NCBI GenBank assembly: GCA_028753945.1
Contig: JAPNXP010000006.1
Coordinates: 4,030,001-4,094,000 of the forward strand
Direction: 5' to 3'
From: Hexactinellida sp. DTS-2022
Lineage: Eukaryota; Porifera; Hexactinellida
Length of the DNA: 64,000 nucleotides
Shown: piece by piece, positions 1 to 64,000 of the stretch
How positions within the stretch are numbered: position 1 is the stretch's first letter
Layout of the letters: the number at the start of each line of letters is the position of its first letter
Position numbers and translations under genes: made by a program
Notes under the pieces: generated by a model
Told to the model about the DNA's origin: nothing
Databases searched by the model: none
Seen by the model: only the letters and a program-made list of their open reading frames with translations

Positions 1-60
1 TACTTACTTATCCAATACTTACTTATCCAATAGAACTTATTACTTACTTATCCAACTTAT
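1..60. repeat. short tandem repeat, tacttacttatccaa unit
   Basis: About four imperfect copies of a 15-base unit, tacttacttatccaa, open the window. They are followed at 75-120 by a fragment of family L (gcgttacgtacgtttgaactgccc). Neither appears coding; both lie downstream of the last visible PARP2 exon, in intron sequence. Confidence 0.7.
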
Positions 61-147
61 TACTCAAATTTTCATGGAATATGCGTTACGTACGTTTGAA
101 CTGCCCTTAATTAACAGGAATATTTGTGCAAAGACCGATTAACTCAC

Positions 148-3100
148 TTTGTACACATCTGATGATGGCTCTAACAATTCTAAGTCAGTCTTTAAAAGTC
201 CGTAATTAACATCAAATGGATGTGGAACCTCTTCTAGGCTTTCGTGACCCTTGTCTTTATCTTTTTGCATAGCTAGGGCCAGTTCAATATCTCCAAGTAC
301 CTGTATAGGAATTGTGTATTACAGTAGATGCCGGATATAAGAACATGCTAAGCAATATTATATGCAGTTCCCGACGATGTTCTTATAACCGGCATCCACT
401 GTATATAGAAAAATACAGTAGAACCTCGTTAGTACAAGCACTGTTAATACGAAATTCTGGTTATTACGAACACTATTATAGTCCCCTTCAAAGCCTTTCA
501 ATACAAATGATATTAGTGAATACGAATTCCGGATAAGGCGAACATTTTTTGACGGTCCCCTGGTGTTCGTACTAACGAAGTTCTACTGTACATACAGTAT
601 AACTTCATTAATAGGAACACCAGGGGATCGCCAAAACGTGTTCGCCTTATCCGGAATTCGTATTAACCGGTGTCGTTTGTATTGAAAAGGCTTTGAAGGG
701 GACTAAAATAGTGTTCGTAATAACCAGAATTTCGTATTAACAGTGCTTGTACTAACGAGGTTCTACTGTAGTTTGCTATATACAGTGGATGCCGGTTATA
801 AGAACATCGTCGGGAACTGCATATAATGTTCTTATATCCAGCATGTTTAGATCAGACCAGGTATATATAAATGGCAGTATAATACACTGATTCCAACTGA
901 CCATTAGCATATCTTTCTTCTGTTGGAGAGCTTCGGCATTGTTTATAGAGGGAGGGCGCTGACGACCAAAATCGTGGGGAATAATTGTAAAAAAATTGGA
1001 GCTAAACTCCATGAGTTTACCGGTTTTATTCGCATTCAGTTCGGCTTCAATTTTCTCCAAAATATCAAAACCTTTAGCAATCTGTCCCTTACTCAGTTTT
1101 CCTAACGGCATTTTCTTTACATCTAAATTAGTGAGTAAAATAAGTAAGGACTTACTTATAGTGAACTCCCGTTATAACGAAGTGCTTGGGACCTGTAAAT
1201 TCCTTCGTTATATCCAGATATTCATTATAAGCGGATAATAATAAATGAATTTAGTGCTCTGGGGGAAATCTCCATTTTATTATAAGCGGTTATTTTGTTA
1301 TATCCGACTTCATTATAACGGGAGTCGTCTGTAATTCCAATTTCTTTTCAGTTATTAAGTCTCTCGGTATACAAGTCTCTACCTATGTCAAAGCTCTTCA
1401 TCGCGTTGTTGAACATGTCGTTGTCAAAGATTAGTTTTACCAGCTCTTGTGTTGTTTTATCCAAGCAACAAGCTTTCACCTTTTTCGGTTTGGCATCTGT
1501 TTGTGTGTCCATAGGCACGATTATCTTAAGAAAAGATGAATATTTAGTATTCAGTGGTATTCGGCTAAATACCAAGTAATTTCAGTCCCAAGCGAGCATT
1601 TATTGTTAACTATGTCCCTCTAATAGTAAGTTTGCCTATTCTAAAGCAAATTTAGTGCAAAATGTGACTTGCTATTATGCGAACACCATTATAATTTCCA
1701 CAGAATTCGATGGAAATTACCAGAACTGCATATAATGTTCTTATAACCGACATAAATTATATAGGGGTGGGTATACGGCAAACATTTTCCAGTAGAATGT
1801 TCTTATATCCGGCATCTACTGTAGAGCAATTGCTATTAGGCGAACACCACTGTATATGGAGATTTTCTCCGGAATTCTATGATAATTCTATGGGAATTAT
1901 ATGGCAATTCTCACAAAAATCCTGTGGTAATACAGACCGATTGGGAACTCCCATAATATCGCTATATCATTTATAACAACCTACCTCCTCCTCATCAGAA
2001 TCTGCCAAATCTAGCAGTGTATATTTCCCAGCTACAGCTGTAAAGTTTTCTCGTTCGTCCCAATTATTCCGAGTCTTATCTTTGAATTTCTTAACAAATT
2101 CCTTCTCTGCTCCGTCCTGTTTGACGAATGGACCTTTCATTGTATTCTGTCCGTCTTCTCCCTAGAAATGGAACTGTAGATATGGTATTCAAAAGATTTC
2201 CTTTTAACAGTACTGTTTGTCAGAAAGGAATTTTACAAAATGGGATAAAATGAATTACAGTAGGATTCATTTTATCCCATTAGAATATGAACAATCGCTT
2301 ACAACTCGACCCCATCTGTTCCACACGTAGTAACGAAGTCCACTCTGTAGAAGCTGTATGACGTAATACTTGTTGTTATTGAATCCTAAATTCGTCTGAT
2401 TCAACATACAATCCCAGTCCTCAACAACCGTATAGGAGTTTGGGAATGGAACTTTTTTGTCAACTTTTCGTTGTGAAAGAGGTTTCTTCTTCTTCGTAGC
2501 TAAATTAAATATAAAGCCTGCTTTTAACATACTTAATCACACAAATAACGCGATTAAGTATGTTAAAAGCAGGCTATTAAAACACGATAATTTGCATCAA
2601 AAATTAAGATAAGGTCATCAGATAATGACATATCATAATTCTGAAGGGTGATATGTATACCTTGATACCATATCCATATATAGTTGTAATACATTTTTCA
2701 GGTCTATCATTTCTAATTATTGGGATAAATCAGATTTTCAATGGAAAACTGGACTCCTATTTTTCGAGTTTTATGCAGCATCTGTAATTAAAGTAGGCTA
2801 TGATACAACTTAGATATTTTTCTATTAAAGTAAGAGAAAGTCCCTTCATAATAGATTATTTACAGTGGTGTTCGCCTAATAGCAATTCCTTTAGTTCCCA
2901 AGCGAGCATTTAAAGATATTTATATTCCTCTAATAGCAAGTAAAGTGGTGTTCGCATATTAGCAAGTCGCATTTTGCACGAAATTTGCTTGCTATTAGAC
3001 GAACAGAATTAACAATAAATGCTCGCTTGGGGACTGAAAATACTTGCTAATAGAGCAGTTACTACTACGATAATTCCACTGTATATATACCATCTTGCGC

Positions 3101-3717
3101 CTGCAATAATTCCTTTGCTTTCTGGAATTCAGTCTGTTTAGGTTCTTTCTTTACTTTCTTAGACTTAGGAGCTGTGTCTCCCTCTTCCTCTTCCAGAGCC
3201 TCTTTGAGACGCTCTATTAACTCAGCCTTCTTACCTGTAGTCTCCAAGCCTATAATTGTAATGACAGTAGTGTTTGACAATGTAATAAAATCATAAAATC
3301 ATGATGATTTTAAAAAATCGAAAAATGATGATTTTTTAAAAGATAAAAAAATCGGATTTTTTAACCCAAATTTATCCAGAACCAAATTTGGACTCATATT
3401 CATAATATTGACCTGATTGACCGAAATTTGACCTAATTAACCGAAAATATTTGCATCAGATTATAGTGGCATGATTTTGTTCGTGGAAAAATACCCCATT
3501 AAGCGGAGTTGACTGTATTTCATAAAAAAATAATCGAAGATTGTGTAGAAGCCAGCGTTTGGAAACGGTTAATCTTACCTCTCTCCTCAAGTGCTTGCTT
3601 TATCTTTGGGACAGTTAGTTTAGAAAGATCAGTTTGTTCCTCTTCCATTGCAGTGGTTGCTCCTTTTGTTGTCTTTGTTGCGGCACTTTTAGTGGCGGCT
3701 TTTCTCCGTGGTGGCAT
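148..3717 (-). CDS. PARP2: poly(ADP-ribose) polymerase 2-like, SAP + WGR + regulatory domain (3' part outside window)
   Basis: DNA-break-activated nuclear ADP-ribosyltransferase. Exons on the minus strand: 3717-3579, 3249-3091, 2499-2303, 2161-1985, 1524-1383, 1122-902, 300-148, then off the left edge. Reading phases agree at every join. In order: a basic N-terminus (MPPRRKAATK), a SAP DNA-binding domain split over exons 1-2 (...ALEERG/LETTGKKAELIERL), a linker, a WGR domain (NQTNLGFNNNKYY ... WNRWGRV), and the helical regulatory domain (MPLGKLSKGQIAKG, IIPHDFGRQRPP). The last visible exon (LGDIELALAMQ) closes the regulatory domain; the catalytic ART fold with its H-Y-E triad must lie before base 1. 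WGR and regulatory segments match PARP2/3; the N-terminal SAP is like plant PARP2 and unlike the usual description of vertebrate PARP2. Start chosen at the first Met before the basic SAP leader. Confidence 0.92.
320..850. mobile_element. palindromic MITE cluster E-A | A'-E' in a PARP2 intron
   Basis: Four elements in mirror order fill the PARP2 intron at 301-901: family E 320-403, family A 414-590, family A inverted 593-770, family E inverted 781-850. Each A copy starts TACAGTAGAACC or its complement and ends in TA. The two A copies share private variants (tacaagcactg, aaattctgg) absent from other A copies, so the arms look like one inverted duplication rather than independent insertions. Confidence 0.85.
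1159..1333. mobile_element. family D MITE
   Basis: Begins gtgaactcccgttataacg and ends cgttataacgggagtcgtctgta. It contains several CGTTATA words and the cttgggacctgtaaattcc segment typical of D. Lies in the PARP2 intron 1123-1382. Confidence 0.8.
1549..1854. mobile_element. family C MITE with a family E fragment inside
   Basis: Outer C sequence (cagtggtattcggctaaata ... ctattaggcgaacaccactg) is interrupted at about 1720-1823 by E sequence ending ttatatccggcatctactgta. Lies in the PARP2 intron 1525-1984. Confidence 0.7.
2238..2282. repeat. short perfect inverted repeat in PARP2 intron
   Basis: aatgggataaaatgaat and attcattttatcccatt form a 17-bp stem around tacagtagg, in the 141-nt intron 2162-2302. 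It may be a very short MITE remnant, because the spacer contains tacagtag. Confidence 0.7.
2861..3083. mobile_element. family C MITE abutting a PARP2 splice donor
   Basis: Tacagtggtgttcgcctaat ... ccactgta with TTGCTATTAG-type words and the cgcttggggactgaaaata segment. It ends seven bases inside the intron from the donor at 3090 (exon ..GATG, then GTATATATACAGTGG on the minus strand). Confidence 0.8.
3370..3517. mobile_element. family F MITE
   Basis: Ends ccattaagcggagttgactgta; the interior carries gacctaattaaccg-type words. Lies in the first PARP2 intron (3250-3578). Confidence 0.65.
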
Positions 3718-4427
3718 GGTTAGTAAAATAAATAATAACTTTCTAATCGAAAATAATATAGTATAACTCGGTTATACATCTCCCTTGAGAAAATAAGTAC
3801 GTATTATCCGAGTGTCAGTAAAAAGTAACTAACCGAGTTGACACTACATACAAATATAGTAGAACCTCGCTAGTACGATCACCAGGGAACCGTCAAAATG
3901 TGTTCGCATTATCCGGAATTCGTATTAACTAACCGGTGTCATTTGCATTTGAGAAGGCTTAGAAGGGGACTGAATAGTGTTCGTAATAACGACGTTCTAC
4001 TGTACATACATACGTACTGCTTTATAAACTTGTATAGAGTATTTATTACTTACGAGCTTAATATTTACTATACCGAGTTCCTATTGTAGTTAGTTATACA
4101 GCTATATCTCTTAGCAACAATAAATATATTTTGGAATGTGGTCACTCCTTCCTTGGCAACATAATGTGAACTTAGAATGTAAATAAATTATTCTTGTGGC
4201 ATTCAAAATTTAATATTCGAAACCACAAATAATTATAACTAATGTAGCAGCATTCCAATGTACTAACAGTGTTGTCTAGTAATATAGCTGCCGAACATAA
4301 TTGTGACAAATATATTGAAGTCAACAGAATAACGATATTGAAAAGATAACTAATGGAAAGATGTTAAATCATAATCAGAACAAGAATGATCGAGTGTTGC
4401 ATGCTAAAATAATTCCAAAGGAAAATA
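3718..4427. other. intergenic, PARP2 5' side / SCAPER 3' side
   Basis: Holds a family A MITE at 3857-4004 (tagtagaacctcgctagtac ... gacgttctactgta). The rest (4005-4427) is AT-rich with no supported gene; it must contain the SCAPER 3' UTR and the PARP2 promoter. Confidence 0.7.
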
Positions 4428-7400
4428 CTAAGATTTGATAATTCCGTAAAACTCGTATACTTTACCAATATCTTCCATTGGAAAACGCCATTTAAGGTCA
4501 AACTGGTTGTCAATATAAGTATTCTGTTGTCCAATCTTTGGTTCATTTTCAAGCTGTAAGTCAATATAAACAGACAACAATTGGAGGCTCACTTCCTTTT
4601 TAAGAGTATCGCGATTATTTTCATTTCCATAAGTAGAAGCAATTAGAGTTGGAAAAAGTATGTTTTTAAGCTCGGGTGATAAGAAATACTTGAAAGGGAG
4701 ATCAACCAAATGTTGTAAGATTGTAGGCAAACGTCCTGACTGTACTGCATCCTGGTTTTGTTCAGAAAACAACACAAAATATCCAACAGAAAGAATAAGT
4801 TGATGTAAGAGCTCCCTATTATCATAATACTTTGAGTACCCGATTAAGTAGCTAGCTAATAACTTAAACTCATTAACACGTGTCTCATCTGATCCCACAC
4901 CAGTTTGCATTGCGGAATGATTAATCAAAAATGCATTGTTAATAAACCTAAAAGCAATGGTTGTAATATCAACTGTACAATCAGATAGTTTAGGTGGTGT
5001 AGCATTTAACGGCTTTGGAGGGCCTGAATGTAACACAATGCTGTATAGAAGTGACGTCACGTTCATACTAGGGAATTGTTTGAGTTTTGTTGAGAATATA
5101 AGTGTGTGTGGGCTGTCAGGTTGTTTTGGCTTTAAATTGGAAATAATACGACAATCTCTTTTAAGATGCTGTGTTATTATAGATAGCACCTCCATTGAGT
5201 TCAATACAATGCTTTCAGTATCTGTGTTCTCCATAGGGCCACACACTACATTGAATATAACAAATATCTGATCCATAAGTCCAATGGACAGGGCATAGTT
5301 AATCAAATCTAGACATACTTCATGTATAGTAGAATCTGTAGTGGGTATACCTTTCATAGTAACGATAATAAAGTTGAATACACAGTATAACGTTTCTGTA
5401 ACGCCTACATACTCGAAATCTTCTTTAACACGGCTATGAGATGGTGACTGCATTTGGTAATAATACAGCATATATGCTCCCCATCTAGCTACCCATAGTC
5501 GCATTAACTGAAGGAATATGTCTAGACATGTTATATAACCGCGACTGGCTATTATGTATATGCAATTACGTTCAGAGTTCTTTGCAACAATTGTGAAGCA
5601 GTTGATTACTGTTTGGACAATTTGCCAGAAAGTTGGGGTTATTCTGTCGTAAGAATTGTCTATGTAAGCGCTGATTAAACTAACGAGGTCTCCTAGAATT
5701 CCTAAGCCGTCACTTTGTATGAATAGAAGAATAGCGTTATTCTTTGTATCATTTTCCAATGTATTTTTAACCTCAGTTAATTGACGCATGTTCTCCTCAA
5801 TTAAAGTAATCTTGTCTACGGGTTTATTATGCGAGGATAAAATCCTACTCAGAGAAGCGAAAGTTTTTGAAAATTGTAAACTCACAGAGTTGTTGCTACG
5901 AAGTGATTGGAAATTGAAAATTGGTTTTATTTTTGGAAAATTTATTTCGAGTTTTTGTATTATTTTTTTTGCTCTTTTCTTATCAGATTTTTGTAAGCCT
6001 TGTAATACAGCTGAGAGAGACTTTGTTGGCTCTGTATTGACAAGATCCTCAATAAACCAACGGTCTCCCAATTTAAATTTTTTCTCTTCAGAATTTTCTA
6101 TATTTTCCAATGCCTCGTGGTGTCTACTTGATCTGAAATGAGCAAGTAAATACAATTCAGAATGCAGTTTTGTATTGCAAATCTTGCATATTTTAGGAGA
6201 AACATACGGGTAGAAAGGAAGGTTTTCTTCAGGAAATTTAATAGATGACGTCAATTGGGCTTCATTACTGTCTTTCCCGATTTTAGCTGTTTTCTTCCTA
6301 TTTCCCTTTCCAGGTAACTTTGGGAAGTTTGCACTCTAGATAATACAATGTAAGTTGTATAATACGTAATACAGAAGAAATGGTCATATTTACAGAAAAT
6401 ATATAGAATAAGTACAGTAAAGTAATCAAGGTGCTGGCTTTGACTCTATTTAGGTGCCAAGTTGACACCTAAATTGTCCTATGTAGGTTTAAACATGCAA
6501 ATAATGCCAAATAATGCCAAATTTTGGGTGCCTGGCAAAATTATCTTCCTAAGAAAAGTCCAGCCCAGAAAATTCTGGATAAACCCCAGTCTACAAACAA
6601 CATACTTCCTGCATAATGAACTGTTTAACAGCTTTCTTCCTCTCTATAGTGAGGTCCTTAGAGAGTGCTTCTTCTTGTCTGGTTTTCTCTTGTAACTCTC
6701 TTTTCTGTTGTTGTCGTATTTCTCGCTTCTTTCTATCCTCTGCTTGTTGAGCAAACTTTGCATCTAGTTCTGCTTGTAGCTGGACTTTCCTCTTAAATGA
6801 TTAATTTGATAAAAGTATAAAACAGTAATTCCATTAATTTGGTCCCGTTTAATGTTTGTTTTAAATATTGGTATTTATATGTCGTTAGGCAGACATAATA
6901 ATATGAATGGAGTTGCTGAAAAGCAGGAATGAATCGATTGTGTGTAAGATAGTAAGCTTTTCTATTTACTAATTGGCCTATACAAATATATATAATGCTT
7001 ACCCGAAAAATGCACATAAATAGAAATGATTATTTTTTAGCAAAAATATAAAAAGTAAACTGTGAACTCCCGTTATAACGGAGTTCAAGGGACCCTTAAG
7101 TTATATTTACATCAATACAAGCCGAGTAAAATCAATTACTTTACCCGTTTAGAAAAAAATCTTTATAAGCGGGTATTTATTATTTCCGACTTTATTATAA
7201 TGGTTGTTTATGTAATCCATTCATTCAGTCTCTTAATGACAAGTTTGCTAGTGGCAAAATAAATATTTGTATGTAATTATTAGAAAAAATTAACTGGTAT
7301 TTCACAGATCATTTATCAACTCTTATTGAACTGAATACAAATCATTTGTAATTAACTAATAAATTTGTCAAATTTTTTAAAATATTTGTAATAGTAAAAG

Positions 7401-10400
7401 CATCCACTAAGCATAACAGCAATTAAACCAGGTAATATTACTTAGGAAAAAGTGTAAAATGTAATTTTTAAAACTTTGCATAATTACCAAATTCCTTGGT
7501 AAATATATTCTATGAATTTAGCTAAAATATTATTATTACTAATAACTTTACCAGAAGTATAAATATAACTAAATTAAGATTTCTCTACCACATATCTATT
7601 TCTGTAGAATACAACACATTATCTTTAATGAAATTGTATACCAGCACTCAACTGAGGTCAATTAATACGTAACAACTCTTATTATAGTCATAAGATACAT
7701 AATAGTATTACTATAGCCTTGTAGGCAATAGTTTTAAATACTGAATACCATTCAGAAAGTATTTGTAAAATGTACTTCTTATAAGCAATTATCTGTTATT
7801 TTTGAGGTCCTATAGATAAATGGTTTGGTGAAAGATTTTACGATATTTAAAGTAGTACGTCACTCCAACTACAGTCAGGTCTGCTTAATGTGAAAGTTTT
7901 TTTAATATGAACAAGCCCTATAATCCCAATTTAATATCTTACATAGGGTTTGTATTAATTAAGTTGAGTTCGCTTATTATGAAGTCTCTCTATTTGGTCC
8001 CTTGAATGTTCGTAATAAAATAACCTGGCTGTAAACAAAATTATACAATCCCCTTGGAAGCGTTACATAACGTTTGAACGCCCCTTTTCAGTTATCATTA
8101 ACCTTTCGAAAAGTGATCGTAACAGACCCATTAAGCCACGTTTTAATTTCCAGTTTTTTTAACAGTTGTATTTCAATCCATTTGACATTTCGTGATAATT
8201 CATATTTGGGGATTTTAATAAATTAATTAATTAATTAGAAAAGTAGTAAGGAGCTACCAATGTCTTTTTATAAGAATTTATTGTATTATTCGTTAGAACA
8301 ATGTTAGCGAAAGCCCTTCTCTGTATTTTCCTGTTACAAGCATTAACACATGCAACCAATACAACCTGTCCGGATGGAAGTCATAACACACTCCAATGCA
8401 CAACTTATCCGATATCTTCTTGTGTAACAGAACTTAACGTGTACTCTACCAACACTTCTCTGTATATTGGGAACAGTTCAATGGCAAATTTGGAAACTGA
8501 GATTGCCGTATTTAGGATTCTTAACCAACTTCTAGCTAACCTAACAAGTTATACAGAACAGTGTGCTGATTTCTACCAAACTTTAACCTGTCTATATCTA
8601 TACACACCGTGTTATAACCGGAAACCGTTAAGGTTCTGCGAGATATCCTGTCTATCCATAAAACAGTCACAATGTCCGATAAGTTCTTACTTCTTCACAT
8701 TAGTATTGGGGAAATTAGGAGATACTGTTTTCAAAGATTTAAACTTTGGGAATTGCCAAGATTTAAATGAACGAGTTGATGGTTACCCACAAATCCCAAC
8801 AGAAGAATATAGTGCACCGTTAAACTGCACGTATGTTGGATTACCAGGGGCATTAAACGTTATACAGAATAAAAACGGGATTGTTAAACTCGTGACAGAT
8901 GAAATACACGATTCATCGAATATCTATGCAACTTCTTCACATGGTGTTGTACAAGTATTGAATGTAAATGCCAATATTTGGGGAGATGTCTGTATCGAAG
9001 AAGGGACTAGTATGGAGGAACTGGGTAGGATTTCTATGGTTGTATGCAAAAGTGTTGATTACCCTGGTGGTTCTGTAGAGGTTAGTTGCTTATTTATACC
9101 AGGAGTTTATCTAGGATTTTCTTGGCAGGCATTTTATAATGGAGGTAAAAATTTTACGGCACCCTACGGCGTATACAGTAGATGCCGGATATAAAAACAT
9201 TCTACTGGAAAACGGTTGCCATATACCCTATAATTTATGTGGGTTATAAGAATATTATATTCAGTTCCCGACGATCTATTATATTGTTATAAAATAGTAT
9301 ATACAGTCGACTCCGCTTAATAGGATCAAAATTTCACAGGATTTATAGGACGGAATGACAGTTTGGCTTAAAATATTTTCGATTAATAGATTTCTCCGCT
9401 TAATCGAGTCAAAGTAACCTGGTCCCGAGGTGACTCTATTAAGCGGAGTCTACTGTATTTGTATTTATACAGTTATAACTTATAATAATCTGGTGTATCC
9501 TATAGCACTATGTTGGTGAACCTTCAAACTCTTCAGGCTACTATATGATCAACAAACTGAGTTGTATAGGCAATGAGAGCAAACTCGATGATTGCCAACA
9601 TAATGGCTACGACTTCAAGTACTGTCCCCCGAATAGGAGATTACATATAACTTGTGATAAAGAAGTAGGGACAGTAAAGTTCGCTATTCCAATGAGTGAT
9701 GACCATAGCATATATGGGGTCCCGATTATAAAGCTCAATGGTGGTAAAATAGCAGAATTCTGTGCTGACACATTCACAGTAAACACTGGGATAGTAATAT
9801 GTCATTCTCTTAATGCTACATATCCTAACTTAACTGTTACGTTTACAAGTGAATTTGAGGATCAAGATTATGAACTAGCTACATTTAACTGTTTGGGAAA
9901 TGAAGCGCGGATATTTCAATGCGAAGAAATGAATACAACCTGTGTTTCTAATGAGAGAATTATGCTTTTTTGCACTGATTATACACAAAAAAATGAAGGT
10001 GGCATTTTACAACTAACAACTACAGATATGATAATTCTTGTATCCAGCATCATAATACTGTGTCTCGTCATTACAATTATAGCCGTTATAAGTCTATTCT
10101 GTCGTTACAGAACAACTACTAACAGGAAAATACAATTTAGTGCAAGTCGCACTAATATGATGCTAATGCAAACAATGGACACAAATATTGCATCAGAAAA
10201 TTTCATAGGGAGACACAAATACAATTATAGTGTCAATTCGAATGCTGTGAACCATATAACAGCAGAGCACGAATTTAATTACCCAGAAGTAAACAGGTTT
10301 GGAAATGAGGATGTAAACCTCGTTCAAATTCAACCAAAAAGTGATGAATCACTAAGCCCAGTTAGTCCAATTGAGAATTATATGGTCACAACTCTAAGCA

Positions 10401-13400
10401 TGCCTATATCTGATGAAAACATGTCAATAGGATTTCTACAAGAATACTGTGGTATAGATATAACAAGTTACGTTATTCCTATTTCAAGATTACAAATGGG
10501 AGTTAAGTTAGGTGAAGGTGCATTTGGTATTGTGTATAAGGGAATTATACTTGATAGGAATGAACAACAAATGAATCAAGTTGAGCCTCGAAATGAAATT
10601 GCTATTAAAACTTTGAAAGATAAATTTACAGACCAAGAATTGAAGAATTTACTTATTGAATGCGCACTGTTGAAAGATTTACAACACCCGAATATTCTAG
10701 GTAAGTTGCTTAGGCAAATTCCAAGTAAAGCTAAGCCAAATCTGATTATGGGAAAAACGATGATTGCATTAGTTGCATAATATAAGACGATTTACTAATA
10801 ATAGATTCTCGTTAATATGAATAAGGATAAGAGAAATATCGGTTAAGTACAAGGTTTAATTCTCCTAGCCTATACAAATGAATGCAAGTGACTCCGGTTA
10901 ATACGAATTCCGGATACTAAGAAGCAATTTCGACAGTCCCCTGGTGTTCGTATTAATAATAGTCTACTGTGGGTTTAATAATAAGCTAACTAACCATTCA
11001 GTAAAGGTCACTTATAATAATCACTCTATATAACTTTATATTTAAATTTCTAATCGAATTCATTGCCCTGATTATGATTACAAATATATATTTTTTTAAA
11101 TCCCTAATTTTACTGTGCTGACTACTACTCATAGTGGCAGTATTAAACTGTCTGCTTTATTTACTTTGCATGAATAGGACTTCTTGCTGTTGCCTGTGAT
11201 GGTAAAAGGCCCCTGCTCATTATCCCCTATATGGAGTGCGGAGACTTAAAAGCGTACCTAAAGAACTTGAGAGAGAACGCACTCAACTACTCTACGCTAC
11301 CAATACAGCTAAGCCAAAACCTGTTGGTTAGAATGTCCATAGACATCGCACAAGGAATGGAACATTTGACAGCAAAACGCTATGTACATAGAGATCTAGC
11401 TGCGAGAAATTGTATGGTAGATGGTGACTTGAATGTTAAAGTCTCAGACTTTGGTTTAAGTAGGGAATTGTATGTAGATGATTACTATAGGCAAACTGGG
11501 GGCAAATTACCTGCTAAATGGATGGCACCTGAATGTCTAAGTGATAATATTTGTAATGAACCCACTGACGTTTGGTCGTTCGGTGTAACTCTATGGGAAG
11601 TATACAGTTTAGGTCGTAACCCCTACCCTGGTGTTGGTAATAGCGAAATGCTGAAATTCCTTGAAGAAGGGAAACGAATGGAAAAACCAAAAGTGTGCCC
11701 GGATGAAATATACATGTTAATGCAATATTGTTGGCAAAGATCGCCTGCAAATCGACCAAATTTCGGGATAATAAGTCACTACCTGGTTAAACTTAGAGGC
11801 ACTGAAGCCAGTTGTGAAATGAGCGAGAGCCATAGAGTCACATGCGTCGCAATACAAGAAGAAGAAGCGAAATTACAGCAAATAGAATTACACGGCGATT
11901 ACTCAGATGGTAGCAGGAGGAAACTACAGCGACAAGATGCGGTATCAGTGCGAATAATAACACCTTTTACACCAATAAAACCGGTGCGTTTAGAGCATCT
12001 AGCCTCGCGATTCGAAGAAGCGACGAAAAAAGCATTTATCATGCATTGTATGAAATCAGTGTCGATGGACAGTAGCAAGTTTGGACCCTCTGATCACTAT
12101 ATAATACCACACCTAAGCATGTCTATACCAATAATAGACGAACAACATAGGGAAAGAACACGATCTCTAAACACAGTCAGGAAGAAAACTATTAAATTAG
12201 CTGAGAGAAAACAACGACATACATGTATTGAAAGCTCTAAAGGGTTGGTGAGTATTGATGAGGAACAAATGAGATTACAAGTGCCACCAAAAGGTAGGAA
12301 ATATACCTCAGCTTCGCTAAAGGGGAAGTCAGCTCAAAGTAAAGATGATAAATCCCTATTTTCTAAATCTACCTAATTTATTTACTTGGATTTATATAGT
12401 TTTGTTCTTTTTTTTAGTTAACAGTGTATTTAGTTGCTAAGTAAATACGCTTTTTGGTATAAATAATTGTTGAGATATATTCTTAATCTGTGTTCTATAT
12501 AGTTTTACAACATAAATTATTTAGCGGCCAATTATCATTACAGTAGACTCTCGTTAATACAACAAATTTTAATTCATCTAGCTTATATAATGCATGCAAG
12601 TCGAAAATAACTCGCGATATGGGAATTTTTTTCCGAAATTCAGTGGTGTTCGCGTAAGTCGAATTTCGCACGAAATTTGCTTGCTAATAGGCGAACTTGC
12701 TATTAGAGGAAGAGAATTAACATTAAATGCTCGCTTGGGGACTGAAATAACTTGCTAACAGAGCAATATTGCTATTAGGCGAACACCACTGTATATAATA
12801 TTTATAACCCTTGTATTATATATACTTACCTCGTTATAAGACTGTATTCTCTTCTCCATGTGCTGCTTCTTAGACTGAGCGAGCTCCTCTTTCCTGTCTG
12901 TTACGTATTGCTGCTTCCGCTCCAATTCATCTTGTAGCTCCAGCTTACGGCTGTTAGCTCCCATCTAGCAATTGGACATACATTAGACGCGTTTAGGTGG
13001 GGTAAGGTATATAACCAGTTTCTTTACTATGGCATTCAAGGGACCAAAGATTGTGTTAATAATAGGGACTTCATAATAAGCGAACTCAACTTAATACAAA
13101 CCCGATGTAAGTTGTTAAATTGGGACCATAGGGCTTGTTCATAATAAAGGGTTTTCATATTAAACAGATGAAAAATTGTTCACGATAAGTAAATACAGTC
13201 AGGTCTGCTTATTATGAAAAACTTTATGAACCTAGCCCTATGGTCCCAATTTAACAACTTACATAGGGTTTGTATTAAGTTGAGTTCGCTTATTATAAAG
13301 TCTCTCTATTATGAACACAATTATGCTCCCTTGAATGTTCATAATAAGATACCCTGACTGTATAACTTTTACCAGCATTCATATAAGCCTGTTACCTGAT

Positions 13401-16400
13401 TAATCAGATGTATTTCGCTAACTTTCCTTTCCTCCTCCTGCGCTTTCTTTCTCAGCTCATTCAGATGGCTCTGTCTGCGCTCATTAGCGCCCTGCAGCTT
13501 AGCCTGCATCTCCAGTCTCCGCTGTAGTCGCTCCTCGTCCTTGGAAGCTTGTAGTTCCTTTATCTGTAATATAGGATGGTAAAACAATGATTTTTGAATA
13601 GTCAGATTATAACGAAGTGCTTGGGACCTATAAATTTCTTTGTTTATCTACAATAAGGGAGTTATTCATATGGGATATGAGATTAACTGGTATTAACTAT
13701 AGTATAACATCGTTATTAGGAATACAGGTAATACGAACACTATTTCAGTTCCCTTCAAAGTCATTTTAAATACGAATGACACAGGTTGATACGAATTACG
13801 GAAAAAGGCGAACGCATTTTGACGGTCCCCTGGTGTTCGTACTAAATCAAGTCTACTGTACTAAATGAATTCTGTACTTATATATTATATACTTATACCG
13901 TATATTATATAATTATATATCGGCAAATACCGCCCGTTGGTGTTCGTATTAACGAGGTTCTACTGTATTTACAAACGACTCTATAATACACTGTAAAGAT
14001 GTCTTTGGAAACAATGTTATTAGCTATGTTACCTTGATCCTCTGTAGCCTGAGTCTGTCCTGCTTCTCCTGATATATTCTTATTCTCTGCTCCTTGGCTC
14101 TGGTCATTCTCTGCTCCAGAGTCTCTCTGGACTCTCTCGGAGACTTCTTGTTGGAGGAAGCCAGCTTCTCAGACAGCTGTTTCTGTCGATCTGATAGGGA
14201 ACAGGATAAGTGTAGTGAATGCACGTTATAACGTACTAGTATAGCTGAAGTATTAGTACATACTTTGGCTTAATACGCACTACAAAGTCAACTCTCGTTA
14301 TAAAGAAGTGCTCGGGACCGTGGTTTCATTTTGGTATAAGCAGAGTTCGTTATAAGCAGAGTTCGTTATATCCATTTCGTTGTAACCGAAGTTTTGATAA
14401 TGTAATAAGATAGAAGGATTTCCGGACCATTGAACTACTTCGTTATAAGTAGGTACTACGTTATTTCCGACTTGGTTATAACTTATAACGGGAGTTGACT
14501 GTACTAGTATAGTTGTTTCGTATTTGGGAGTCCTCATTTCACTGTGTATCAAGGGTGTTAAAAACTCCCTATTTCGCCTGTATGTTATAATAACTACCGA
14601 CTAACCACGAGACTCTTGTCCCAGCCTGTGGTCTACGCCGCTGGGATAAATAGTACTGAACCCAGGCCCCAGCTCTATACGCTGGTCTGTTATGGTAGTA
14701 TAAGCCCTGTGGCTCCCTTTGTGGGTAGATAGTAGAGGGGAGGGAGAGACAGTACGCGAGGAGCTGTGGCTAATGCTACGCTGTATCACCTGTAAATAAT
14801 GAGAAAATTTACACTTATATTTAATTTTGAAAGGTCATTTATTAATGGGAAAAGTATAAGCTCTGTGACTAATGCTACGCTGTATCACCTGGCTCCATAG
14901 CTGCTGGGGAGGGTCAGTTGTAGGGGATATCTCTTCAGCGGTCTAGTGATAGCGAGAATATTTATAGTCTTATATTAAATATCGAAATGTCATTGTTAAT
15001 GGGAAAATTCCAAAAAAAACCAAGTTTTTTATAAAATTCCCAATATTCTCAAGTATTAAAAAAATTCCAAAAAAACTCCAGTTTTTATAAAATTCCCACT
15101 ATACTCAAGTTTAATAAAATTCCAAAAATATTAAAGTTTTGTTGGATTATTCCAAATATGCTTATAATAATGACGTTTCTCAGTTCTCTGTTAATTTGCT
15201 TCCCCTATTAGCAACTTCGCCAATTAGCAACCAGATTTAGTTGCAAACACGGGGTGCTATTAAGCAACTCCACTAGTATAAGCCCTGTGACTAATGCTAT
15301 GCTATATCACCTGGCTCCAGAGCTGCTGGGGAGGGTCAGTTGTAGGAGATATCTCTTCAGCGGTCTATATATACAGTAGAGATATATATAATAGCGTTAT
15401 AGCAGTGTATTCTCACTAATGCAAATACAGTAACCTCTCGTTATGACGAAGTGAGCAAAGATATATAAATAACGTGTTCAGATTATTAAATGGTCAAAAG
15501 AGCCATTATAGGGAAGATTATATCTAATTTTGGAATTTTCCGCTACTTAATGTTTGAACTGCCCTAAGTTTGCAAACGAATACAGTCAGGTTCTTTTATT
15601 CATACTTCATAATAAGCGAATTCAAAATAATACAAACCCTATGTAAGTTGTTAAATTAGGTCCATAGGGTTTGTTCATTAAAAAAGTTTCAAATTAAGCA
15701 GACGAAAATTGTTCACAGTAGCATGAACACAATTCTTGGTCCCTTGAATGTTCATAATAAAAGAACCTGACTGTATTATCTCACCTGTTCTTCTCCTTTC
15801 TTGCTTTCCTTATCCTCACTCAGATCGGATAGCGAATCATTAACGAATAGAAACTCACTGTTAATAGTACCATTGGGACTATTCCTGGCATTCCTATCTG
15901 TACTATGTGTTGCCATAGTATTCAAACCAGGGACATGGAATGCAAGAGGAGGGATAGCATTTGTAAAATGTATTTCTTCCATCAACTGAGGGGTTAAGCT
16001 AAGAGGCGAGTTGAAAGCGGGCTCATCATTAGCAATGCTATGGTGTGATGAATCAGAGTCTCGAGTAACCTTCCTCTGGAAATGAGATGATATAAGAATA
16101 TAGGCTATATAGTAGAACCTCGTTAGTAAGAACATAAGGGGACCGTCAAAATGTGTTTGCTTTATACGAAGTTTGTATTAAAAGGCTTTGAAGGGGAGTG
16201 AATTAGCGTTTGTATTAAGCTGTTCGTATTAACGAGGTTATACTGTAAATAAATATTATGTAAAGACTATTGGAAAAATCCGATATAATATAGTAGAACC
16301 TGTCAATAATGGTCACCCAAGGGATTTGGCTAAAAATAGCCATTATGTACAGGTGGCCATATACACAGGTTAATTATAATATGGGAAGTTATGTGGGGAC

Positions 16401-17446
16401 CTATTCTAAGTAGCCGTTATAGACAATTCTACTGTATTTGAAAATTTAGATTTTATAATAAGAAATAAAATAATTGCGAAATTATATTGTAGATCTACGT
16501 TGAATGTTAATAAATTTTGATTAATTAGTTAAGATTTAATTTCTTTGAGAAGTACCTTGGCTTGAGATGAAGTTAGTTTTGAATGCAAATCAAAGAACTC
16601 TCTATTGGAATTAATTAAGATATCCAATATGAGTTGACAGTCCGATACACTCTTTTCTGACTCACAATATCTATAAAGGTCAATAATAAATAGATACAGT
16701 AGACTCCGCTTAGTTGGGTCATTTCCCCAGGCAAATAAAGGCAATATAAGTTAATAGAAATATTTTTGTTTGTTTGGGTCAATTTCGATTAATGAGTCAA
16801 AATGTTGTTATTTGTGTGCAAATTTTGCGTTTAATTAATTAATTGGCTCAACATTTGGTTAACCAACAAAATTTGTATTGAAAATACTTTGAAGGAGACT
16901 GAAATAGTGTACGTATTAACCGTGTTCATATTAACCTATACCATTTGTATTGAAAAGGCTTTGAAAGATAATGAAATAATGTTCGTAATAACCGGAAATT
17001 TATTATAACCGTGTTCCTACTAACGAGGTTCTACTGTAGTACCTATAAATATCTCTGAGAATATAATTCAGTTGTTCCACCCAACTGCTACTATCCTTAG
17101 GCCTGGGAGTGACAGAAGTCTCATTACTATGCCTATCCTGCGATGACGTAATACTCTGCATATCAAGACCATCCATTGACTCTGTCCTGTCACTAGCATC
17201 GATCACATATTGATTATAACCTGTTGGTGGGTATTCATAGAACTGTGGTAGTTCTTGGAACAATCCTATTCCCATTTGTGGATATGTGGTATCAACAGGC
17301 ATAAGTGTATAGGGAGTAGGTGGCAGGCATTGTAGCATAGGTGGTTGTGATGGAATGAAGAAGTTAAGGGGACCGTTGATATTGTTGGATGGTAGGAACA
17401 TTTGTTCTGGTAGTGGTAGAAGTTGGAAACCGTCCAGAGAAGCCAT
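4428..17446 (-). CDS. SCAPER: SCAPER, S-phase cyclin A-associated protein in the ER
   Basis: Scaffold linked to cyclin A in the ER and, in human genetics, to cilia and retina. Exons on minus: 17446-17043, 16670-16556, 16075-15785, (15364-15311 and/or 14942-14889), 14789-14606, 14190-14033, 13563-13396, 12964-12830, 6791-6606, 6335-4428. Joins are in phase and give 1182 aa without the two 54-nt exons. The N-terminal helix (LRDIYRYCESEKSVSDC) matches the conserved vertebrate SCAPER segment. A Lys/Glu-rich coiled coil follows (exons 14190-6606), then a C2H2 finger (CKICN ... HFRSSRHH) and the conserved C-terminal helical region (LLHQLILSVGYFV, SGRLPTILQ, LKNILFPTLIAS). Human SCAPER is about 1400 aa; the low-complexity N-terminal part is shorter here. 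The intron 6792-12829 houses a whole receptor tyrosine kinase gene on the other strand. Confidence 0.95.
6437..6600. repeat. dispersed repeat with aggtgcc(a/c)ag core
   Basis: Shares tcaaggtgct ... atttaggtgccaag with 33560-33720 (reverse complement) and gaggtgccaagat with about 27650. Non-pogo, no clear termini. Lies in the SCAPER intron 6336-6605, which has no pogo-like MITE. Confidence 0.5.
6792..8300. other. gene-free stretch upstream of the nested RTK
   Basis: Inside a SCAPER intron. Holds a family D MITE (7059-7214), a family B MITE (7870-8033, acagtcaggtctgcttaatg ... taacctggctgta) and a family L fragment near 8050-8100 (gcgttacataacgtttgaac). I see no coding exon at 7215-7869. The RTK promoter must lie near the 3' end of this stretch. 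Confidence 0.6.
8301..12376 (+). CDS. receptor tyrosine kinase with Frizzled-like CRD and SRCR ectodomain, nested in a SCAPER intron
   Basis: Exons 8301-9144, 9537-10700, 11178-12376; phases join and give 1068 aa. Signal peptide (LLCIFLLQALTHA); a Frizzled-type cysteine-rich domain at about 20-150 (CLYLYTPC, RFCEISC); SRCR-like segments at about 200-430 (GNESKLDDC, LATFNCLGNEARIFQC); one TM helix near 445-467 (MIILVSSIIILCLVITI); kinase at about 595-880; tail of about 190 aa. Kinase residues are intact: GEGAFG loop, AIK lysine, HRDLAARN, DFG, activation loop DDYYR and WMAPE, so it should be active. The loop tyrosines resemble the insulin-receptor/ROR/Trk group. The ligand is unknown; the CRD might bind Wnt or lipid (inference). 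Exon 2 is taken from the acceptor cttcag at 9536; the acceptor at 9505 breaks the frame. No orthologue is named because this domain mix is not one I can match to a single family. Confidence 0.9.
9174..9457. mobile_element. family E and family F MITEs in RTK intron 1
   Basis: E at 9174-9300 starts tacagtagatgccggatata and is degenerate at its right end. F at 9302-9457 starts tacagtcgactccgcttaat and ends aagcggagtctactgta. Together they fill most of the intron 9145-9536. Confidence 0.75.
10798..10971. mobile_element. family G MITE in RTK intron 2
   Basis: Starts tagattctcgttaatatg and ends tagtctactgt; contains ggttaatacgaattccgg and cagtcccctggtgttcg. Lies in the intron 10701-11177. Confidence 0.7.
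12377..12829. other. region between RTK stop and SCAPER exon, with MITEs
   Basis: RTK 3' flank on plus, SCAPER intron on minus. Contains a partial family G copy at 12538-12620 (acagtagactctcgttaata) and a full family C copy at 12639-12793 (cagtggtgttcgcgtaagtc ... gcgaacaccactgta). No other gene is seen. Confidence 0.65.
13028..13372. mobile_element. inverted pair of family B MITEs
   Basis: Copy 1 (13028-13195) is inverted relative to copy 2 (13194-13372); both carry cccaatttaacaacttacat or its complement. They lie back to back in the SCAPER intron 12965-13395. Copy 2 has lost the terminal-proximal cgtctgcttaatatg block, so the palindrome is imperfect. Confidence 0.8.
13699..13966. mobile_element. 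family A MITE plus a terminal A fragment
   Basis: Full copy 13699-13860 (tatagtataacatcgttatt ... aagtctactgta), followed by a fragment at about 13930-13966 (ggtgttcgtattaacgaggt then tctactgta). SCAPER intron 13564-14032. Confidence 0.7.
14284..14503. mobile_element. family D MITE with extra internal words
   Basis: Begins gtcaactctcgttataaag and ends cttataacgggagttgactg, then ta. Between them are five or more cgttataagc/cgttatatcc words, more than in the standard D copy. SCAPER intron 14191-14605. Confidence 0.75.
14855..15366 (-). other. SCAPER: tandem duplicated 54-nt SCAPER exon with duplicated partial exon 4
   Basis: Two 54-nt exon-like blocks, 15364-15311 and 14942-14889, each have an upstream AG (tatatag, cactag) and a downstream CAG/GTGATA donor, and both enter and leave in phase 0. 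They translate to the same 18 residues (TAEEISPTTDPPQQLWSQ) and differ only by synonymous changes. Each is followed by sequence homologous to the start of the real exon 4 (GTGATACAGCG..), with an internal deletion joining the two SH codons before RAYT. In the first copy this tail has an in-frame stop (GTG ATA TAG). Either or both blocks could be spliced between exon 3 and exon 4. Confidence 0.75.
14995..15150. repeat. tandem repeat, ~55-bp aaaattcc unit
   Basis: About 2.5 copies of a unit containing aaaattccaaaaaaa, gttttttataaaattccc and ctcaagt, lying between the two 54-nt SCAPER exon copies. Confidence 0.7.
15581..15775. mobile_element. family B MITE
   Basis: Tacagtcaggttcttttatt ... aagaacctgactgta with cctatgtaagttgttaaatt. 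Its right end lies 8 bases into the SCAPER intron from the donor at 15784. Confidence 0.85.
16109..16436. mobile_element. family A and family K MITEs
   Basis: A at 16109-16247 (agtagaacctcgttagtaag ... cgaggttatactgta). K at 16291-16436 (tagtagaacctgtcaataat ... gacaattctactgta), the only K copy seen; its words are AATAATGG, CCATTATG and GCCGTTAT. SCAPER intron 16076-16555. Confidence 0.75.
16695..17038. mobile_element. family F fragment and family A MITE
   Basis: F begins tacagtagactccgcttagt at 16695 and fades near 16860. A sequence at about 16870-17038 ends aacgaggttctactgta, four bases inside the intron from the SCAPER exon 1 donor at 17042. Confidence 0.65.
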
Positions 17447-18143
17447 TCAATGCTAATGGGATTCAATCAGGGAATTTATTATAGACATTCAAGGGACCGA
17501 ATATTTTGTATATAGTAGAGATTTTATTAAGGGCCGTTCAAACGTTACGTAACGATTCCAAAAGGGAGGGAGTCAACCAATGTGTTAAAGATTATCCATT
17601 TTGTATTACGAAATGTTAAAAAAGTGTAACATAGGGAGGGGGTGTAAAATTTCCTAGAATTTTGCGATACGTAACGTTTGAACTGCCCCTTATAAGTCGA
17701 ACTGAAATTAATACAAAACTTATGTAAGTTCCTATTGGGACCATAAAGCTTGTTAATAAAAAAGTTTTTCACATTAAGCAGACGAAAAATTGTTCACAAT
17801 AAGCAGACCTGACTTATATCGTATTGGAATCTATTGTACAGAAGAATACCAAAATTTGTATTAATTAAAGACCGGTCTAATCAGGTTAAAACTGACCGTA
17901 CTTAAATTCTTAAAGGCCTGAATTTGTACACTAAAATGATGATTTGTATAAGTCTATGGTAACTGTTGTAAGTCGTAATCCTATTATACAATCTATGACG
18001 TATACACATAAAACTCTGATTGCATTGTTATTAACTGTTGCATAGCAAAATATATATTTTAATAATATCACTCATTACACTCTACAGGAAATCCAATTAT
18101 GTATACTGCCTTACCTGATACAGTCACTGATTATAATTTTACA
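17447..18143. mobile_element. intergenic: family B MITE split by a family L element
   Basis: Intergenic between SCAPER start and RPS6KC1-like stop. B sequence (gacattcaagggaccgaat ... aagcagacctgact, about 17468-17818) is interrupted at 17530-17690 by L, which begins gggccgttcaaacgttacg and ends cgtaacgtttgaactgcccc. L has longer GC-richer termini than the pogo-like set and is probably a different transposon type. Nothing further is seen at 17819-18143 beyond AT-rich DNA. Confidence 0.7.
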
Positions 18144-21100
18144 CTAAAAATGCTTTTCCTCAGAACTCTGAATTGTGAATGTAGATGTTCTCAATCGAGA
18201 CCAGTCAATATTATTAAAAATAGCATGCTGTTTTAGTGTATTAGCATAATGCATTCTTTCTGACGAATTCACTGTGATAAGTTGTGAAATGAGAGAACAC
18301 ACGAGATCTCTGTTAAGCGTAGAATGTAAGAAACACTTTGTTGGGAAATATAGACATTGACCCTCCCTGAATCCTTCAGGGTGAGTATGCATTAAACTTT
18401 GCCCTGTCACGAGTTCATAGCAAATAGCGCCTAGACTCCACCAATCAGCTGACTCAGAATAAACAGGTGTCACGGGGTGAGTACACTCCGGGGCTAAATA
18501 AGGGAGGGTCCTAAGGTCGTGTAGACGGTCTGGTGTATCCTCCCAACGAATGGGGTATGTTAGCTTTATAGAATTGTTTGATTTGGAAATAAGAACGTCC
18601 CATGGGCATAGGTGGAGATAGAAGAGACCTAATGAAATGTGGTAAATACAGTGGTGTCGTCTAATAGCAATATTGCTCTATTAGCAATATTATATTATAT
18701 ATATTGCTCTTTCAGCAAGTTATTTATAGTCTCCAAGCGAAAAGTTCGTGCGTTGAATTTCGAAAATTCGTTTCAGCCCTACTAACAACTAAGTGTCTAC
18801 TGTAATTCCTTATTTATTCAGCTACATACTATAGTGAACTCCCGTTATAACGAAATACCTGCTTATAACGAATATTCGGATATAACGAAGGGATTTACAG
18901 GTCCCAAGCACTTCGTTATAACGAGAGTTCACTGTATACGATGATGATGACGAGACAGAAAAAATAAAACCCCGGTTTCGACTGTATCCACTTACCTATT
19001 AAATGCAGTTCCTCTAGTGTACTTATTAACTGTGTTGTCCATCGTATAAAATCATCCCCTCTCGTCTGTAGGAAATCTCCCTTGTAATATTGAGCAGCAA
19101 TTGTATGCAAGTCAGTACCCTCTATGTATTCAAGCATTAAGTATAGCAAATGAGAACTTTGTACTGAACCCAATAACTGTACTATATTGGGGTGTGGAGC
19201 TGAATGCATTAAGTTACGAGACATCTTTATATGTCTGTGTCGGATATCGGCAAAGTTAATCTTACATTTTTGTACCGTTTTAAGGAGAAAAGGACGTTGA
19301 CCTGAATCAATATTTTTTGAAGATTGTACAAGTAAGAATTTGTTTTTGACAATTTCTATTACTCTGAGCTCATCAAGTGTAATAGGGATTTTGAATATCT
19401 GTTTATTTGCAATATTTTCTGGTTTATTATTTAATTCACTCTGAAGATTGACTTCATTTAACTGCGTTTTAACTTGTTCAGCATAAGTAAGGTACTTTTT
19501 AAGAGAAGCTCTAAGTTTCTTTCTATAGTTAGGATCTAAATTCTGATTCCTTGTAGCTTCAAAAAACATTTCTATAGCATTTTCTAACAAAGTGAGTCCT
19601 TCTTCTAACTTTCCCTGTTTGCAAAGTTCTATGCCAGAACTGTATAACTCACCACCTTGAGTGACACCTTCAAATCCTGCGATTGAGTTCTCTTCAGAAT
19701 TTGAAATATTAACCGGGTTGGGACAGGGAATTTCCTCATTTATAACATCATTCGTTTGGTTAATATTTAATGGTAATGTCTCGTATACAGAGTGAATTGA
19801 TTTACTCTGTTGTTGTTGTTGTTGTTTTTTCTTTGCTTTTGAATGTTGTCTTGTTTGTTTTTCTAATTCTTTCAAAGCATTTTCTGTCTCATCAGCTACA
19901 TTCGTCCACCATTCAGGTAAAACTGAATCACTTTGTTCCACAACACAATTTTCATTCTCTATCACATTATCCATATCACTAGTCACTATAGGAATAACAT
20001 CTTTATCCGTATCACTAAAAATACCATCAGTACAAAGTAATACAGGATCTTGAATATCATTATTAACATTTTCATTTTCATCACAGCTAAATGGCTGTAA
20101 CAATGGGTCTAATACCAAAGGGGTATTAATAGAATCAAACTCCACATCTCCTTGATAGCTATCATCAGAGCCTGAATATATACACTCAGTATTCTCAATA
20201 GATTCGCTAGAAAAACAATATTCTGTGTCTGACTCCAAAATAAGGAGAGATTGGTAGGGACTTATATAAGTTGTTTCGTAGCATTCAGTAGACAGTTCGT
20301 TAGATTTGTTAGAGTTATCATTATTGCTATCTTCCTTATCAGGAATGGGAAGAGATGTTTGGGGGTCTGTTGTGTTCTCTTGGCTGCTGGACATCTCTCT
20401 CTCTATTAAATAGCATTAATTAAATATACAGTAAGGTAGCATATAATACTGCAGTAAACTCCCCCGTTATAACCAAAATTGTGTTCATAATAGAGAGACT
20501 TAATAAAAAGCTAAGTTAACTTATACAAATCCTATGTAAACTCTTAATTGGATCCATAGGGCTTGTTCATAATAAAAAGATGTACATATTAAGCAGGAGA
20601 AAAATTGTTTATAACAAGTTGTTTATAAATTATTTATACCTGACTGAGGCGTATAATAATGTATGTTAATATGTGTAAGTAAGTACGTACATACCACTTT
20701 CCTGGAATGAATACGAGCTCTTAAAAGAAGTATCTTTTCTATCATTTTCGAAAAGAGGATTGTTGTTAGTTGGTTGAGAGTATGTGGTGTGTCTCAGTTT
20801 TGGAAAACTCAGCCTTTCTATGCCAATGTTTGGGAGACTGGTTCTCCTAGTTGTTTGACTCAAGAATTCTGTGAATTCCGTTGAACATAGAATATCTCTT
20901 GATTGGGAAATATCTTTGAAAAATTTGGAAATATTATGTTTTCTTGTTGCAATAATCTAAACAGAAAATCTACTGTAGAACCTTGTTAGTACGAACACGG
21001 TTAATACGAACATTATTTCAGTCCCCTTCAAAGCCTTTCAATATAAAGGACACCGGTTAATACGAATTCCGGATAAGGCGAACTCATTTTGACTATCCCC

Positions 21101-22006
21101 TGGTGTTCGTACTAACGAGGTTATACTGTATTTATAATTGAAAATGTGTTGGTTATTAAAATTATAAATACAGTAATGTGACTAAAATAGATTGTAAAAT
21201 TGCTTTGTCTGTTTATGCAGCAAATAAATATAGCTTAGGTCAGTGTTGTAGTGCTTAAATCCACATTCCATTGAACAGGTATCATCACTATGAGAAATTT
21301 AACAATGTATATTGGTTGGCCACATTAATTATCATGATTTATTTTATAGCATTGTTATACCTTGGATGGTTAACAATAAAGACAGCGAATTTTTCTACAT
21401 CTATCAGTCAATTGTGGAATCCTAAATTGGAATAAGCATAGCCTACGGTTTAAGTTTTGAAATTGTATGATAAAAATCAGAATAATTGAATTTACAGTAG
21501 AACCCCTTTAGTACGAACACCAGGGGACCGTCAAAATCCGTTCGCCTTATCCGGAATTCGTATTAACCGGTGTCATTTGTATTGAAAATGCTTTGAAGGG
21601 GACTGAAATAGTGTTCGTATATTAACTTTTTATTTCCTTTAAAGTAAATTTCCTAATTAGTTAATTGCAAGGCAAGCTAATAGCCAATATAGCTATTATT
21701 GGATTAATGCTGTATTTCTTATAACTTTTGCTTACCAGCACCAACCTCAGGCTTGAATCGATCAAGATAAGATCCCTTCGGTAGTTCACTTAACTTCACA
21801 AAGGAATGTCTCTTAGACAGGAGTTTATACAGATCTCTAACTTCACTGTATCTTCTCCAAATAATTTGAATTCCTTTCTTCCTTAATTCAACATTATCGT
21901 TGATATCCTCAACAACTGAATAGGATATTTCATAGAATGTTATTCCTGTTGGAGATAACTTTGTGTTCTCAACAGTAAATGTATAGTGAATATTGCTAGC
22001 TGTCAT
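18144..22006 (-). CDS. RPS6KC1: RPS6KC1-like PX-MIT-pseudokinase protein
   Basis: Endosomal phosphoinositide-binding protein of the RPK118 type. Exons: 22006-21736 (PX, WRRYSEVRDLYKLLSKRH), 20956-20695 (PX end and linker), 20402-18996 (acidic Ser/Asn-rich region, CAA-coded Gln run, MIT helices ELCKQGKLEEGLTLLENAIE, then kinase N-lobe), 18628-18144 (kinase C-lobe, ADWWSLGAICYELVTG). The phase does not close between exon 1 (one base left) and the 20956 exon (phase 0), so a small exon is missing between 20957 and 21735. The catalytic loop reads LCPWDVLI instead of HRDLKxxN and the DFG position reads TYP, so this is a pseudokinase, as in the second kinase-like region of the human protein. A conserved lysine (FLLKTVQK) is kept. 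PX + MIT + degenerate kinase is specific to this family. Confidence 0.85.
18648..18985. mobile_element. family C, family D and family I fragment in one RPS6KC1 intron
   Basis: C 18648-18804 (tacagtggtgtcgtctaata ... gtgtctactgta), D 18831-18936 (atagtgaactcccgttataa ... gagagttcactgta) and a solo family I end at about 18957-18985 (aaaaccccggtttcgactgta). All lie in the intron 18629-18995; the I end stops 10 bases from the donor. Confidence 0.75.
20450..20650. mobile_element. family B MITE with a family D-like end
   Basis: Starts with a D-type end (gcagtaaactcccccgttat) that passes directly into B sequence (aaaattgtgttcataatag ... cctgactg). It looks chimeric. RPS6KC1 intron 20403-20694. Confidence 0.6.
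20971..21130. mobile_element. family A MITE
   Basis: Ctgtagaaccttgttagtac ... aacgaggttatactgta, with ccggataaggcgaac and caccggttaatacgaattcc. RPS6KC1 intron 20957-21735. Confidence 0.85.
21493..21625. mobile_element. family A MITE, right end lost
   Basis: Starts tacagtagaacccctttagt and keeps the central ttgtattgaaaatgctttga block; the right terminus is missing after gtgttcgtatattaac. Confidence 0.75.
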
Positions 22007-22594
22007 TCTGTTGTAAACAAGCTTATAGGAATAATAGAAGGAAATGAGTTGCAGTGCTTTTTTAAAGATTTGAATAAATGCTAGAGAATTTTCGTCTAAA
22101 TTCCCAATATCATATTCATATGTACAACAAATGAGTCCATTGCCAAAATTAGTGTAAAATTTACATTCAAAGACGGTCTGAAAATATTGTGAATGGGAAT
22201 CTTAATATAGTAGAATTCCTTTCGAAAAATAGGAATATTTAGGCCCAGTGTCTACAGAGATTATAGTTATTTAAAATCAAATTAATTGTTCTCAGAAAAA
22301 ATAGTATTTAGTAAATGTTTGCAAAAATAATATGTATTTATAAGATATACCCTCACTTAGTATAATATTACTCCCATATACAAATAGAATAGCATTGCAA
22401 AGTTATTTGCAATACTACAGAAAATAAATATATTTATTTGTACTATAATCAGAAATAGAAGATGGAAAGAGGTATAAACTAATTCTAAACTAATCTCACT
22501 GAAAAGGAATTGACTCAGTGATTCAACTATCAGAAATTAAGAATTACAATATTCAGTATATCTACGGGTATTTCGCTAACAACAAATCCAACAA
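22007..22594. other. intergenic, no feature recognised
   Basis: AT-rich spacer between the PX-kinase start and the nucleolin-like stop. I see no MITE with intact ends and no coding exon. Confidence 0.5.
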
Positions 22595-25260
22595 CTAATA
22601 TGAATCATCAGAATCAGCAAATTTCTTCTTACTACCCTCATAAGCTTGTATAGCTCCTTTCCTAGACGGGCTAAAACTAGGTCTACCGCCGCCACGCCCC
22701 CCGCTTTGGAAACCACCCCTACCGCCGCGACTTTGGAAACCCCCTCTACCACCACTGCCACCTGATTGTGGGCGTTCACCCGCATACTCCAAACGAATAG
22801 CACGACCGTCTATTGATTTCCCAGTCATTTTCTTCATCAACTTAGTCGCTTCACCGATTGACTCGAATTCTAGAAACCCGAAACCACGCGACCTACCAGT
22901 GTCTCTATCATTCACAATAAACACATCAACCGCGGATGGAAAACTCCCTTCTACACTATCCCTTGTAGAATCATAAGACAGATTACTGATTTTAAGTCGT
23001 TTTCCAGCTGGTTGTTGTTGTTGTTGTTGTTGTCCCCCTCCCCTACCACCCTGGTAACCGCCCCCGGAAGTATTTCCACCGAAAGAATTTCTGCCACCTC
23101 TCGAAGCGCCGCCACTGGCACCTCCAGCTGTGGATTTCGCAGCATCACAGTGGATATTGAATCCATCCAATTCCTGGCTGTCAAGAGCAAGACATTTGTC
23201 TAAATCTGATTTGTTTGAAAAGTCGGCATAACCAAACCCTTTGGATTTTCCTGTATCTCGATCGGTTATGATTCTGGTGCTTATTGGGTTGCAACCGTTC
23301 TTTTTTAGGAAGCGAGTTAAACTGGCCTCAGTCGTCTTGAATGAGAGTTTTCCTATAAAAGCACTCATTTTCTCTTCTATTTTCTGTTGCTTAGCATAGG
23401 GAGATGAAGCCTCTGTATCTACAGAATAATAATTGTTAAAGTACTATTATTGGTAGACGTAATACAGTCAGGTTCTTGTATTAGGAACAATCAAGGGACC
23501 AAAAATTGTGTTCATACGTATAAATAGAGAGAATCATAAAAGCGAACTCAACTTAATACAAACTCTATGTAAGTTGTTAAATTGGGACCATAGGGCTTGC
23601 TCATAATAGTTTTCTATATTAAGCAGACGAAAAATTGTTCACAATAAGCAGACCTGACTGTATATTATTGCTCTTGAAATACTTTGGGCTTGTATGTGTT
23701 TATACAGTAGAACTCGCTGGTACGAAACCAGGGGACCGTCAAAATTTGTTCGCCTTATCCAAATTCATACAGTCGAAATCGGGTTTTTTTGCCACGGGTT
23801 TTTTTGCTTATTGGGTTTTTTTGCCTCCTTTTGTCGTGCAAAAATGTGATATCTTAATGTGTTTTCCATCGGGTTTTTTTGCTTATTGGGTTTTTTTGCC
23901 TCCTTTTGTCGTGCATTTTGGGGGGCAAAAAAACCCGATTTCGACTGTATTAACAATATCATTTGTAATGAAAAGGCTTTGAGGGGGACAGAAATAGTGT
24001 TCGTATTAACCGTGTTCCTCCTACTAACGATATTCTACTGTACTGTATATACCTTGTCTTCCTCTCTTGGTGCCGAGTTTAAGCCCCACCCCCTGCTCCT
24101 GGTCCTCAGACTCGCTGCTGCTCTCCTCGCTATCAGAGGACTCTTCCTTCTGCTTAGCCTGGTGTATTAGCAGGAATAGTAATACAATGAGTTTGGTATA
24201 TAAGATCAAAATCAAAATCATTTGATTATTACTATTTGAAAAGGGCAAAACTTATTTCAATCGTAGTTATTATACAGTGGATGTCGGTTATAAGCACATC
24301 TTCGGGAATTGCATTTAATGTTCTTATAACCGACATAAATTTTATAGGGTATATGGCAACCGTTTTCCAACATATTGTACTTATATCCGTTATGTTCTTA
24401 TAACCGGTGTGCTTATATCCGACATCTACTGTATATGATAAGGGTAAAACCTATCTTAATCGTAGTTATTTCGACGTAATATTACAAACTATATTCTCTG
24501 CACAAATAGCAATTGAATAGCTTTTATAAAATTTGAGTTATGTTCATTCAAATCAATGATTTATATTTCTCGAAAAAATCATAAAATTTCAATCCCTACC
24601 TTATTATCTACTTCCATATCCTCGCTGTCTGTTTCTTCACTTGAAGACTGAGGTTGTTGTTGTTTCTGTTGTTGTTTTATAGGCTTTTTTGCTGGTTGAG
24701 CCTTCGTAATGGGATCTGGTGCTATAAATATAATAATGTTATAAACATTGAATACTTGTGGATAGTATACAGTCAATTCTCGTTATAACGAAGTGCTTGG
24801 GACCTGTAATTTCCTTCGTTATAAGCAGTTATTTCGTTATATCCGACTTCGTTATAACGGGAGATTACTGTATTAGTAATGGGCTTACTCAAATATTGGT
24901 CAAGACCTTAAAATAAAAACACAGGTTTGTTGATAAAAAATGACTTTGTCAGTGTCTGAAAATTATAATAAAAAGGTCTTGACCGATATACGTATAAGTA
25001 ATTCATATGTGTCCAATTTTTAAACGTTGAACAACAATTGTAGACTCTCGTTAATACGAACAACAGGTACCGTCGAAATTCAACCGTATTAGCCGGAGTA
25101 ACTTATATGCATTTATATAATTAAACCTTGTTTTAACCGATACTTCCAGGTAACCGTGTTCCTATTAACGAGAGTCTACTAACCTGGTTTCTTCACTACT
25201 TTAGCTTTAGTTGTAATCTCATCTTCACTTTCACTACTACTAGAAGAATCATCTTTATTC

Positions 25261-25301
<41 letters not shown>

Positions 25302-26739
25302 CTTCTGCAACGCAACTTGAGTAGCAACGGGTTTACTCGTGGTGTCCGCCTCAACTCCGCTATCATCCGAACTCTCCTCAGAGCTGCTATTAGCCGGCTT
25401 CTTAATGGCGGGAGATTTCTTGTCCACAGGCTTAATGGCGACCTTCTTAACCGGCTCATCGTCAGCGGAAGAGTCTGAATCACTGCTAGATTGCTTTGGC
25501 TTTTTGCTAGCCTTTTTAGTTTGGGCTAAGGGTTTGCTGTATACGGTAGCCACGTCCATTTCACTGTCACTGCTATCTGAAGATTCTGTTGGCTTGTTGA
25601 CTGATTTTATTATAGGGGATGGTTGTGTGAGTGGTTTTTTTGGTGTTTCAGTTTTAGATGTTATTGAGAATATTTTTAGTTTTAATAAATCATCTTCGCT
25701 GGAGCTATCTGAGCTATCTTCTTTCGTTGCGGTTGGTTTTAAAGTTTTCTGTAATGGTTTTGTTAGTTTTTTAGTTGCAGGTATGCTTTCTGAATCGCTA
25801 CTCGAAGTAGAGTCAGATTTTGCAGTTGTTTTAGTTAGTACTTTCGCTCCTTTTTTTGTAGTTTGTTTCGGATCAGAATCTTCGTTTGAGTCTGGAACTG
25901 TTTCTGGTGTTTTTGGATTCTTTTTCATTGTTTCTGTTGTTTTCTTTGGTTTTGAAGGAGATTTCTTTTCAGCTGCACCTCCATTCAAAACGGGACTCAT
26001 CTTAGTATCAGATTTCTTCGTTCTAGGCGTGGCAGGCTTTTTCTTAGCAGGTTCCTTTTTCGTAGGAGTTTGGCTGTCAGATTCTAAGTCTAGTCCTTTT
26101 ATACTCGCGATTCTTTTTAGGAGATTTTTCTTCAGTTCCTCTTCGACAATCTGGTCGACTAATTCTTCAGTTGAAACACCTGTTAATAGAACAGAGTTTG
26201 TAGTTGTTTGTAGACTCTCGTTAGTAGGAACACGGATATGGTAATTATCGGTTAATTAAGGAGTATAAAGATTAATTCCCCTAGTCTATACTTATGCATT
26301 ATAGTGAAACAATAAATTTCGACGGTCCCTTGGTGTTCGATTAACGAGAGTATACTGTAGTTTTCAATAAGTGAATACTTGTATATCCACCAACAACTTT
26401 TCTAATATAAATTTAAGGCACTTGAAAGGTCATTTTAAACGATAAAAATCACCTTTGCGAACCGGATTTCTGTTATTGGCCGATATATTAGTAAGCATTA
26501 CAATAAATGTATTTTGTAAAAAGTATCAAATATAACTCACATTTTAGTAACTCTTCAATAGTAACTTTCTTTGGATCAGCTTGATCTTTGGTAGCTCCTC
26601 TCTTTTTGGGCGTAGTTGTTTTTGTCGGAGATGTTTTCGCCGGTGTTGTTGTTGTTGTTGTTGTTGTTACTGTAGGCGAGGCAGCTGGAACCGACTTTTT
26701 CTTTCCCTTAGTTTTGGTTATATGTATTTCAGCAGACAT
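22595..26739 (-). CDS. NCL: nucleolin-like protein, acidic N-terminus, two RRMs, RGG tail
   Basis: Nucleolar RNA-binding protein of rRNA processing. Exons: 26739-26541, 26179-25184, 24721-24600, 24158-24053, 23418-22595; phases close, 748 aa. The N-terminus is Lys/Thr rich (MSAEIHITKTKGKKK). A long stretch alternates basic KKPxK blocks with Ser/Glu/Asp runs (DSSDSSSEDD, SSSSESEDE) typical of casein-kinase-2 targets in nucleolin/NOLC1 tails. It has a long (CAA)n-coded Gln run near 25263-25305 and another at 23012-23035. RRM1 (MSAFIGKLSF, RNP1 KGFGYADF) and RRM2 (KRLKISNLSY, RNP1 RGFGFLEF) follow, then an RGG/GGRGG tail. Two RRMs match yeast/plant nucleolins; vertebrate nucleolin has four. A NOLC1-like origin for the acidic half cannot be excluded, but the RRM+RGG half decides the call. 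Confidence 0.82.
23463..23662. mobile_element. family B MITE
   Basis: Tacagtcaggttcttgtatt ... gcagacctgactgta, in the nucleolin-like intron 23419-24052. Confidence 0.85.
23703..24042. mobile_element. family A MITE carrying a nested family I MITE
   Basis: Outer A: tacagtagaactcgctggta ... cgatattctactgta. Inner I (23768-23949): tacagtcgaaatcgggttt ... cccgatttcgactgta, inserted at the TA of an attcgTAttaac word of A with that TA duplicated. I itself holds five gggtttttttgc words and two copies of a tattgggtttttttgcctcc block. Confidence 0.9.
24273..24433. mobile_element. family E MITE, well preserved
   Basis: Tacagtggatgtcggttata ... atccgacatctactgta. The inverted words gtcggttataagcacat and atgttcttataaccgac enclose cttcgggaattgcattta. 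Nucleolin-like intron 24159-24599. Confidence 0.9.
24768..24872. mobile_element. family D MITE, minimal copy
   Basis: Tacagtcaattctcgttata ... ggagattactgta, 105 bp. Inverted words ttataacgaag and cttcgttataa enclose tgcttgggacctgtaatttc. Nucleolin-like intron 24722-25183. Confidence 0.9.
25039..25182. mobile_element. family G MITE touching a splice donor
   Basis: Tgtagactctcgttaatacg ... aacgagagtctacta. Its end runs straight into the donor of the 996-nt nucleolin-like exon (CCAG then GTTAGTAGACTC on minus), so donor bases +3 onward are MITE sequence. Confidence 0.75.
26209..26359. mobile_element. family G MITE
   Basis: Tgtagactctcgttagtagg ... acgagagtatactgta, 29 bases from the acceptor of nucleolin-like exon 2 (26179). 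Confidence 0.75.
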
Positions 26740-28351
26740 TTTATAAGATAATCTCAAGGATAGATATTCTAGTGTTTGTAAAGTACAATAAAATGATTTG
26801 AAAACTGTCATTAAATGCATGTAAAACTGCTTATTGTGAACTATTTTTCGTCGCTTAATATGAAGAACTTTTTATTATGAACAAGCCCTATGGTCCAATA
26901 TATTAACATCTTTCATAGGGTTTGTATTAAGTTGAATTCGCTTATTATGAAGTCTCTATTATGAACACAATTTTTGATCCCTTGAATGTTCATAATAAGA
27001 ATCTGATTGTATAAATATTTATGAGAAAATCCTAAATTCCTATTATCACTCTGCATTGAAAGAATGTTTACAATAGTAGCTAACAGAAGTTGGATACAGT
27101 ATACAGGTAAATAAATGTATCATTTCAATAGATAAATTTCATTAACTAATCAGTACTAAGTTTAGTTAGGTAATATTGCAGGTGTAGAGTAAGATAGAGA
27201 ATACAAATGTAAATATTCATAGAATATTTGAGAGCAATAAATTATATAAATATGCGATAAACTTTGACAGTTAATAATTAGTAAATAAGTTTTGTGTTTT
27301 AATTTATTTTGAGACCTTTGTTGCGTTTATACGTTTACTGGATTGGTGATGAACATGATAACAATCGGAGGTTTGTAAATATTAATAATTGTGTTATACT
27401 ATTATTATAGAATATTTAAATTCAGAGTGATTGTTCTTTCAGTAATTAAACATATTATGGTCTAGTAACAAAGTCGTTGCATTATTATCAAACGCTATAT
27501 ATTGACAAAATACAAAACCATCAGTTTGAATGTACAAAATGTAGGTGGTATATATTTACGATGTTCATTTCTAATTAGTCCTTGATATATCACATACACT
27601 ACAGCATTAATGAAGTTAATGAATATACTATCTAATGCCTGACCAGCATCGGTTGAGGTGCCAAGATAATCCCATTTACATAATTATGTGCCATGGGGGA
27701 AATTCCTAAATAAACTCCTGTTTGCGTTCCGCATAAATCTTACCTCCAAATAATGCAGCATCATTGAATCAACCGATTGTGTTTTTATGGCACACACACT
27801 TTATTAGGGTGCCGTAAACCCCTACAGTAGAAACACACCAAGGGACTGTCAAAATTCGTTCGCCTTAACCGATGTTATATTATTGGTATTCACAAGGCAT
27901 TGAAAGGGAGCGAAATAGTGTTCTATTAGGAATTTCGTAATTTCATATGAAATTACTTATATAGAGCTCAGTTCTAGTAGAGTTCAGTTCTTCAGGATGT
28001 GTATTCAGGCACTGAGAAAGGTCAGTTTTCCCCAAACTTTGAAATTGACCTTTAGAAAGTAAGCCTGGGCTTTTAGTATGGGAAAAAATCTGAACTCTAC
28101 AAAGCTCAGCTCTATATAAGGATTCTCATTTCATATTAACCGTGTTCATACTAACGAAGTTCTACTGTATTAAATATTCACGTATATAGTTGTTGTATAA
28201 AAACTCTTCAACTTAAGTATTGTCCGATTTTGCATTCGTATGCATCTTTTATGTAATTGTTTTTGGAAGAGACCTGTCTCTTATCCATGGTTCGAATAAC
28301 TTGCTAAATGTAATCCCTGGTCCAATAAAAAGGGTCACAAAACAATAAGGG
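26740..28351. other. long intergenic stretch with MITEs, no gene
   Basis: Family B copy at about 26828-27012 (gcttattgtgaactattttt ... atctgattgta). Family A copy at 27823-28169 (tacagtagaaacacaccaag ... cgaagttctactgta), interrupted at about 27935-28135 by another sequence whose ends share agagctcagttct / gagctcagctct. A ggtgcc-type dispersed repeat lies near 27640-27830. No open reading frame with family features is seen at 27013-27640. Confidence 0.6.
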
Positions 28352-28423
28352 AGGTTCCACCGAGATTTGAACTCGGATCGCTGGATTCAAAGTCCAGAGT
28401 GCTGACCATTACACCATGGAACC
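28352..28423 (-). tRNA. tRNA-Gln (anticodon UUG)
   Basis: Read on minus, the 7-bp acceptor stem GGTTCCA/TGGAACC closes. The D arm contains TGGTGTAATGGTCAGCA, the anticodon stem CTGGA/TCCAG holds loop CTTTGAA with anticodon TTG, and the T arm has GTTCAAATC. No intron is present. It closely resembles the canonical metazoan tRNA-Gln-UUG, including intact A and B boxes, and so should be transcribed by Pol III. Confidence 0.97.
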
Positions 28424-28708
28424 AATAATCTATAAAAAGATGACAATTCTACTTATAACTTATATGATATATATAAACTGTTCAATTAATAATGGTGTCA
28501 TCTGGCCGACCAACTATTCATATTAGCGAGGGTAGAAATTAACGAGGTTCGGAAAAGCAATAGTGTAGTACTGTATTATTAAATGGTCACCTTGAATTCA
28601 CTTACTAAATAACAGTAATATAAAGAAGGGAAATCAAATCTTTTCAATGCACAATTGATACCTTGCACCTATTCAGCTGTAAAGAGTTCTCATAATTACA
28701 CTGATCTT
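28424..28708. other. spacer between tRNA-Gln and SYF2
   Basis: Contains the tRNA 5' flank and a weak family A-like fragment near 28500-28570 (ttagcgagg, aattaacgaggttc). Must include the SYF2 3' UTR. No gene is seen. Confidence 0.5.
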
Positions 28709-30222
28709 CTATATAGCAGTTCCTCTCTCCAAATTTTGTTTTATTTCTGCAGTGTACTTGCCATAGAAGCGTTCAGCTTTCTCATTAAACTTCTTATTAC
28801 GTTCATTGATATAATCGATATCTTTATCGAATTTGAAATCTCTCCTTCTTGAGAATTGTTTGCGTTTTGATATTTGCTTTTCCACATCGTCAACTAGTCG
28901 TTGCACCGCACTATGACTGGGGTACATATCTGACTGTGTAGGTAGCGTGTCTCGAGTGGGATAGAGAACTGATTCGGGAAGAGAGGATTTGGAAGATTCG
29001 TAGGCTAACAGGTCTGGCTTGAATTGTTTAGTGAGACGTTGGTATTGCCTAGGTATATTAAAAGATTGGATTAATATGCAGTAGACTCTCGTTAATACGA
29101 CACAGACCGTTCAAATGTTACGTAACGGTTCATAAGAGTGGGGAGTGCCTTAACTAATGTGTGACAGACCATCCTTTTTGTATAAAAAAATTGTAAAAAT
29201 GCGCTACCTAAGGGTCGTAACGTTTGAAACGCGAAATATCGGTTAAGGGTTCAAGGTTTAATTCCCCTAGTCTATACAAATGTATGCAAGTGAGTCCGTT
29301 TACTACGAATTCCGGATAATACGAACAAATTTATACAGTCCAATGGTGTTCGTGTGTATTAATTAATGAGAGTCTACAGTATGTATAATACACATTCAGA
29401 CAAATATTACCTGAAACTAGCTTGTTGAAAATCGGAAAACCCTTCATCTGGATTCTTCTTTCGCTTTCTCTTCGCTTCCCATCTCTCGACTTGGTCAGCT
29501 CTCTGCCCTAACAGCTGTTCTCTCTCGTAATCCAATCCTTGTTCCTTTGCTTCTTTCCTGGCTTCGAAATCACTCTTTTCCCACTCAATACGCTGCTCTC
29601 TGCTCAAATGGTTGGAGGGTAAACTCTTTTCGTAGTCCTCTTTTGCCACCTAAATAATAAATCGAATAGTTATGTACATGTAGTTATGTATGAAACAATT
29701 GTATAAGTAGAAATATACATCAGAAGGCCTAATTTATATTATTTATTTCTGTCACTTGAGAGTATGTACTAAGTTGTACACAAATAAATATACAATAGAA
29801 ACGCCTTTTCCGGAATTCGTATTAAGTTAACAACTCTTAGTTGCCAATTGAAAGTGAAATTTAATTATTTAAATTTAAAGTGAAAATGAAAGTGGGTTTT
29901 CTATTATACCCTGGACGCCAGGGCATTCGCGTGTGTTTAGCCAAAATCATTTGTATTGAAAAGGCTTTGACGGGACTGAAATTGTGCTCGTATTAAACTG
30001 TGTTCGTACAAATAAGGTTCTACATTATCTAATTACCTCTGCTAAGTTTTCTTTCCTGGCTGATTCCCTCTTTTCCTTCAGCTCCCTAAGCCTTTCAGCC
30101 ACCTTACTCAGTCTAGGTGTGGTTGTACCTGTTACAGACGATGTCTCTTTTTGAATCTGATTAGTTTCTTCGGGTTCAGAAGGTGTGCTATTTCCCGAAC
30201 TTTCCTCCGGTTCAAAACTCAT
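28709..30222 (-). CDS. SYF2: SYF2 pre-mRNA splicing factor
   Basis: Component of the Prp19/NTC-associated spliceosome. Exons 30222-30037, 29649-29411, 29048-28709; phases close, 254 aa (human 243). An N-terminal Ser/Thr/Glu-rich leader precedes the Lys/Glu/Arg helix ([17 protein letters not shown]) and the conserved core: [68 protein letters not shown] and the C-terminal [19 protein letters not shown]. The matches run through the whole protein. Both introns are MITE-filled. Confidence 0.96.
29077..29382. mobile_element. family G MITE with family L sequence inserted, filling SYF2 intron 2
   Basis: G ends gcagtagactctcgttaata and aatgagagtctacagta. From about 29105 to 29235 L-type sequence (ccgttcaaatgttacgtaac ... 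cgtaacgtttgaa) interrupts it. The intron is 29049-29410, so only 28 bases flank the element on each side. Confidence 0.75.
29790..30025. mobile_element. family A MITE remnant with another repeat inside, SYF2 intron 1
   Basis: Keeps cgccttttccggaattcgta, ttgtattgaaaaggctttga and an end aataaggttctaca. Its middle is replaced by a segment (tttaaagtgaaaatgaaag, accctggacgccagggcat) that recurs at 45495-45575. Confidence 0.65.
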
Positions 30223-30717
30223 TTCTAATTCAAATTGAACTTGTCATACATCAATTAGAAATCATTTTTAACAGCCTACTGTGAATTAGTGGCATCACGT
30301 GACAATAATATATTTGCTCATCACTGCAATTCAAATTGTGAATTAGGATAATATACGAAGTGGCATTGAATTAATAAAAACATACGAGGAATGTGTGATA
30401 GATAATCCGTTTTAAACTCGAAAATGATCAAAAACGAGACATTGTTAAGAGGTGAGTGAGGTAGCTAAGGGAGTCTAATTTTCGGACATTTTGTATTACC
30501 TACCATTGACCGCTATTGTAAATTAAGTAACTACTATCGATCAATATAATTTCAAACAATTTAGTATAAGATGTGAATATACATACAGTAATAGGTGTTG
30601 TATTACTACAACGAGTGTGAGATTTCAAGGGAGTTAATTAATATCCTCCTAAACTAAATCCGATAGATATATACTACGGCATTAGCATAGTGATATTCGC
30701 GTTGGGAAGTATTCAAA
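30223..30717. other. intergenic, no feature recognised
   Basis: Spacer between SYF2 start and SLC25A20 stop. AT-rich, with no intact MITE ends and no coding exon seen. Confidence 0.5.
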
Positions 30718-31623
30718 TTATTTTTCGGGAATCATAAAATTAAGCACACGTAGCGCTAGCTCGAAACCTAGGAAACAAAATGCATTAGCAGGGAAGGCAC
30801 GTAGTACAACTGGTGCTAGTCCCTTGAACAAAGCTTTATGTCCCTCAGCTTTCACCAGATCCCTATACACTTGAAGTATTCCTGTATACTTCCCTTCTGG
30901 AGATGTCTGTAGTCTAGATTTTAATGTGTCTGGTGCGATTGCGATAATCCAATTGAAAATACCAGCACATCCACCTGCAAAAAATACTTTAAATGGACTA
31001 AGTGTATCTCTTTTCTGCCCTGGAGCTGAAAATCTATCAAGCATTATCTCATAGGTCATAAAATATGCTCCGCTTGCAGGGACATCTCGAAGTAGAGTCG
31101 CAAAGGTTCCTTTATACAAACTACGTATACCACCTGATCTATACAACTGTTTAGCACAATCCATTGGCCCAGCATACTTCTTGTTTTTCGAGCTAGACTG
31201 TATCTGCAATAGACATTTGATACGCTCACCAGGAGCCATTATAGTTGTGGTGAAGTAACCTGCCAATGTGCCTGCCATGAAAGTTTGGAAATAAGTTAGT
31301 CTGTCATTTGGATTCTTCAACTGGAGATTCCGACCCACTCCATAGCCAAAGAAACATAGAGCGTACATTGGTGTTACGCCTATAATAGGTGTAAGCATTC
31401 CTTTGTACAGCCCACGAATACCCTCACCCCTGACCGTTTGCATGAAGCAATCTACCATACCACGATAGATTGGGGGCTTTGGCTGGGTTTGTAAACGTAC
31501 CTTTATCAGGTCGAGTGGGTGACCCGAAAATACCAAACAAACGCCACCAAAACCTCCAGCGAAGAAATTCTTCACTACATTAGATTTTCCCTGTCCACCC
31601 TGAGTCTCTGATTCTGAAGACAT
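30718..31623 (-). CDS. SLC25A20: mitochondrial carnitine/acylcarnitine carrier
   Basis: Inner-membrane antiporter that brings acylcarnitines into the matrix for beta-oxidation. Single exon, 301 aa, the family length. Three SLC25 repeats each carry the signature: [24 protein letters not shown] (PxxxxK variant) and [32 protein letters not shown] and [14 protein letters not shown] are diagnostic of the carnitine carrier rather than ornithine or other carriers. It is intronless, unlike most neighbours. It starts 674 bp from the divergent 7TM gene; the shared region holds MITEs. Confidence 0.95.
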
Positions 31624-32297
31624 TTAGTTCAGACAATTGCTAGTAAATAAAATGTATGAGGGTTTTTAAGAAATTATAAATATACAGTAGAAACTCGTTA
31701 GTACGAACGTTACGTAACATTTTCAAGGGAGAGGGATTAATTAACCAATGTGTGACATACAATCCTTATTTAATTTCAAAATGATCAAAGTGTGACAGCG
31801 AGTATCTAATTCACTGGAGTATTGCGTTACGTAACGTTTGAACGTGGCCCAATAAATCCATGGTCATTTTAGGTAGAAGTTAATAAACTGTACAATTTAC
31901 TACAGTGGATGCCGGATACAAGAACATTCTACTGGGAAATGCCACTCCATAGATATTTGCTAAAATGACATGAAATCACAATATTTTTTATTTATAACCA
32001 TAGAAAGATATTTATAGTCATTTCAGAGTAGTTTAAACGGTCGTTATATAACCGGCATCCACTGTATTTAACTTTGTTCATACAGTTTAAACTTGACCAA
32101 TTATGATCTAATCTATTAACTTTTCACCTTGCATTCATGCAAACATAGCCATTTTTGTCTGCATACTTTATTCTATATTGAGTTACAAGAATGACTGAAA
32201 GATTAAATTACAGTGCACTTGTAGTCTTTAACGATAATAACATTTCCATTGGATTAACAGAATAATTCTCCATCAAATTTAATAATCGATTTGTTCG
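31624..32297. mobile_element. divergent intergenic region with family A/L and family E elements
   Basis: At 31683-31850 an A-type start (tacagtagaaactcgttagt) passes into L sequence (cgttacgtaac ... gcgttacgtaacgtttgaac). E at 31911-32067 (tacagtggatgccggataca ... ccggcatccactgta) is degenerate in the middle. Promoters of SLC25A20 (minus) and the 7TM gene (plus) must both be here. Confidence 0.65.
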
Positions 32298-33286
32298 ATG
32301 GCATGGGCCAGAGGAAATTCATCATTGAACTCCAGTTCCTGTGAAATTGTAGGTCACAATAGTTCAGTTTGTAACATCGCATTCGGGATTAAAACAATCT
32401 CTTCAATATTTTCAATTCTAGGATGCACATTTTTATTGTTATATATGATCTTCTATAAACTTTACAAACATCCAAATCAAAGGATCTTAATCTACTTGAT
32501 TGTGAACTCGCTTTTATTGGGAATTTGTTTAGGAGTAGGTTATTGGTATCAGCCAGGAGTATTATGTACTATTCAAGGTGCATGTTTGCAATTTCTAGCA
32601 TCAATGTTAATGTATTGGTTCGTAATCATAACAATCAATCTGTACATCAATGTTGTCTTTTTCAAAGCAACTAGTCTTCGCCTAGAAATAATATTCCTTT
32701 CCTTGTCTCCAATTCAACCATTAATCTCAGCAATAATCCCAATTCTATTCAACGCATATGGATCTGCGGGGGCATGGTGTTGGATATCAAATGATCCTAA
32801 TCGTAACTTGGAAGAGATCGGTAATGTACTACGTTGGATTTTATTTTATGCACTGGTAAGTTGTATCCTCATATCAGTCACCATTGCGTACATAGTTCTA
32901 ATACTAATCATGCTATACAGACTGATAAACTAACTTGCGGTAAAATAAGAACTAGATCATATTCTCTTTCTGAGGTCAAGAAAATTGGAATCCTAAAAGA
33001 CATATTTGAACACAGTTCTTCAAGTTTTCTAGCATTTCCTATCGTTTGCATATTTGTATATATATTTCCTATATCGAACAGACTCCTTGAGATATTCTTT
33101 CCAGAGAGAACCTTTGATTGGCTTTTTATTCTACAGGCACTATTTAGTCCTCTTATTGGATTTATGATCGCATCCGCGTATATGTTGGACAAGACATTCT
33201 GGAAAAATCTTAAATTTTCTCGTATTAGAGATCAGTGGATATCTTGGCGCTTCAAAACAGTTATAACTGAGTACCCGACTAATTGA
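32298..33286 (+). CDS. 7TM receptor, cAMP-receptor-like, with a frame change at TM5
   Basis: Six hydrophobic helices plus a TM5 segment are visible: TM1 SILGCTFLLLYMIFY, TM2 ILIYLIVNSLLLGICLG, TM3 MLMYWFVIITINLY, TM4 near PLISAIIPILF, then GAWCWIS, TM5 WILFYALVSCILISVTIAY, TM6 FPIVCIFVYIFPI, TM7 FSPLIGFMIASAY. The KHPNQRILIYL loop and AWCWI before TM5 resemble the Dictyostelium cAMP-receptor/CARL class (moderate confidence). The frame of 32298 stops at 32933 just after TM5; TM6-7 continue in another frame to 33286. An intron 32856-32920 (GTAAGT, TACTAAT branch-like, CAG; 65 nt) restores the frame exactly but removes most of TM5. So this is either a receptor with a splice-removable TM5, a frameshifted pseudogene, or a sequence error. 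Confidence 0.65.
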
Positions 33287-33928
33287 GTCTAACATTGTAT
33301 ACCATTATATCATATGTTTGGGAGTGAATTACTTTACTTTTAATTAGATGTATGATGTTTTCTACATAATTTGTTCATAAGTAATTAAAATAATCACAAT
33401 AATGTATTTGTTATGTAGAGAACTAATTCATGGATTAATCCTTAGCGGTAGATTTAACCGGATTTAGAGACCAACTTTAATTCACTAGGAACAATAAAAA
33501 TAGTGGCTCTTAAACTTAGAATAACATTTAACCCAGGATTTTCATAATACATGACCGGTATAATGCACTGATGCGGCACTATTTTAGGGAGGTAAAATTC
33601 GTACGGAACCCAAACAGGGGTTCATCGAGGAATTTCTGGGTCAGAAAATCTTGTGACCCCTGGCACCTAAATCGAATCACACTGTAAGCACCTTGATAAA
33701 TAATCTCCATTCCCATGGGACTTCTTATACCTCGCTTTTTGAACAAATAGTTCTGAAACTAATTCAAGTTTGAATGGCCTTAGTAAATAATAATATAAAA
33801 GCAAGAAATTATAACAAACAAAACAAGGAATATTGAATTATTAGACACCAAAAAGTTAACAATATACTCACTAATAATATCAAAATCTATTTACCAAATT
33901 ATATAGATTTAATATTTACACTCTGCGA
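33287..33928. other. convergent intergenic region with a dispersed repeat
   Basis: 3' flanks of the 7TM gene (plus) and BRK1 (minus). 33560-33720 holds a repeat related to 6437-6600 (reverse complement, atttaggtgccaggggtc). No gene and no pogo-like MITE with intact ends. Confidence 0.5.
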
Positions 33929-34135
33929 TTATTTTTTATCGTGTTTGTTTATTTTTGCTTCAAGGTAGTCAATTTTACGCTCCATCAATGTCAGCTTCTC
34001 TCCAAGTTCTGACAATTGACCGCGACAACTCAAATCTAAATTGTTCAGAAAATCAGCGATTTTTGCAATGCTCGTAGTAATAGTTTCAATAAATTCCCTA
34101 TTGTTCCAATCAGCTTGTATGTGTCCAAAATCCAT
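33929..34135 (-). CDS. BRK1: BRICK1 (HSPC300), WAVE complex subunit
   Basis: Smallest subunit of the WAVE regulatory complex, which controls Arp2/3-driven actin branching. Intronless, 68 aa (human 75). The hallmark sequence is intact: DWNNREFIETITTSIAKIAD, FLNNLDLSCRGQLSELGEKL and TLMERKIDYLEAKI, a single amphipathic coiled coil. Start taken at MDFGH, since the upstream in-frame extension has no family match. With WASHC4 in the same window, both the WAVE and WASH actin regulators are represented. Confidence 0.97.
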   Translation of the reverse strand: MDFGHIQADWNNREFIETITTSIAKIADFLNNLDLSCRGQLSELGEKLTLMERKIDYLEAKINKHDKK

Positions 34136-34506
34136 GATGAAAATGTGGCTGACCTTTGTCTTATAGCTATAAGCAACTAGTCTTCTTACTCTGGTCCTTG
34201 AATAGATATGGGCTAGTAATAAGATATACAATTAGATTCAGTTACCATTATATTCCCAATACTTCTAGAAATAACTTATATAGAAACGACAGGGGCTTTT
34301 GGTCTATAAGATTTATATACGGGTCTACAAAAATTTCTGAAAATAAACGATATGTTAATAATTTTAGCATTGATTTAAATTGAATTATAAGTTATTAAGT
34401 TACCTTCATTTAATCATACATAATTAACAAAATAATGTATGATTGTTTTAGAAGGATAATATCCAAGTCAGTGAATGTAATTGTTATTAATTATAATCTG
34501 CAAATG
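34136..34506. other. intergenic, no feature recognised
   Basis: 371-bp spacer from BRK1 start to SMARCC stop. AT-rich; no MITE ends or coding exon recognised. Confidence 0.5.
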
Positions 34507-37500
34507 CTAGTCATTCTCTGTATCAATTGGTTCTTCCACTATCTGATCCGTATTCGTTAATTCGGTGATGCAATCTTCATTGTCAACAAAGTCACTGGGA
34601 TCAGGTTCAATCAAATTGCTGTCATTTTCTTCAAATCCTGGAGCTATAGTAGAAACATATGCATCGTCATCTTGTGGATTAGAAATGTCTGTGAAATCTT
34701 GATGTGGCGATTCAGGTTCGAAAGGAAGAGAAGGTGAACCTTTTACAGAATCATCAAAAAGATGTTCAGATTGTTGATCCAATGTATCAGGTAGAGTATC
34801 TGTATTTTCCCTATCCAATTCATATTCTACGGGGTTTATAATATCGACTGTTTGCTCATTAACGAAATCTGAGGTTTCCATTGGAGATGTGCCTTCTTTA
34901 AGATACATTGCACCCTCAGTATCTGCTTCAATGGTAGTCTGGATTTCTATAAACAATTATTTGTTTAATATTAGAAATAACCGGTTATAGTTTGATCTGC
35001 TTATTGTGAACAATTGTTCGTTTGCTTGATTTACAAAAGCTTTTTATTATGAACAAGCCCGATGGTACCAATTTAACAACTTACATAAGGTTTATATCAA
35101 GTTGAGTTCGCTTTTATCAACAAATTATTGGTCCCTTGAATGTTCATAATAAAAAATCTGACTGTACAGACTACCTATGTACTATGATAATAAATGTAAT
35201 CTAGTACCTGTATCAAGAGAAATTTCTTCAATTATATATTCAGGCTCAAGTGCTTTAGCAAATTCATCAAAAGGTGGTTTCACACTTAGATCCAAAGATT
35301 GGTCAGGTTCTCCAAGGAGAGCAGAATTATCGATATTGACATCCTGTGGGGAAATAGGACAAGTGTTTTCTGAATATACTTTCTGTGAATGAGGCTGAGA
35401 ATTATTAGTACATATGCTTGTCATGAGTACACCTGTGTTATTCTGAATTGCCATCCTTTCGCGGTATAGATTTTGTTTTTCTTGGAGAAGTTGTTCCTTC
35501 TGAATGCCCTGAGATTCACGTTGTTGGTTGAGTATCGTTTCAAGTTCTTCAAAGTAATTCATTTTCATTTGAAACTTTTTCATTTGCAACTCAACAATGT
35601 GAGCTACAAATTGTTGAATGCGTCTTTCCTCTAATTGCATCAACTGTCTCGCTTTCAAGCTTGTAAGTGCTAGAGCAGTCGCTCCTCCAATCTAGGAGAT
35701 AACATATAATGTTTGCTATTTGTTACATATTTCTCAATCGGAACATCAGATGTCTACTGCTATGGTTAAGACTTATGAACATAATTTTGATTTTGATTTT
35801 GTTTTGAATTTGGTACTAAAATAATTATTTTTCAACCCTGAATATGAATTCTTAGTGTACACCTTGGCCATGTGTACACTAATTCAAATCGGTTGATTTA
35901 TTATTCTAGAAAATGTGTACTTGTATAATAAACCTGAGTTGTCTCTCTATCTGAATCTTCTCTTTCATCAGGTTTCCCAGTTTCAATTTCACTTCTAGAA
36001 TTTGTTGGGACATCTCCAACATCGATTGAATCTTCAGATTTTTCTGAAGTATATGTCCTTACTTCTTGCTCATCGTATTTCTCCTGATCCATTAAATTAT
36101 CCTTTGTCTCGTCTTGAATTTCGTCAATATTTTCACCAAATTCCGTATCCATTTCAGTTTTTGTTGGGACTGAATTCTCATTCAATTTATCAGTTTTTGG
36201 ATCAGTAGATGATTTGAGATTATTTTGAAGATCTGAGGATTTTTGAGGTTCATTTCGTAAGTTACTATATTCTTTTACTGCTGCATTAGCCGCTGATTTT
36301 GCAATTCTATTATCAACCAGACTAGCTAAAGAAAGCAATCAGTTAAGACTATTATTAGTTAAGAGTAATATTAATTTAACATACCTAAAAATGCAATCGC
36401 AGACATGACTGGATTTCCTTGTTTTGAAAAGGGAATAGGTTGAGTTTTAATCGAATCTGGCCATTTTTCATTGTCTAAGAAAGGATCTTCTATGGGAAGT
36501 TGAAGAAAATGTAGAATACATTCCTCCTGAGTTCGAGATCCAACTATTTCTGACACTTTATTCCAATCATCTCTACATACATTTATGAATTCATTTCATC
36601 ACATTATACAGTAGATTCTTATAAATACAAACACCATGTGACCGTTAAAATTTGTTCGTATTAAACTGGAGTCACTTGAATGCGTTAAACCTTGTACACT
36701 CCTTAACCGTGTTTGATGCCATTCGTAATAACGAAAGTCTAATACAGTGGATGCCGGTTATAAGAACATCGTCGGGAACTGCAAATAATGTTCTTATAAC
36801 CGGCATATTTTTAATTATATAGGGTATATGGCAACCATTTTCCAGTAGAATGTTCTTATATCCGCATCTACTATATACATGATATCGACACGTATAATAA
36901 GTTTGTTAATTTATAGGATTTAACTCGCCTAAATGCTTCAACTGATGTCAACAATCTTTCTGTCTCACTTCCTGTCCATGGTCTAATATCTTTTTTTGCC
37001 TTCTTTGGAGTTATTGCATCCAATTCTTTCGAAGTTTTATTAAAAGTAGTTGTTACCGATGAACCGGGCCTTGTTGAATCTAAATAAACAAATTATATTA
37101 GGTTAATTTACAATCTGATCACAGTGGTGTTCGCATAATAGCAATTGCTCTAATACCAATTATTTTCAGCCCCAAGCGAGCAATAAATTATGTTCTATTA
37201 ATAGCAAGTTGCCCTATTAGCAAGGAATTTACTGCAAAATGCGACTTGCAACAAAAAGAATAACAAACCGGTCATTTCCTTATCTTGGTGTTGCTTTTGA
37301 GGTGGCAAGGGCTGAATACCTAGAGGCATATCTACGAGAATATTATAAGCATTTGTAGCAGACGGTCCCATTTGCAAGGCTTTACGATCTTTGTCAACTT
37401 GGTAATTGACTAGGCCCCACATCTCCAAGAAACCATGTACACGCATTATTGCACACACATCTCCAACCAAATTACGTCTGCATGCAGTTACCTAAACGAC

Positions 37501-40500
37501 GAATGATATTCAGTTTTGAATATTGAAATTTCTGTTGAATTATAAATTATTGAATGACAGTTAGATTCAATTATATATAATTCAACCCAAAATTAGAGGA
37601 TTCCATGACGAATGTAAAGCATAGCAATTGATCTATTAGCAAAATATTTTCAGTCTCCAAGAGAAAATTTATTGTTAAGTCTGTTCTATAATAGCAAGTT
37701 CGCCATTTAGCAAGCAAATTTCGTGCAAAATGCGACTTGCTAGTACGCGAATTGTATGTTGAATAACAAATGCTTACTGTAAGAAACTCTTTGGGATTCA
37801 GTCTGTATATGTCAATCATAAAGTTTCTATAACTCATAAAAATCTCAGGAGTCTTGCTCTTATTCTTTCCGTGAAAAAACTCGGGCAAAGCACGCTTTTC
37901 AATCCCATGAATACTATCATAGTCAAACCAAGCTGCATAAGATGGGATTATGATTACCCCACCCTGAGGAGACAGTACATCCAAATGTAAAACTTTTGTG
38001 TCAAATACACTTTGTTTCTCTCTTCGCATTAAACGTTCACTCTCAAGCTGGAGTTGAAGACGTTGCAATTCTGCTTGATGAGTTTTCTCTAATTCTTTAA
38101 CCTAAATTTGATGTTTACTTTCAATTGCAGAAATACAGTAGACTCTTGCTACAGAGTCACTATTGTGAATGATCGTTTTAAGAATTTGATTATTTCTAAG
38201 TACAGTTGACTCCGCTTAATCGGGTCAGTTTTGTTCCAGGATAGTTTGACCCAATTTAGCGGAGAAATCTAATACTGTAACCGAAAAATATTTTGAGTCA
38301 ACTTTAATTCAGTCCTATAAATCTTGTGAAATTTCACCCCATTAAGCGGTGATATCTATTAACCAGTGCTCTATTAAGCGGAGTATACTATACATTATAT
38401 AAAACGCACTTGTTCAGCAGTCATCGACCCATCCTCAAGAACACAGCCGTCCGGTAGTAGCGGTACATGAGAGTGCTGCAACATAGAATCCTCATCACCA
38501 ACAGTAGTTGTATACATTCCAGCACCCGCTCCAAAACCCCGAGAAGTGCCTGTGTCTTTTGATTGCAGATATTTAGAACAATAATCCATCATAGATTCAG
38601 TTACATGGGATGTATCAGCTGATCCTGGTTCTTGTGAGATTGTTTCTTCGTCAGAAAAATCTGGTTTACTAATTGTAGTAGAACTCGGTTAAAACATAAA
38701 CCTCGGGAATGGAAATTAAGTACAGTGGTATTCGCCTAATAGAAATATTGCTCTATAGCAAGTTATTTTCAGTCGCCAAGCGAGCATTTGATGTTATTAC
38801 ACTAATAGAAAGTTCGCCTATTAGCAAGCTAATTTATAGATAATGGATCCAACCTTGAATTTGCTTTAGATTTAATCCCTTTCTTCCTCTTTGAAGACGA
38901 AATTTGGTTATTTCCTTGAACGGAAGAGAGGGAAGAAGAATTTCGAGATCTCTTTTTCGATTGACGTCTAGAATAAGAGTTACTCTCACTTGAGCTTTCT
39001 TCTCCTTCAGAGGATCCCCCATTGCCACCTCTTGAAGAAATTTGGTATACCTAGGGTCGCATAATAACATAAATAGTGAACAATGTTTGAAAATAATTTT
39101 AATAAATATAATCTCGTTATAGGTACACCAAGGAACCGTCAAATTAGTACTCCATTAGCAGAAATTCGTATTAACCACTGATTTGTATTGAAAGGCTTTG
39201 TATTATACTATAAACTCGTTATACGAACACGGTTAATACATGTTTCCGGATAAGACGAACAAACAGTTCCGCAATGGCTATTCAATGGGTATTACTCCGG
39301 TTAATACGAACTCAGGTAAAGCGAACAAATTTTTACTGTCCGTTTGTGTTCGGATTATCGAGGTTCTACTGTACATAAGTATTAGGCAGAAATTCGTATT
39401 AACCGTGTTCGATTTAACGAGGTTCTATTGTATATTCTTACTTTTCGAGGATAACCTCTATGCATCGGCGTGGCAATTCGAAAAAACATATTATTGAATT
39501 TGCTTAAACCGGGTATATTAGTTAGACTACGCCCAGCTATTTCCGTCTGTGAGATTGAGACCATGAGGTAATCTTCTTCATTGGGCCATTCGTTGAAAAG
39601 CTCCAAATCTGAAAGCCAACGGGAGTTTACATGAATTGGTGATGTTTGGTTGGGTGGATTCTCTGCTGCTATTCTTGGAATCATTTCTTGAGTGATATCA
39701 ACCGTATGTGAAAACAAATGCATTTCCTATAGAGTATATCCAAAATAATAAAGGATTACTTATATATCGGCCGCCAATTTATCGATCAACACTGTTTTAA
39801 CGTGATTTTCAGGCACTGGCAAGGTAATTTTAAACATCAGAAATTCCACCCTTGCGAAGCCGGATTTTATATTGAAAAGGTGTTGGCTGATATAAAGGAA
39901 GTCCAATAATAATTAATAAAACTAGCAAATTAGGCGCCGTTAACAGTTACTTACGCAAAATTCCAGGAAAATTAGATACCCCTCCTTATGTCACGCTTTT
40001 TGGACCCTTTATTAATACAAAAAATTACAAAATGATGGTATGTCACACATTTATTGACTACCCTCCCCTTGGAAGCGTTACGTAACGTTTGTTTGAATAA
40101 TGAGATTATAAGATTACTAACTTGTAGCCAGGTATCATAAGAATCTGGGAAATAAATCCAATGCACCAGCACACCTTTGCCAGGCTCTCTAGCTATAACT
40201 CTATACCATGTGTGTTCATCATCAAGGTGTTCCTCAGGTGGAGATGGGTGTATAATGTGTGTAACAGTTGAATCTAATTTATCAATTGGTAGAACGCTTC
40301 CTTGTCGAGATTCCACTAGCTCTGAGAGACTGTTCACTTTATCAGGAGGGATGTAAGGAGCAAAAGTAATGCAAGGAGGTTTCCAGATACCATTTGCTTC
40401 AAGGTCACGATGGATATGTAGAAAGAGATCTGTGTTTTTATCAGCTAAAGGATAGATCAGTAAAGCAATAATAGAGTCAGATTCTTTTATTATGGACATC

Positions 40501-40993
40501 CAAGGACTTCATAAAAAGTGAACTCAACTTGATACAAACCTATGTATGTTGTTAAATTGGGTCCATAGGGCTTGTTCATAAGAAAGTTTTTAATACTAAA
40601 CAGACGAAAAATTGTTCACAATAAGCAGATTTACATACTTCTGGCTGGTGATGTGAAGTCTAGACGTCTCCAATTTTGTTCTTGTTTGACGCGAAGACAA
40701 GTAGCTAGGATCCATGAAAGGCCACCTCCAGGACTTACGTCATTAATTAGTCTGAAAGGTAGTTTTGTGAGAGGAGGATTAGAAGCGTTCTTACCGAAAC
40801 ATTCCTCTTGGAACACCAAGAGCTGTGCAGTGATTGTAGCTAGTTGCTTGTTCGTAGGTGGTTCATTGCCTGTGTACTTTTTACAGTTTTTGATTAGCCA
40901 GAGCCTGATCTCTTCGAAGGTGTTTATCACTTCCTGTTGTTCGTAGTATTTCGGGTCCGGCGAACCATTTTGTTTTTTAATTACATCGCTCAT
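34507..40993 (-). CDS. SMARCC: SMARCC (BAF155/BAF170) SWI/SNF core subunit
   Basis: Scaffold of SWI/SNF (BAF) chromatin remodellers. Twelve exons: 40993-40639, 40483-40122, 39726-39442, 39050-38854, 38668-38410, 38101-37778, 37491-37269, 37079-36929, 36572-36385, 36325-35934, 35691-35208, 34946-34507; every phase closes, 1219 aa (human about 1214). The N-terminal module matches throughout ([30 protein letters not shown]). SWIRM follows ([38 protein letters not shown]), then SANT ([12 protein letters not shown] ... [19 protein letters not shown]), the [20 protein letters not shown] motif, and the C-terminal coiled coil ([20 protein letters not shown]). One intron (36928-36573) appears to use a GC donor; intron 1 is MITE-derived. 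SMARCC1 and SMARCC2 split in vertebrates, so only the family name is given. Confidence 0.96.
34988..35165. mobile_element. family B MITE
   Basis: Tttgatctgcttattgtgaa ... aaaaatctgactgta. SMARCC intron 34947-35207. Confidence 0.8.
36607..36876. mobile_element. family G and family E MITEs side by side
   Basis: G at 36607-36741 (tacagtagattcttataaat ... taacgaaagtcta) meets E at 36743-36876 (tacagtggatgccggttata ... atccgcatctactata). They are separated by one base, in the SMARCC intron 36573-36928. Confidence 0.75.
37123..37245. mobile_element. family C MITE, truncated
   Basis: Cacagtggtgttcgcataat ... gcaaaatgcgacttgc; the right terminus is missing. SMARCC intron 37080-37268. Confidence 0.7.
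37618..37755. mobile_element. family C MITE, degenerate
   Basis: Internal C words (gcaattgatctattagcaaa, aatagcaagttcgcc, gcgacttgctagtacgcgaa) without clean termini. SMARCC intron 37492-37777. Confidence 0.65.
38201..38392. mobile_element. family F MITE
   Basis: Tacagttgactccgcttaat ... attaagcggagtatacta. SMARCC intron 38102-38409. Confidence 0.8.
38721..38845. mobile_element. family C MITE, right end lost
   Basis: Tacagtggtattcgcctaat ... ttcgcctattagcaagctaa, cut off before the terminal inverted repeat. SMARCC intron 38669-38853. Confidence 0.7.
39200..39432. mobile_element. family A/G MITE pieces
   Basis: Several A/G words (ctcgttatacgaacacgg, ccggttaatacgaactcagg, ggttctactgta) with one terminus near 39372 and another at 39432. 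Probably two overlapping degraded copies. The last lies 9 bases into the SMARCC intron from the donor at 39441. Confidence 0.6.
39766..40095. repeat. imperfect inverted repeat and family L fragment
   Basis: About 39766-39900 has ends tatatcggccgcca / tgttggctgatata and resembles 26396-26480 (cttgaaaggtcattttaaac, cctttgcgaaccgga). About 39990-40095 is L (gaagcgttacgtaacgtttg). SMARCC intron 39727-40121. Confidence 0.55.
40476..40632. mobile_element. SMARCC: family B MITE making up SMARCC intron 1
   Basis: On plus: gagtcagattcttttattat ... ttcacaataagcagat, a nearly full B copy. SMARCC intron 1 is 40638-40484 (155 nt), so the element supplies almost the whole intron. Its end provides the 3' splice site (ATAAAAG) and the first codons of exon 2 (AA TCT GAC TCT). 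Confidence 0.85.
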
Positions 40994-41420
40994 GTTTTCA
41001 AAATGCTCAAAAGCTAAAGTTAAATATTTTCTGAAAGTAATTATTACTTTACAATTGACCCCAACTTACAATCCAGTGGTAGAAAGAAATTTTGTAGACG
41101 TTTATTGAGATAAAGCATATTTTTACCAACCTTTTAGATATCTTGGAGACTTGGACCCACCATGTGTAAATGGGACATCGAGATTTAAATTTTCACAATT
41201 ACCGTAACTTAAAATATTATACCATCGTTTTTATATTTACTCAATCCAAATAGTTCCCTGGAGAAATTGGACGTTACTAAATATATAATACCCTAGTTTG
41301 AATTGGTACAAATTCTTATTAATCTATACTAGCTATCTATACACTAATAAATATTACTAAAAAAATATAAATGGGGAAAAGTAAAAAATCAGGGGTAAAA
41401 ATTCGAAGGAGTTATTATTA
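40994..41420. other. intergenic, no feature recognised
   Basis: 427-bp spacer between SMARCC start and the synphilin-like stop. No repeat with intact ends or exon seen. Confidence 0.5.
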
Positions 41421-44400
41421 TTATAAATCGGATATTGTTGTGGACTTATTGGAAGAGAAAACTCGTCTCGCGTATTTAGCTTGTTGATTCGGGTTTTGTA
41501 CGTATACAGTCGCAGCACGTTGAGGAGTAGATACTCCAGTTCGGGGCCATGAGGCTGTTTGTCCCCCTACATGGTGTAGCAAAGGTCTTTCTGGGCTAGA
41601 AGGCTGAGAAAAATATGCCTGTGGATTAGGTGCACTATAAGCTTGTACTGTGCGAAATTCTTGCATCGTGGTGTTGGAAGAAGGTTGCTTTGTTTTGGGA
41701 CGAATAACGTCAAGGGAGTCTGAAGAACGTCCAATGTAGCCTGAATCGAGTAGCCTATCTGTCTGTCTACTGTAAGGCTCTAAGTTATGCAGCTTTTCCT
41801 GGCTATCGAGAGGAACTACACCTGGGTATGATTTGTGTTTAGCAATAATGTTCTGTTGTAATGGCTGTTGTTGGGTATACATTTGTTGATTCCTTCCGTA
41901 TTGGGCTGAGGACAATGAAGGGTCCATAGAAGGTGCTAATGCATAAGGGTTAGGCTGAATAGTTGGTTGGTAGTTATGAGGAGGATAATTAAACCGAGGT
42001 CCTTGAGAAAATACACGCTTATCCATTGGTATCGGATAATCTTGTATCATTTCGTTGTTGGCAAGTTGATAATTCTCCATGCTTGTTACATATGACAATT
42101 TCCTTGCATACTTTTTGGAGAAACTAGGGTTTAATGCTAATGGTGGATCAGGGGCAGGGCGATTCGGAACAACACCTGAAATATGGCTTGAACATTCGCT
42201 CTCTGCTATATAATCAGTTTCAATCTCATTAGGAGGTACAGGTGATTGCACGATTTCTAGAGTAACTTGATCTTTCTGTGGCAGGATCAAATCAATACTC
42301 CTCGATAGATGAGAGTTTTGCTGAACTGTTTGTTCATGTCGATTTCCAAAAAATCTCTTAAGAGAAGTGGAAACTTGTTGGGTACAACCAGTAGATTCAC
42401 CAACGCGAGATGCAATTGTACTGTCAGTTGATTTGCGAGATGTACCATCATCCTTGAGTGAATTTTTGGATGAACTTTTAGATGAAGCTTTGAAACCGAA
42501 AAAGTGTCGTTTTTTCCTTTGCAGAGTGCTTTCTGGTGTAGAAAGCATTTCTTCATTTGAAAAGGGGTCAGGTGAACTTCTGTAATTTGACTTGTTTTCT
42601 TCCCTCACCCTCTGTAAGATGGGCGCTTGTACTATCCCAAATTCAGCATTCTCGTTAGAAACTGTTTGAGTTATTATTACGTTGTCAGGATTAATGTGTA
42701 TTGGACCAATTTCAGGCTCGAATTGTGTTACAGGCAATGGGTTCTGAAAAATAATTTCATTTGTTTCAGTTGAAAGTAGTTCGGATGTGGGCACCTCATG
42801 AATGACATCGATTTTGTGTTTATGTTCTTCGCTGGTTTGTTGTATAGAATCACGTTGTGTTTGTGCAGTAATCGTCGAGGCTTCGTCGATCGTAGATAAT
42901 TTCTCTTCATTGTTTTCATCATGTACTGTCACGGTTATATTATGATTCATATTAAAGAAGTCACCAGTTATTGGTTCGATCTCATCATTAACAGGTTGGT
43001 TTGGAAATTCTGTAGTCGAATGTCGAGGTTCTTCTGGAGAAGATTCTCCATATGACCCTAAACTTTCTGTTTTTGATATTTTCTTGCTACGATGTTTTGC
43101 AGGTAAACTGAACGTTCTAAATACTCCACGTCTCTTGGGTTTATTTCCTTTGCTCTCTTTGATAATAGTGCCACTAATGTTAAGGAATTCTTCCTTCATT
43201 CCTAGTGTTCGTGACTCGAACTCCTCTTTGACTAAATTTATCTGATCTTCATATTCTTCTTTGAATTTGTTGTAAGAACTCTCAACATTGGCTACTTTGT
43301 CTTGCAGCTTTTTGCTATACTTTCTCTCAAGAGTCAGTTGTTCAGAAAGGTATCGAACTGATTGTATCATGAATAAATAACTTGCAGTCAATTCTTGACC
43401 AGCTGCAACAGCCCAATCCATAGGAGTTTGGTTATGGTGATCAACAGACCATAAATTACACATTGCATCATGTAATACTTGGAGGCAATCTAGATATCCC
43501 TGTTGTGCTGAGAAATGCGCTGGTGTTACACCAAATGCATCCTGGAATTCTGAGTCTTTGATTGTATTACCATGTTTCGATTTCATATGGTCAACGAGCC
43601 ATTTGAGGATATTGGCCTGTCCATTGAAAGCTGCATGGTGCAATAATGTTTCGCTTTCGAGTTCTACTATGGTTAGTGGGACATTGGCGTCTAACACAAG
43701 AATCTGGACACAGTTTAAACTCCCTTTTCTAATCGCTAGAATGGCTGGCACCAATCTCTCCTTGTTTAGAGCCACACATGAACCCTCTGGGGCAAACAAT
43801 ACTAACCATTTTAGACAATTCGCATGTCCATTTTCTGAAGTAATGTGAATAAGGTTTGATTGTTTCACTATATCACTGAATGAGTAGAAGTTTTTGTAAA
43901 CAGAAGTTCTCTTATCAATATCCTGAGGGTTTTCATTATGATCAGCTAAAAGGAACAACTTTAGTGTTTCTAGATCGCCTGTTCTAGCTGCAAAGATACC
44001 TTTTTCAACTACAGAGGGGGGTGGATTGTTTCTATCAAACTTCTCAAGATTTGTTGGTGGATTTGAAGTTGAATGTTCAGATTTTTTCGTGGAAACTTTT
44101 TCCTTTTTCGGCTCATGTTTTTGAGGGGAAATAGCGGCCTTACTTACAACAGCATATTTAGGCTCCACTTGTTTAACATCTTGTGTACCAGGACTAGGAA
44201 TTAAGTTAAACTTGTCTGATTTGAGTTCCTTTATCAGAGCACTTCTGATTGCAGTAGGATCCAAGGTTGATGGTTGTGGTAGCAGAATGGGTTGTTGGCG
44301 AGTATGTTTAACAGGAATGTGGTAAGATTCTTTTTCTATTATTCGCTTCTCTTTGACTAGTTTATCTTCAATTTGAGAATCCCTTTCGAGCTTTTTGGGA

Positions 44401-46236
44401 ACATAAGCATAGGTTGCACTGGGTGATGCTTCCTGATATTTAGATTTATAAGATGCTGTGTTTTTCTTTGATTCTGTCTTTTGATGTTTATTTTTTTCCT
44501 TCACTACTCGTTCACTCTCAAGTCTACTATCCAAGCTCTTAGAAAAGTTATTCGCAAGTACCTTTACCCTGGCATGTCTTGGAAACCCACTTTCACTGCT
44601 GCCCTTATAGCTACCAGCTGTCATACTGTGAGCCCGCTTCACATTCTTACCGCCCCTTAGCCCAGTTATCCCACGTAATTCTTCTTCAGAGCTAGTTGGT
44701 GTTGGGAGATTGGTTTGTTCGAATTTAGACGTGAATGCAGATTCGCTATTGTTATTTGAGCCTCTCAATTGTTCAATACTTTCCTCTCTACTCCTCAATC
44801 CACTATGCGAGCTATCGTATTGTGAATCTAGCTGGTCAGCACTTAGAGATTTTCCCGGTAGTAAACCGGTGAATGGATCTGACACTCGTCTACTCTTTAA
44901 TTTCTTTCTAGTCCCGGTTAAAGATACGTAGCTGTCTATAGCCTGTCCTTCTTTTATGTATTTTGATGTTTCTAGTATGTCATCACTGCTACGTCGCATT
45001 TGGTTTGTTTGTATGGGTATGGGTAGTTGGTGGTCATATTCTTTTCTCACAGGATTACTCTCAACTAGTATTTCAGCCAATTGAGTCTGCTTTATAATTT
45101 CGGGATCTTGCGAAACAGTAAGGTTAGGAAATTCTTGTGAAGACAGAGATTTTAGAAACATCGATTTAGGAAGATCGTACTTATCAAGCTCAGCTACAGT
45201 CATTCTATTCCAATCTTCAACTGCCTTTGAATCAGTTCCATATTTTCTCGCAGAATTTCCAAAAGGTGGGGTAGTGGATCTTTCAGGGCCACGGAGTGTG
45301 GTTACCTTTGGTCTGGGAACTGCTAGGGACTTTGATCTCTGTACAGGTTTGTAGCTAGCTTGTGAAGTGCTCGGGTTGTATTGTTGACTGTAAGCCTGCT
45401 TTATGGGAGTGGTGTGTGTAGGTGTACCCTGGGGTAAACCTATAGAACATTAGATCGAAAATATCATAAATGTAGGTGGATACAGTCAAGTTCGTGTAAA
45501 ATTTCAATTTAAAGTGAAAATGAAATTGTTTTTTTTTTCTATTTATACCTTGGACCCCAGGGCATCCCCGTGATAACTTATATGATTATTAATTAATTAA
45601 TTAAGTAATTAAGTAATTAAGTATGTATAACTCTCATACCTTGTAGGTGCTTTGGTACCGGAGGCAATGGGTCTGTAGCTTTTCTATGCGAAGCAGTCTG
45701 AGGTTGATTCGATTCTGTGTAATAACCGGAGCCTATAATATAGTTTGAATTATAAAAAGGTATACAGTAGAACCTGCATAATCCGACCCTCTATAATCCG
45801 GAATTCAGCAGAACCGAAAAATCTCCTTATCCCAATGAGCGTCGGACTATGCATTATAACCTGTATAATCCGACAATTTTCCCTATGCCAAAGGGTGTTG
45901 AATTAGACAGGTTCTACTGTAACTCGAAAATTGAAGTGTATCAAGCAAATTACCATAATTCCATTGCTTATGGATCTCGCTAACAATTGCCCTATGACCA
46001 TAACTATAATTTGGATCATCAAGTTTATTTTGTGGTTGCGGTCTTTGAATAGGGACATTAGCATAATCAAATCGGTAGGGATAATGTCCATATTGCTGAG
46101 GAGGTTGGGACTGTGTGTACATATCAACTCCTGGGTTGTTCCCGTATTGAGGTGGTGATTGCATCCTGTTAGCAGGATACCTTGTAGAAGGTGGGTAGTT
46201 ATAAGACCTCTGGAACTGAGCTGCGTAGTCAGACAT
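41421..46236 (-). CDS. SNCAIP-like: synphilin-1-like ankyrin-repeat/coiled-coil protein
   Basis: Exons 46236-45954, 45732-45640, 45439-41421; phases close, 1464 aa, longer than human synphilin-1 (about 920). The N-terminal part is disordered and Pro/Tyr/Gln rich. About six ankyrin repeats follow in the middle (IFAARTGDLETLKLFLL, LIHITSENGHANCLKWL, AILAIRKGSLNCVQILV, LLHHAAFNGQANILKWL, PAHFSAQQGYLDCLQVL), then a coiled coil (SVRYLSEQLTLERKYSKKLQ), then a long Ser/Thr/Pro-rich tail. The order ankyrin block, then an MDWAVAAGQELTASYLF-type repeat, then coiled coil, and the wording of the repeats, resemble synphilin-1. No enzyme domain. The alternative is a lineage-specific ankyrin scaffold. Most of it is one exon of 4019 nt. 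Confidence 0.72.
45480..45620. repeat. dispersed repeat with caggcatc core and attaa tandem run
   Basis: Aatttaaagtgaaaatgaaa ... ccttggaccccagggcatcc is shared with 29860-29935. It is followed at 45578-45620 by attaattaattaagtaattaag simple repeat. Synphilin-like intron 45440-45639. Confidence 0.6.
45763..45921. mobile_element. family H MITE
   Basis: Tacagtagaacctgcataat ... agacaggttctactgta, with taatccgac words. It fills the intron 45733-45953 except for about 30 bases on each side. Confidence 0.85.
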
Positions 46237-46680
46237 TATAACCAGGAACTTTAAATGCTATGGAAAGGGGAATACCTTCTAATTTAGATAGAAATACAGT
46301 AGAAGTTCGTCACTCGAACACTATTTCAGTCTCCTTCAAAACCTTTTCAATACAAATGATATTGGTTAATACGAATTCCGGATAAGGCAAACACATTTTG
46401 ACGGTCCCCTGGTGTTCGTACTAACGAGTTACACTGTAAACCAATAACATTTGCATTGAAAGGCTTGAAGGGGACTGGAATAGTGTTCGTATTAACCGGA
46501 TTTTAATATTAACCGTGTTCGTACTGACGAAGTTTTACTGTATTTAATTAACTTAAGAATAGCAATTGTTATGGGAATTTGTACTGCAACTAAATTATCT
46601 CATATCAACAGCAACTCTAAATTTAACTACAAGTATTAATTAATTCCCTAACACTATATGCCAAATAACTATTGTTCGCA
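46237..46680. mobile_element. intergenic with family A MITEs
   Basis: A full copy at 46292-46438 (tacagtagaagttcgtcact ... aacgagttacactgta) is followed by a second half-copy to 46541 (cgaagttttactgta). The remainder is the HYOU1 3' flank, with no gene. Confidence 0.7.
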
Positions 46681-49600
46681 TCATAAGTCTGTATGTGCCT
46701 CTGTTGAATGCTTTTCAGAGCTTTCGGGATTATTTTCATTTGTTACAACAACTTCTTCTTGAGGAGGGTTTTCAGAAATATAAATTTCTTCATCATTTGA
46801 TAAATTTATGTGAAGTTCCTCTTTTCGTTGTTGTTGTGGTGGTTGTGGTTCTTCGAGTTGTTGTTGTTGTTGTTGTTGTTGTTGTAAACCTTCTGGTTGT
46901 TGCAAACCTTCTGGTTCTTGTTGTTCTTTTGGTTGTTGTTGATTTATATTTTCTGGCTCATCAATATCAATAACCGTTTCATCATCAACGTTGTAGATAT
47001 CATTGGATTCATTCTTTGCAGGGACAGGTCGAGGTGGAGATTTAGGCAATTCAGTGCGGGGTGGTTTCCAGTTTTTAAGTTTACCAATTAGATATCTCAG
47101 TTCATTTTCAAGTGCATAGCGATAAGTTTCTACCAAACTTACGGTGAGCTTAGGGTTTTCATATGATGGCATTTTGGCTTGTTCTTCAATAGCATTAGAA
47201 AGCCATTTTATAGTCTGGTTAAATTCTCGTGTTATTAGCGTGAAATCGCCCTCAGTGAAGATTAAAGATGACACGTTACGATGCATCTCCATGTTCTGTA
47301 TGAATACCTCTGTCGCGTTTAATGTTTCATTCAACTTTTGTAAAGCTACAAAAGGGAGATTGTAAACCCAATTTATAATACGTACAGTAGAACTCAGTTA
47401 TAACGTTCTTGAGCTTATTAAGACTTTATAAAAACCAAGTGTATAAAGTAGGGTAAACTCGGTTAGTACGAATACCAGGGGCCGTAAAATGCGTTCGCTT
47501 TATCCGGAATTTGTATTTACCAATATTATTTGTAATTAAAAGGCTTTGAAGGGAACTGAAATAGTGTTCGTATATGGTATTAACCGTGTTGGTACTAACG
47601 TGGTTCTACTATACTTATTATCCATTACCGAGGGGGTACGTATAACCGAGTTCTACAGTAAGTTCGTAACACTAATTAAATACTCTTTGTTATAAAGTTT
47701 ACCTTGTGGGAGCTCTCTTGACTCCCTAAGTCGAATGAAGATATCGACTGTATGAGACTTGAGTTCCTTGAACTGATCATTGTAATTTTCTTTAGGAGTG
47801 TCGCTCCCTTGCTCAAAGAACCATTCAGATGTTCTTGCAACCTCAATAGCCATTGACTCGCGTTGCTCCTCATTCGTAATTGCGATTGTCTGTTAAAAGA
47901 TAGGTACACAATTGTAAATGAGTATAAGTTGGTATAATTACATTAGTTAAAATATAATTTAAGCAAATGAGTTAATTGTTATTCAAAACATGTTTCTTTT
48001 CACGACCCTCTTTTTCTAGTAGACTGCCTTGAAATCCATCAACGAATAATAAAAATTGAAATTCAAAATTTTGGTATAGACTCTAGACATTCTGGCGACC
48101 CTAAATATTTTGACAACCCTCCTAAATTTGGATCGCAACACGTGTTTAAAAAACCTTGAGTTATATATTAAGGATTACTCACCTCGTCTCGAAAAAGACG
48201 TTCCTTCAAATCGTATATAAAAGCTTCTAGGTTATTCTGAGCCAATTCTAGCAATCGTTTTTCTTCATCTTTCAAAGATAGAATTAGTAGCTTTTGTTTG
48301 GATAAAGATTTTGATTCCTCTGATGGATCAGGATAGTCGAGATAAGTTACAACGATTTCAAGTGGATAAGTGAAGACCTGTGCTTTAGTTGATTTATTAG
48401 TTTCAGACTTTATGGTATTGTTTTTATTGTCTAATGGTTTTGTGGCATTTTCAGAGGTATTTGTATTAGAGTCATTAGTTGTATTGTCTGCTTTTGGTTC
48501 GTTCTTTTCTTCATTTTCAGGTGTAGAGGAAAAGTAACCTAGTATTGAGTCAAGTGTTGATTTTTCGGTGGATATTTTATCGAATACAGCCTCAGCACTT
48601 GAACATGAAAATATTCCATTTTCGTTGATAGAGAAATGTACTTTGACACCTTTAAATTCTTCTTGACCATACTTGTCAAATGCGTCTTGAATTCTGTTTA
48701 TTTCTAATCGCATAAGGTTATTTCCTTGAGGATGTTTGCCTTGAGTTAATACTCCGAGATCGTAATTGCTTAGCCAAGGTTGATCTAAAGGAATGAGATT
48801 AAGGTTACCCATGGGCATGGCCTACTTTGTTAAGGCCAACAAATAGAAGACTATATAAACACTTATTTTACCCCAACATGATCAATAAATTGCACCTAAA
48901 CCAATTCAAGGATATTTTAAGCAATTTTGATGAATTCCTATAGTCGTTAATACGAACACGGTTAATGAATACGAATTTCCGGTAAATACATAACTATATT
49001 AGTACCCTTCAAAAACCTTGTCGGGCTTCTATTTTGTGGGCGAATAAAGGCCATGGGCATAGTGTCACCCTTGTTATACCTTGAGAAAATAAAGAGAGTT
49101 GTTACCTATAGAATAAGATGCATTCAGGATAAGGTTATTAGTGATGTTCTTGAATGTCATTATTTTCTTCTGCGGAAGCTGATTCGAACGAAAGAAGAGA
49201 AGCTTTCGTACTATTTTAGTGGTAAATTCCTGCAGCTCCGGTATTGAATAATTTTCAGTTTTAATCAGAACCTTCTTCTCATAAGAAATCTAAATATATT
49301 AAATTTTATAAAACAAGTTTATGAGTTATTCTTTGAATGGAAGGGTATATTAGGTTCAACCAAGTACATCAACCAAAATACAGTCAGGTACCTTTATTAT
49401 GAAGTTATGAACATTCAAGGGATCGAAAATTGTGTTCATAATAGAGATACTTTATAATAAGCGAACTTAACTTAAACAAACCCTATGTAAGTTATCAAAT
49501 TGGGACCATAAGGCTTGTTCATAAAAAGTTTTTCATATTAAGCAGACGAAAAATTGTTGACGATAATCAGACCTAACTGACTAGTATAGAATTTGTACAC

Positions 49601-52386
49601 AACAAGTTACCTCGATAGGGTATATGTTAGCATCCTGTAATTGTATTTCCTTAACCCTGAACCCTTTACTGAGAACTGCTCCTTGGTACACTGCTCCCAT
49701 AGCAGCAGACTCATCAGCATTAATTGTAGTCGTATAGTCTTCCTTGCCTAGCTCAGCAAGAAGCATTTCTCGAACCTATATGCATTATGAACGGTTGAAC
49801 TATTCCATTTTATGAATACTAAGTATATACGTACAGTAGAACTTCGTTAGTAGGAACACCAGGGGACTGTCCAAATGTGTTCGCCTTATCCGGAATTCGT
49901 ATTAACCAATATCATTTGTATTGAAAAAGCTTTGAAGGGGACTGAAATAGTGTTCATATTAACGATTATGTTGGCTTTCATGATAAACCCATTATAGTGC
50001 AATAATTTCTACATAAATATATATTCGATATATGTTCTGTAGTTAAGAACATATGTTTTGTTATACCTGTATAACACGTATAACACGTGATACGCGTATC
50101 ATACAACTTAGCAATTAAAATACCTTTGGTAGTCTACTTGACCCTCCAACTGGGACAATCACATCGATTTCCTCTCGTGATATTTTTGCTGCGTCAATTG
50201 CTTCGTTAATGACACCCGGAATTTTGTTGAACAAAGGTTCACAAAGATCTTCGAGGTCAGTGCGTTTAACAAGTATTTTCATATCTATATCATTAATTAG
50301 AGATTCTACATGTGCGTAATGCTCATTGTTGGCACTTAACACGTTTTTAACACGCTTGGATTCCTTTAGCAACTTGGCCATCGCTCTATCTGAATTCAAT
50401 ACACTAATTTCGTTGTTCTTTTCAGCTTGTTGTTTTTCAAATTTTGTTGCAATATGCCTGGCTAGTAAATAATCGATATGTGCTCCACCTAAATAAAGGA
50501 AAATTGTAATAAAGATACAGTCAGGTCTGCCTATTGTGGACAGTTTTCCGTCTGCTTAATATGAAGAACTTTTTATTATGAACAAGCCCTATGGTCTATG
50601 GTCCGAATTAACAACTTACATAGAATTTGTATTAAGTTGAATTCGCTTATTATGAAATCTCTCTATTATGAACACAATTTTGGTTCCTTGAATGTTCATA
50701 ATAAAAGAATCCTGACTGTATTTGGTATAGTGAGGTTCTTTTATTATGAACATTCAAGGGACCAAAAATTGTGTTCATAATAGAGAGACTTCATAATAAG
50801 CGAACTCAACTTTAATACAAACCCTATGTAAGTTGTTAAATTGGGACCATAGACCATAGGGCTTGTTGTTAATAAAAAAACTTCATATTAAGCAGACGAT
50901 AAGTTGTTCACAATAAGCAGACCTGACTGTATTCATATTTATCGACTGTATCGTACTTACCAAGATTACGATCAAATCCCGTTCCAAGAATGGTCACTTT
51001 AGGAATTTCTTTATTTCCATCAGGAATTTCAAACAGAACTAAAGTTGCAATTGTGGCACTTGCTCCCATATCATAAAATAGAACTATTTTTGGAGTTTTC
51101 TTGTACGTTTCCCGTTGGAAAGTTCCATAGTGGAGGGCCACTGCTAGATTCGAATTTATCAGATTGAGAACCTAAGATGTTATACTATAAATACAGTATA
51201 TACTCGTTAATCCGAACTTTGCTAATTCGTACCTATGATTCGGATTATGAGAGTTTATTATCCTAATGTATGTAAGTAAGACAACACTTTTCCTTATCCC
51301 AATGAGCGTCGGACTATGAATTAGAGCCTGCAAAATCCGACAATTTGGCAATCTGACATTTTCCCCTATCCCAACTGTTGTAGGATTAGACAGGTTCTAC
51401 TGTATTAGTATTGTATTGAAGAAAATCAATATTTATTCACTCACTTTGATCCCAACTAGGTCAGCAGACCTCAGTATAGCCCTTCGCTCTGCCTGTGTGA
51501 AGTAAGGAGGAACAGTAATCACCATGTCCCTAATGGGATGGAATTCTGAGAATTCTTCAGAGAGCTGTCGCGAATGATTTAGCATCATTGCTAAATGTTA
51601 AATTACAATTGTATTATAGGATCAAAACATGGGTGCCTGTATAATACACTGAGCACAAACGAAAAAACATACCTAACAGTTCTTCCGAAGTATACCCAGT
51701 ATTGTGTATAAGATGCATTGGAGAATCTGGATTAGGCTGCAATCCGAGTTCAGGAAATTGAGAAATAAAGTCTGTGACCACAGGATTGGTAGGGACAGCT
51801 CCTAGAGTCCTTGTGAAATATTTGTGCATAAAAGCTGGCTTCTTGATACCAGCAGATAAAGACTCTTCTCCTATGAATATTAACAAGAGTCAATTGACAA
51901 ATACACAATTGCTATGTACAGTAGAACCTCGTTATCACGAAGATGGTTAATGCGAACACAATTTCTGTCCCCTTCAAAGACTTTTCAAAAATTTTTATAT
52001 CGGTTAATACGATGTCCGGTAAGGCGAACACATTTAGACGGTCCCCTGGTGTTCGTACTATCGAAGTTCTACTGTAGTATATACAGTAGTATCCGAATAG
52101 TTTGTTACTACAAGAATGAATAAAGTAGCAGTAATACAAGATATAAAGGAATTGTACCTATAAATCTTTCCTTCTGAGAAGTGTACACTGCCATGGGAGT
52201 TTTCCTCCTAGTCTCCTTATTGAGAACCATCTCCATTGGAACACCAGGCTTAACAAGACCTATTCTTATCCATTCTGAACCTAGATCTATGCCCAATACG
52301 GCCATACCTTCAACTTGGTTGTATTTGCTAACCTGCATCGATAGCATCAAGAGTTGTATAGCGAGTAGAATCCGTAGTATTTTCAT
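46681..52386 (-). CDS. HYOU1: HYOU1 (GRP170/ORP150), ER Hsp110-type chaperone
   Basis: Large ER-lumenal Hsp70-superfamily chaperone and exchange factor for BiP. Ten exons: 52386-52158, 51870-51673, 51590-51445, 51171-50961, 50488-50124, 49775-49611, 49289-49080, 48821-48183, 47889-47703, 47345-46681; phases close, 1004 aa (human 999). Signal peptide MKILRILLAIQLLMLSMQVS; ATPase core AVLGIDLGSEWIRIGLVKPG, VITVPPYFTQAERRAIL, VLFYDMGASAT, VGGSSRLPK and NADESAAMGAVYQGA; beta domain; acidic Asn/Thr-rich insertion (NTTNDSNTNTSENATK, many glycosylation sequons); C-terminal helical lid; then an acidic/poly-Gln tail. The C-terminus is HTDL, a non-canonical KDEL-like retrieval signal where vertebrates have NDEL. 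The donor after LYFLK (49080) was preferred because the nearer GTAACA breaks the frame. Confidence 0.96.
47449..47612. mobile_element. family A MITE, eroded termini
   Basis: Tagggtaaactcggttagta ... aacgtggttctactata. HYOU1 intron 47346-47702. Confidence 0.75.
47890..48182. other. HYOU1 intron without a pogo-like MITE
   Basis: One of the few introns over 200 nt in which I recognise no element; AT-rich, unremarkable. Confidence 0.4.
49380..49580. mobile_element. family B MITE
   Basis: Tacagtcaggtacctttatt ... cagacctaactga. HYOU1 intron 49290-49610. Confidence 0.8.
49832..49970. mobile_element. family A MITE, right end lost
   Basis: Tacagtagaacttcgttagt ... aaatagtgttcatattaacg. HYOU1 intron 49776-50123. 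Confidence 0.75.
50516..50931. mobile_element. inverted pair of family B MITEs (long palindrome)
   Basis: Copy 1 50516-50720 (tacagtcaggtctgcctatt ... aatcctgactgta), copy 2 inverted 50727-50931 ending agacctgactgta. Both carry the same private repeat of tatggtc (ctatggtctatggtcc or its complement), unlike other B copies. They fill the HYOU1 intron 50489-50960 except for about 28 bases on each side. Confidence 0.9.
51192..51404. mobile_element. family H MITE
   Basis: Tacagtatatactcgttaat ... agacaggttctactgta with aatccgac words and ccttatcccaatgagcgtcg. HYOU1 intron 51172-51444. Confidence 0.8.
51917..52077. mobile_element. family A MITE
   Basis: Tacagtagaacctcgttatc ... atcgaagttctactgta. 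HYOU1 intron 51871-52157. Confidence 0.85.
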
Positions 52387-52810
52387 TATGCCGTGACTAT
52401 CTATATTGTTATACAAAGCATCATGAATAAAATATAATAATTTGGAATACAATGGTGTTCGCATAATAGCAAGCCGCATTTTGTACGAAATTTTATGGTA
52501 ATAGGCGAACTTGCTACTAGAGGAACATAATTAAAATTAGATACCAATGTAAATATTAATACCAGGCAAAATGCATTGTGTTTCCCACTACATAAAAGAA
52601 CTGAGTTTTATAAGGTCTCAACAATTAAATAGGAAAATATTAGATACACCTACATAGTTTACTATCCAATTCAACTAGCCAACCAAATTTGAACATTTGC
52701 TATTATTTAACTCACATGCATTGTAATTAGTAACTCGACCATGGAACAATTGAATATACACAACAAACTCATTATATTAGATACAATTTATATTTATTAT
52801 TATTGTTATA
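52387..52810. other. intergenic with a family C half-element
   Basis: Family C left half at about 52450-52545 (atggtgttcgcataatagca, gcgaacttgctactagagga). The rest is AT-rich spacer between HYOU1 start and WASHC4 stop, with no gene. Confidence 0.6.
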
Positions 52811-55800
52811 TTATATAGGAATATCTGGTGGTGGCGCGGGAATTTTCGCGATTTGCTCCGAAGTGAGTTCACTAGAATAGGCATTTCTTGATTGCGGAAT
52901 GGTAGGGGTATTTGAGGTATCTTCAACAATAGGATCAGATTGGCCACCTTCTGATTTTGTTTGTTCTTCTTTCTCAGATTTATGTTTGTGTTCTTCAGCT
53001 TCTTCTGCCGCAGTTTTGTCCGCGCGGAAAAAAACGCGAGCTGAGCTAAGTGAGAAATCTAGAAGTTTGAATTCTCTATGGAACATCTCGATACGTCTCT
53101 GTGTAAACTCCATTGTCTGGTCAAGTTTGGAGTCCGAACGAGACATACGTCTAGTCTCCTAATAATTATATCATAGTAGTAGTAAGGAATTATACAGGAG
53201 CGCGAGACGCTCCTTTTGGAGTATGATTTTTTTAAATTTTAAATTACGAGCGCTAAAATTAGGAATCTTCTCCTATAGCGTAAGATAATTTGTGATTTAG
53301 ACGGATTAAAATTGGATCAAACTAGGATAGGATTTTATTTAGTAATTCAAATGGTTGAGTAGAATAATGTATCTGGCAGATACATAATTGAATTGCAATG
53401 CAATAAAGTGACAGTAGTAATATCCCAATGTATACTTACCTTGAGTTTGTCATAATCCTTCCCTTGCTTTTCCCTAACAGACTGAAACCAATGTAGCGAG
53501 TCAAAAGCTGAGTACTGGTCAAGCAACTTGAGAATATAAGCTATTCCCATTGCAAAACCATCGTCAGTGAAAGCTGCCCCATTTTTGTTCTTCTTATTCA
53601 TTTTATCCTTTGCGTTTATTAGGTGCTCAACGAAGCACAAAGTCAATGCAGGAATTATTACATAGAAATGATGCATATGTCGATTCTTTTGTGAGCGCAC
53701 TTCATCAACAAACACGTCAACAAGGAGCTTAAAATAATCCGTTCCTTCTGCGAAATTCGTAGTTAAATTATCGATAACTGCGTCTAACTGTTTACAAGAA
53801 TCTAAAGTTTCCTGTGGGAGTTGAGATTCTTCACCAAGCTCCTGGAACGAAAATATATCTTCAAGGTCTGGAATAAATCTTATAGCATTGCTAGTACAAT
53901 GTAGACCACCTGAGCGAATCATTCGTATGTACCCCATTGCATTTCCGATTTGAGTTATAACTGTACGGAACTTGTCAAGGTAACTTACTCCATCATCTGA
54001 CATACCTAACTTCTTAATTGAGCGTGAAACTTTCTCAGCACGTTCGTGAGGGTATTTCTGATCTAAATCGTATTTTTGTTCGCGGAAGAATCTTATTTCT
54101 TTAATTAATTTTCCTTTAATATACTCATCACCAAGGAATTGTGAGAATATATAGAATTTCTTTCTTAAAAACTGGAAAGTAAAGTTGACTGTTGTGTTCA
54201 TTATTCCGATACCATGTGTACGAATAGAATTAGCGACGTGACGGATATTAATCGTGTCTAAGTGTTTATTCTCACTATGTTGTTGGATAAATATTTGGTT
54301 GTTCAAGTTGTAATAATAGTCGCGAACAAATACTTGTATATTTCGCATTATTTCCAACACATCAAGTCCTTGTTCAAGTGTCTGACTTGGCAAATGTGGT
54401 TCAGTCATTTCAATGCCATATTTCTGTCTCGCTAATTGCCGCATATCGCCATACGTTTTCCAATCATGTAATGCAACTGTGTTCAGGTTATAAAACGTTT
54501 GGTCTAAATAGTGACGTAGATGTGCCTTCATATCCACTGTTCGTGTGAATATCTCAATTGGCGGGAGTCGTATGAAGTGAGTAAGGTCGGTTAAATCGTC
54601 TTTCTGTTTGAAAGGGTTTCGGTCATCAAGTTTGAGGTGTGTGTGAATACTGAGTCTTAAATCTGTCTCTACTTCATTGCTTAGTGTCTCTAGAAGCTTG
54701 TTGCGTATGTACCAGTATGTTTGTTGTTCGATAGCCTTCTCGAGAGCACCTAACATTGTGTTAATTATAAGTTGATAATTCTAGAACAATGAACTTTTAA
54801 AGAATTGGTCAACTTAAGTATTAATTTATTCATAATCATTATAAATTATTGAATGAATATATAGTGGTGTTCGCGTAATAGCAAGTCACATTTTGCACGA
54901 AATTTGCTTGTTAATAGGCGAACTTGCTATTAGAGGAACAAAATTAACATTAAATGCTCGCTTGGGGACTGAAAATAACTTGTTAATAGAGCAATTACTA
55001 TTAGGCGAACACCACTGTAGTAAACTTGGCTAATCTTAGACAAACCCCTGATCCCTTGGGGTTCGTATTATTAATGAGGTTCTACTGTAATTATAGTATA
55101 TAGCATACCTTTCTCTAAGTGTCTGCCATTAGCCAGTAGCTTCAAGCAGTCCTTGAGTGCATACAGCATGTACTGCAGTCTAGGCGCCTGCGCCGGATGT
55201 GCCTGTAGGTCTGTGAGATAGAGAGGCAGGAGAGTGTCCCTGTACCAATACAGGAATGTAGTGTCCGTAGCCTGGTCCAGCCAGGTGCGGATCTCTGCTA
55301 TAGCCTCAGCTTTCTTGACGACTCCAGCTAACTGCTGAGTCTCGTCTTCTCGCATTATCTTCATGCTCACCTGGGATGCGATGTGGAATGCTATCTTGGC
55401 TACTATCCTCCGAGCATCAGTACTAGGACCTATATAACACAGTGTAACATATATTATACTAGGCCATGTATAACACAATGTAACATATATTATACTAGGC
55501 CATGTATAACACAATGTAAGTACTAACATATATTATACTAGGCCATGTATAACACAATGTAACATATATTATACTAGGCCATGTATAACACAATGTAACA
55601 TATATTATACTAGGCCATGTATAACACAATGTAAGTACTAACATATATTATACTAGGCCATGTATAACACAATGTAACATATATTATACTAGGCCATGTA
55701 TAACACAATGTATATTATACTAGGCCATGTATAACACAATGTAACATATATTATACTAGGCCATGTATAACACAATGTATATTATACTAGGCCATGTATA

Positions 55801-58734
55801 ACACAATGTATATTATACTAGGCCATGTATAACACAATGTAACATATATTATACTAGGCCATGTGTATACAATTGTACCTTGGAACATATTCATCATGAT
55901 CTCTAGAGAGGCCAGTACATCGAGATCCTTAGCAGTGTATCTCCTATCAGAGCTCATTCTCTTCTTAACCGTACTGAGAGTAGACATAGCCATATACTGC
56001 AGTCTCTGGTATATAGTGGATAGCAGGGGGGTTAGTCTACTCCATCTACGTTTGTATTGCGCTCGCAATGCTTGTAAGAGCTCAGCGGCTCTACATATGT
56101 TGAGAGCTGCGCTTTTAGTAATCGGTTTCTTCATATGGGTGTGTAAGCCGATTAACATTTTGATTGTATTCGATAGGTTAAAGGCTTGTAGAGTGCCTTG
56201 GAGTAGCAGATTAGTGTGATTTGAGAGAAAACTGGAAAGGTCTTTTAATTCAACTGTAGAAACGTTTGGTATGCTTGAGATACGAATATTCCATTGAGTG
56301 AATTTGTGACGGAAATCAGCAACTTCTTGTGCGAATGCTTGTGGTGTATTTTGTAGGTATTGCTGGCGAATTGTGGCACCAGATGATAAAGTTTTCTTGT
56401 CGATAAATTTTTCCAAATCCGGAATGAATCGCCGCATAAAACTATCAGGCACCCATACGATTTGTCCGATCAAGTTAATCACTGGTAGTTTCTTGTGTGT
56501 GTCCCATAACTGTCGCATTAACTTCTTGTCGAATTCGCGAGATCGAAACACGAATGTGAATAATACAGCTAAGCAGTAGAGTCCAGGTAGTCTCTTTCGA
56601 TGCATTATTTCTCCGAGCTACAACAGTAGTACAGTAGAACCTCGTTAGTACGAACACGGTTAATAAGAATTTCCGGGTAATTTATTCAATATTTGAGTCC
56701 CCTTCAAAGCCTTTTCAATATAAATGACACCGGTTAATAGGAATTTCGGATAAGGAGTACACATTTTGACGGTCTCCTGGTGTCCGGAATTCGCATTAAC
56801 CGGTGTCATTTGTATTGAAAAGGCTTTGAAGGGACTGAAAGAGTGTTCGTATTAACCGTGTTCGTACTAACGAGATTTCACTGTATGTACTCACCTTCCC
56901 GATCTTTGGTTCGATCTGTGAGAGCAGAGACCGTAGACACAGCTGTAGCTCATCAGCCACCAAATAGTTCTGAGTTACGTGTACGTGAGGAGAGTCGAAG
57001 TCCTGACGCAGACAAGTGCGCAGGATTTCACCTACAAAATAACGCTTTTCAAATGAATTGTCGAATTATGAAATTTGTATTATAAAATGGTCCAAAAATG
57101 CGTGACATAGTGAAGAGGTGTATCTAATTTTGTGGAATACGTAATGTTTGAACGGGCCATATCCCATTAAAAATTTCAAAATTCGCATTTTATAACAAAT
57201 ACAGTTGTGTTCGCCTAATAGCAAGTCGCATTTCGCACGAAATTTGCTTGCTAATGGGCGGCGAACTTGCTATTAGAGGAAGATAATTAATATTAAATGT
57301 TCGCCTTGGAACTAAAAATAACTTGCTATTAGAGCAATTTCTATTAGGCAAACACGACTGTATTCGTCAATATTATAATAAGTACCTTCTAGCAGCTGTC
57401 CCTCCCACTTCTGCATCAATCTCTCGAACGGCTTAAGCTTAGTCGGATCCGCATCCGGGAATTGTCCGGGCGCTGCCTTCTGAATACTAACCAACAGTCG
57501 CTTGTATTGATCCCAATGCTCTTTAAACTTAGCACTAGTGCCCTCCAAGCCTTGAGGCGGGCATAGCACTAAATCCAGTGTGTATAGCATGGCTAGACAG
57601 TCCCCTAGGGATTCCCATATAGTGGATAGATGCACTCCGTTAATGCTAATGACAGGGTTATTGGAGTGTTGGAGGGTACTTGGGAGCGGGTATAGAATGC
57701 ATAGCTGCCATAGTATGTGCTTAACTGCGTCATTGACACGAGTTACGAAACTACTCACTTTGTGAATTACGCTCAGCATACGGCCTAAAGGGTTAAGCTT
57801 ATATATAAAAGTTATTTTATATACAGTCAGGTCTGCTTATTGTGATTATTTCGTCTGCTTAATATCAACACTTTATGAACATGCGCTATGGTCCCAATCT
57901 AACTTACTAGGGTTTGTATTAAGTTGAGTTCGCTTATTACGAAGTCTCTCTGTTACGAACACAATTTTTGGTTCCTTGAGTGTTCATAATAAAAGAACCT
58001 GACTAAACATAGATAAATTATTATTAATATATCCATAGTTCACATGTGGAATTACAGTAAACAGTACTAAACACTAATTAGTAGGAACACCTGGGGACCG
58101 TCTAAAATCCTTCGTATTAACCGGAGTCACTTGCCTGCATTTGAACTGGCTAGTGAAATTAACCCCCTAAAAATTTAACTTTTACCCGTGATTATAAGGG
58201 CTTACAGTCCATATAATTAACGATTATATCCATAGTCCACAGTGTATTACCTAACTTGACTTGAGCTTCCCCCTGTGCGGGCTCTGGTCTCTGGCTCGGA
58301 TCTATTTTTAGATTTGTATCATTCGGGTCTTCAGGTATAGGTCCCTCCTCTCCATATAATAGCAATGGAGGTAGCAAGTCCTCGTAAAGCTCTTTTTTGA
58401 GCAGTTTAACCTCGTAGCATAGCACTGATAGCACCACTATAACTTTACTGAGTACTACGTTCTCTGTTCTAGTTAGTTGTTGGAAGTTAGTGTGTTCGTG
58501 TGGAGTCAGGTTCCAATCAATGGGAGAGTTGTACAGGCTAGAATCTATATTTTCAGGAGCGGCAGTGGATAAGTTTCCAACTGAAAGAGCTTCTTTCATT
58601 GCGGATAACTGAGCGGAATATTCTGAGATGAAATTAAGATAGGATTTCTGTTCTTTTTCTATAGCAATTGTGTGTGAGCCTTCATCGAAACCTGACACCT
58701 CCCAGCCCTTCTCGTTTGTATGCTTTTTGGCCAT
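52811..58734 (-). CDS. WASHC4: WASHC4 (SWIP), WASH complex subunit 4
   Basis: Core subunit of the endosomal WASH complex, which activates Arp2/3 for retromer-dependent sorting. Exons 58734-58206, 57784-57386, 57031-56895, 56617-55879, 55429-55109, 54749-53440, 53158-52811; phases close, 1260 aa (human 1173). Family matches run the full length. Key blocks are [117 protein letters not shown] and the C-terminal [16 protein letters not shown]. Exon 54749 starts at the acceptor after ATGTTAG; the nearer upstream TAG would bring a stop in frame. The intron 55430-55878 is a minisatellite. All-helical, no catalytic site. Confidence 0.96.
53196..53330. repeat. dispersed repeat in WASHC4 intron
   Basis: Ggagcgcgagacgctcc hairpin at 53197, then tcctatagcgtaagataatt ... 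aaattggatcaaactagg, shared with 61875-61945 (tcctataccgtaagatagtt, aaattggatcagaccagg). WASHC4 intron 53159-53439. Confidence 0.6.
54861..55019. mobile_element. family C MITE, nearly complete
   Basis: Tagtggtgttcgcgtaatag ... ttaggcgaacaccactgta. WASHC4 intron 54750-55108. Confidence 0.85.
55435..55865. repeat. 12-unit minisatellite filling a WASHC4 intron
   Basis: Twelve copies of a unit with core tatactaggccatgtataa and cacaatg. Units are about 36 bp, with a longer type (about 43 bp, gtaagtactaac added) and a shorter one (about 31 bp, caatgtatatt). The order from left is roughly 36,36,43,36,36,43,36,31,36,31,31,36. On the minus strand the 36-bp unit has a stop-free frame of 12 codons. It occupies almost the whole intron 55430-55878. 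Confidence 0.93.
56630..56885. mobile_element. inverted family A pair, WASHC4 intron
   Basis: Tacagtagaacctcgttagt ... aacgagatttcactgta; two A copies head-to-head with the centre (ctcctggtgtccggaattcg) partly deleted. The intron is 56618-56894, so 9 and 12 bases remain as flanks. Confidence 0.85.
57070..57362. mobile_element. family L fragment and family C MITE
   Basis: L at 57070-57160 (gtgacatagtgaagaggtgt, cgtaatgtttgaacgggcc). C at 57200-57362 (tacagttgtgttcgcctaat ... aggcaaacacgactgta). WASHC4 intron 57032-57385. Confidence 0.75.
57832..58004. mobile_element. family B MITE
   Basis: Tacagtcaggtctgcttatt ... aaagaacctgact. WASHC4 intron 57785-58205. A partial A copy follows near 58063-58140. 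Confidence 0.8.
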
Positions 58735-59147
58735 TTATGCTTAGAGCGATTATGAGACAATAATACAAGTTAATTTAATTAATATCTAAAGGGAACAAAC
58801 TACAGTCGACTCAGGTTAATTGGGAGATTAAAATCCATGAATCAATGTGTCCCAATATACTGTTTACGAGAATATTTTTTTATTAATTTGGAAATATTGT
58901 TCCCTGGGTATAGTCCCGATAAACCGTTGCTCGATTGAGGCAGAATTTCCTACAAATTGCATATCAAATCAAAATATTAACTGACTTGTAACAAATAATT
59001 TTTCATAAAATAACAGTACACCACTCACCAAATTCACATATTTACAATTGAACCGAGTCAAATTCATTTGTACAAGGAAGCGCTAATTTATGTTCACATA
59101 AATTGGAATTTAGCATAGTTTAGCAGTCCAAGCGACTATTTACAAGT
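58735..59147. other. intergenic with a family F-like element
   Basis: An F-type start (tacagtcgactcaggttaat) at about 58801 fades after 58930. The rest is spacer between WASHC4 start and the SH2 adaptor stop; no gene. Confidence 0.55.
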
Positions 59148-60436
59148 TTATTGCAAAACATACAAACACACTTCACCACCTGCTTTAAGAATTAGCGGTT
59201 CATCTTTATGATACTCAACGCATTTCAAAACTGAATCGAATTCCAACTCATTTTCCTTTTCTTCTCCAATCGAGTATTTACCGTTATCCTTTTTTCTAAT
59301 CCTAAGATGACGTATTTCTCCTTGAAAGTATATAGAAAATGAATAATTACCAGGTCCATCTTTAGTTGAAGGCCGTATAATAAAACCTCCATCGATATTG
59401 TAGGTACGTAGAAAATCTTCACTTGTATCACGTTTGAAACTCTGCTTGAACCAAACTTGGTCTTCTAGCTTATTCATAGTAACAGGCTTTGGTTTTGGAG
59501 GTGGGACAGTTTGTTTTATTATTGGACGTTTGACTGGAGATTTTGGAGCATTAGATGGATTTTCGTTCACAATATTATTTCTGAATTGATTTGTAAAGGG
59601 TGGTATTGGGGCATCTTGTATTCGGTTCATTGTTTCCAAGCGTTTTGTTAGCTCGTTTACTTGGCTGGCTTTCTTGATAGAGTCTTTATCGGGCGAGGTT
59701 GGTACAGGAATTGTAGGTTTGCTTGGTGCAGCTATAAGGTCAGGATATTAAATTATGGATAAATTGTAAGGAAAATTCTAGGCGCGCGAAATTTGAGTGA
59801 TATTCCTATAGATTTTATACAAAATTAGTAATTTAGAAAAAATGAATACCCAATAGTTAGTTGATAACTGAAGTGTATATTTACTGTCGTTGAGAATCAT
59901 AGAATCCACCTAATATAATTTTATGGATTTAAAAAAAATTGAGGGTAATTTGGCTCACGATTATAGTAATTACCTTGTTCATTATAATATTGTACGAACA
60001 CCAGGGGACAGTCAAAATGCGTTCACCTTACCCGGAATTCGTATTAACCAACATCATTTTATTGAGAATGCTTTGAAGGTAAATGAAATAGTGTTCATAT
60101 TAACCGTGAAAGTACTAACGTAGTTGACGCATTACAATATGATTACCTTTGGGCTGAATAGGGGGTGCGAATGGAGGGGGTGTAAACGCATCATGGTCCG
60201 GAGTATCATACACATCCTGATCATCAAAAGGAGAGCCTGATAGGGGCGGAGTAACGGGCAGGGGAGGGGTACTAGGGCCCCGGAAATGTCCGTGTCCATA
60301 ACCGAATCCGTTGTCTATGTTTTCAGGAATATCGTAGCTCTCCTCTGTATACTGCTGGCCTGTAGGGTCGAGAGCGTCATCTGGGGCGTCGTATATCTCT
60401 TGGTCGTCAATAGAAACAGGCGGCGGTGTTTCTGGG
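59148..60436 (-). CDS. SH2 adaptor resembling the SLP-76/BLNK family (5' exons not found)
   Basis: Exons 60436-60147 and 59731-59148 join in phase. The first visible exon starts after an AG with two bases of its first codon missing, so at least one 5' exon lies upstream and was not located. The visible protein has three YDxP sites (EIYDAPDD, SYDIPEN, VYDTPDH), the type bound by Crk/Nck SH2 domains when phosphorylated. A proline-rich region (PSTPPLPVTPPL, PPPFAPP, TVPPPKPKP) could bind SH3 domains. A C-terminal SH2 follows with its phosphotyrosine arginine (GGFIIRPS) and ends in the final residues (EVCLYVLQ). Central tyrosines + Pro-rich + C-terminal SH2 is the SLP-76/BLNK layout, and the SH2 wording (KYSIGEEKENELEFDSV) is closest to BLNK. 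A SAM domain was not seen. Confidence 0.7.
59993..60125. mobile_element. family A MITE in the SH2 adaptor intron
   Basis: Tacgaacaccaggggacagt ... accgtgaaagtactaacgta; both extreme ends are lost. Intron 59732-60146. Confidence 0.7.
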
Positions 60437-60866
60437 CTAAAGTAATAGCGATAATGCGTTTGAATTGAATAAATGTACAGTGAACCATGTTATAACAAAG
60501 TACAAGTGTCATATACAGTATAACCTCGTTAGTACGAACACCAGGGGACATACGGAATTAAACTTTGTACTAGTATACTTAATTAACCGATAGTTCGTAT
60601 TACCAATTTACCATGTTAGTAATAACAAGTTCTAAAGTAAATATAAATAAGCAAGTATTTCTTTATAAACCACCTTCGGAACCGTAATTTACTATACTTT
60701 ACACCCCTGAACTTAATCTTATTACTGATTATATTCTGAATCTTTTTATTTATTTTATTTTAATGTACAAAATTGTAAGCGCATTGAGACATTTGTATAA
60801 TGCGCAAACAAATGCTGTATTATTATTATTATTATTATTATTATATCAATAAACTCTAATATATTT
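60437..60866. other. region between SH2 adaptor and SLC25A32, with a MITE and a retroposon-like tail
   Basis: Family A fragment 60513-60640 (tacagtataacctcgttagt). At about 60755-60845, tgtaagcgcattgagacatt ... ataatgcgc forms a GCGCATT/AATGCGC hairpin, followed by a (att)n run. This is the typical 3' end of non-LTR elements or SINEs. Any missing 5' exon of the SH2 adaptor could lie here, but I cannot identify one. Confidence 0.6.
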
Positions 60867-61805
60867 CTATGCTTCATACAAATATCTATGCAACATCAGC
60901 GAATACTCATACATCAGCATTGTAATACAAGTAGCAGGTGTCACACGAAGAATTGATGGCAACAGACCTTTATAGAACCCGTATACACCCTCATTCCTAG
61001 CTGTCAATATGGTTGTCTGGATTATACTTTGATACAACTCGTTATTGCTTTGAATACGAAAGCGTACTACCTGATATGGATATGTCATTACGACCGCTAA
61101 AATCTTTGAAGTGGCTGATAATGCGAGGTAAACTGAAGTTGGCAATGCAGTGGAATCATATGGGTTTATATTATAGTACTTTCTGTAACCAGTTTTCAGT
61201 CTATCATACGAAACAATCTGTACAACTCCATGACTCACGCCTAAAACACCGGCAAAATATCCTTTATACAAACCACGCATTCCTTCTAACTTCCAAATCT
61301 TACTAAGCGCATCTCTCACACCACGGTAATAATAAGATTTAGTAGACATTGCCTCTATAATAGTACTCGATTGTAGAATCATTCTGGTTTTAACCACCCA
61401 TATAGGGTTAGCGAGTGTGAGTGTGATTACACCTGATAAACTTGCTGAGAGGATTTGATGCTCTAATTTGAGTGAATTTCCTGATAACTCCGATTTAAAC
61501 TTTTCGTAGAGAAATAGAAATACACCCCACGAAAAACTTGAGCCGATCAAATTAGGAGATACTCCTTGATAAAATCCTTTGAATCCATTTCTACTGTATA
61601 TGTCACGTAATGCATTTCCGATGCCACTGTATTTGTGATGAATTCTCTCACTAAGGGAGCCGTCATTAACCGCGAGGCGGGTCTTCAATAAATCAAACGG
61701 ATGAAGCGAAAATGTAGCTATTACACCACCAGTGAACCCTCCTAAGAGATGCGCTATACCTTTTGTGTTATGTTTCGCGAGAACAGATGACTTCTCATTT
61801 TCCAT
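60867..61805 (-). CDS. SLC25A32: mitochondrial folate/FAD carrier
   Basis: Inner-membrane SLC25 carrier for folate or FAD. Single exon, 312 aa, starting at MENEKSSVLAK; the longer frame upstream begins with TTG. Three repeats show LHPFDLLKTRLAVNDG, ANPIWVVKTRMILQ and TYPYQVVRFRIQ. The W in the second signature (PxW) and blocks such as GVSPNLIGSSFSWGVFLFLY, FAGVLGVSHGVVQIVSYD and LPSILRVTPATCITMLMYEY match SLC25A32 and not the pyrimidine or NAD carriers. Intronless like the other SLC25 gene here. Confidence 0.93.
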   Translation of the reverse strand: MENEKSSVLAKHNTKGIAHLLGGFTGGVIATFSLHPFDLLKTRLAVNDGSLSERIHHKYSGIGNALRDIYSRNGFKGFYQGVSPNLIGSSFSWGVFLFLYEKFKSELSGNSLKLEHQILSASLSGVITLTLANPIWVVKTRMILQSSTIIEAMSTKSYYYRGVRDALSKIWKLEGMRGLYKGYFAGVLGVSHGVVQIVSYDRLKTGYRKYYNINPYDSTALPTSVYLALSATSKILAVVMTYPYQVVRFRIQSNNELYQSIIQTTILTARNEGVYGFYKGLLPSILRVTPATCITMLMYEYSLMLHRYLYEA

Positions 61806-62242
61806 AAGTTCGCTAATTGGTAACAAAGAAGGAATTATCCAGGAGGAAAATATTAATTAGGAGAGCAAACATTTGGAATGTTTTCCTATACCGTAAGATA
61901 GTTTATGATTTAGACGTTTGAAAATTGGATCAGACCAGGATTAGGAGCGTATTTACAAACAGCTGTATAATACACTGATAGTCTGATAACAAAGAAAGTT
62001 ATTATATTGGAAATTGGAATGCTAACTGAATTTATCCAGTCATAATTACGTGACAGTTATTCAAATCCATCATCAATTACGAACTGTAAAAACCGAAATT
62101 AGCATTGAAATATTTTATATTGGTTTCAACTTGATAATTCGGAATGTATAACCTCGTTACTAAAGACCCATATGTACAAGCTCAAACTCCCAAGTAGCAG
62201 ATAGAAATTCGAATTATCAACTGTCTCACTTTTTGAATTGCA
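61806..62242. promoter_or_regulatory. divergent intergenic region (SLC25A32 / orphan membrane gene)
   Basis: The only region between two adjacent start codons pointing apart with under 450 bp. 61870-61975 is a dispersed repeat (tcctataccgtaagatagtt, ggatcagaccagg, gctgtataatacactga) also seen near 53264-53330 and, in part, 855-895 and 51620-51660. Promoters must be within it, but no core element is distinctive. Confidence 0.45.
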
Positions 62243-63259
62243 ATGGATTGCACTTTAGAACTGACAAGATTTCTGATTTACTGCTCTGTATTAGGTATCT
62301 TGATAATCTTTTGTTTCATCTTTCTCACAATATACATCATCGCTACTATTATAATTATACGAAATTCGAAAATATGTCAAACAAGAGAAGACCAAAGTGA
62401 CGATCTAAAAACAGGCAGCCAAACTCCGCTTATATTTTCAAACAGAAGAATGAAACCACCAACCACAAGACCCGAAGTTGCTCCTAATGAATTTAGAGAC
62501 ACCAGTTTGGTTAGAAAGCAATTCGACCGTGTCGCTTTAGAAGCAATTTACGGGACAGACTACGCAATAGAAACTGTTTTGACGGAGAAAGTTATACTCG
62601 GTTCTCCTTCGAGAGGGCGAATCGCTGAAAGAGCGAATGTGTTTGAGAACCCAAGTGCAGGTGGTACTCCAACACGACAGATAGAATTGCGAGATGTGAC
62701 GAAACGACGGACAAACGAGTTGTCTCAAAAATTCAGAGATGATCCTAATGTCCCTACTGGGTTATTACTAAAGCCAGGGAAACCTGAAGAAAGTAAGGAG
62801 GATGAACTAACCGAAATACCAGTTGAAACATCCCCGAAACCGAAAAAGGCAGTTAGAAAATACAAAGATCCGCCTAGTGTATTCAAGGGACGGCATCAAC
62901 GAGAGGAATTTCTAGATATAGAATTCGCTGATCTGGTAGAGGAAACGAATAAGCGACTCGCGGAATACACACTAGCCGGCATTGAAGAAACCGATGTACA
63001 AATTTTCGCGAATCAACATCTAACTGAGAAAAATATAAAACGATCCAAGTTGGAATTTGATAAAACAAAATTGCAATCGAAAGACAAAGGAATTCCGGTA
63101 CGTAAACTAAGTGATCAAAAAAGCATGCTTCTAACCGCCAAGTCGGTTATGGATGATATTGACTTTGACCTGTCTGTAAGGAAAGGTGCCAGTGTAGAAA
63201 GTATGCTTTCTGGTCGGACTCAGATCACAAATATGAGTCATGATGACTTGAGACAATGA
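62243..63259 (+). CDS. orphan single-pass membrane protein
   Basis: Single exon, 338 aa. A short lumenal or extracellular N-terminus precedes one long hydrophobic segment at about residues 9-38 (LIYCSVLGILIIFCFIFLTI). There is no cleavable-looking signal, so type III topology is likely, with about 295 charged residues in the cytosol. The tail is rich in Lys/Arg/Glu/Thr with PSRGR, TPTRQIELRDVTKRR and KPKKAVRKYKDPPSVFKG; there are no Cys pairs and no recognised domain. Codon use looks like real coding sequence and there is no in-frame stop. I do not recognise the family. Confidence 0.75.
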   Translation: MDCTLELTRFLIYCSVLGILIIFCFIFLTIYIIATIIIIRNSKICQTREDQSDDLKTGSQTPLIFSNRRMKPPTTRPEVAPNEFRDTSLVRKQFDRVALEAIYGTDYAIETVLTEKVILGSPSRGRIAERANVFENPSAGGTPTRQIELRDVTKRRTNELSQKFRDDPNVPTGLLLKPGKPEESKEDELTEIPVETSPKPKKAVRKYKDPPSVFKGRHQREEFLDIEFADLVEETNKRLAEYTLAGIEETDVQIFANQHLTEKNIKRSKLEFDKTKLQSKDKGIPVRKLSDQKSMLLTAKSVMDDIDFDLSVRKGASVESMLSGRTQITNMSHDDLRQ

Positions 63260-63494
63260 AATAGAACGAAAGTAATTTACAACCCCAAAAGACACTTATT
63301 TTATACACACACTATTTATTATTGTCTTATTTTATACTATTAGGTATATTTTAATAAAAAATTGAAAGAGTTAGTTATTGCAACCATGGATAGTTAACAT
63401 GAGACAATTAAAAAATATTATAATTTACAGCCCCGAAAGAGACTATTTTATACACACACTTTATTATCGTCTTATTTTATACTAATAGATATAC
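63260..63494. repeat. direct repeat 3' of the orphan membrane gene
   Basis: About 63271-63356 and 63418-63494 share taatttacarccccraaag, ttttatacacacact and gtcttattttatacta. The second copy is interrupted by the family J insertion; the first provides an uninterrupted version of the same site (ggtatattttaataaa). Confidence 0.8.
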
Positions 63495-63679
63495 AGGTAA
63501 ACCTCCCAAAGCGGCACCTCCGAGTAGCGGCAACCTCCGAGAAGCGGCACAAAATGATTCTCCCGATGGGTGCCGCTTTGGGAGTTTTACCTTACGAGCT
63601 ACCTCCCAAAGCGGCAACCTCCGAGAAGCGGTACAAAATCATTCTCCCGATGGGTGCCGCTTTGGGAGGTTTACCTGTA
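63491..63679. mobile_element. family J MITE, GC-rich, dimeric
   Basis: Tacaggtaaacctcccaaag ... ctttgggaggtttacctgta. Inside are two near-identical halves, each with the words aacctccgagaagcgg and gggtgccgctttgggag around aaaatgattctcccgatgg. The TA at each end matches the empty site in the neighbouring direct repeat. Confidence 0.9.
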
Positions 63680-63694
63680 TTTTAATAAACACAC

Positions 63695-63891
63695 TATAGT
63701 CAGGTTCCTTATATTATGAACATTCAATGGTCCAAAAATTGTATTCATAATAGAGAGACTTCATATAAGAAAACTCAACTTAATACAAACACTATGTAAG
63801 TTGTTAAATTGGGACCATAGGACTTGTTCATAATAAAAGTTTTTCATATTAAGCAGACGAAAGATTGTTTAGAAAACCGATTTTGACTGTA
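63695..63891. mobile_element. family B MITE with a family I-type right end
   Basis: Left end tatagtcaggttccttatat and B interior (cactatgtaagttgttaaat). The right end is agaaaaccgattttgactgta, which is I-like rather than the B terminus gcagacctgactg. A second I-like end occurs at about 63938-63955 (aaaaaccggtttcgactgt). Confidence 0.75.
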
Positions 63892-64000
63892 CATTGTGTA
63901 TATAAGATGGATTCGCATGCAAAGAATTTGTTAGAAAAAACCGGTTTCGACTGTCAATGGTTATATAGGGCCTAGTACTAACCCTCGTTGATATGGATAT

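Follow-up and report, generated by a model that had tools for sequence, protein, structure and literature searches.

The 64,000-nucleotide window of Hexactinellida sp. DTS-2022 (GCA_028753945.1, contig JAPNXP010000006.1, positions 4,030,001-4,094,000) contains many short, dissimilar mobile-element families that appear to be cut-down pogo/Tigger relatives with one common end design, in which a fast-changing family word is repeated around a steadier GGGAC core. The module pattern is confirmed as real and is present genome-wide. New here are the unlike ends of the elements, the co-variation of words within a family, the tracking of the transposase by the words, and the loss of the core together with loss of an S-x-G-W motif. 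The best explanation of the whole, held with middling confidence, is that the families are MITEs of many pogo/Tigger transposons and that the module would be the transposase recognition region at one end.

The strings quoted for the families in an earlier sequence-only reading, one per family and two for F, were recovered from the window in every case searched: E at 24283, D at 24783, B at 50742, F at 9396 and 9431, A at 21521 and 23729 and on the minus strand at 46395 and 13816, J at 63551 (minus), C at 3027 and 54962, and the K string AAGGGATTT at 16319 and 18888. The minimal 105-nt D element (24768..24872, plus strand; other-end prefix 18/22) reads by eye as TACAGT, the forward word, TGCTT-GGGACC-TGTAATTTC and three inverted words, with both ends served by one core. 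A second D copy of 107 nt (18830..18936, minus; 20/22) contains the 18888 occurrence of the K string, and a D-type inverted-word end, the only end delimited, has GGGACC in a 20-nt spacer (1157..1220, plus). E has ATGTCGGTTATAAGCACAT flanking cttcgggaattgcattta (24273..24433, plus; 20/22), with further inverted-word ends at 36743..36806 (plus), where a perfect 19-nt stem encloses cgtcgggaactgcaaata, and at 781..844 (plus), where GGGAAC lies in an 18-nt spacer; the module of another copy has extra bases (320..403, minus, terminus 403). The F module reported earlier, CTCCGCTTAATAGAGTCA flanking cctcgggaccaggttactt, is present and sits at, and reads from, the right-hand end of the element beginning at 9302 (9302..9457, minus; 21/22). 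In B, TATTATGAACA flanks ttcaagggaccaaaaattg (50726..50931, plus; far end tentative, 15/22), and other copies have the cores GGAACC (50516..50720, minus; far end tentative, 13/22), GGGACC (15581..15775, minus; 20/22) and GGGAGC (13194..13362, minus; 18/22). A has CGAACAC flanking caggggaccgtctaaat (51917..52076, minus; 18/22) and inverted-word ends at 21493..21567 (plus, with CCAGGGGACCGTCAAAAT) and 49832..49906 (plus); its core was borne out, and many copies score only 4-8 on the stem. K (16289..16436, plus; by eye) starts with TATAGT and continues CAATAATGGTCA-CCCAA-GGGATT-TGGCTAAAAA-TAGCCATTATG, and its other end, also by eye, comprises a word, an A/T stretch and GTCCCC. J (63492..63679, minus; 22/22; terminus TACAGG) has two modules in the order word, CCCATC-GGGAGA-AT(C/G)ATTTTG, inverted words. 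Family C had been described as having the conserved block and a poorer stem. The block is there; GGGGACTGAAAATA adjoins direct words at one end, and the inverted words flank TTTTGCACGAAATTT (TGCACGA in the copy at 2861..3083; identical arrangement at 54860..55019; neither assigned a strand). The eight window elements with ends matching at least 18/22 are 105-195 nt long. The window MITEs have no transposase inside, and the transposase evidence comes from full-length relatives elsewhere in the genome. Comparison by eye linked just one window repeat to a full-length partner with shared words: the inverted word AT(C/T)GGGTTTTTTTGCC at 23885..23939 (minus), whose spacer lacks GGGA, corresponds to the transposase element L024.

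Pattern counts in the 112-Mb genome, which take in many copies per family, separate the module from its controls. TACAGTN{22,32}GGGACC occurs at 4,743 sites (2362 + 2381), compared with 182 (88 + 94) when GGTCCC replaces GGGACC, 322 (161 + 161) when the gap is shifted to N{78,88}, and 36 + 37 when the pattern is read backwards. Of 100 listed sites, all on contig 1, 58 have a gap of 25 nt, 18 one of 26 nt and 8 one of 24 nt. Viral contigs scanned by pattern yielded no match. A local chance control used 51 sequences (363,603 b), mostly chosen for transposase matches, and required a word stem after TACAGT with a score of at least 8 and a spacer of 10-40 nt. The 429 TACAGT sites yielded 74 stems, of whose spacers 37 contain GGGA and 4 contain TCCC; a set of 25 permuted hexamers (5,136 sites) yielded 387 stems, with GGGA in 23 and TCCC in 30. 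Of the 51 GGGAC occurrences, 34 begin 30-34 nt from the first base of TACAGT, and other 5-nt bins hold 0-4. The permuted-hexamer and genome-wide pattern controls reject a chance origin, and the shared module first proposed from the window stands.

Enrichment of GGGA in the spacers, another part of that proposal, holds against permuted hexamers and shuffles but does not single out this tetramer in every sample. GGGA occupies positions 26-42 of the inverted-word end in 8/13 transposase-bearing families chosen with no selection on GGGA (mean 0.52, maximum 4 in 5,000 shuffles of the 13 families). It is missing from 5/13 representatives, including L039, which has GGAACC where close copies carry GGGACC. 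Among 26 clusters picked by stem alone, 9 spacers contain GGGA and 1 contains TCCC, and AATT (10) and TTTG (9) are as common as GGGA. The proposed spacer of 17-20 nt is a fair description of 14 modules chosen and cut by hand, which have 18-21 nt and do not include L035, L037, L039, L043 and L046 or the five other families hand-set at 22-26 nt (L024, L025, L032, L036 and L038). The 37 automatically found GGGA spacers comprise 15 of 18-20 nt, 2 of 22 nt, 3 of 12-16 nt and 17 of 30-40 nt, the last reflecting, in those examined, pairing with a second word copy. A strictly fixed spacer was rejected because both automatic and hand-set lengths vary. The 27-nt spacer given for K is correct between perfectly paired bases and becomes 21 nt when counted from the same word position as in other families. 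Stem words had been thought to change completely between families; instead, a loose 16-17-bp form persists that opens much like CCTC, is A/T in the middle and closes with, for example, GAACA or GGACA, and words without any common form were rejected on this basis.

Searches for the transposases of full-length relatives gave 114 matches to DDE_1 (PF03184), and paired ends enclose such a match in 13 families. HTH_Tnp_Tc5 (PF03221) was found in 10/10 and DDE_1 in 9/10 of the ORFs scanned; CENP-B_N (PF04218) was found in 6/10 at E 0.01, three of them above the curated cut-off. Human CENP-B (1HLV) was matched by L001 at 5.9e-14 and by a profile of the DNA-binding region at 3e-28. TACAGT..ACTGTA at both ends of the 13 families indicates inverted terminal repeats and a probable TA target. 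This combination of DDE_1, CENP-B_N with HTH_Tnp_Tc5, and TA target with inverted terminal repeats places the elements, as judged from sequence, in the pogo superfamily (Tigger/pogoR type). The DNA-binding regions average 27-35% identity, and GGGA lies on several branches of an internal tree built from them, whose deep nodes are poorly supported (0.00-0.84).

The two ends of these elements differ. On the 3' flank of the transposase gene the order is TACAGT, the word, a few nt, GGGA(C), ∼7-10 mostly A/T nt and the inverted word. At the 5' side TACAGT is combined with direct words, followed in some families by the same core, pointing the same way along the element. The inverted-word score is greater on the 3' side in 18/18 paired elements, with near ties in L022 and L038 (6 vs 5); L038 has GGGA on its 5' side and no direct-word run there, so the arrangement is counted in 17/18 elements and 12/13 families. 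Words are coupled within a family. The outer word scores 12.23 of 14 against its own inverted inner word (8.71 against other families) and 12.31 against the direct words of its own other end (8.75), and 0/20,000 permutations score as high in either comparison; swapped-orientation controls give 8.54/8.47 and 8.77/8.46. These tests cover families with two resolved ends and so omit, for example, L006, L007, L026, L033, L034 and L050, the pairing of L050 with L032-type ends being judged spurious. At the direct-word end, a shared stretch in the same orientation stands out only in L001 (11 nt), L032 (13 nt) and L036 (7 nt). L003 (6 nt) and L009 (5 nt) share a short stretch, yet it is the core itself, and in the remaining eight families the shared 4-6 nt belong to other sequence; matches in the opposite orientation measure 4-8 nt. 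Positions 45-80 of the direct end contain TCCC in 5/13 and GGGA in 4/13, and [GC]TCCC is found in the assumed other end of 6/14 window elements, several of these ends being tentative. Three families clearly have a core at their direct-word end; as a general rule this was rejected.

Word distances among 12 families correlate with distances in HTH1 (r 0.44, p 0.001), HTH2 (r 0.42, p 0.007) and the pre-catalytic region (r 0.44, p 0.005), and with HTH2 given HTH1 (r 0.32, p 0.021), all p values being uncorrected; L025, which has no second HTH, is outside these tests. With recognition helices alone, the partial p is 0.06 for HTH1 and 0.024 for HTH2, and helix identity is 0.455 in HTH2 and 0.269 in HTH1. 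Because words track HTH2 given HTH1 and also the pre-catalytic region, ancestry may explain part of the signal and the readers are not separated. A clean split in which HTH1 reads the word and HTH2 the core was rejected since words track both. S-x-G-W is present in the second HTH of 10/11 GGGA families and 0/4 others (p 0.0037; p 0.011 with L024 and L032 as a single lineage). The table is hand-set, considers this motif in one set of columns, and comprises the paired families plus L008, L018, L035 and L043 (one resolved end each), with L018 standing for L039 and L025 left out. The families with another core (L024, L032, L037 and L046) differ at the recognition helix of the second HTH, which favors a transposase reader over a host factor, the association being correlative and mostly post hoc. 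For L032, absence of GGGAC was predicted before its ends were read and then found; the other cases were post hoc. L035 has no intact motif yet keeps GGGACC, and L046 keeps G-W. The earlier suggestion of one conserved and one fast-changing DNA-binding partner is therefore upheld for a single site design in pogo/CENP-B-like elements and is not established for a word/core split between the HTHs. The data support a conserved reader and a fast-changing reader.

The families would be short non-autonomous derivatives of many pogo/Tigger-type transposons. The two-HTH region of a single subunit would bind the 16-17-bp word; the words look bipartite and are as long as the 17-bp CENP-B box, so one such region might cover one word. 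The core would add a further site, contacted by a region of that transposase which changes slowly, most probably a subunit's second HTH, and may help assemble an asymmetric synaptic complex. In the smallest MITEs (D, 105-107 nt) both ends may be fused around the single core. Words would drift with the transposase because it moves only DNA carrying its words, and the core would stay because its reader is more conserved. It is possible, and we propose it tentatively, that this constitutes a two-layer address in which a polar core read by a slow surface (the second HTH, with its S-x-G-W helix) marks end and direction and the diverging 16-17-bp words separate families.

A rather unlikely alternative leaves only the words to the transposase and assigns GGGAC and its A/T run to a conserved protein of the host, such as a DNA bender or a chromatin factor, which many families would use. 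One nucleus indeed holds families that share the core and have very different transposases, and mean A/T content is 0.67 after it and 0.45 before it in the 14 hand-set modules, as for a bend; however, the four families with another core and an altered second HTH reside in the same genome. Related transposases also seem to act alone, that of Tc1 being reportedly sufficient, to judge by a paper's title. The available passages on ISY100 likewise indicate a need for transposase only, and its authors leave room for host factors that raise efficiency (PMC2170065). It is unlikely, too, that the transposase reads the core through a different subunit or surface (its catalytic domain, its linker or a dimer partner). 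The bipartite-looking words could accommodate both HTHs of a single subunit and are tracked by the pre-catalytic region as well as by the HTHs, but the changes that accompany GGGA absence lie in the recognition helix of the second HTH, the only region scanned. That GGGAC is a functionless relic of common ancestry, not yet decayed, is very improbable. Because all the ends follow one outline (TACAGT-NNA-CCTC), the families are not independent instances of conservation, but GGGA recurs in ends chosen without regard to it despite the divergence of the DNA-binding regions, and no position in the 26 nt upstream of the core holds more than 0.5 bit across 31 clusters; these clusters, in which some families are split and some sites are due to chance, were selected on GGGA, making the information content of the core itself circular. 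That the module is kept as a hairpin of DNA or RNA (a cruciform or a precursor of small RNA) with the spacer as loop is scarcely credible: stems can be good (19/19 at 36751-36806, 26/27 or similar elsewhere), but hairpin function was rejected because the same words are direct repeats at the other end, and many A copies keep the core with weak stems.

A shared grammar made up of the terminal hexamer, the family word, a core lying at a preferred distance and unlike ends would make many non-autonomous families recognizable from sequence; they could be paired with their transposases, and one can ask which residues determine the word. Family D suggests that the complete set of end signals fits in about 105 bp. 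The same grammar provides a refutable hypothesis for the target of the second HTH in CENP-B-like proteins, and the element set offers natural material for testing how transposases shift the DNA address they read. If the two-layer address is true, one genome would hold a natural series of matched HTH-word pairs for a CENP-B-like recognition code.

Tigger/pogoR elements have the same DDE_1 and CENP-B_N/HTH_Tnp_Tc5 domains, TA target and short terminal inverted repeats, and one ORF in about 2-3 kb, likewise here; the terminal repeats of Tigger are 8-33 bp, and the available passages do not mention a GGGAC core, subterminal words or unlike ends (PMC7386202, PMC9219625). CENP-B and other genes of vertebrates derive from pogo-type elements, 12 genes being named in one abstract (PMC7386202). 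Rhodnius prolixus Tigger-like MITE termini, such as TACAGTGGTACCTCGGTTTTCGAA and TACAGTGGAGTCTCGGTTATCCGT among those excerpted, share the TACAGT-NNA-CTC-word outline, and the printed termini of 17-24 nt end short of the core position (PMC4678618). Literature passages describe pogo ends merely as short inverted repeats, and the titles and abstract openings found in open-licence PubMed Central included none on such a core or on unlike word ends. The Drosophila pogo transposase, an HTH protein reading a short word within the terminal repeats, is said to have a 12-bp site (Wang et al., 1999), the title of that report naming no core. The two-HTH region is common to the transposases here and to CENP-B (1HLV). 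The CENP-B box, NTTCGNNNNANNCGGGN, is a single 17-bp site; the words, compared by eye, have a similar length and two-part look and are repeated. IR/DR transposons such as Sleeping Beauty have more than one transposase site per end, and the elements described here resemble them in this respect and differ in having inverted words and a core at one end and direct words at the other.

The ends under study combine TACAGT, an outer word, a spacer carrying the core GGGA(C) and an inverted inner word (the module) on one side with direct words on the other. The genome comprises 112.4 Mb in 18 contigs, and the window belongs to contig C15. The sequence-only reading had proposed the word and GGGAC spacer module for the MITE families of the window, and one of its quoted strings per family (two for family F) was located there by search. 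Because family copies are counted repeatedly, the genome-wide counts show abundance, orientation and position rather than independent origins: TACAGTN{22,32}GGGACC has 4,743 matches, compared with 182 for GGTCCC instead, 322 for a gap of N{78,88} and 73 when the first pattern is read in reverse. These counts are free of transposase-match sampling, unlike the 50 fetched loci. Among the first 100 matches listed, TACAGT and GGGACC are 25 nt apart in 58 and 24–26 nt apart in 84. Against the reversed-core, shifted-gap and backwards controls, the proposed pattern is real and genome-wide, and it belongs to pogo/Tigger-type transposon ends.

Chance was assessed in 363,603 bases made up of the window and 50 further loci from this genome, a sample that is element-rich because the loci were picked for transposase matches. 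An inverted word pair scoring at least 8 followed TACAGT at 74 of 429 sites, and the spacers of these stems contained GGGA in 37 cases and TCCC in 4. Twenty-five permuted hexamers gave 387 stems at 5,136 sites, with GGGA in 23 spacers and TCCC in 30. GGGAC started 30–34 nt from the TACAGT start in 34 of 51 occurrences. When 26 clusters were picked on the stem only, 9 of their spacers contained GGGA and 1 contained TCCC; AATT (10) and TTTG (9) were equally common.

The genome contains 114 DDE_1 transposase matches, and ten scanned ORFs carry HTH_Tnp_Tc5 (10), DDE_1 (9) and CENP-B_N (6, 3 of them above the curated cut-off). Human CENP-B (1HLV) matches the DNA-binding region of the L001 transposase at 5.9e-14 and a 9-sequence profile at 3e-28, which bears out the suggested link to a pogo/CENP-B-like transposase. 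Paired TACAGT ends were located for 13 transposase families without using GGGA as a criterion. Eight of the 13 have GGGA at positions 26–42 of their inverted-word end (shuffle mean 0.52; maximum 4 in 5,000 shuffles). A 59-nt perfect inverted repeat lies on either side of the transposase match in L014 (638–696 and 2643–2701). At L050:3733–6983 a transposase of a different clade lies between ends of the L032 family type; these are probably unrelated MITEs on either side of the gene, and the transposase may alternatively have been captured.

Geometry was measured in 14 hand-set modules from 7 window and 7 transposase families (those of A, E and J were entered as composites). The core lies 4–6 nt after the outer word and 7–10 nt before the inner word, and mean A/T is 0.67 after the core versus 0.45 before it, in agreement with the A/T-rich stretch described beyond GGGA. 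The claim of a fixed spacer length holds for these modules (18–21 nt) but not for five other families as hand-set (L024, L025, L032, L036 and L038; 22–26 nt) or for the 37 automatically found GGGA spacers, which span 12–40 nt (18–20 nt in 15, 22 in 2, 12–16 in 3 and 30–40 in 17). The words, 16–17 bp long, open with a CCTC-like sequence, continue through an A/T middle and finish in, for example, GAACA, GGACA, GGTCA or GGGGCA.

The two ends of an element are unlike. The 3′ side of the gene has the higher inverted-word score in 18/18 paired elements; L022 and L038 come close to a tie (6 vs 5). L038 has GGGA on its 5′ side and direct words on its 3′ side, and with this reversed layout the 3′-side rule is counted as 17/18 elements and 12/13 families. 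In the sister pair L038:3764–5852 and L043:3781 the GGGA end seems to lie 5′ of the transposase gene, opposite to the other families; the layout of L043:3781 is based on the one end found. At the direct-word end, the evidence for a recurring core is mixed: the longest same-orientation stretch common to both ends is 11 nt in L001 (GGGACCGGAAT), 13 nt in L032 (ACATGGATAATTA) and 7 nt in L036 (AGGGGAA); in L003 (6 nt, GGGACT) and L009 (5 nt, GGGAC) it is short, yet is the core itself. The remaining 8 families share 4–6 nt of non-core sequence, which is background, and opposite-orientation matches between ends are 4–8 nt. Positions 45–80 of the direct end contain TCCC in 5/13 families and GGGA in 4/13, and [GC]TCCC occurs in the assumed other end of 6/14 window elements.

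Outer words match their own inverted inner words at 12.23/14 on average versus 8.71 for those of other families, and their own far-end direct words at 12.31 versus 8.75 (each 0/20,000 permutations). Control orientations gave 8.54 versus 8.47 and 8.77 versus 8.46, respectively. Across 12 families, word distance correlates with the first helix-turn-helix (HTH1; r = 0.44, p = 0.001), the second (HTH2; r = 0.42, p = 0.007) and the pre-catalytic region (r = 0.44, p = 0.005). Partial correlations are 0.35 for HTH1 given HTH2 (p = 0.004) and 0.32 for HTH2 given HTH1 (p = 0.021), and for the recognition helices alone 0.25 (HTH1, p = 0.06) and 0.28 (HTH2, p = 0.024); all of these p values are uncorrected. 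Judged from these comparisons, the words belong to the transposase, and the correlations do not single out one HTH as the word partner.

The presence of the core appears to go with the type of second HTH. GGGA is absent from positions 26–42 in L024, L032, L037, L046 and L039; L039 has GGAACC, and its close copies L018, L021 and one in L035 have GGGACC. The GGGA families are spread over several tree branches, the deep nodes of which are poorly supported. S-x-G-W is found in the HTH2 helix of 10/11 GGGA families versus 0/4 others (Fisher p = 0.0037; p = 0.011 with L024 and L032 as one), in a table set by hand and post hoc except for L032, with one resolved end each for L008, L018, L035 and L043. 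L024, L032 and L034 have the unusual helix SWIQRW in common. From this helix L032 was predicted to lack GGGAC before its ends were read, and the ends then had ACATGGATAATTA; a search for the ends of L034 found none. The sisters L013 and L037 (support 0.994) have similar word ends (ACGGGGCA, TCGGGGCA) and differ in helix and core: L013 combines ASEGWL with GGGACC, and L037 has ASEVWL and lacks GGGA. A host factor would be the less favoured reader of the core and a transposase surface the favoured one, because families with differing cores share one nucleus. The proposal of two readers, one for a conserved core and one for the words, is plausible and partly supported, but the data do not assign these roles to HTH1 and HTH2.

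Read by eye, MITE D (105 and 107 nt) has a forward word, a core and three reversed words, with a single core for both ends, and the layouts of MITEs J and K are related to it. MITE J (window 63492–63679) has termini of TACAGG, not TACAGT, and two modules within 188 nt. TGCACGA is an alternative core between inverted words common to MITE C and the transposase element L024 (L024:876–950); the other end of MITE C (window 2861–3083 and 54860–55019) holds GGGGACTGAAAATA. Elsewhere in the genome (G000 C1:903575–914096), four TACAGT..GGTCCC matches spaced about 3.3–3.9 kb apart suggest a tandem repeat holding one such end. In the window, SRCR and tyrosine-kinase domains also occur in two ORFs (9545–12376, + strand; 53347–54756, − strand), an animal-type receptor kinase, and a WASH complex subunit 7 ORF is present as well.

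The pogo transposase reportedly has a 12-bp site. In the available text, pogo/Tigger elements are described as duplicating TA, having short terminal repeats and encoding CENP-B_N/HTH_Tnp_Tc5 together with DDE domains (PMC7386202, PMC9219625). No description of the core or of unlike ends was found in the accessible parts of the open-licence literature, which is not proof of absence. Rhodnius Tigger-like MITE termini, as tabulated in the available part of PMC4678618, have the same outline as the sponge ends, and the printed termini end before the core position. The end grammar, in which the core is conserved and polar, the words co-vary and the two ends differ, is undescribed in the portion of the literature searched, and the elements that carry it are of a known kind.
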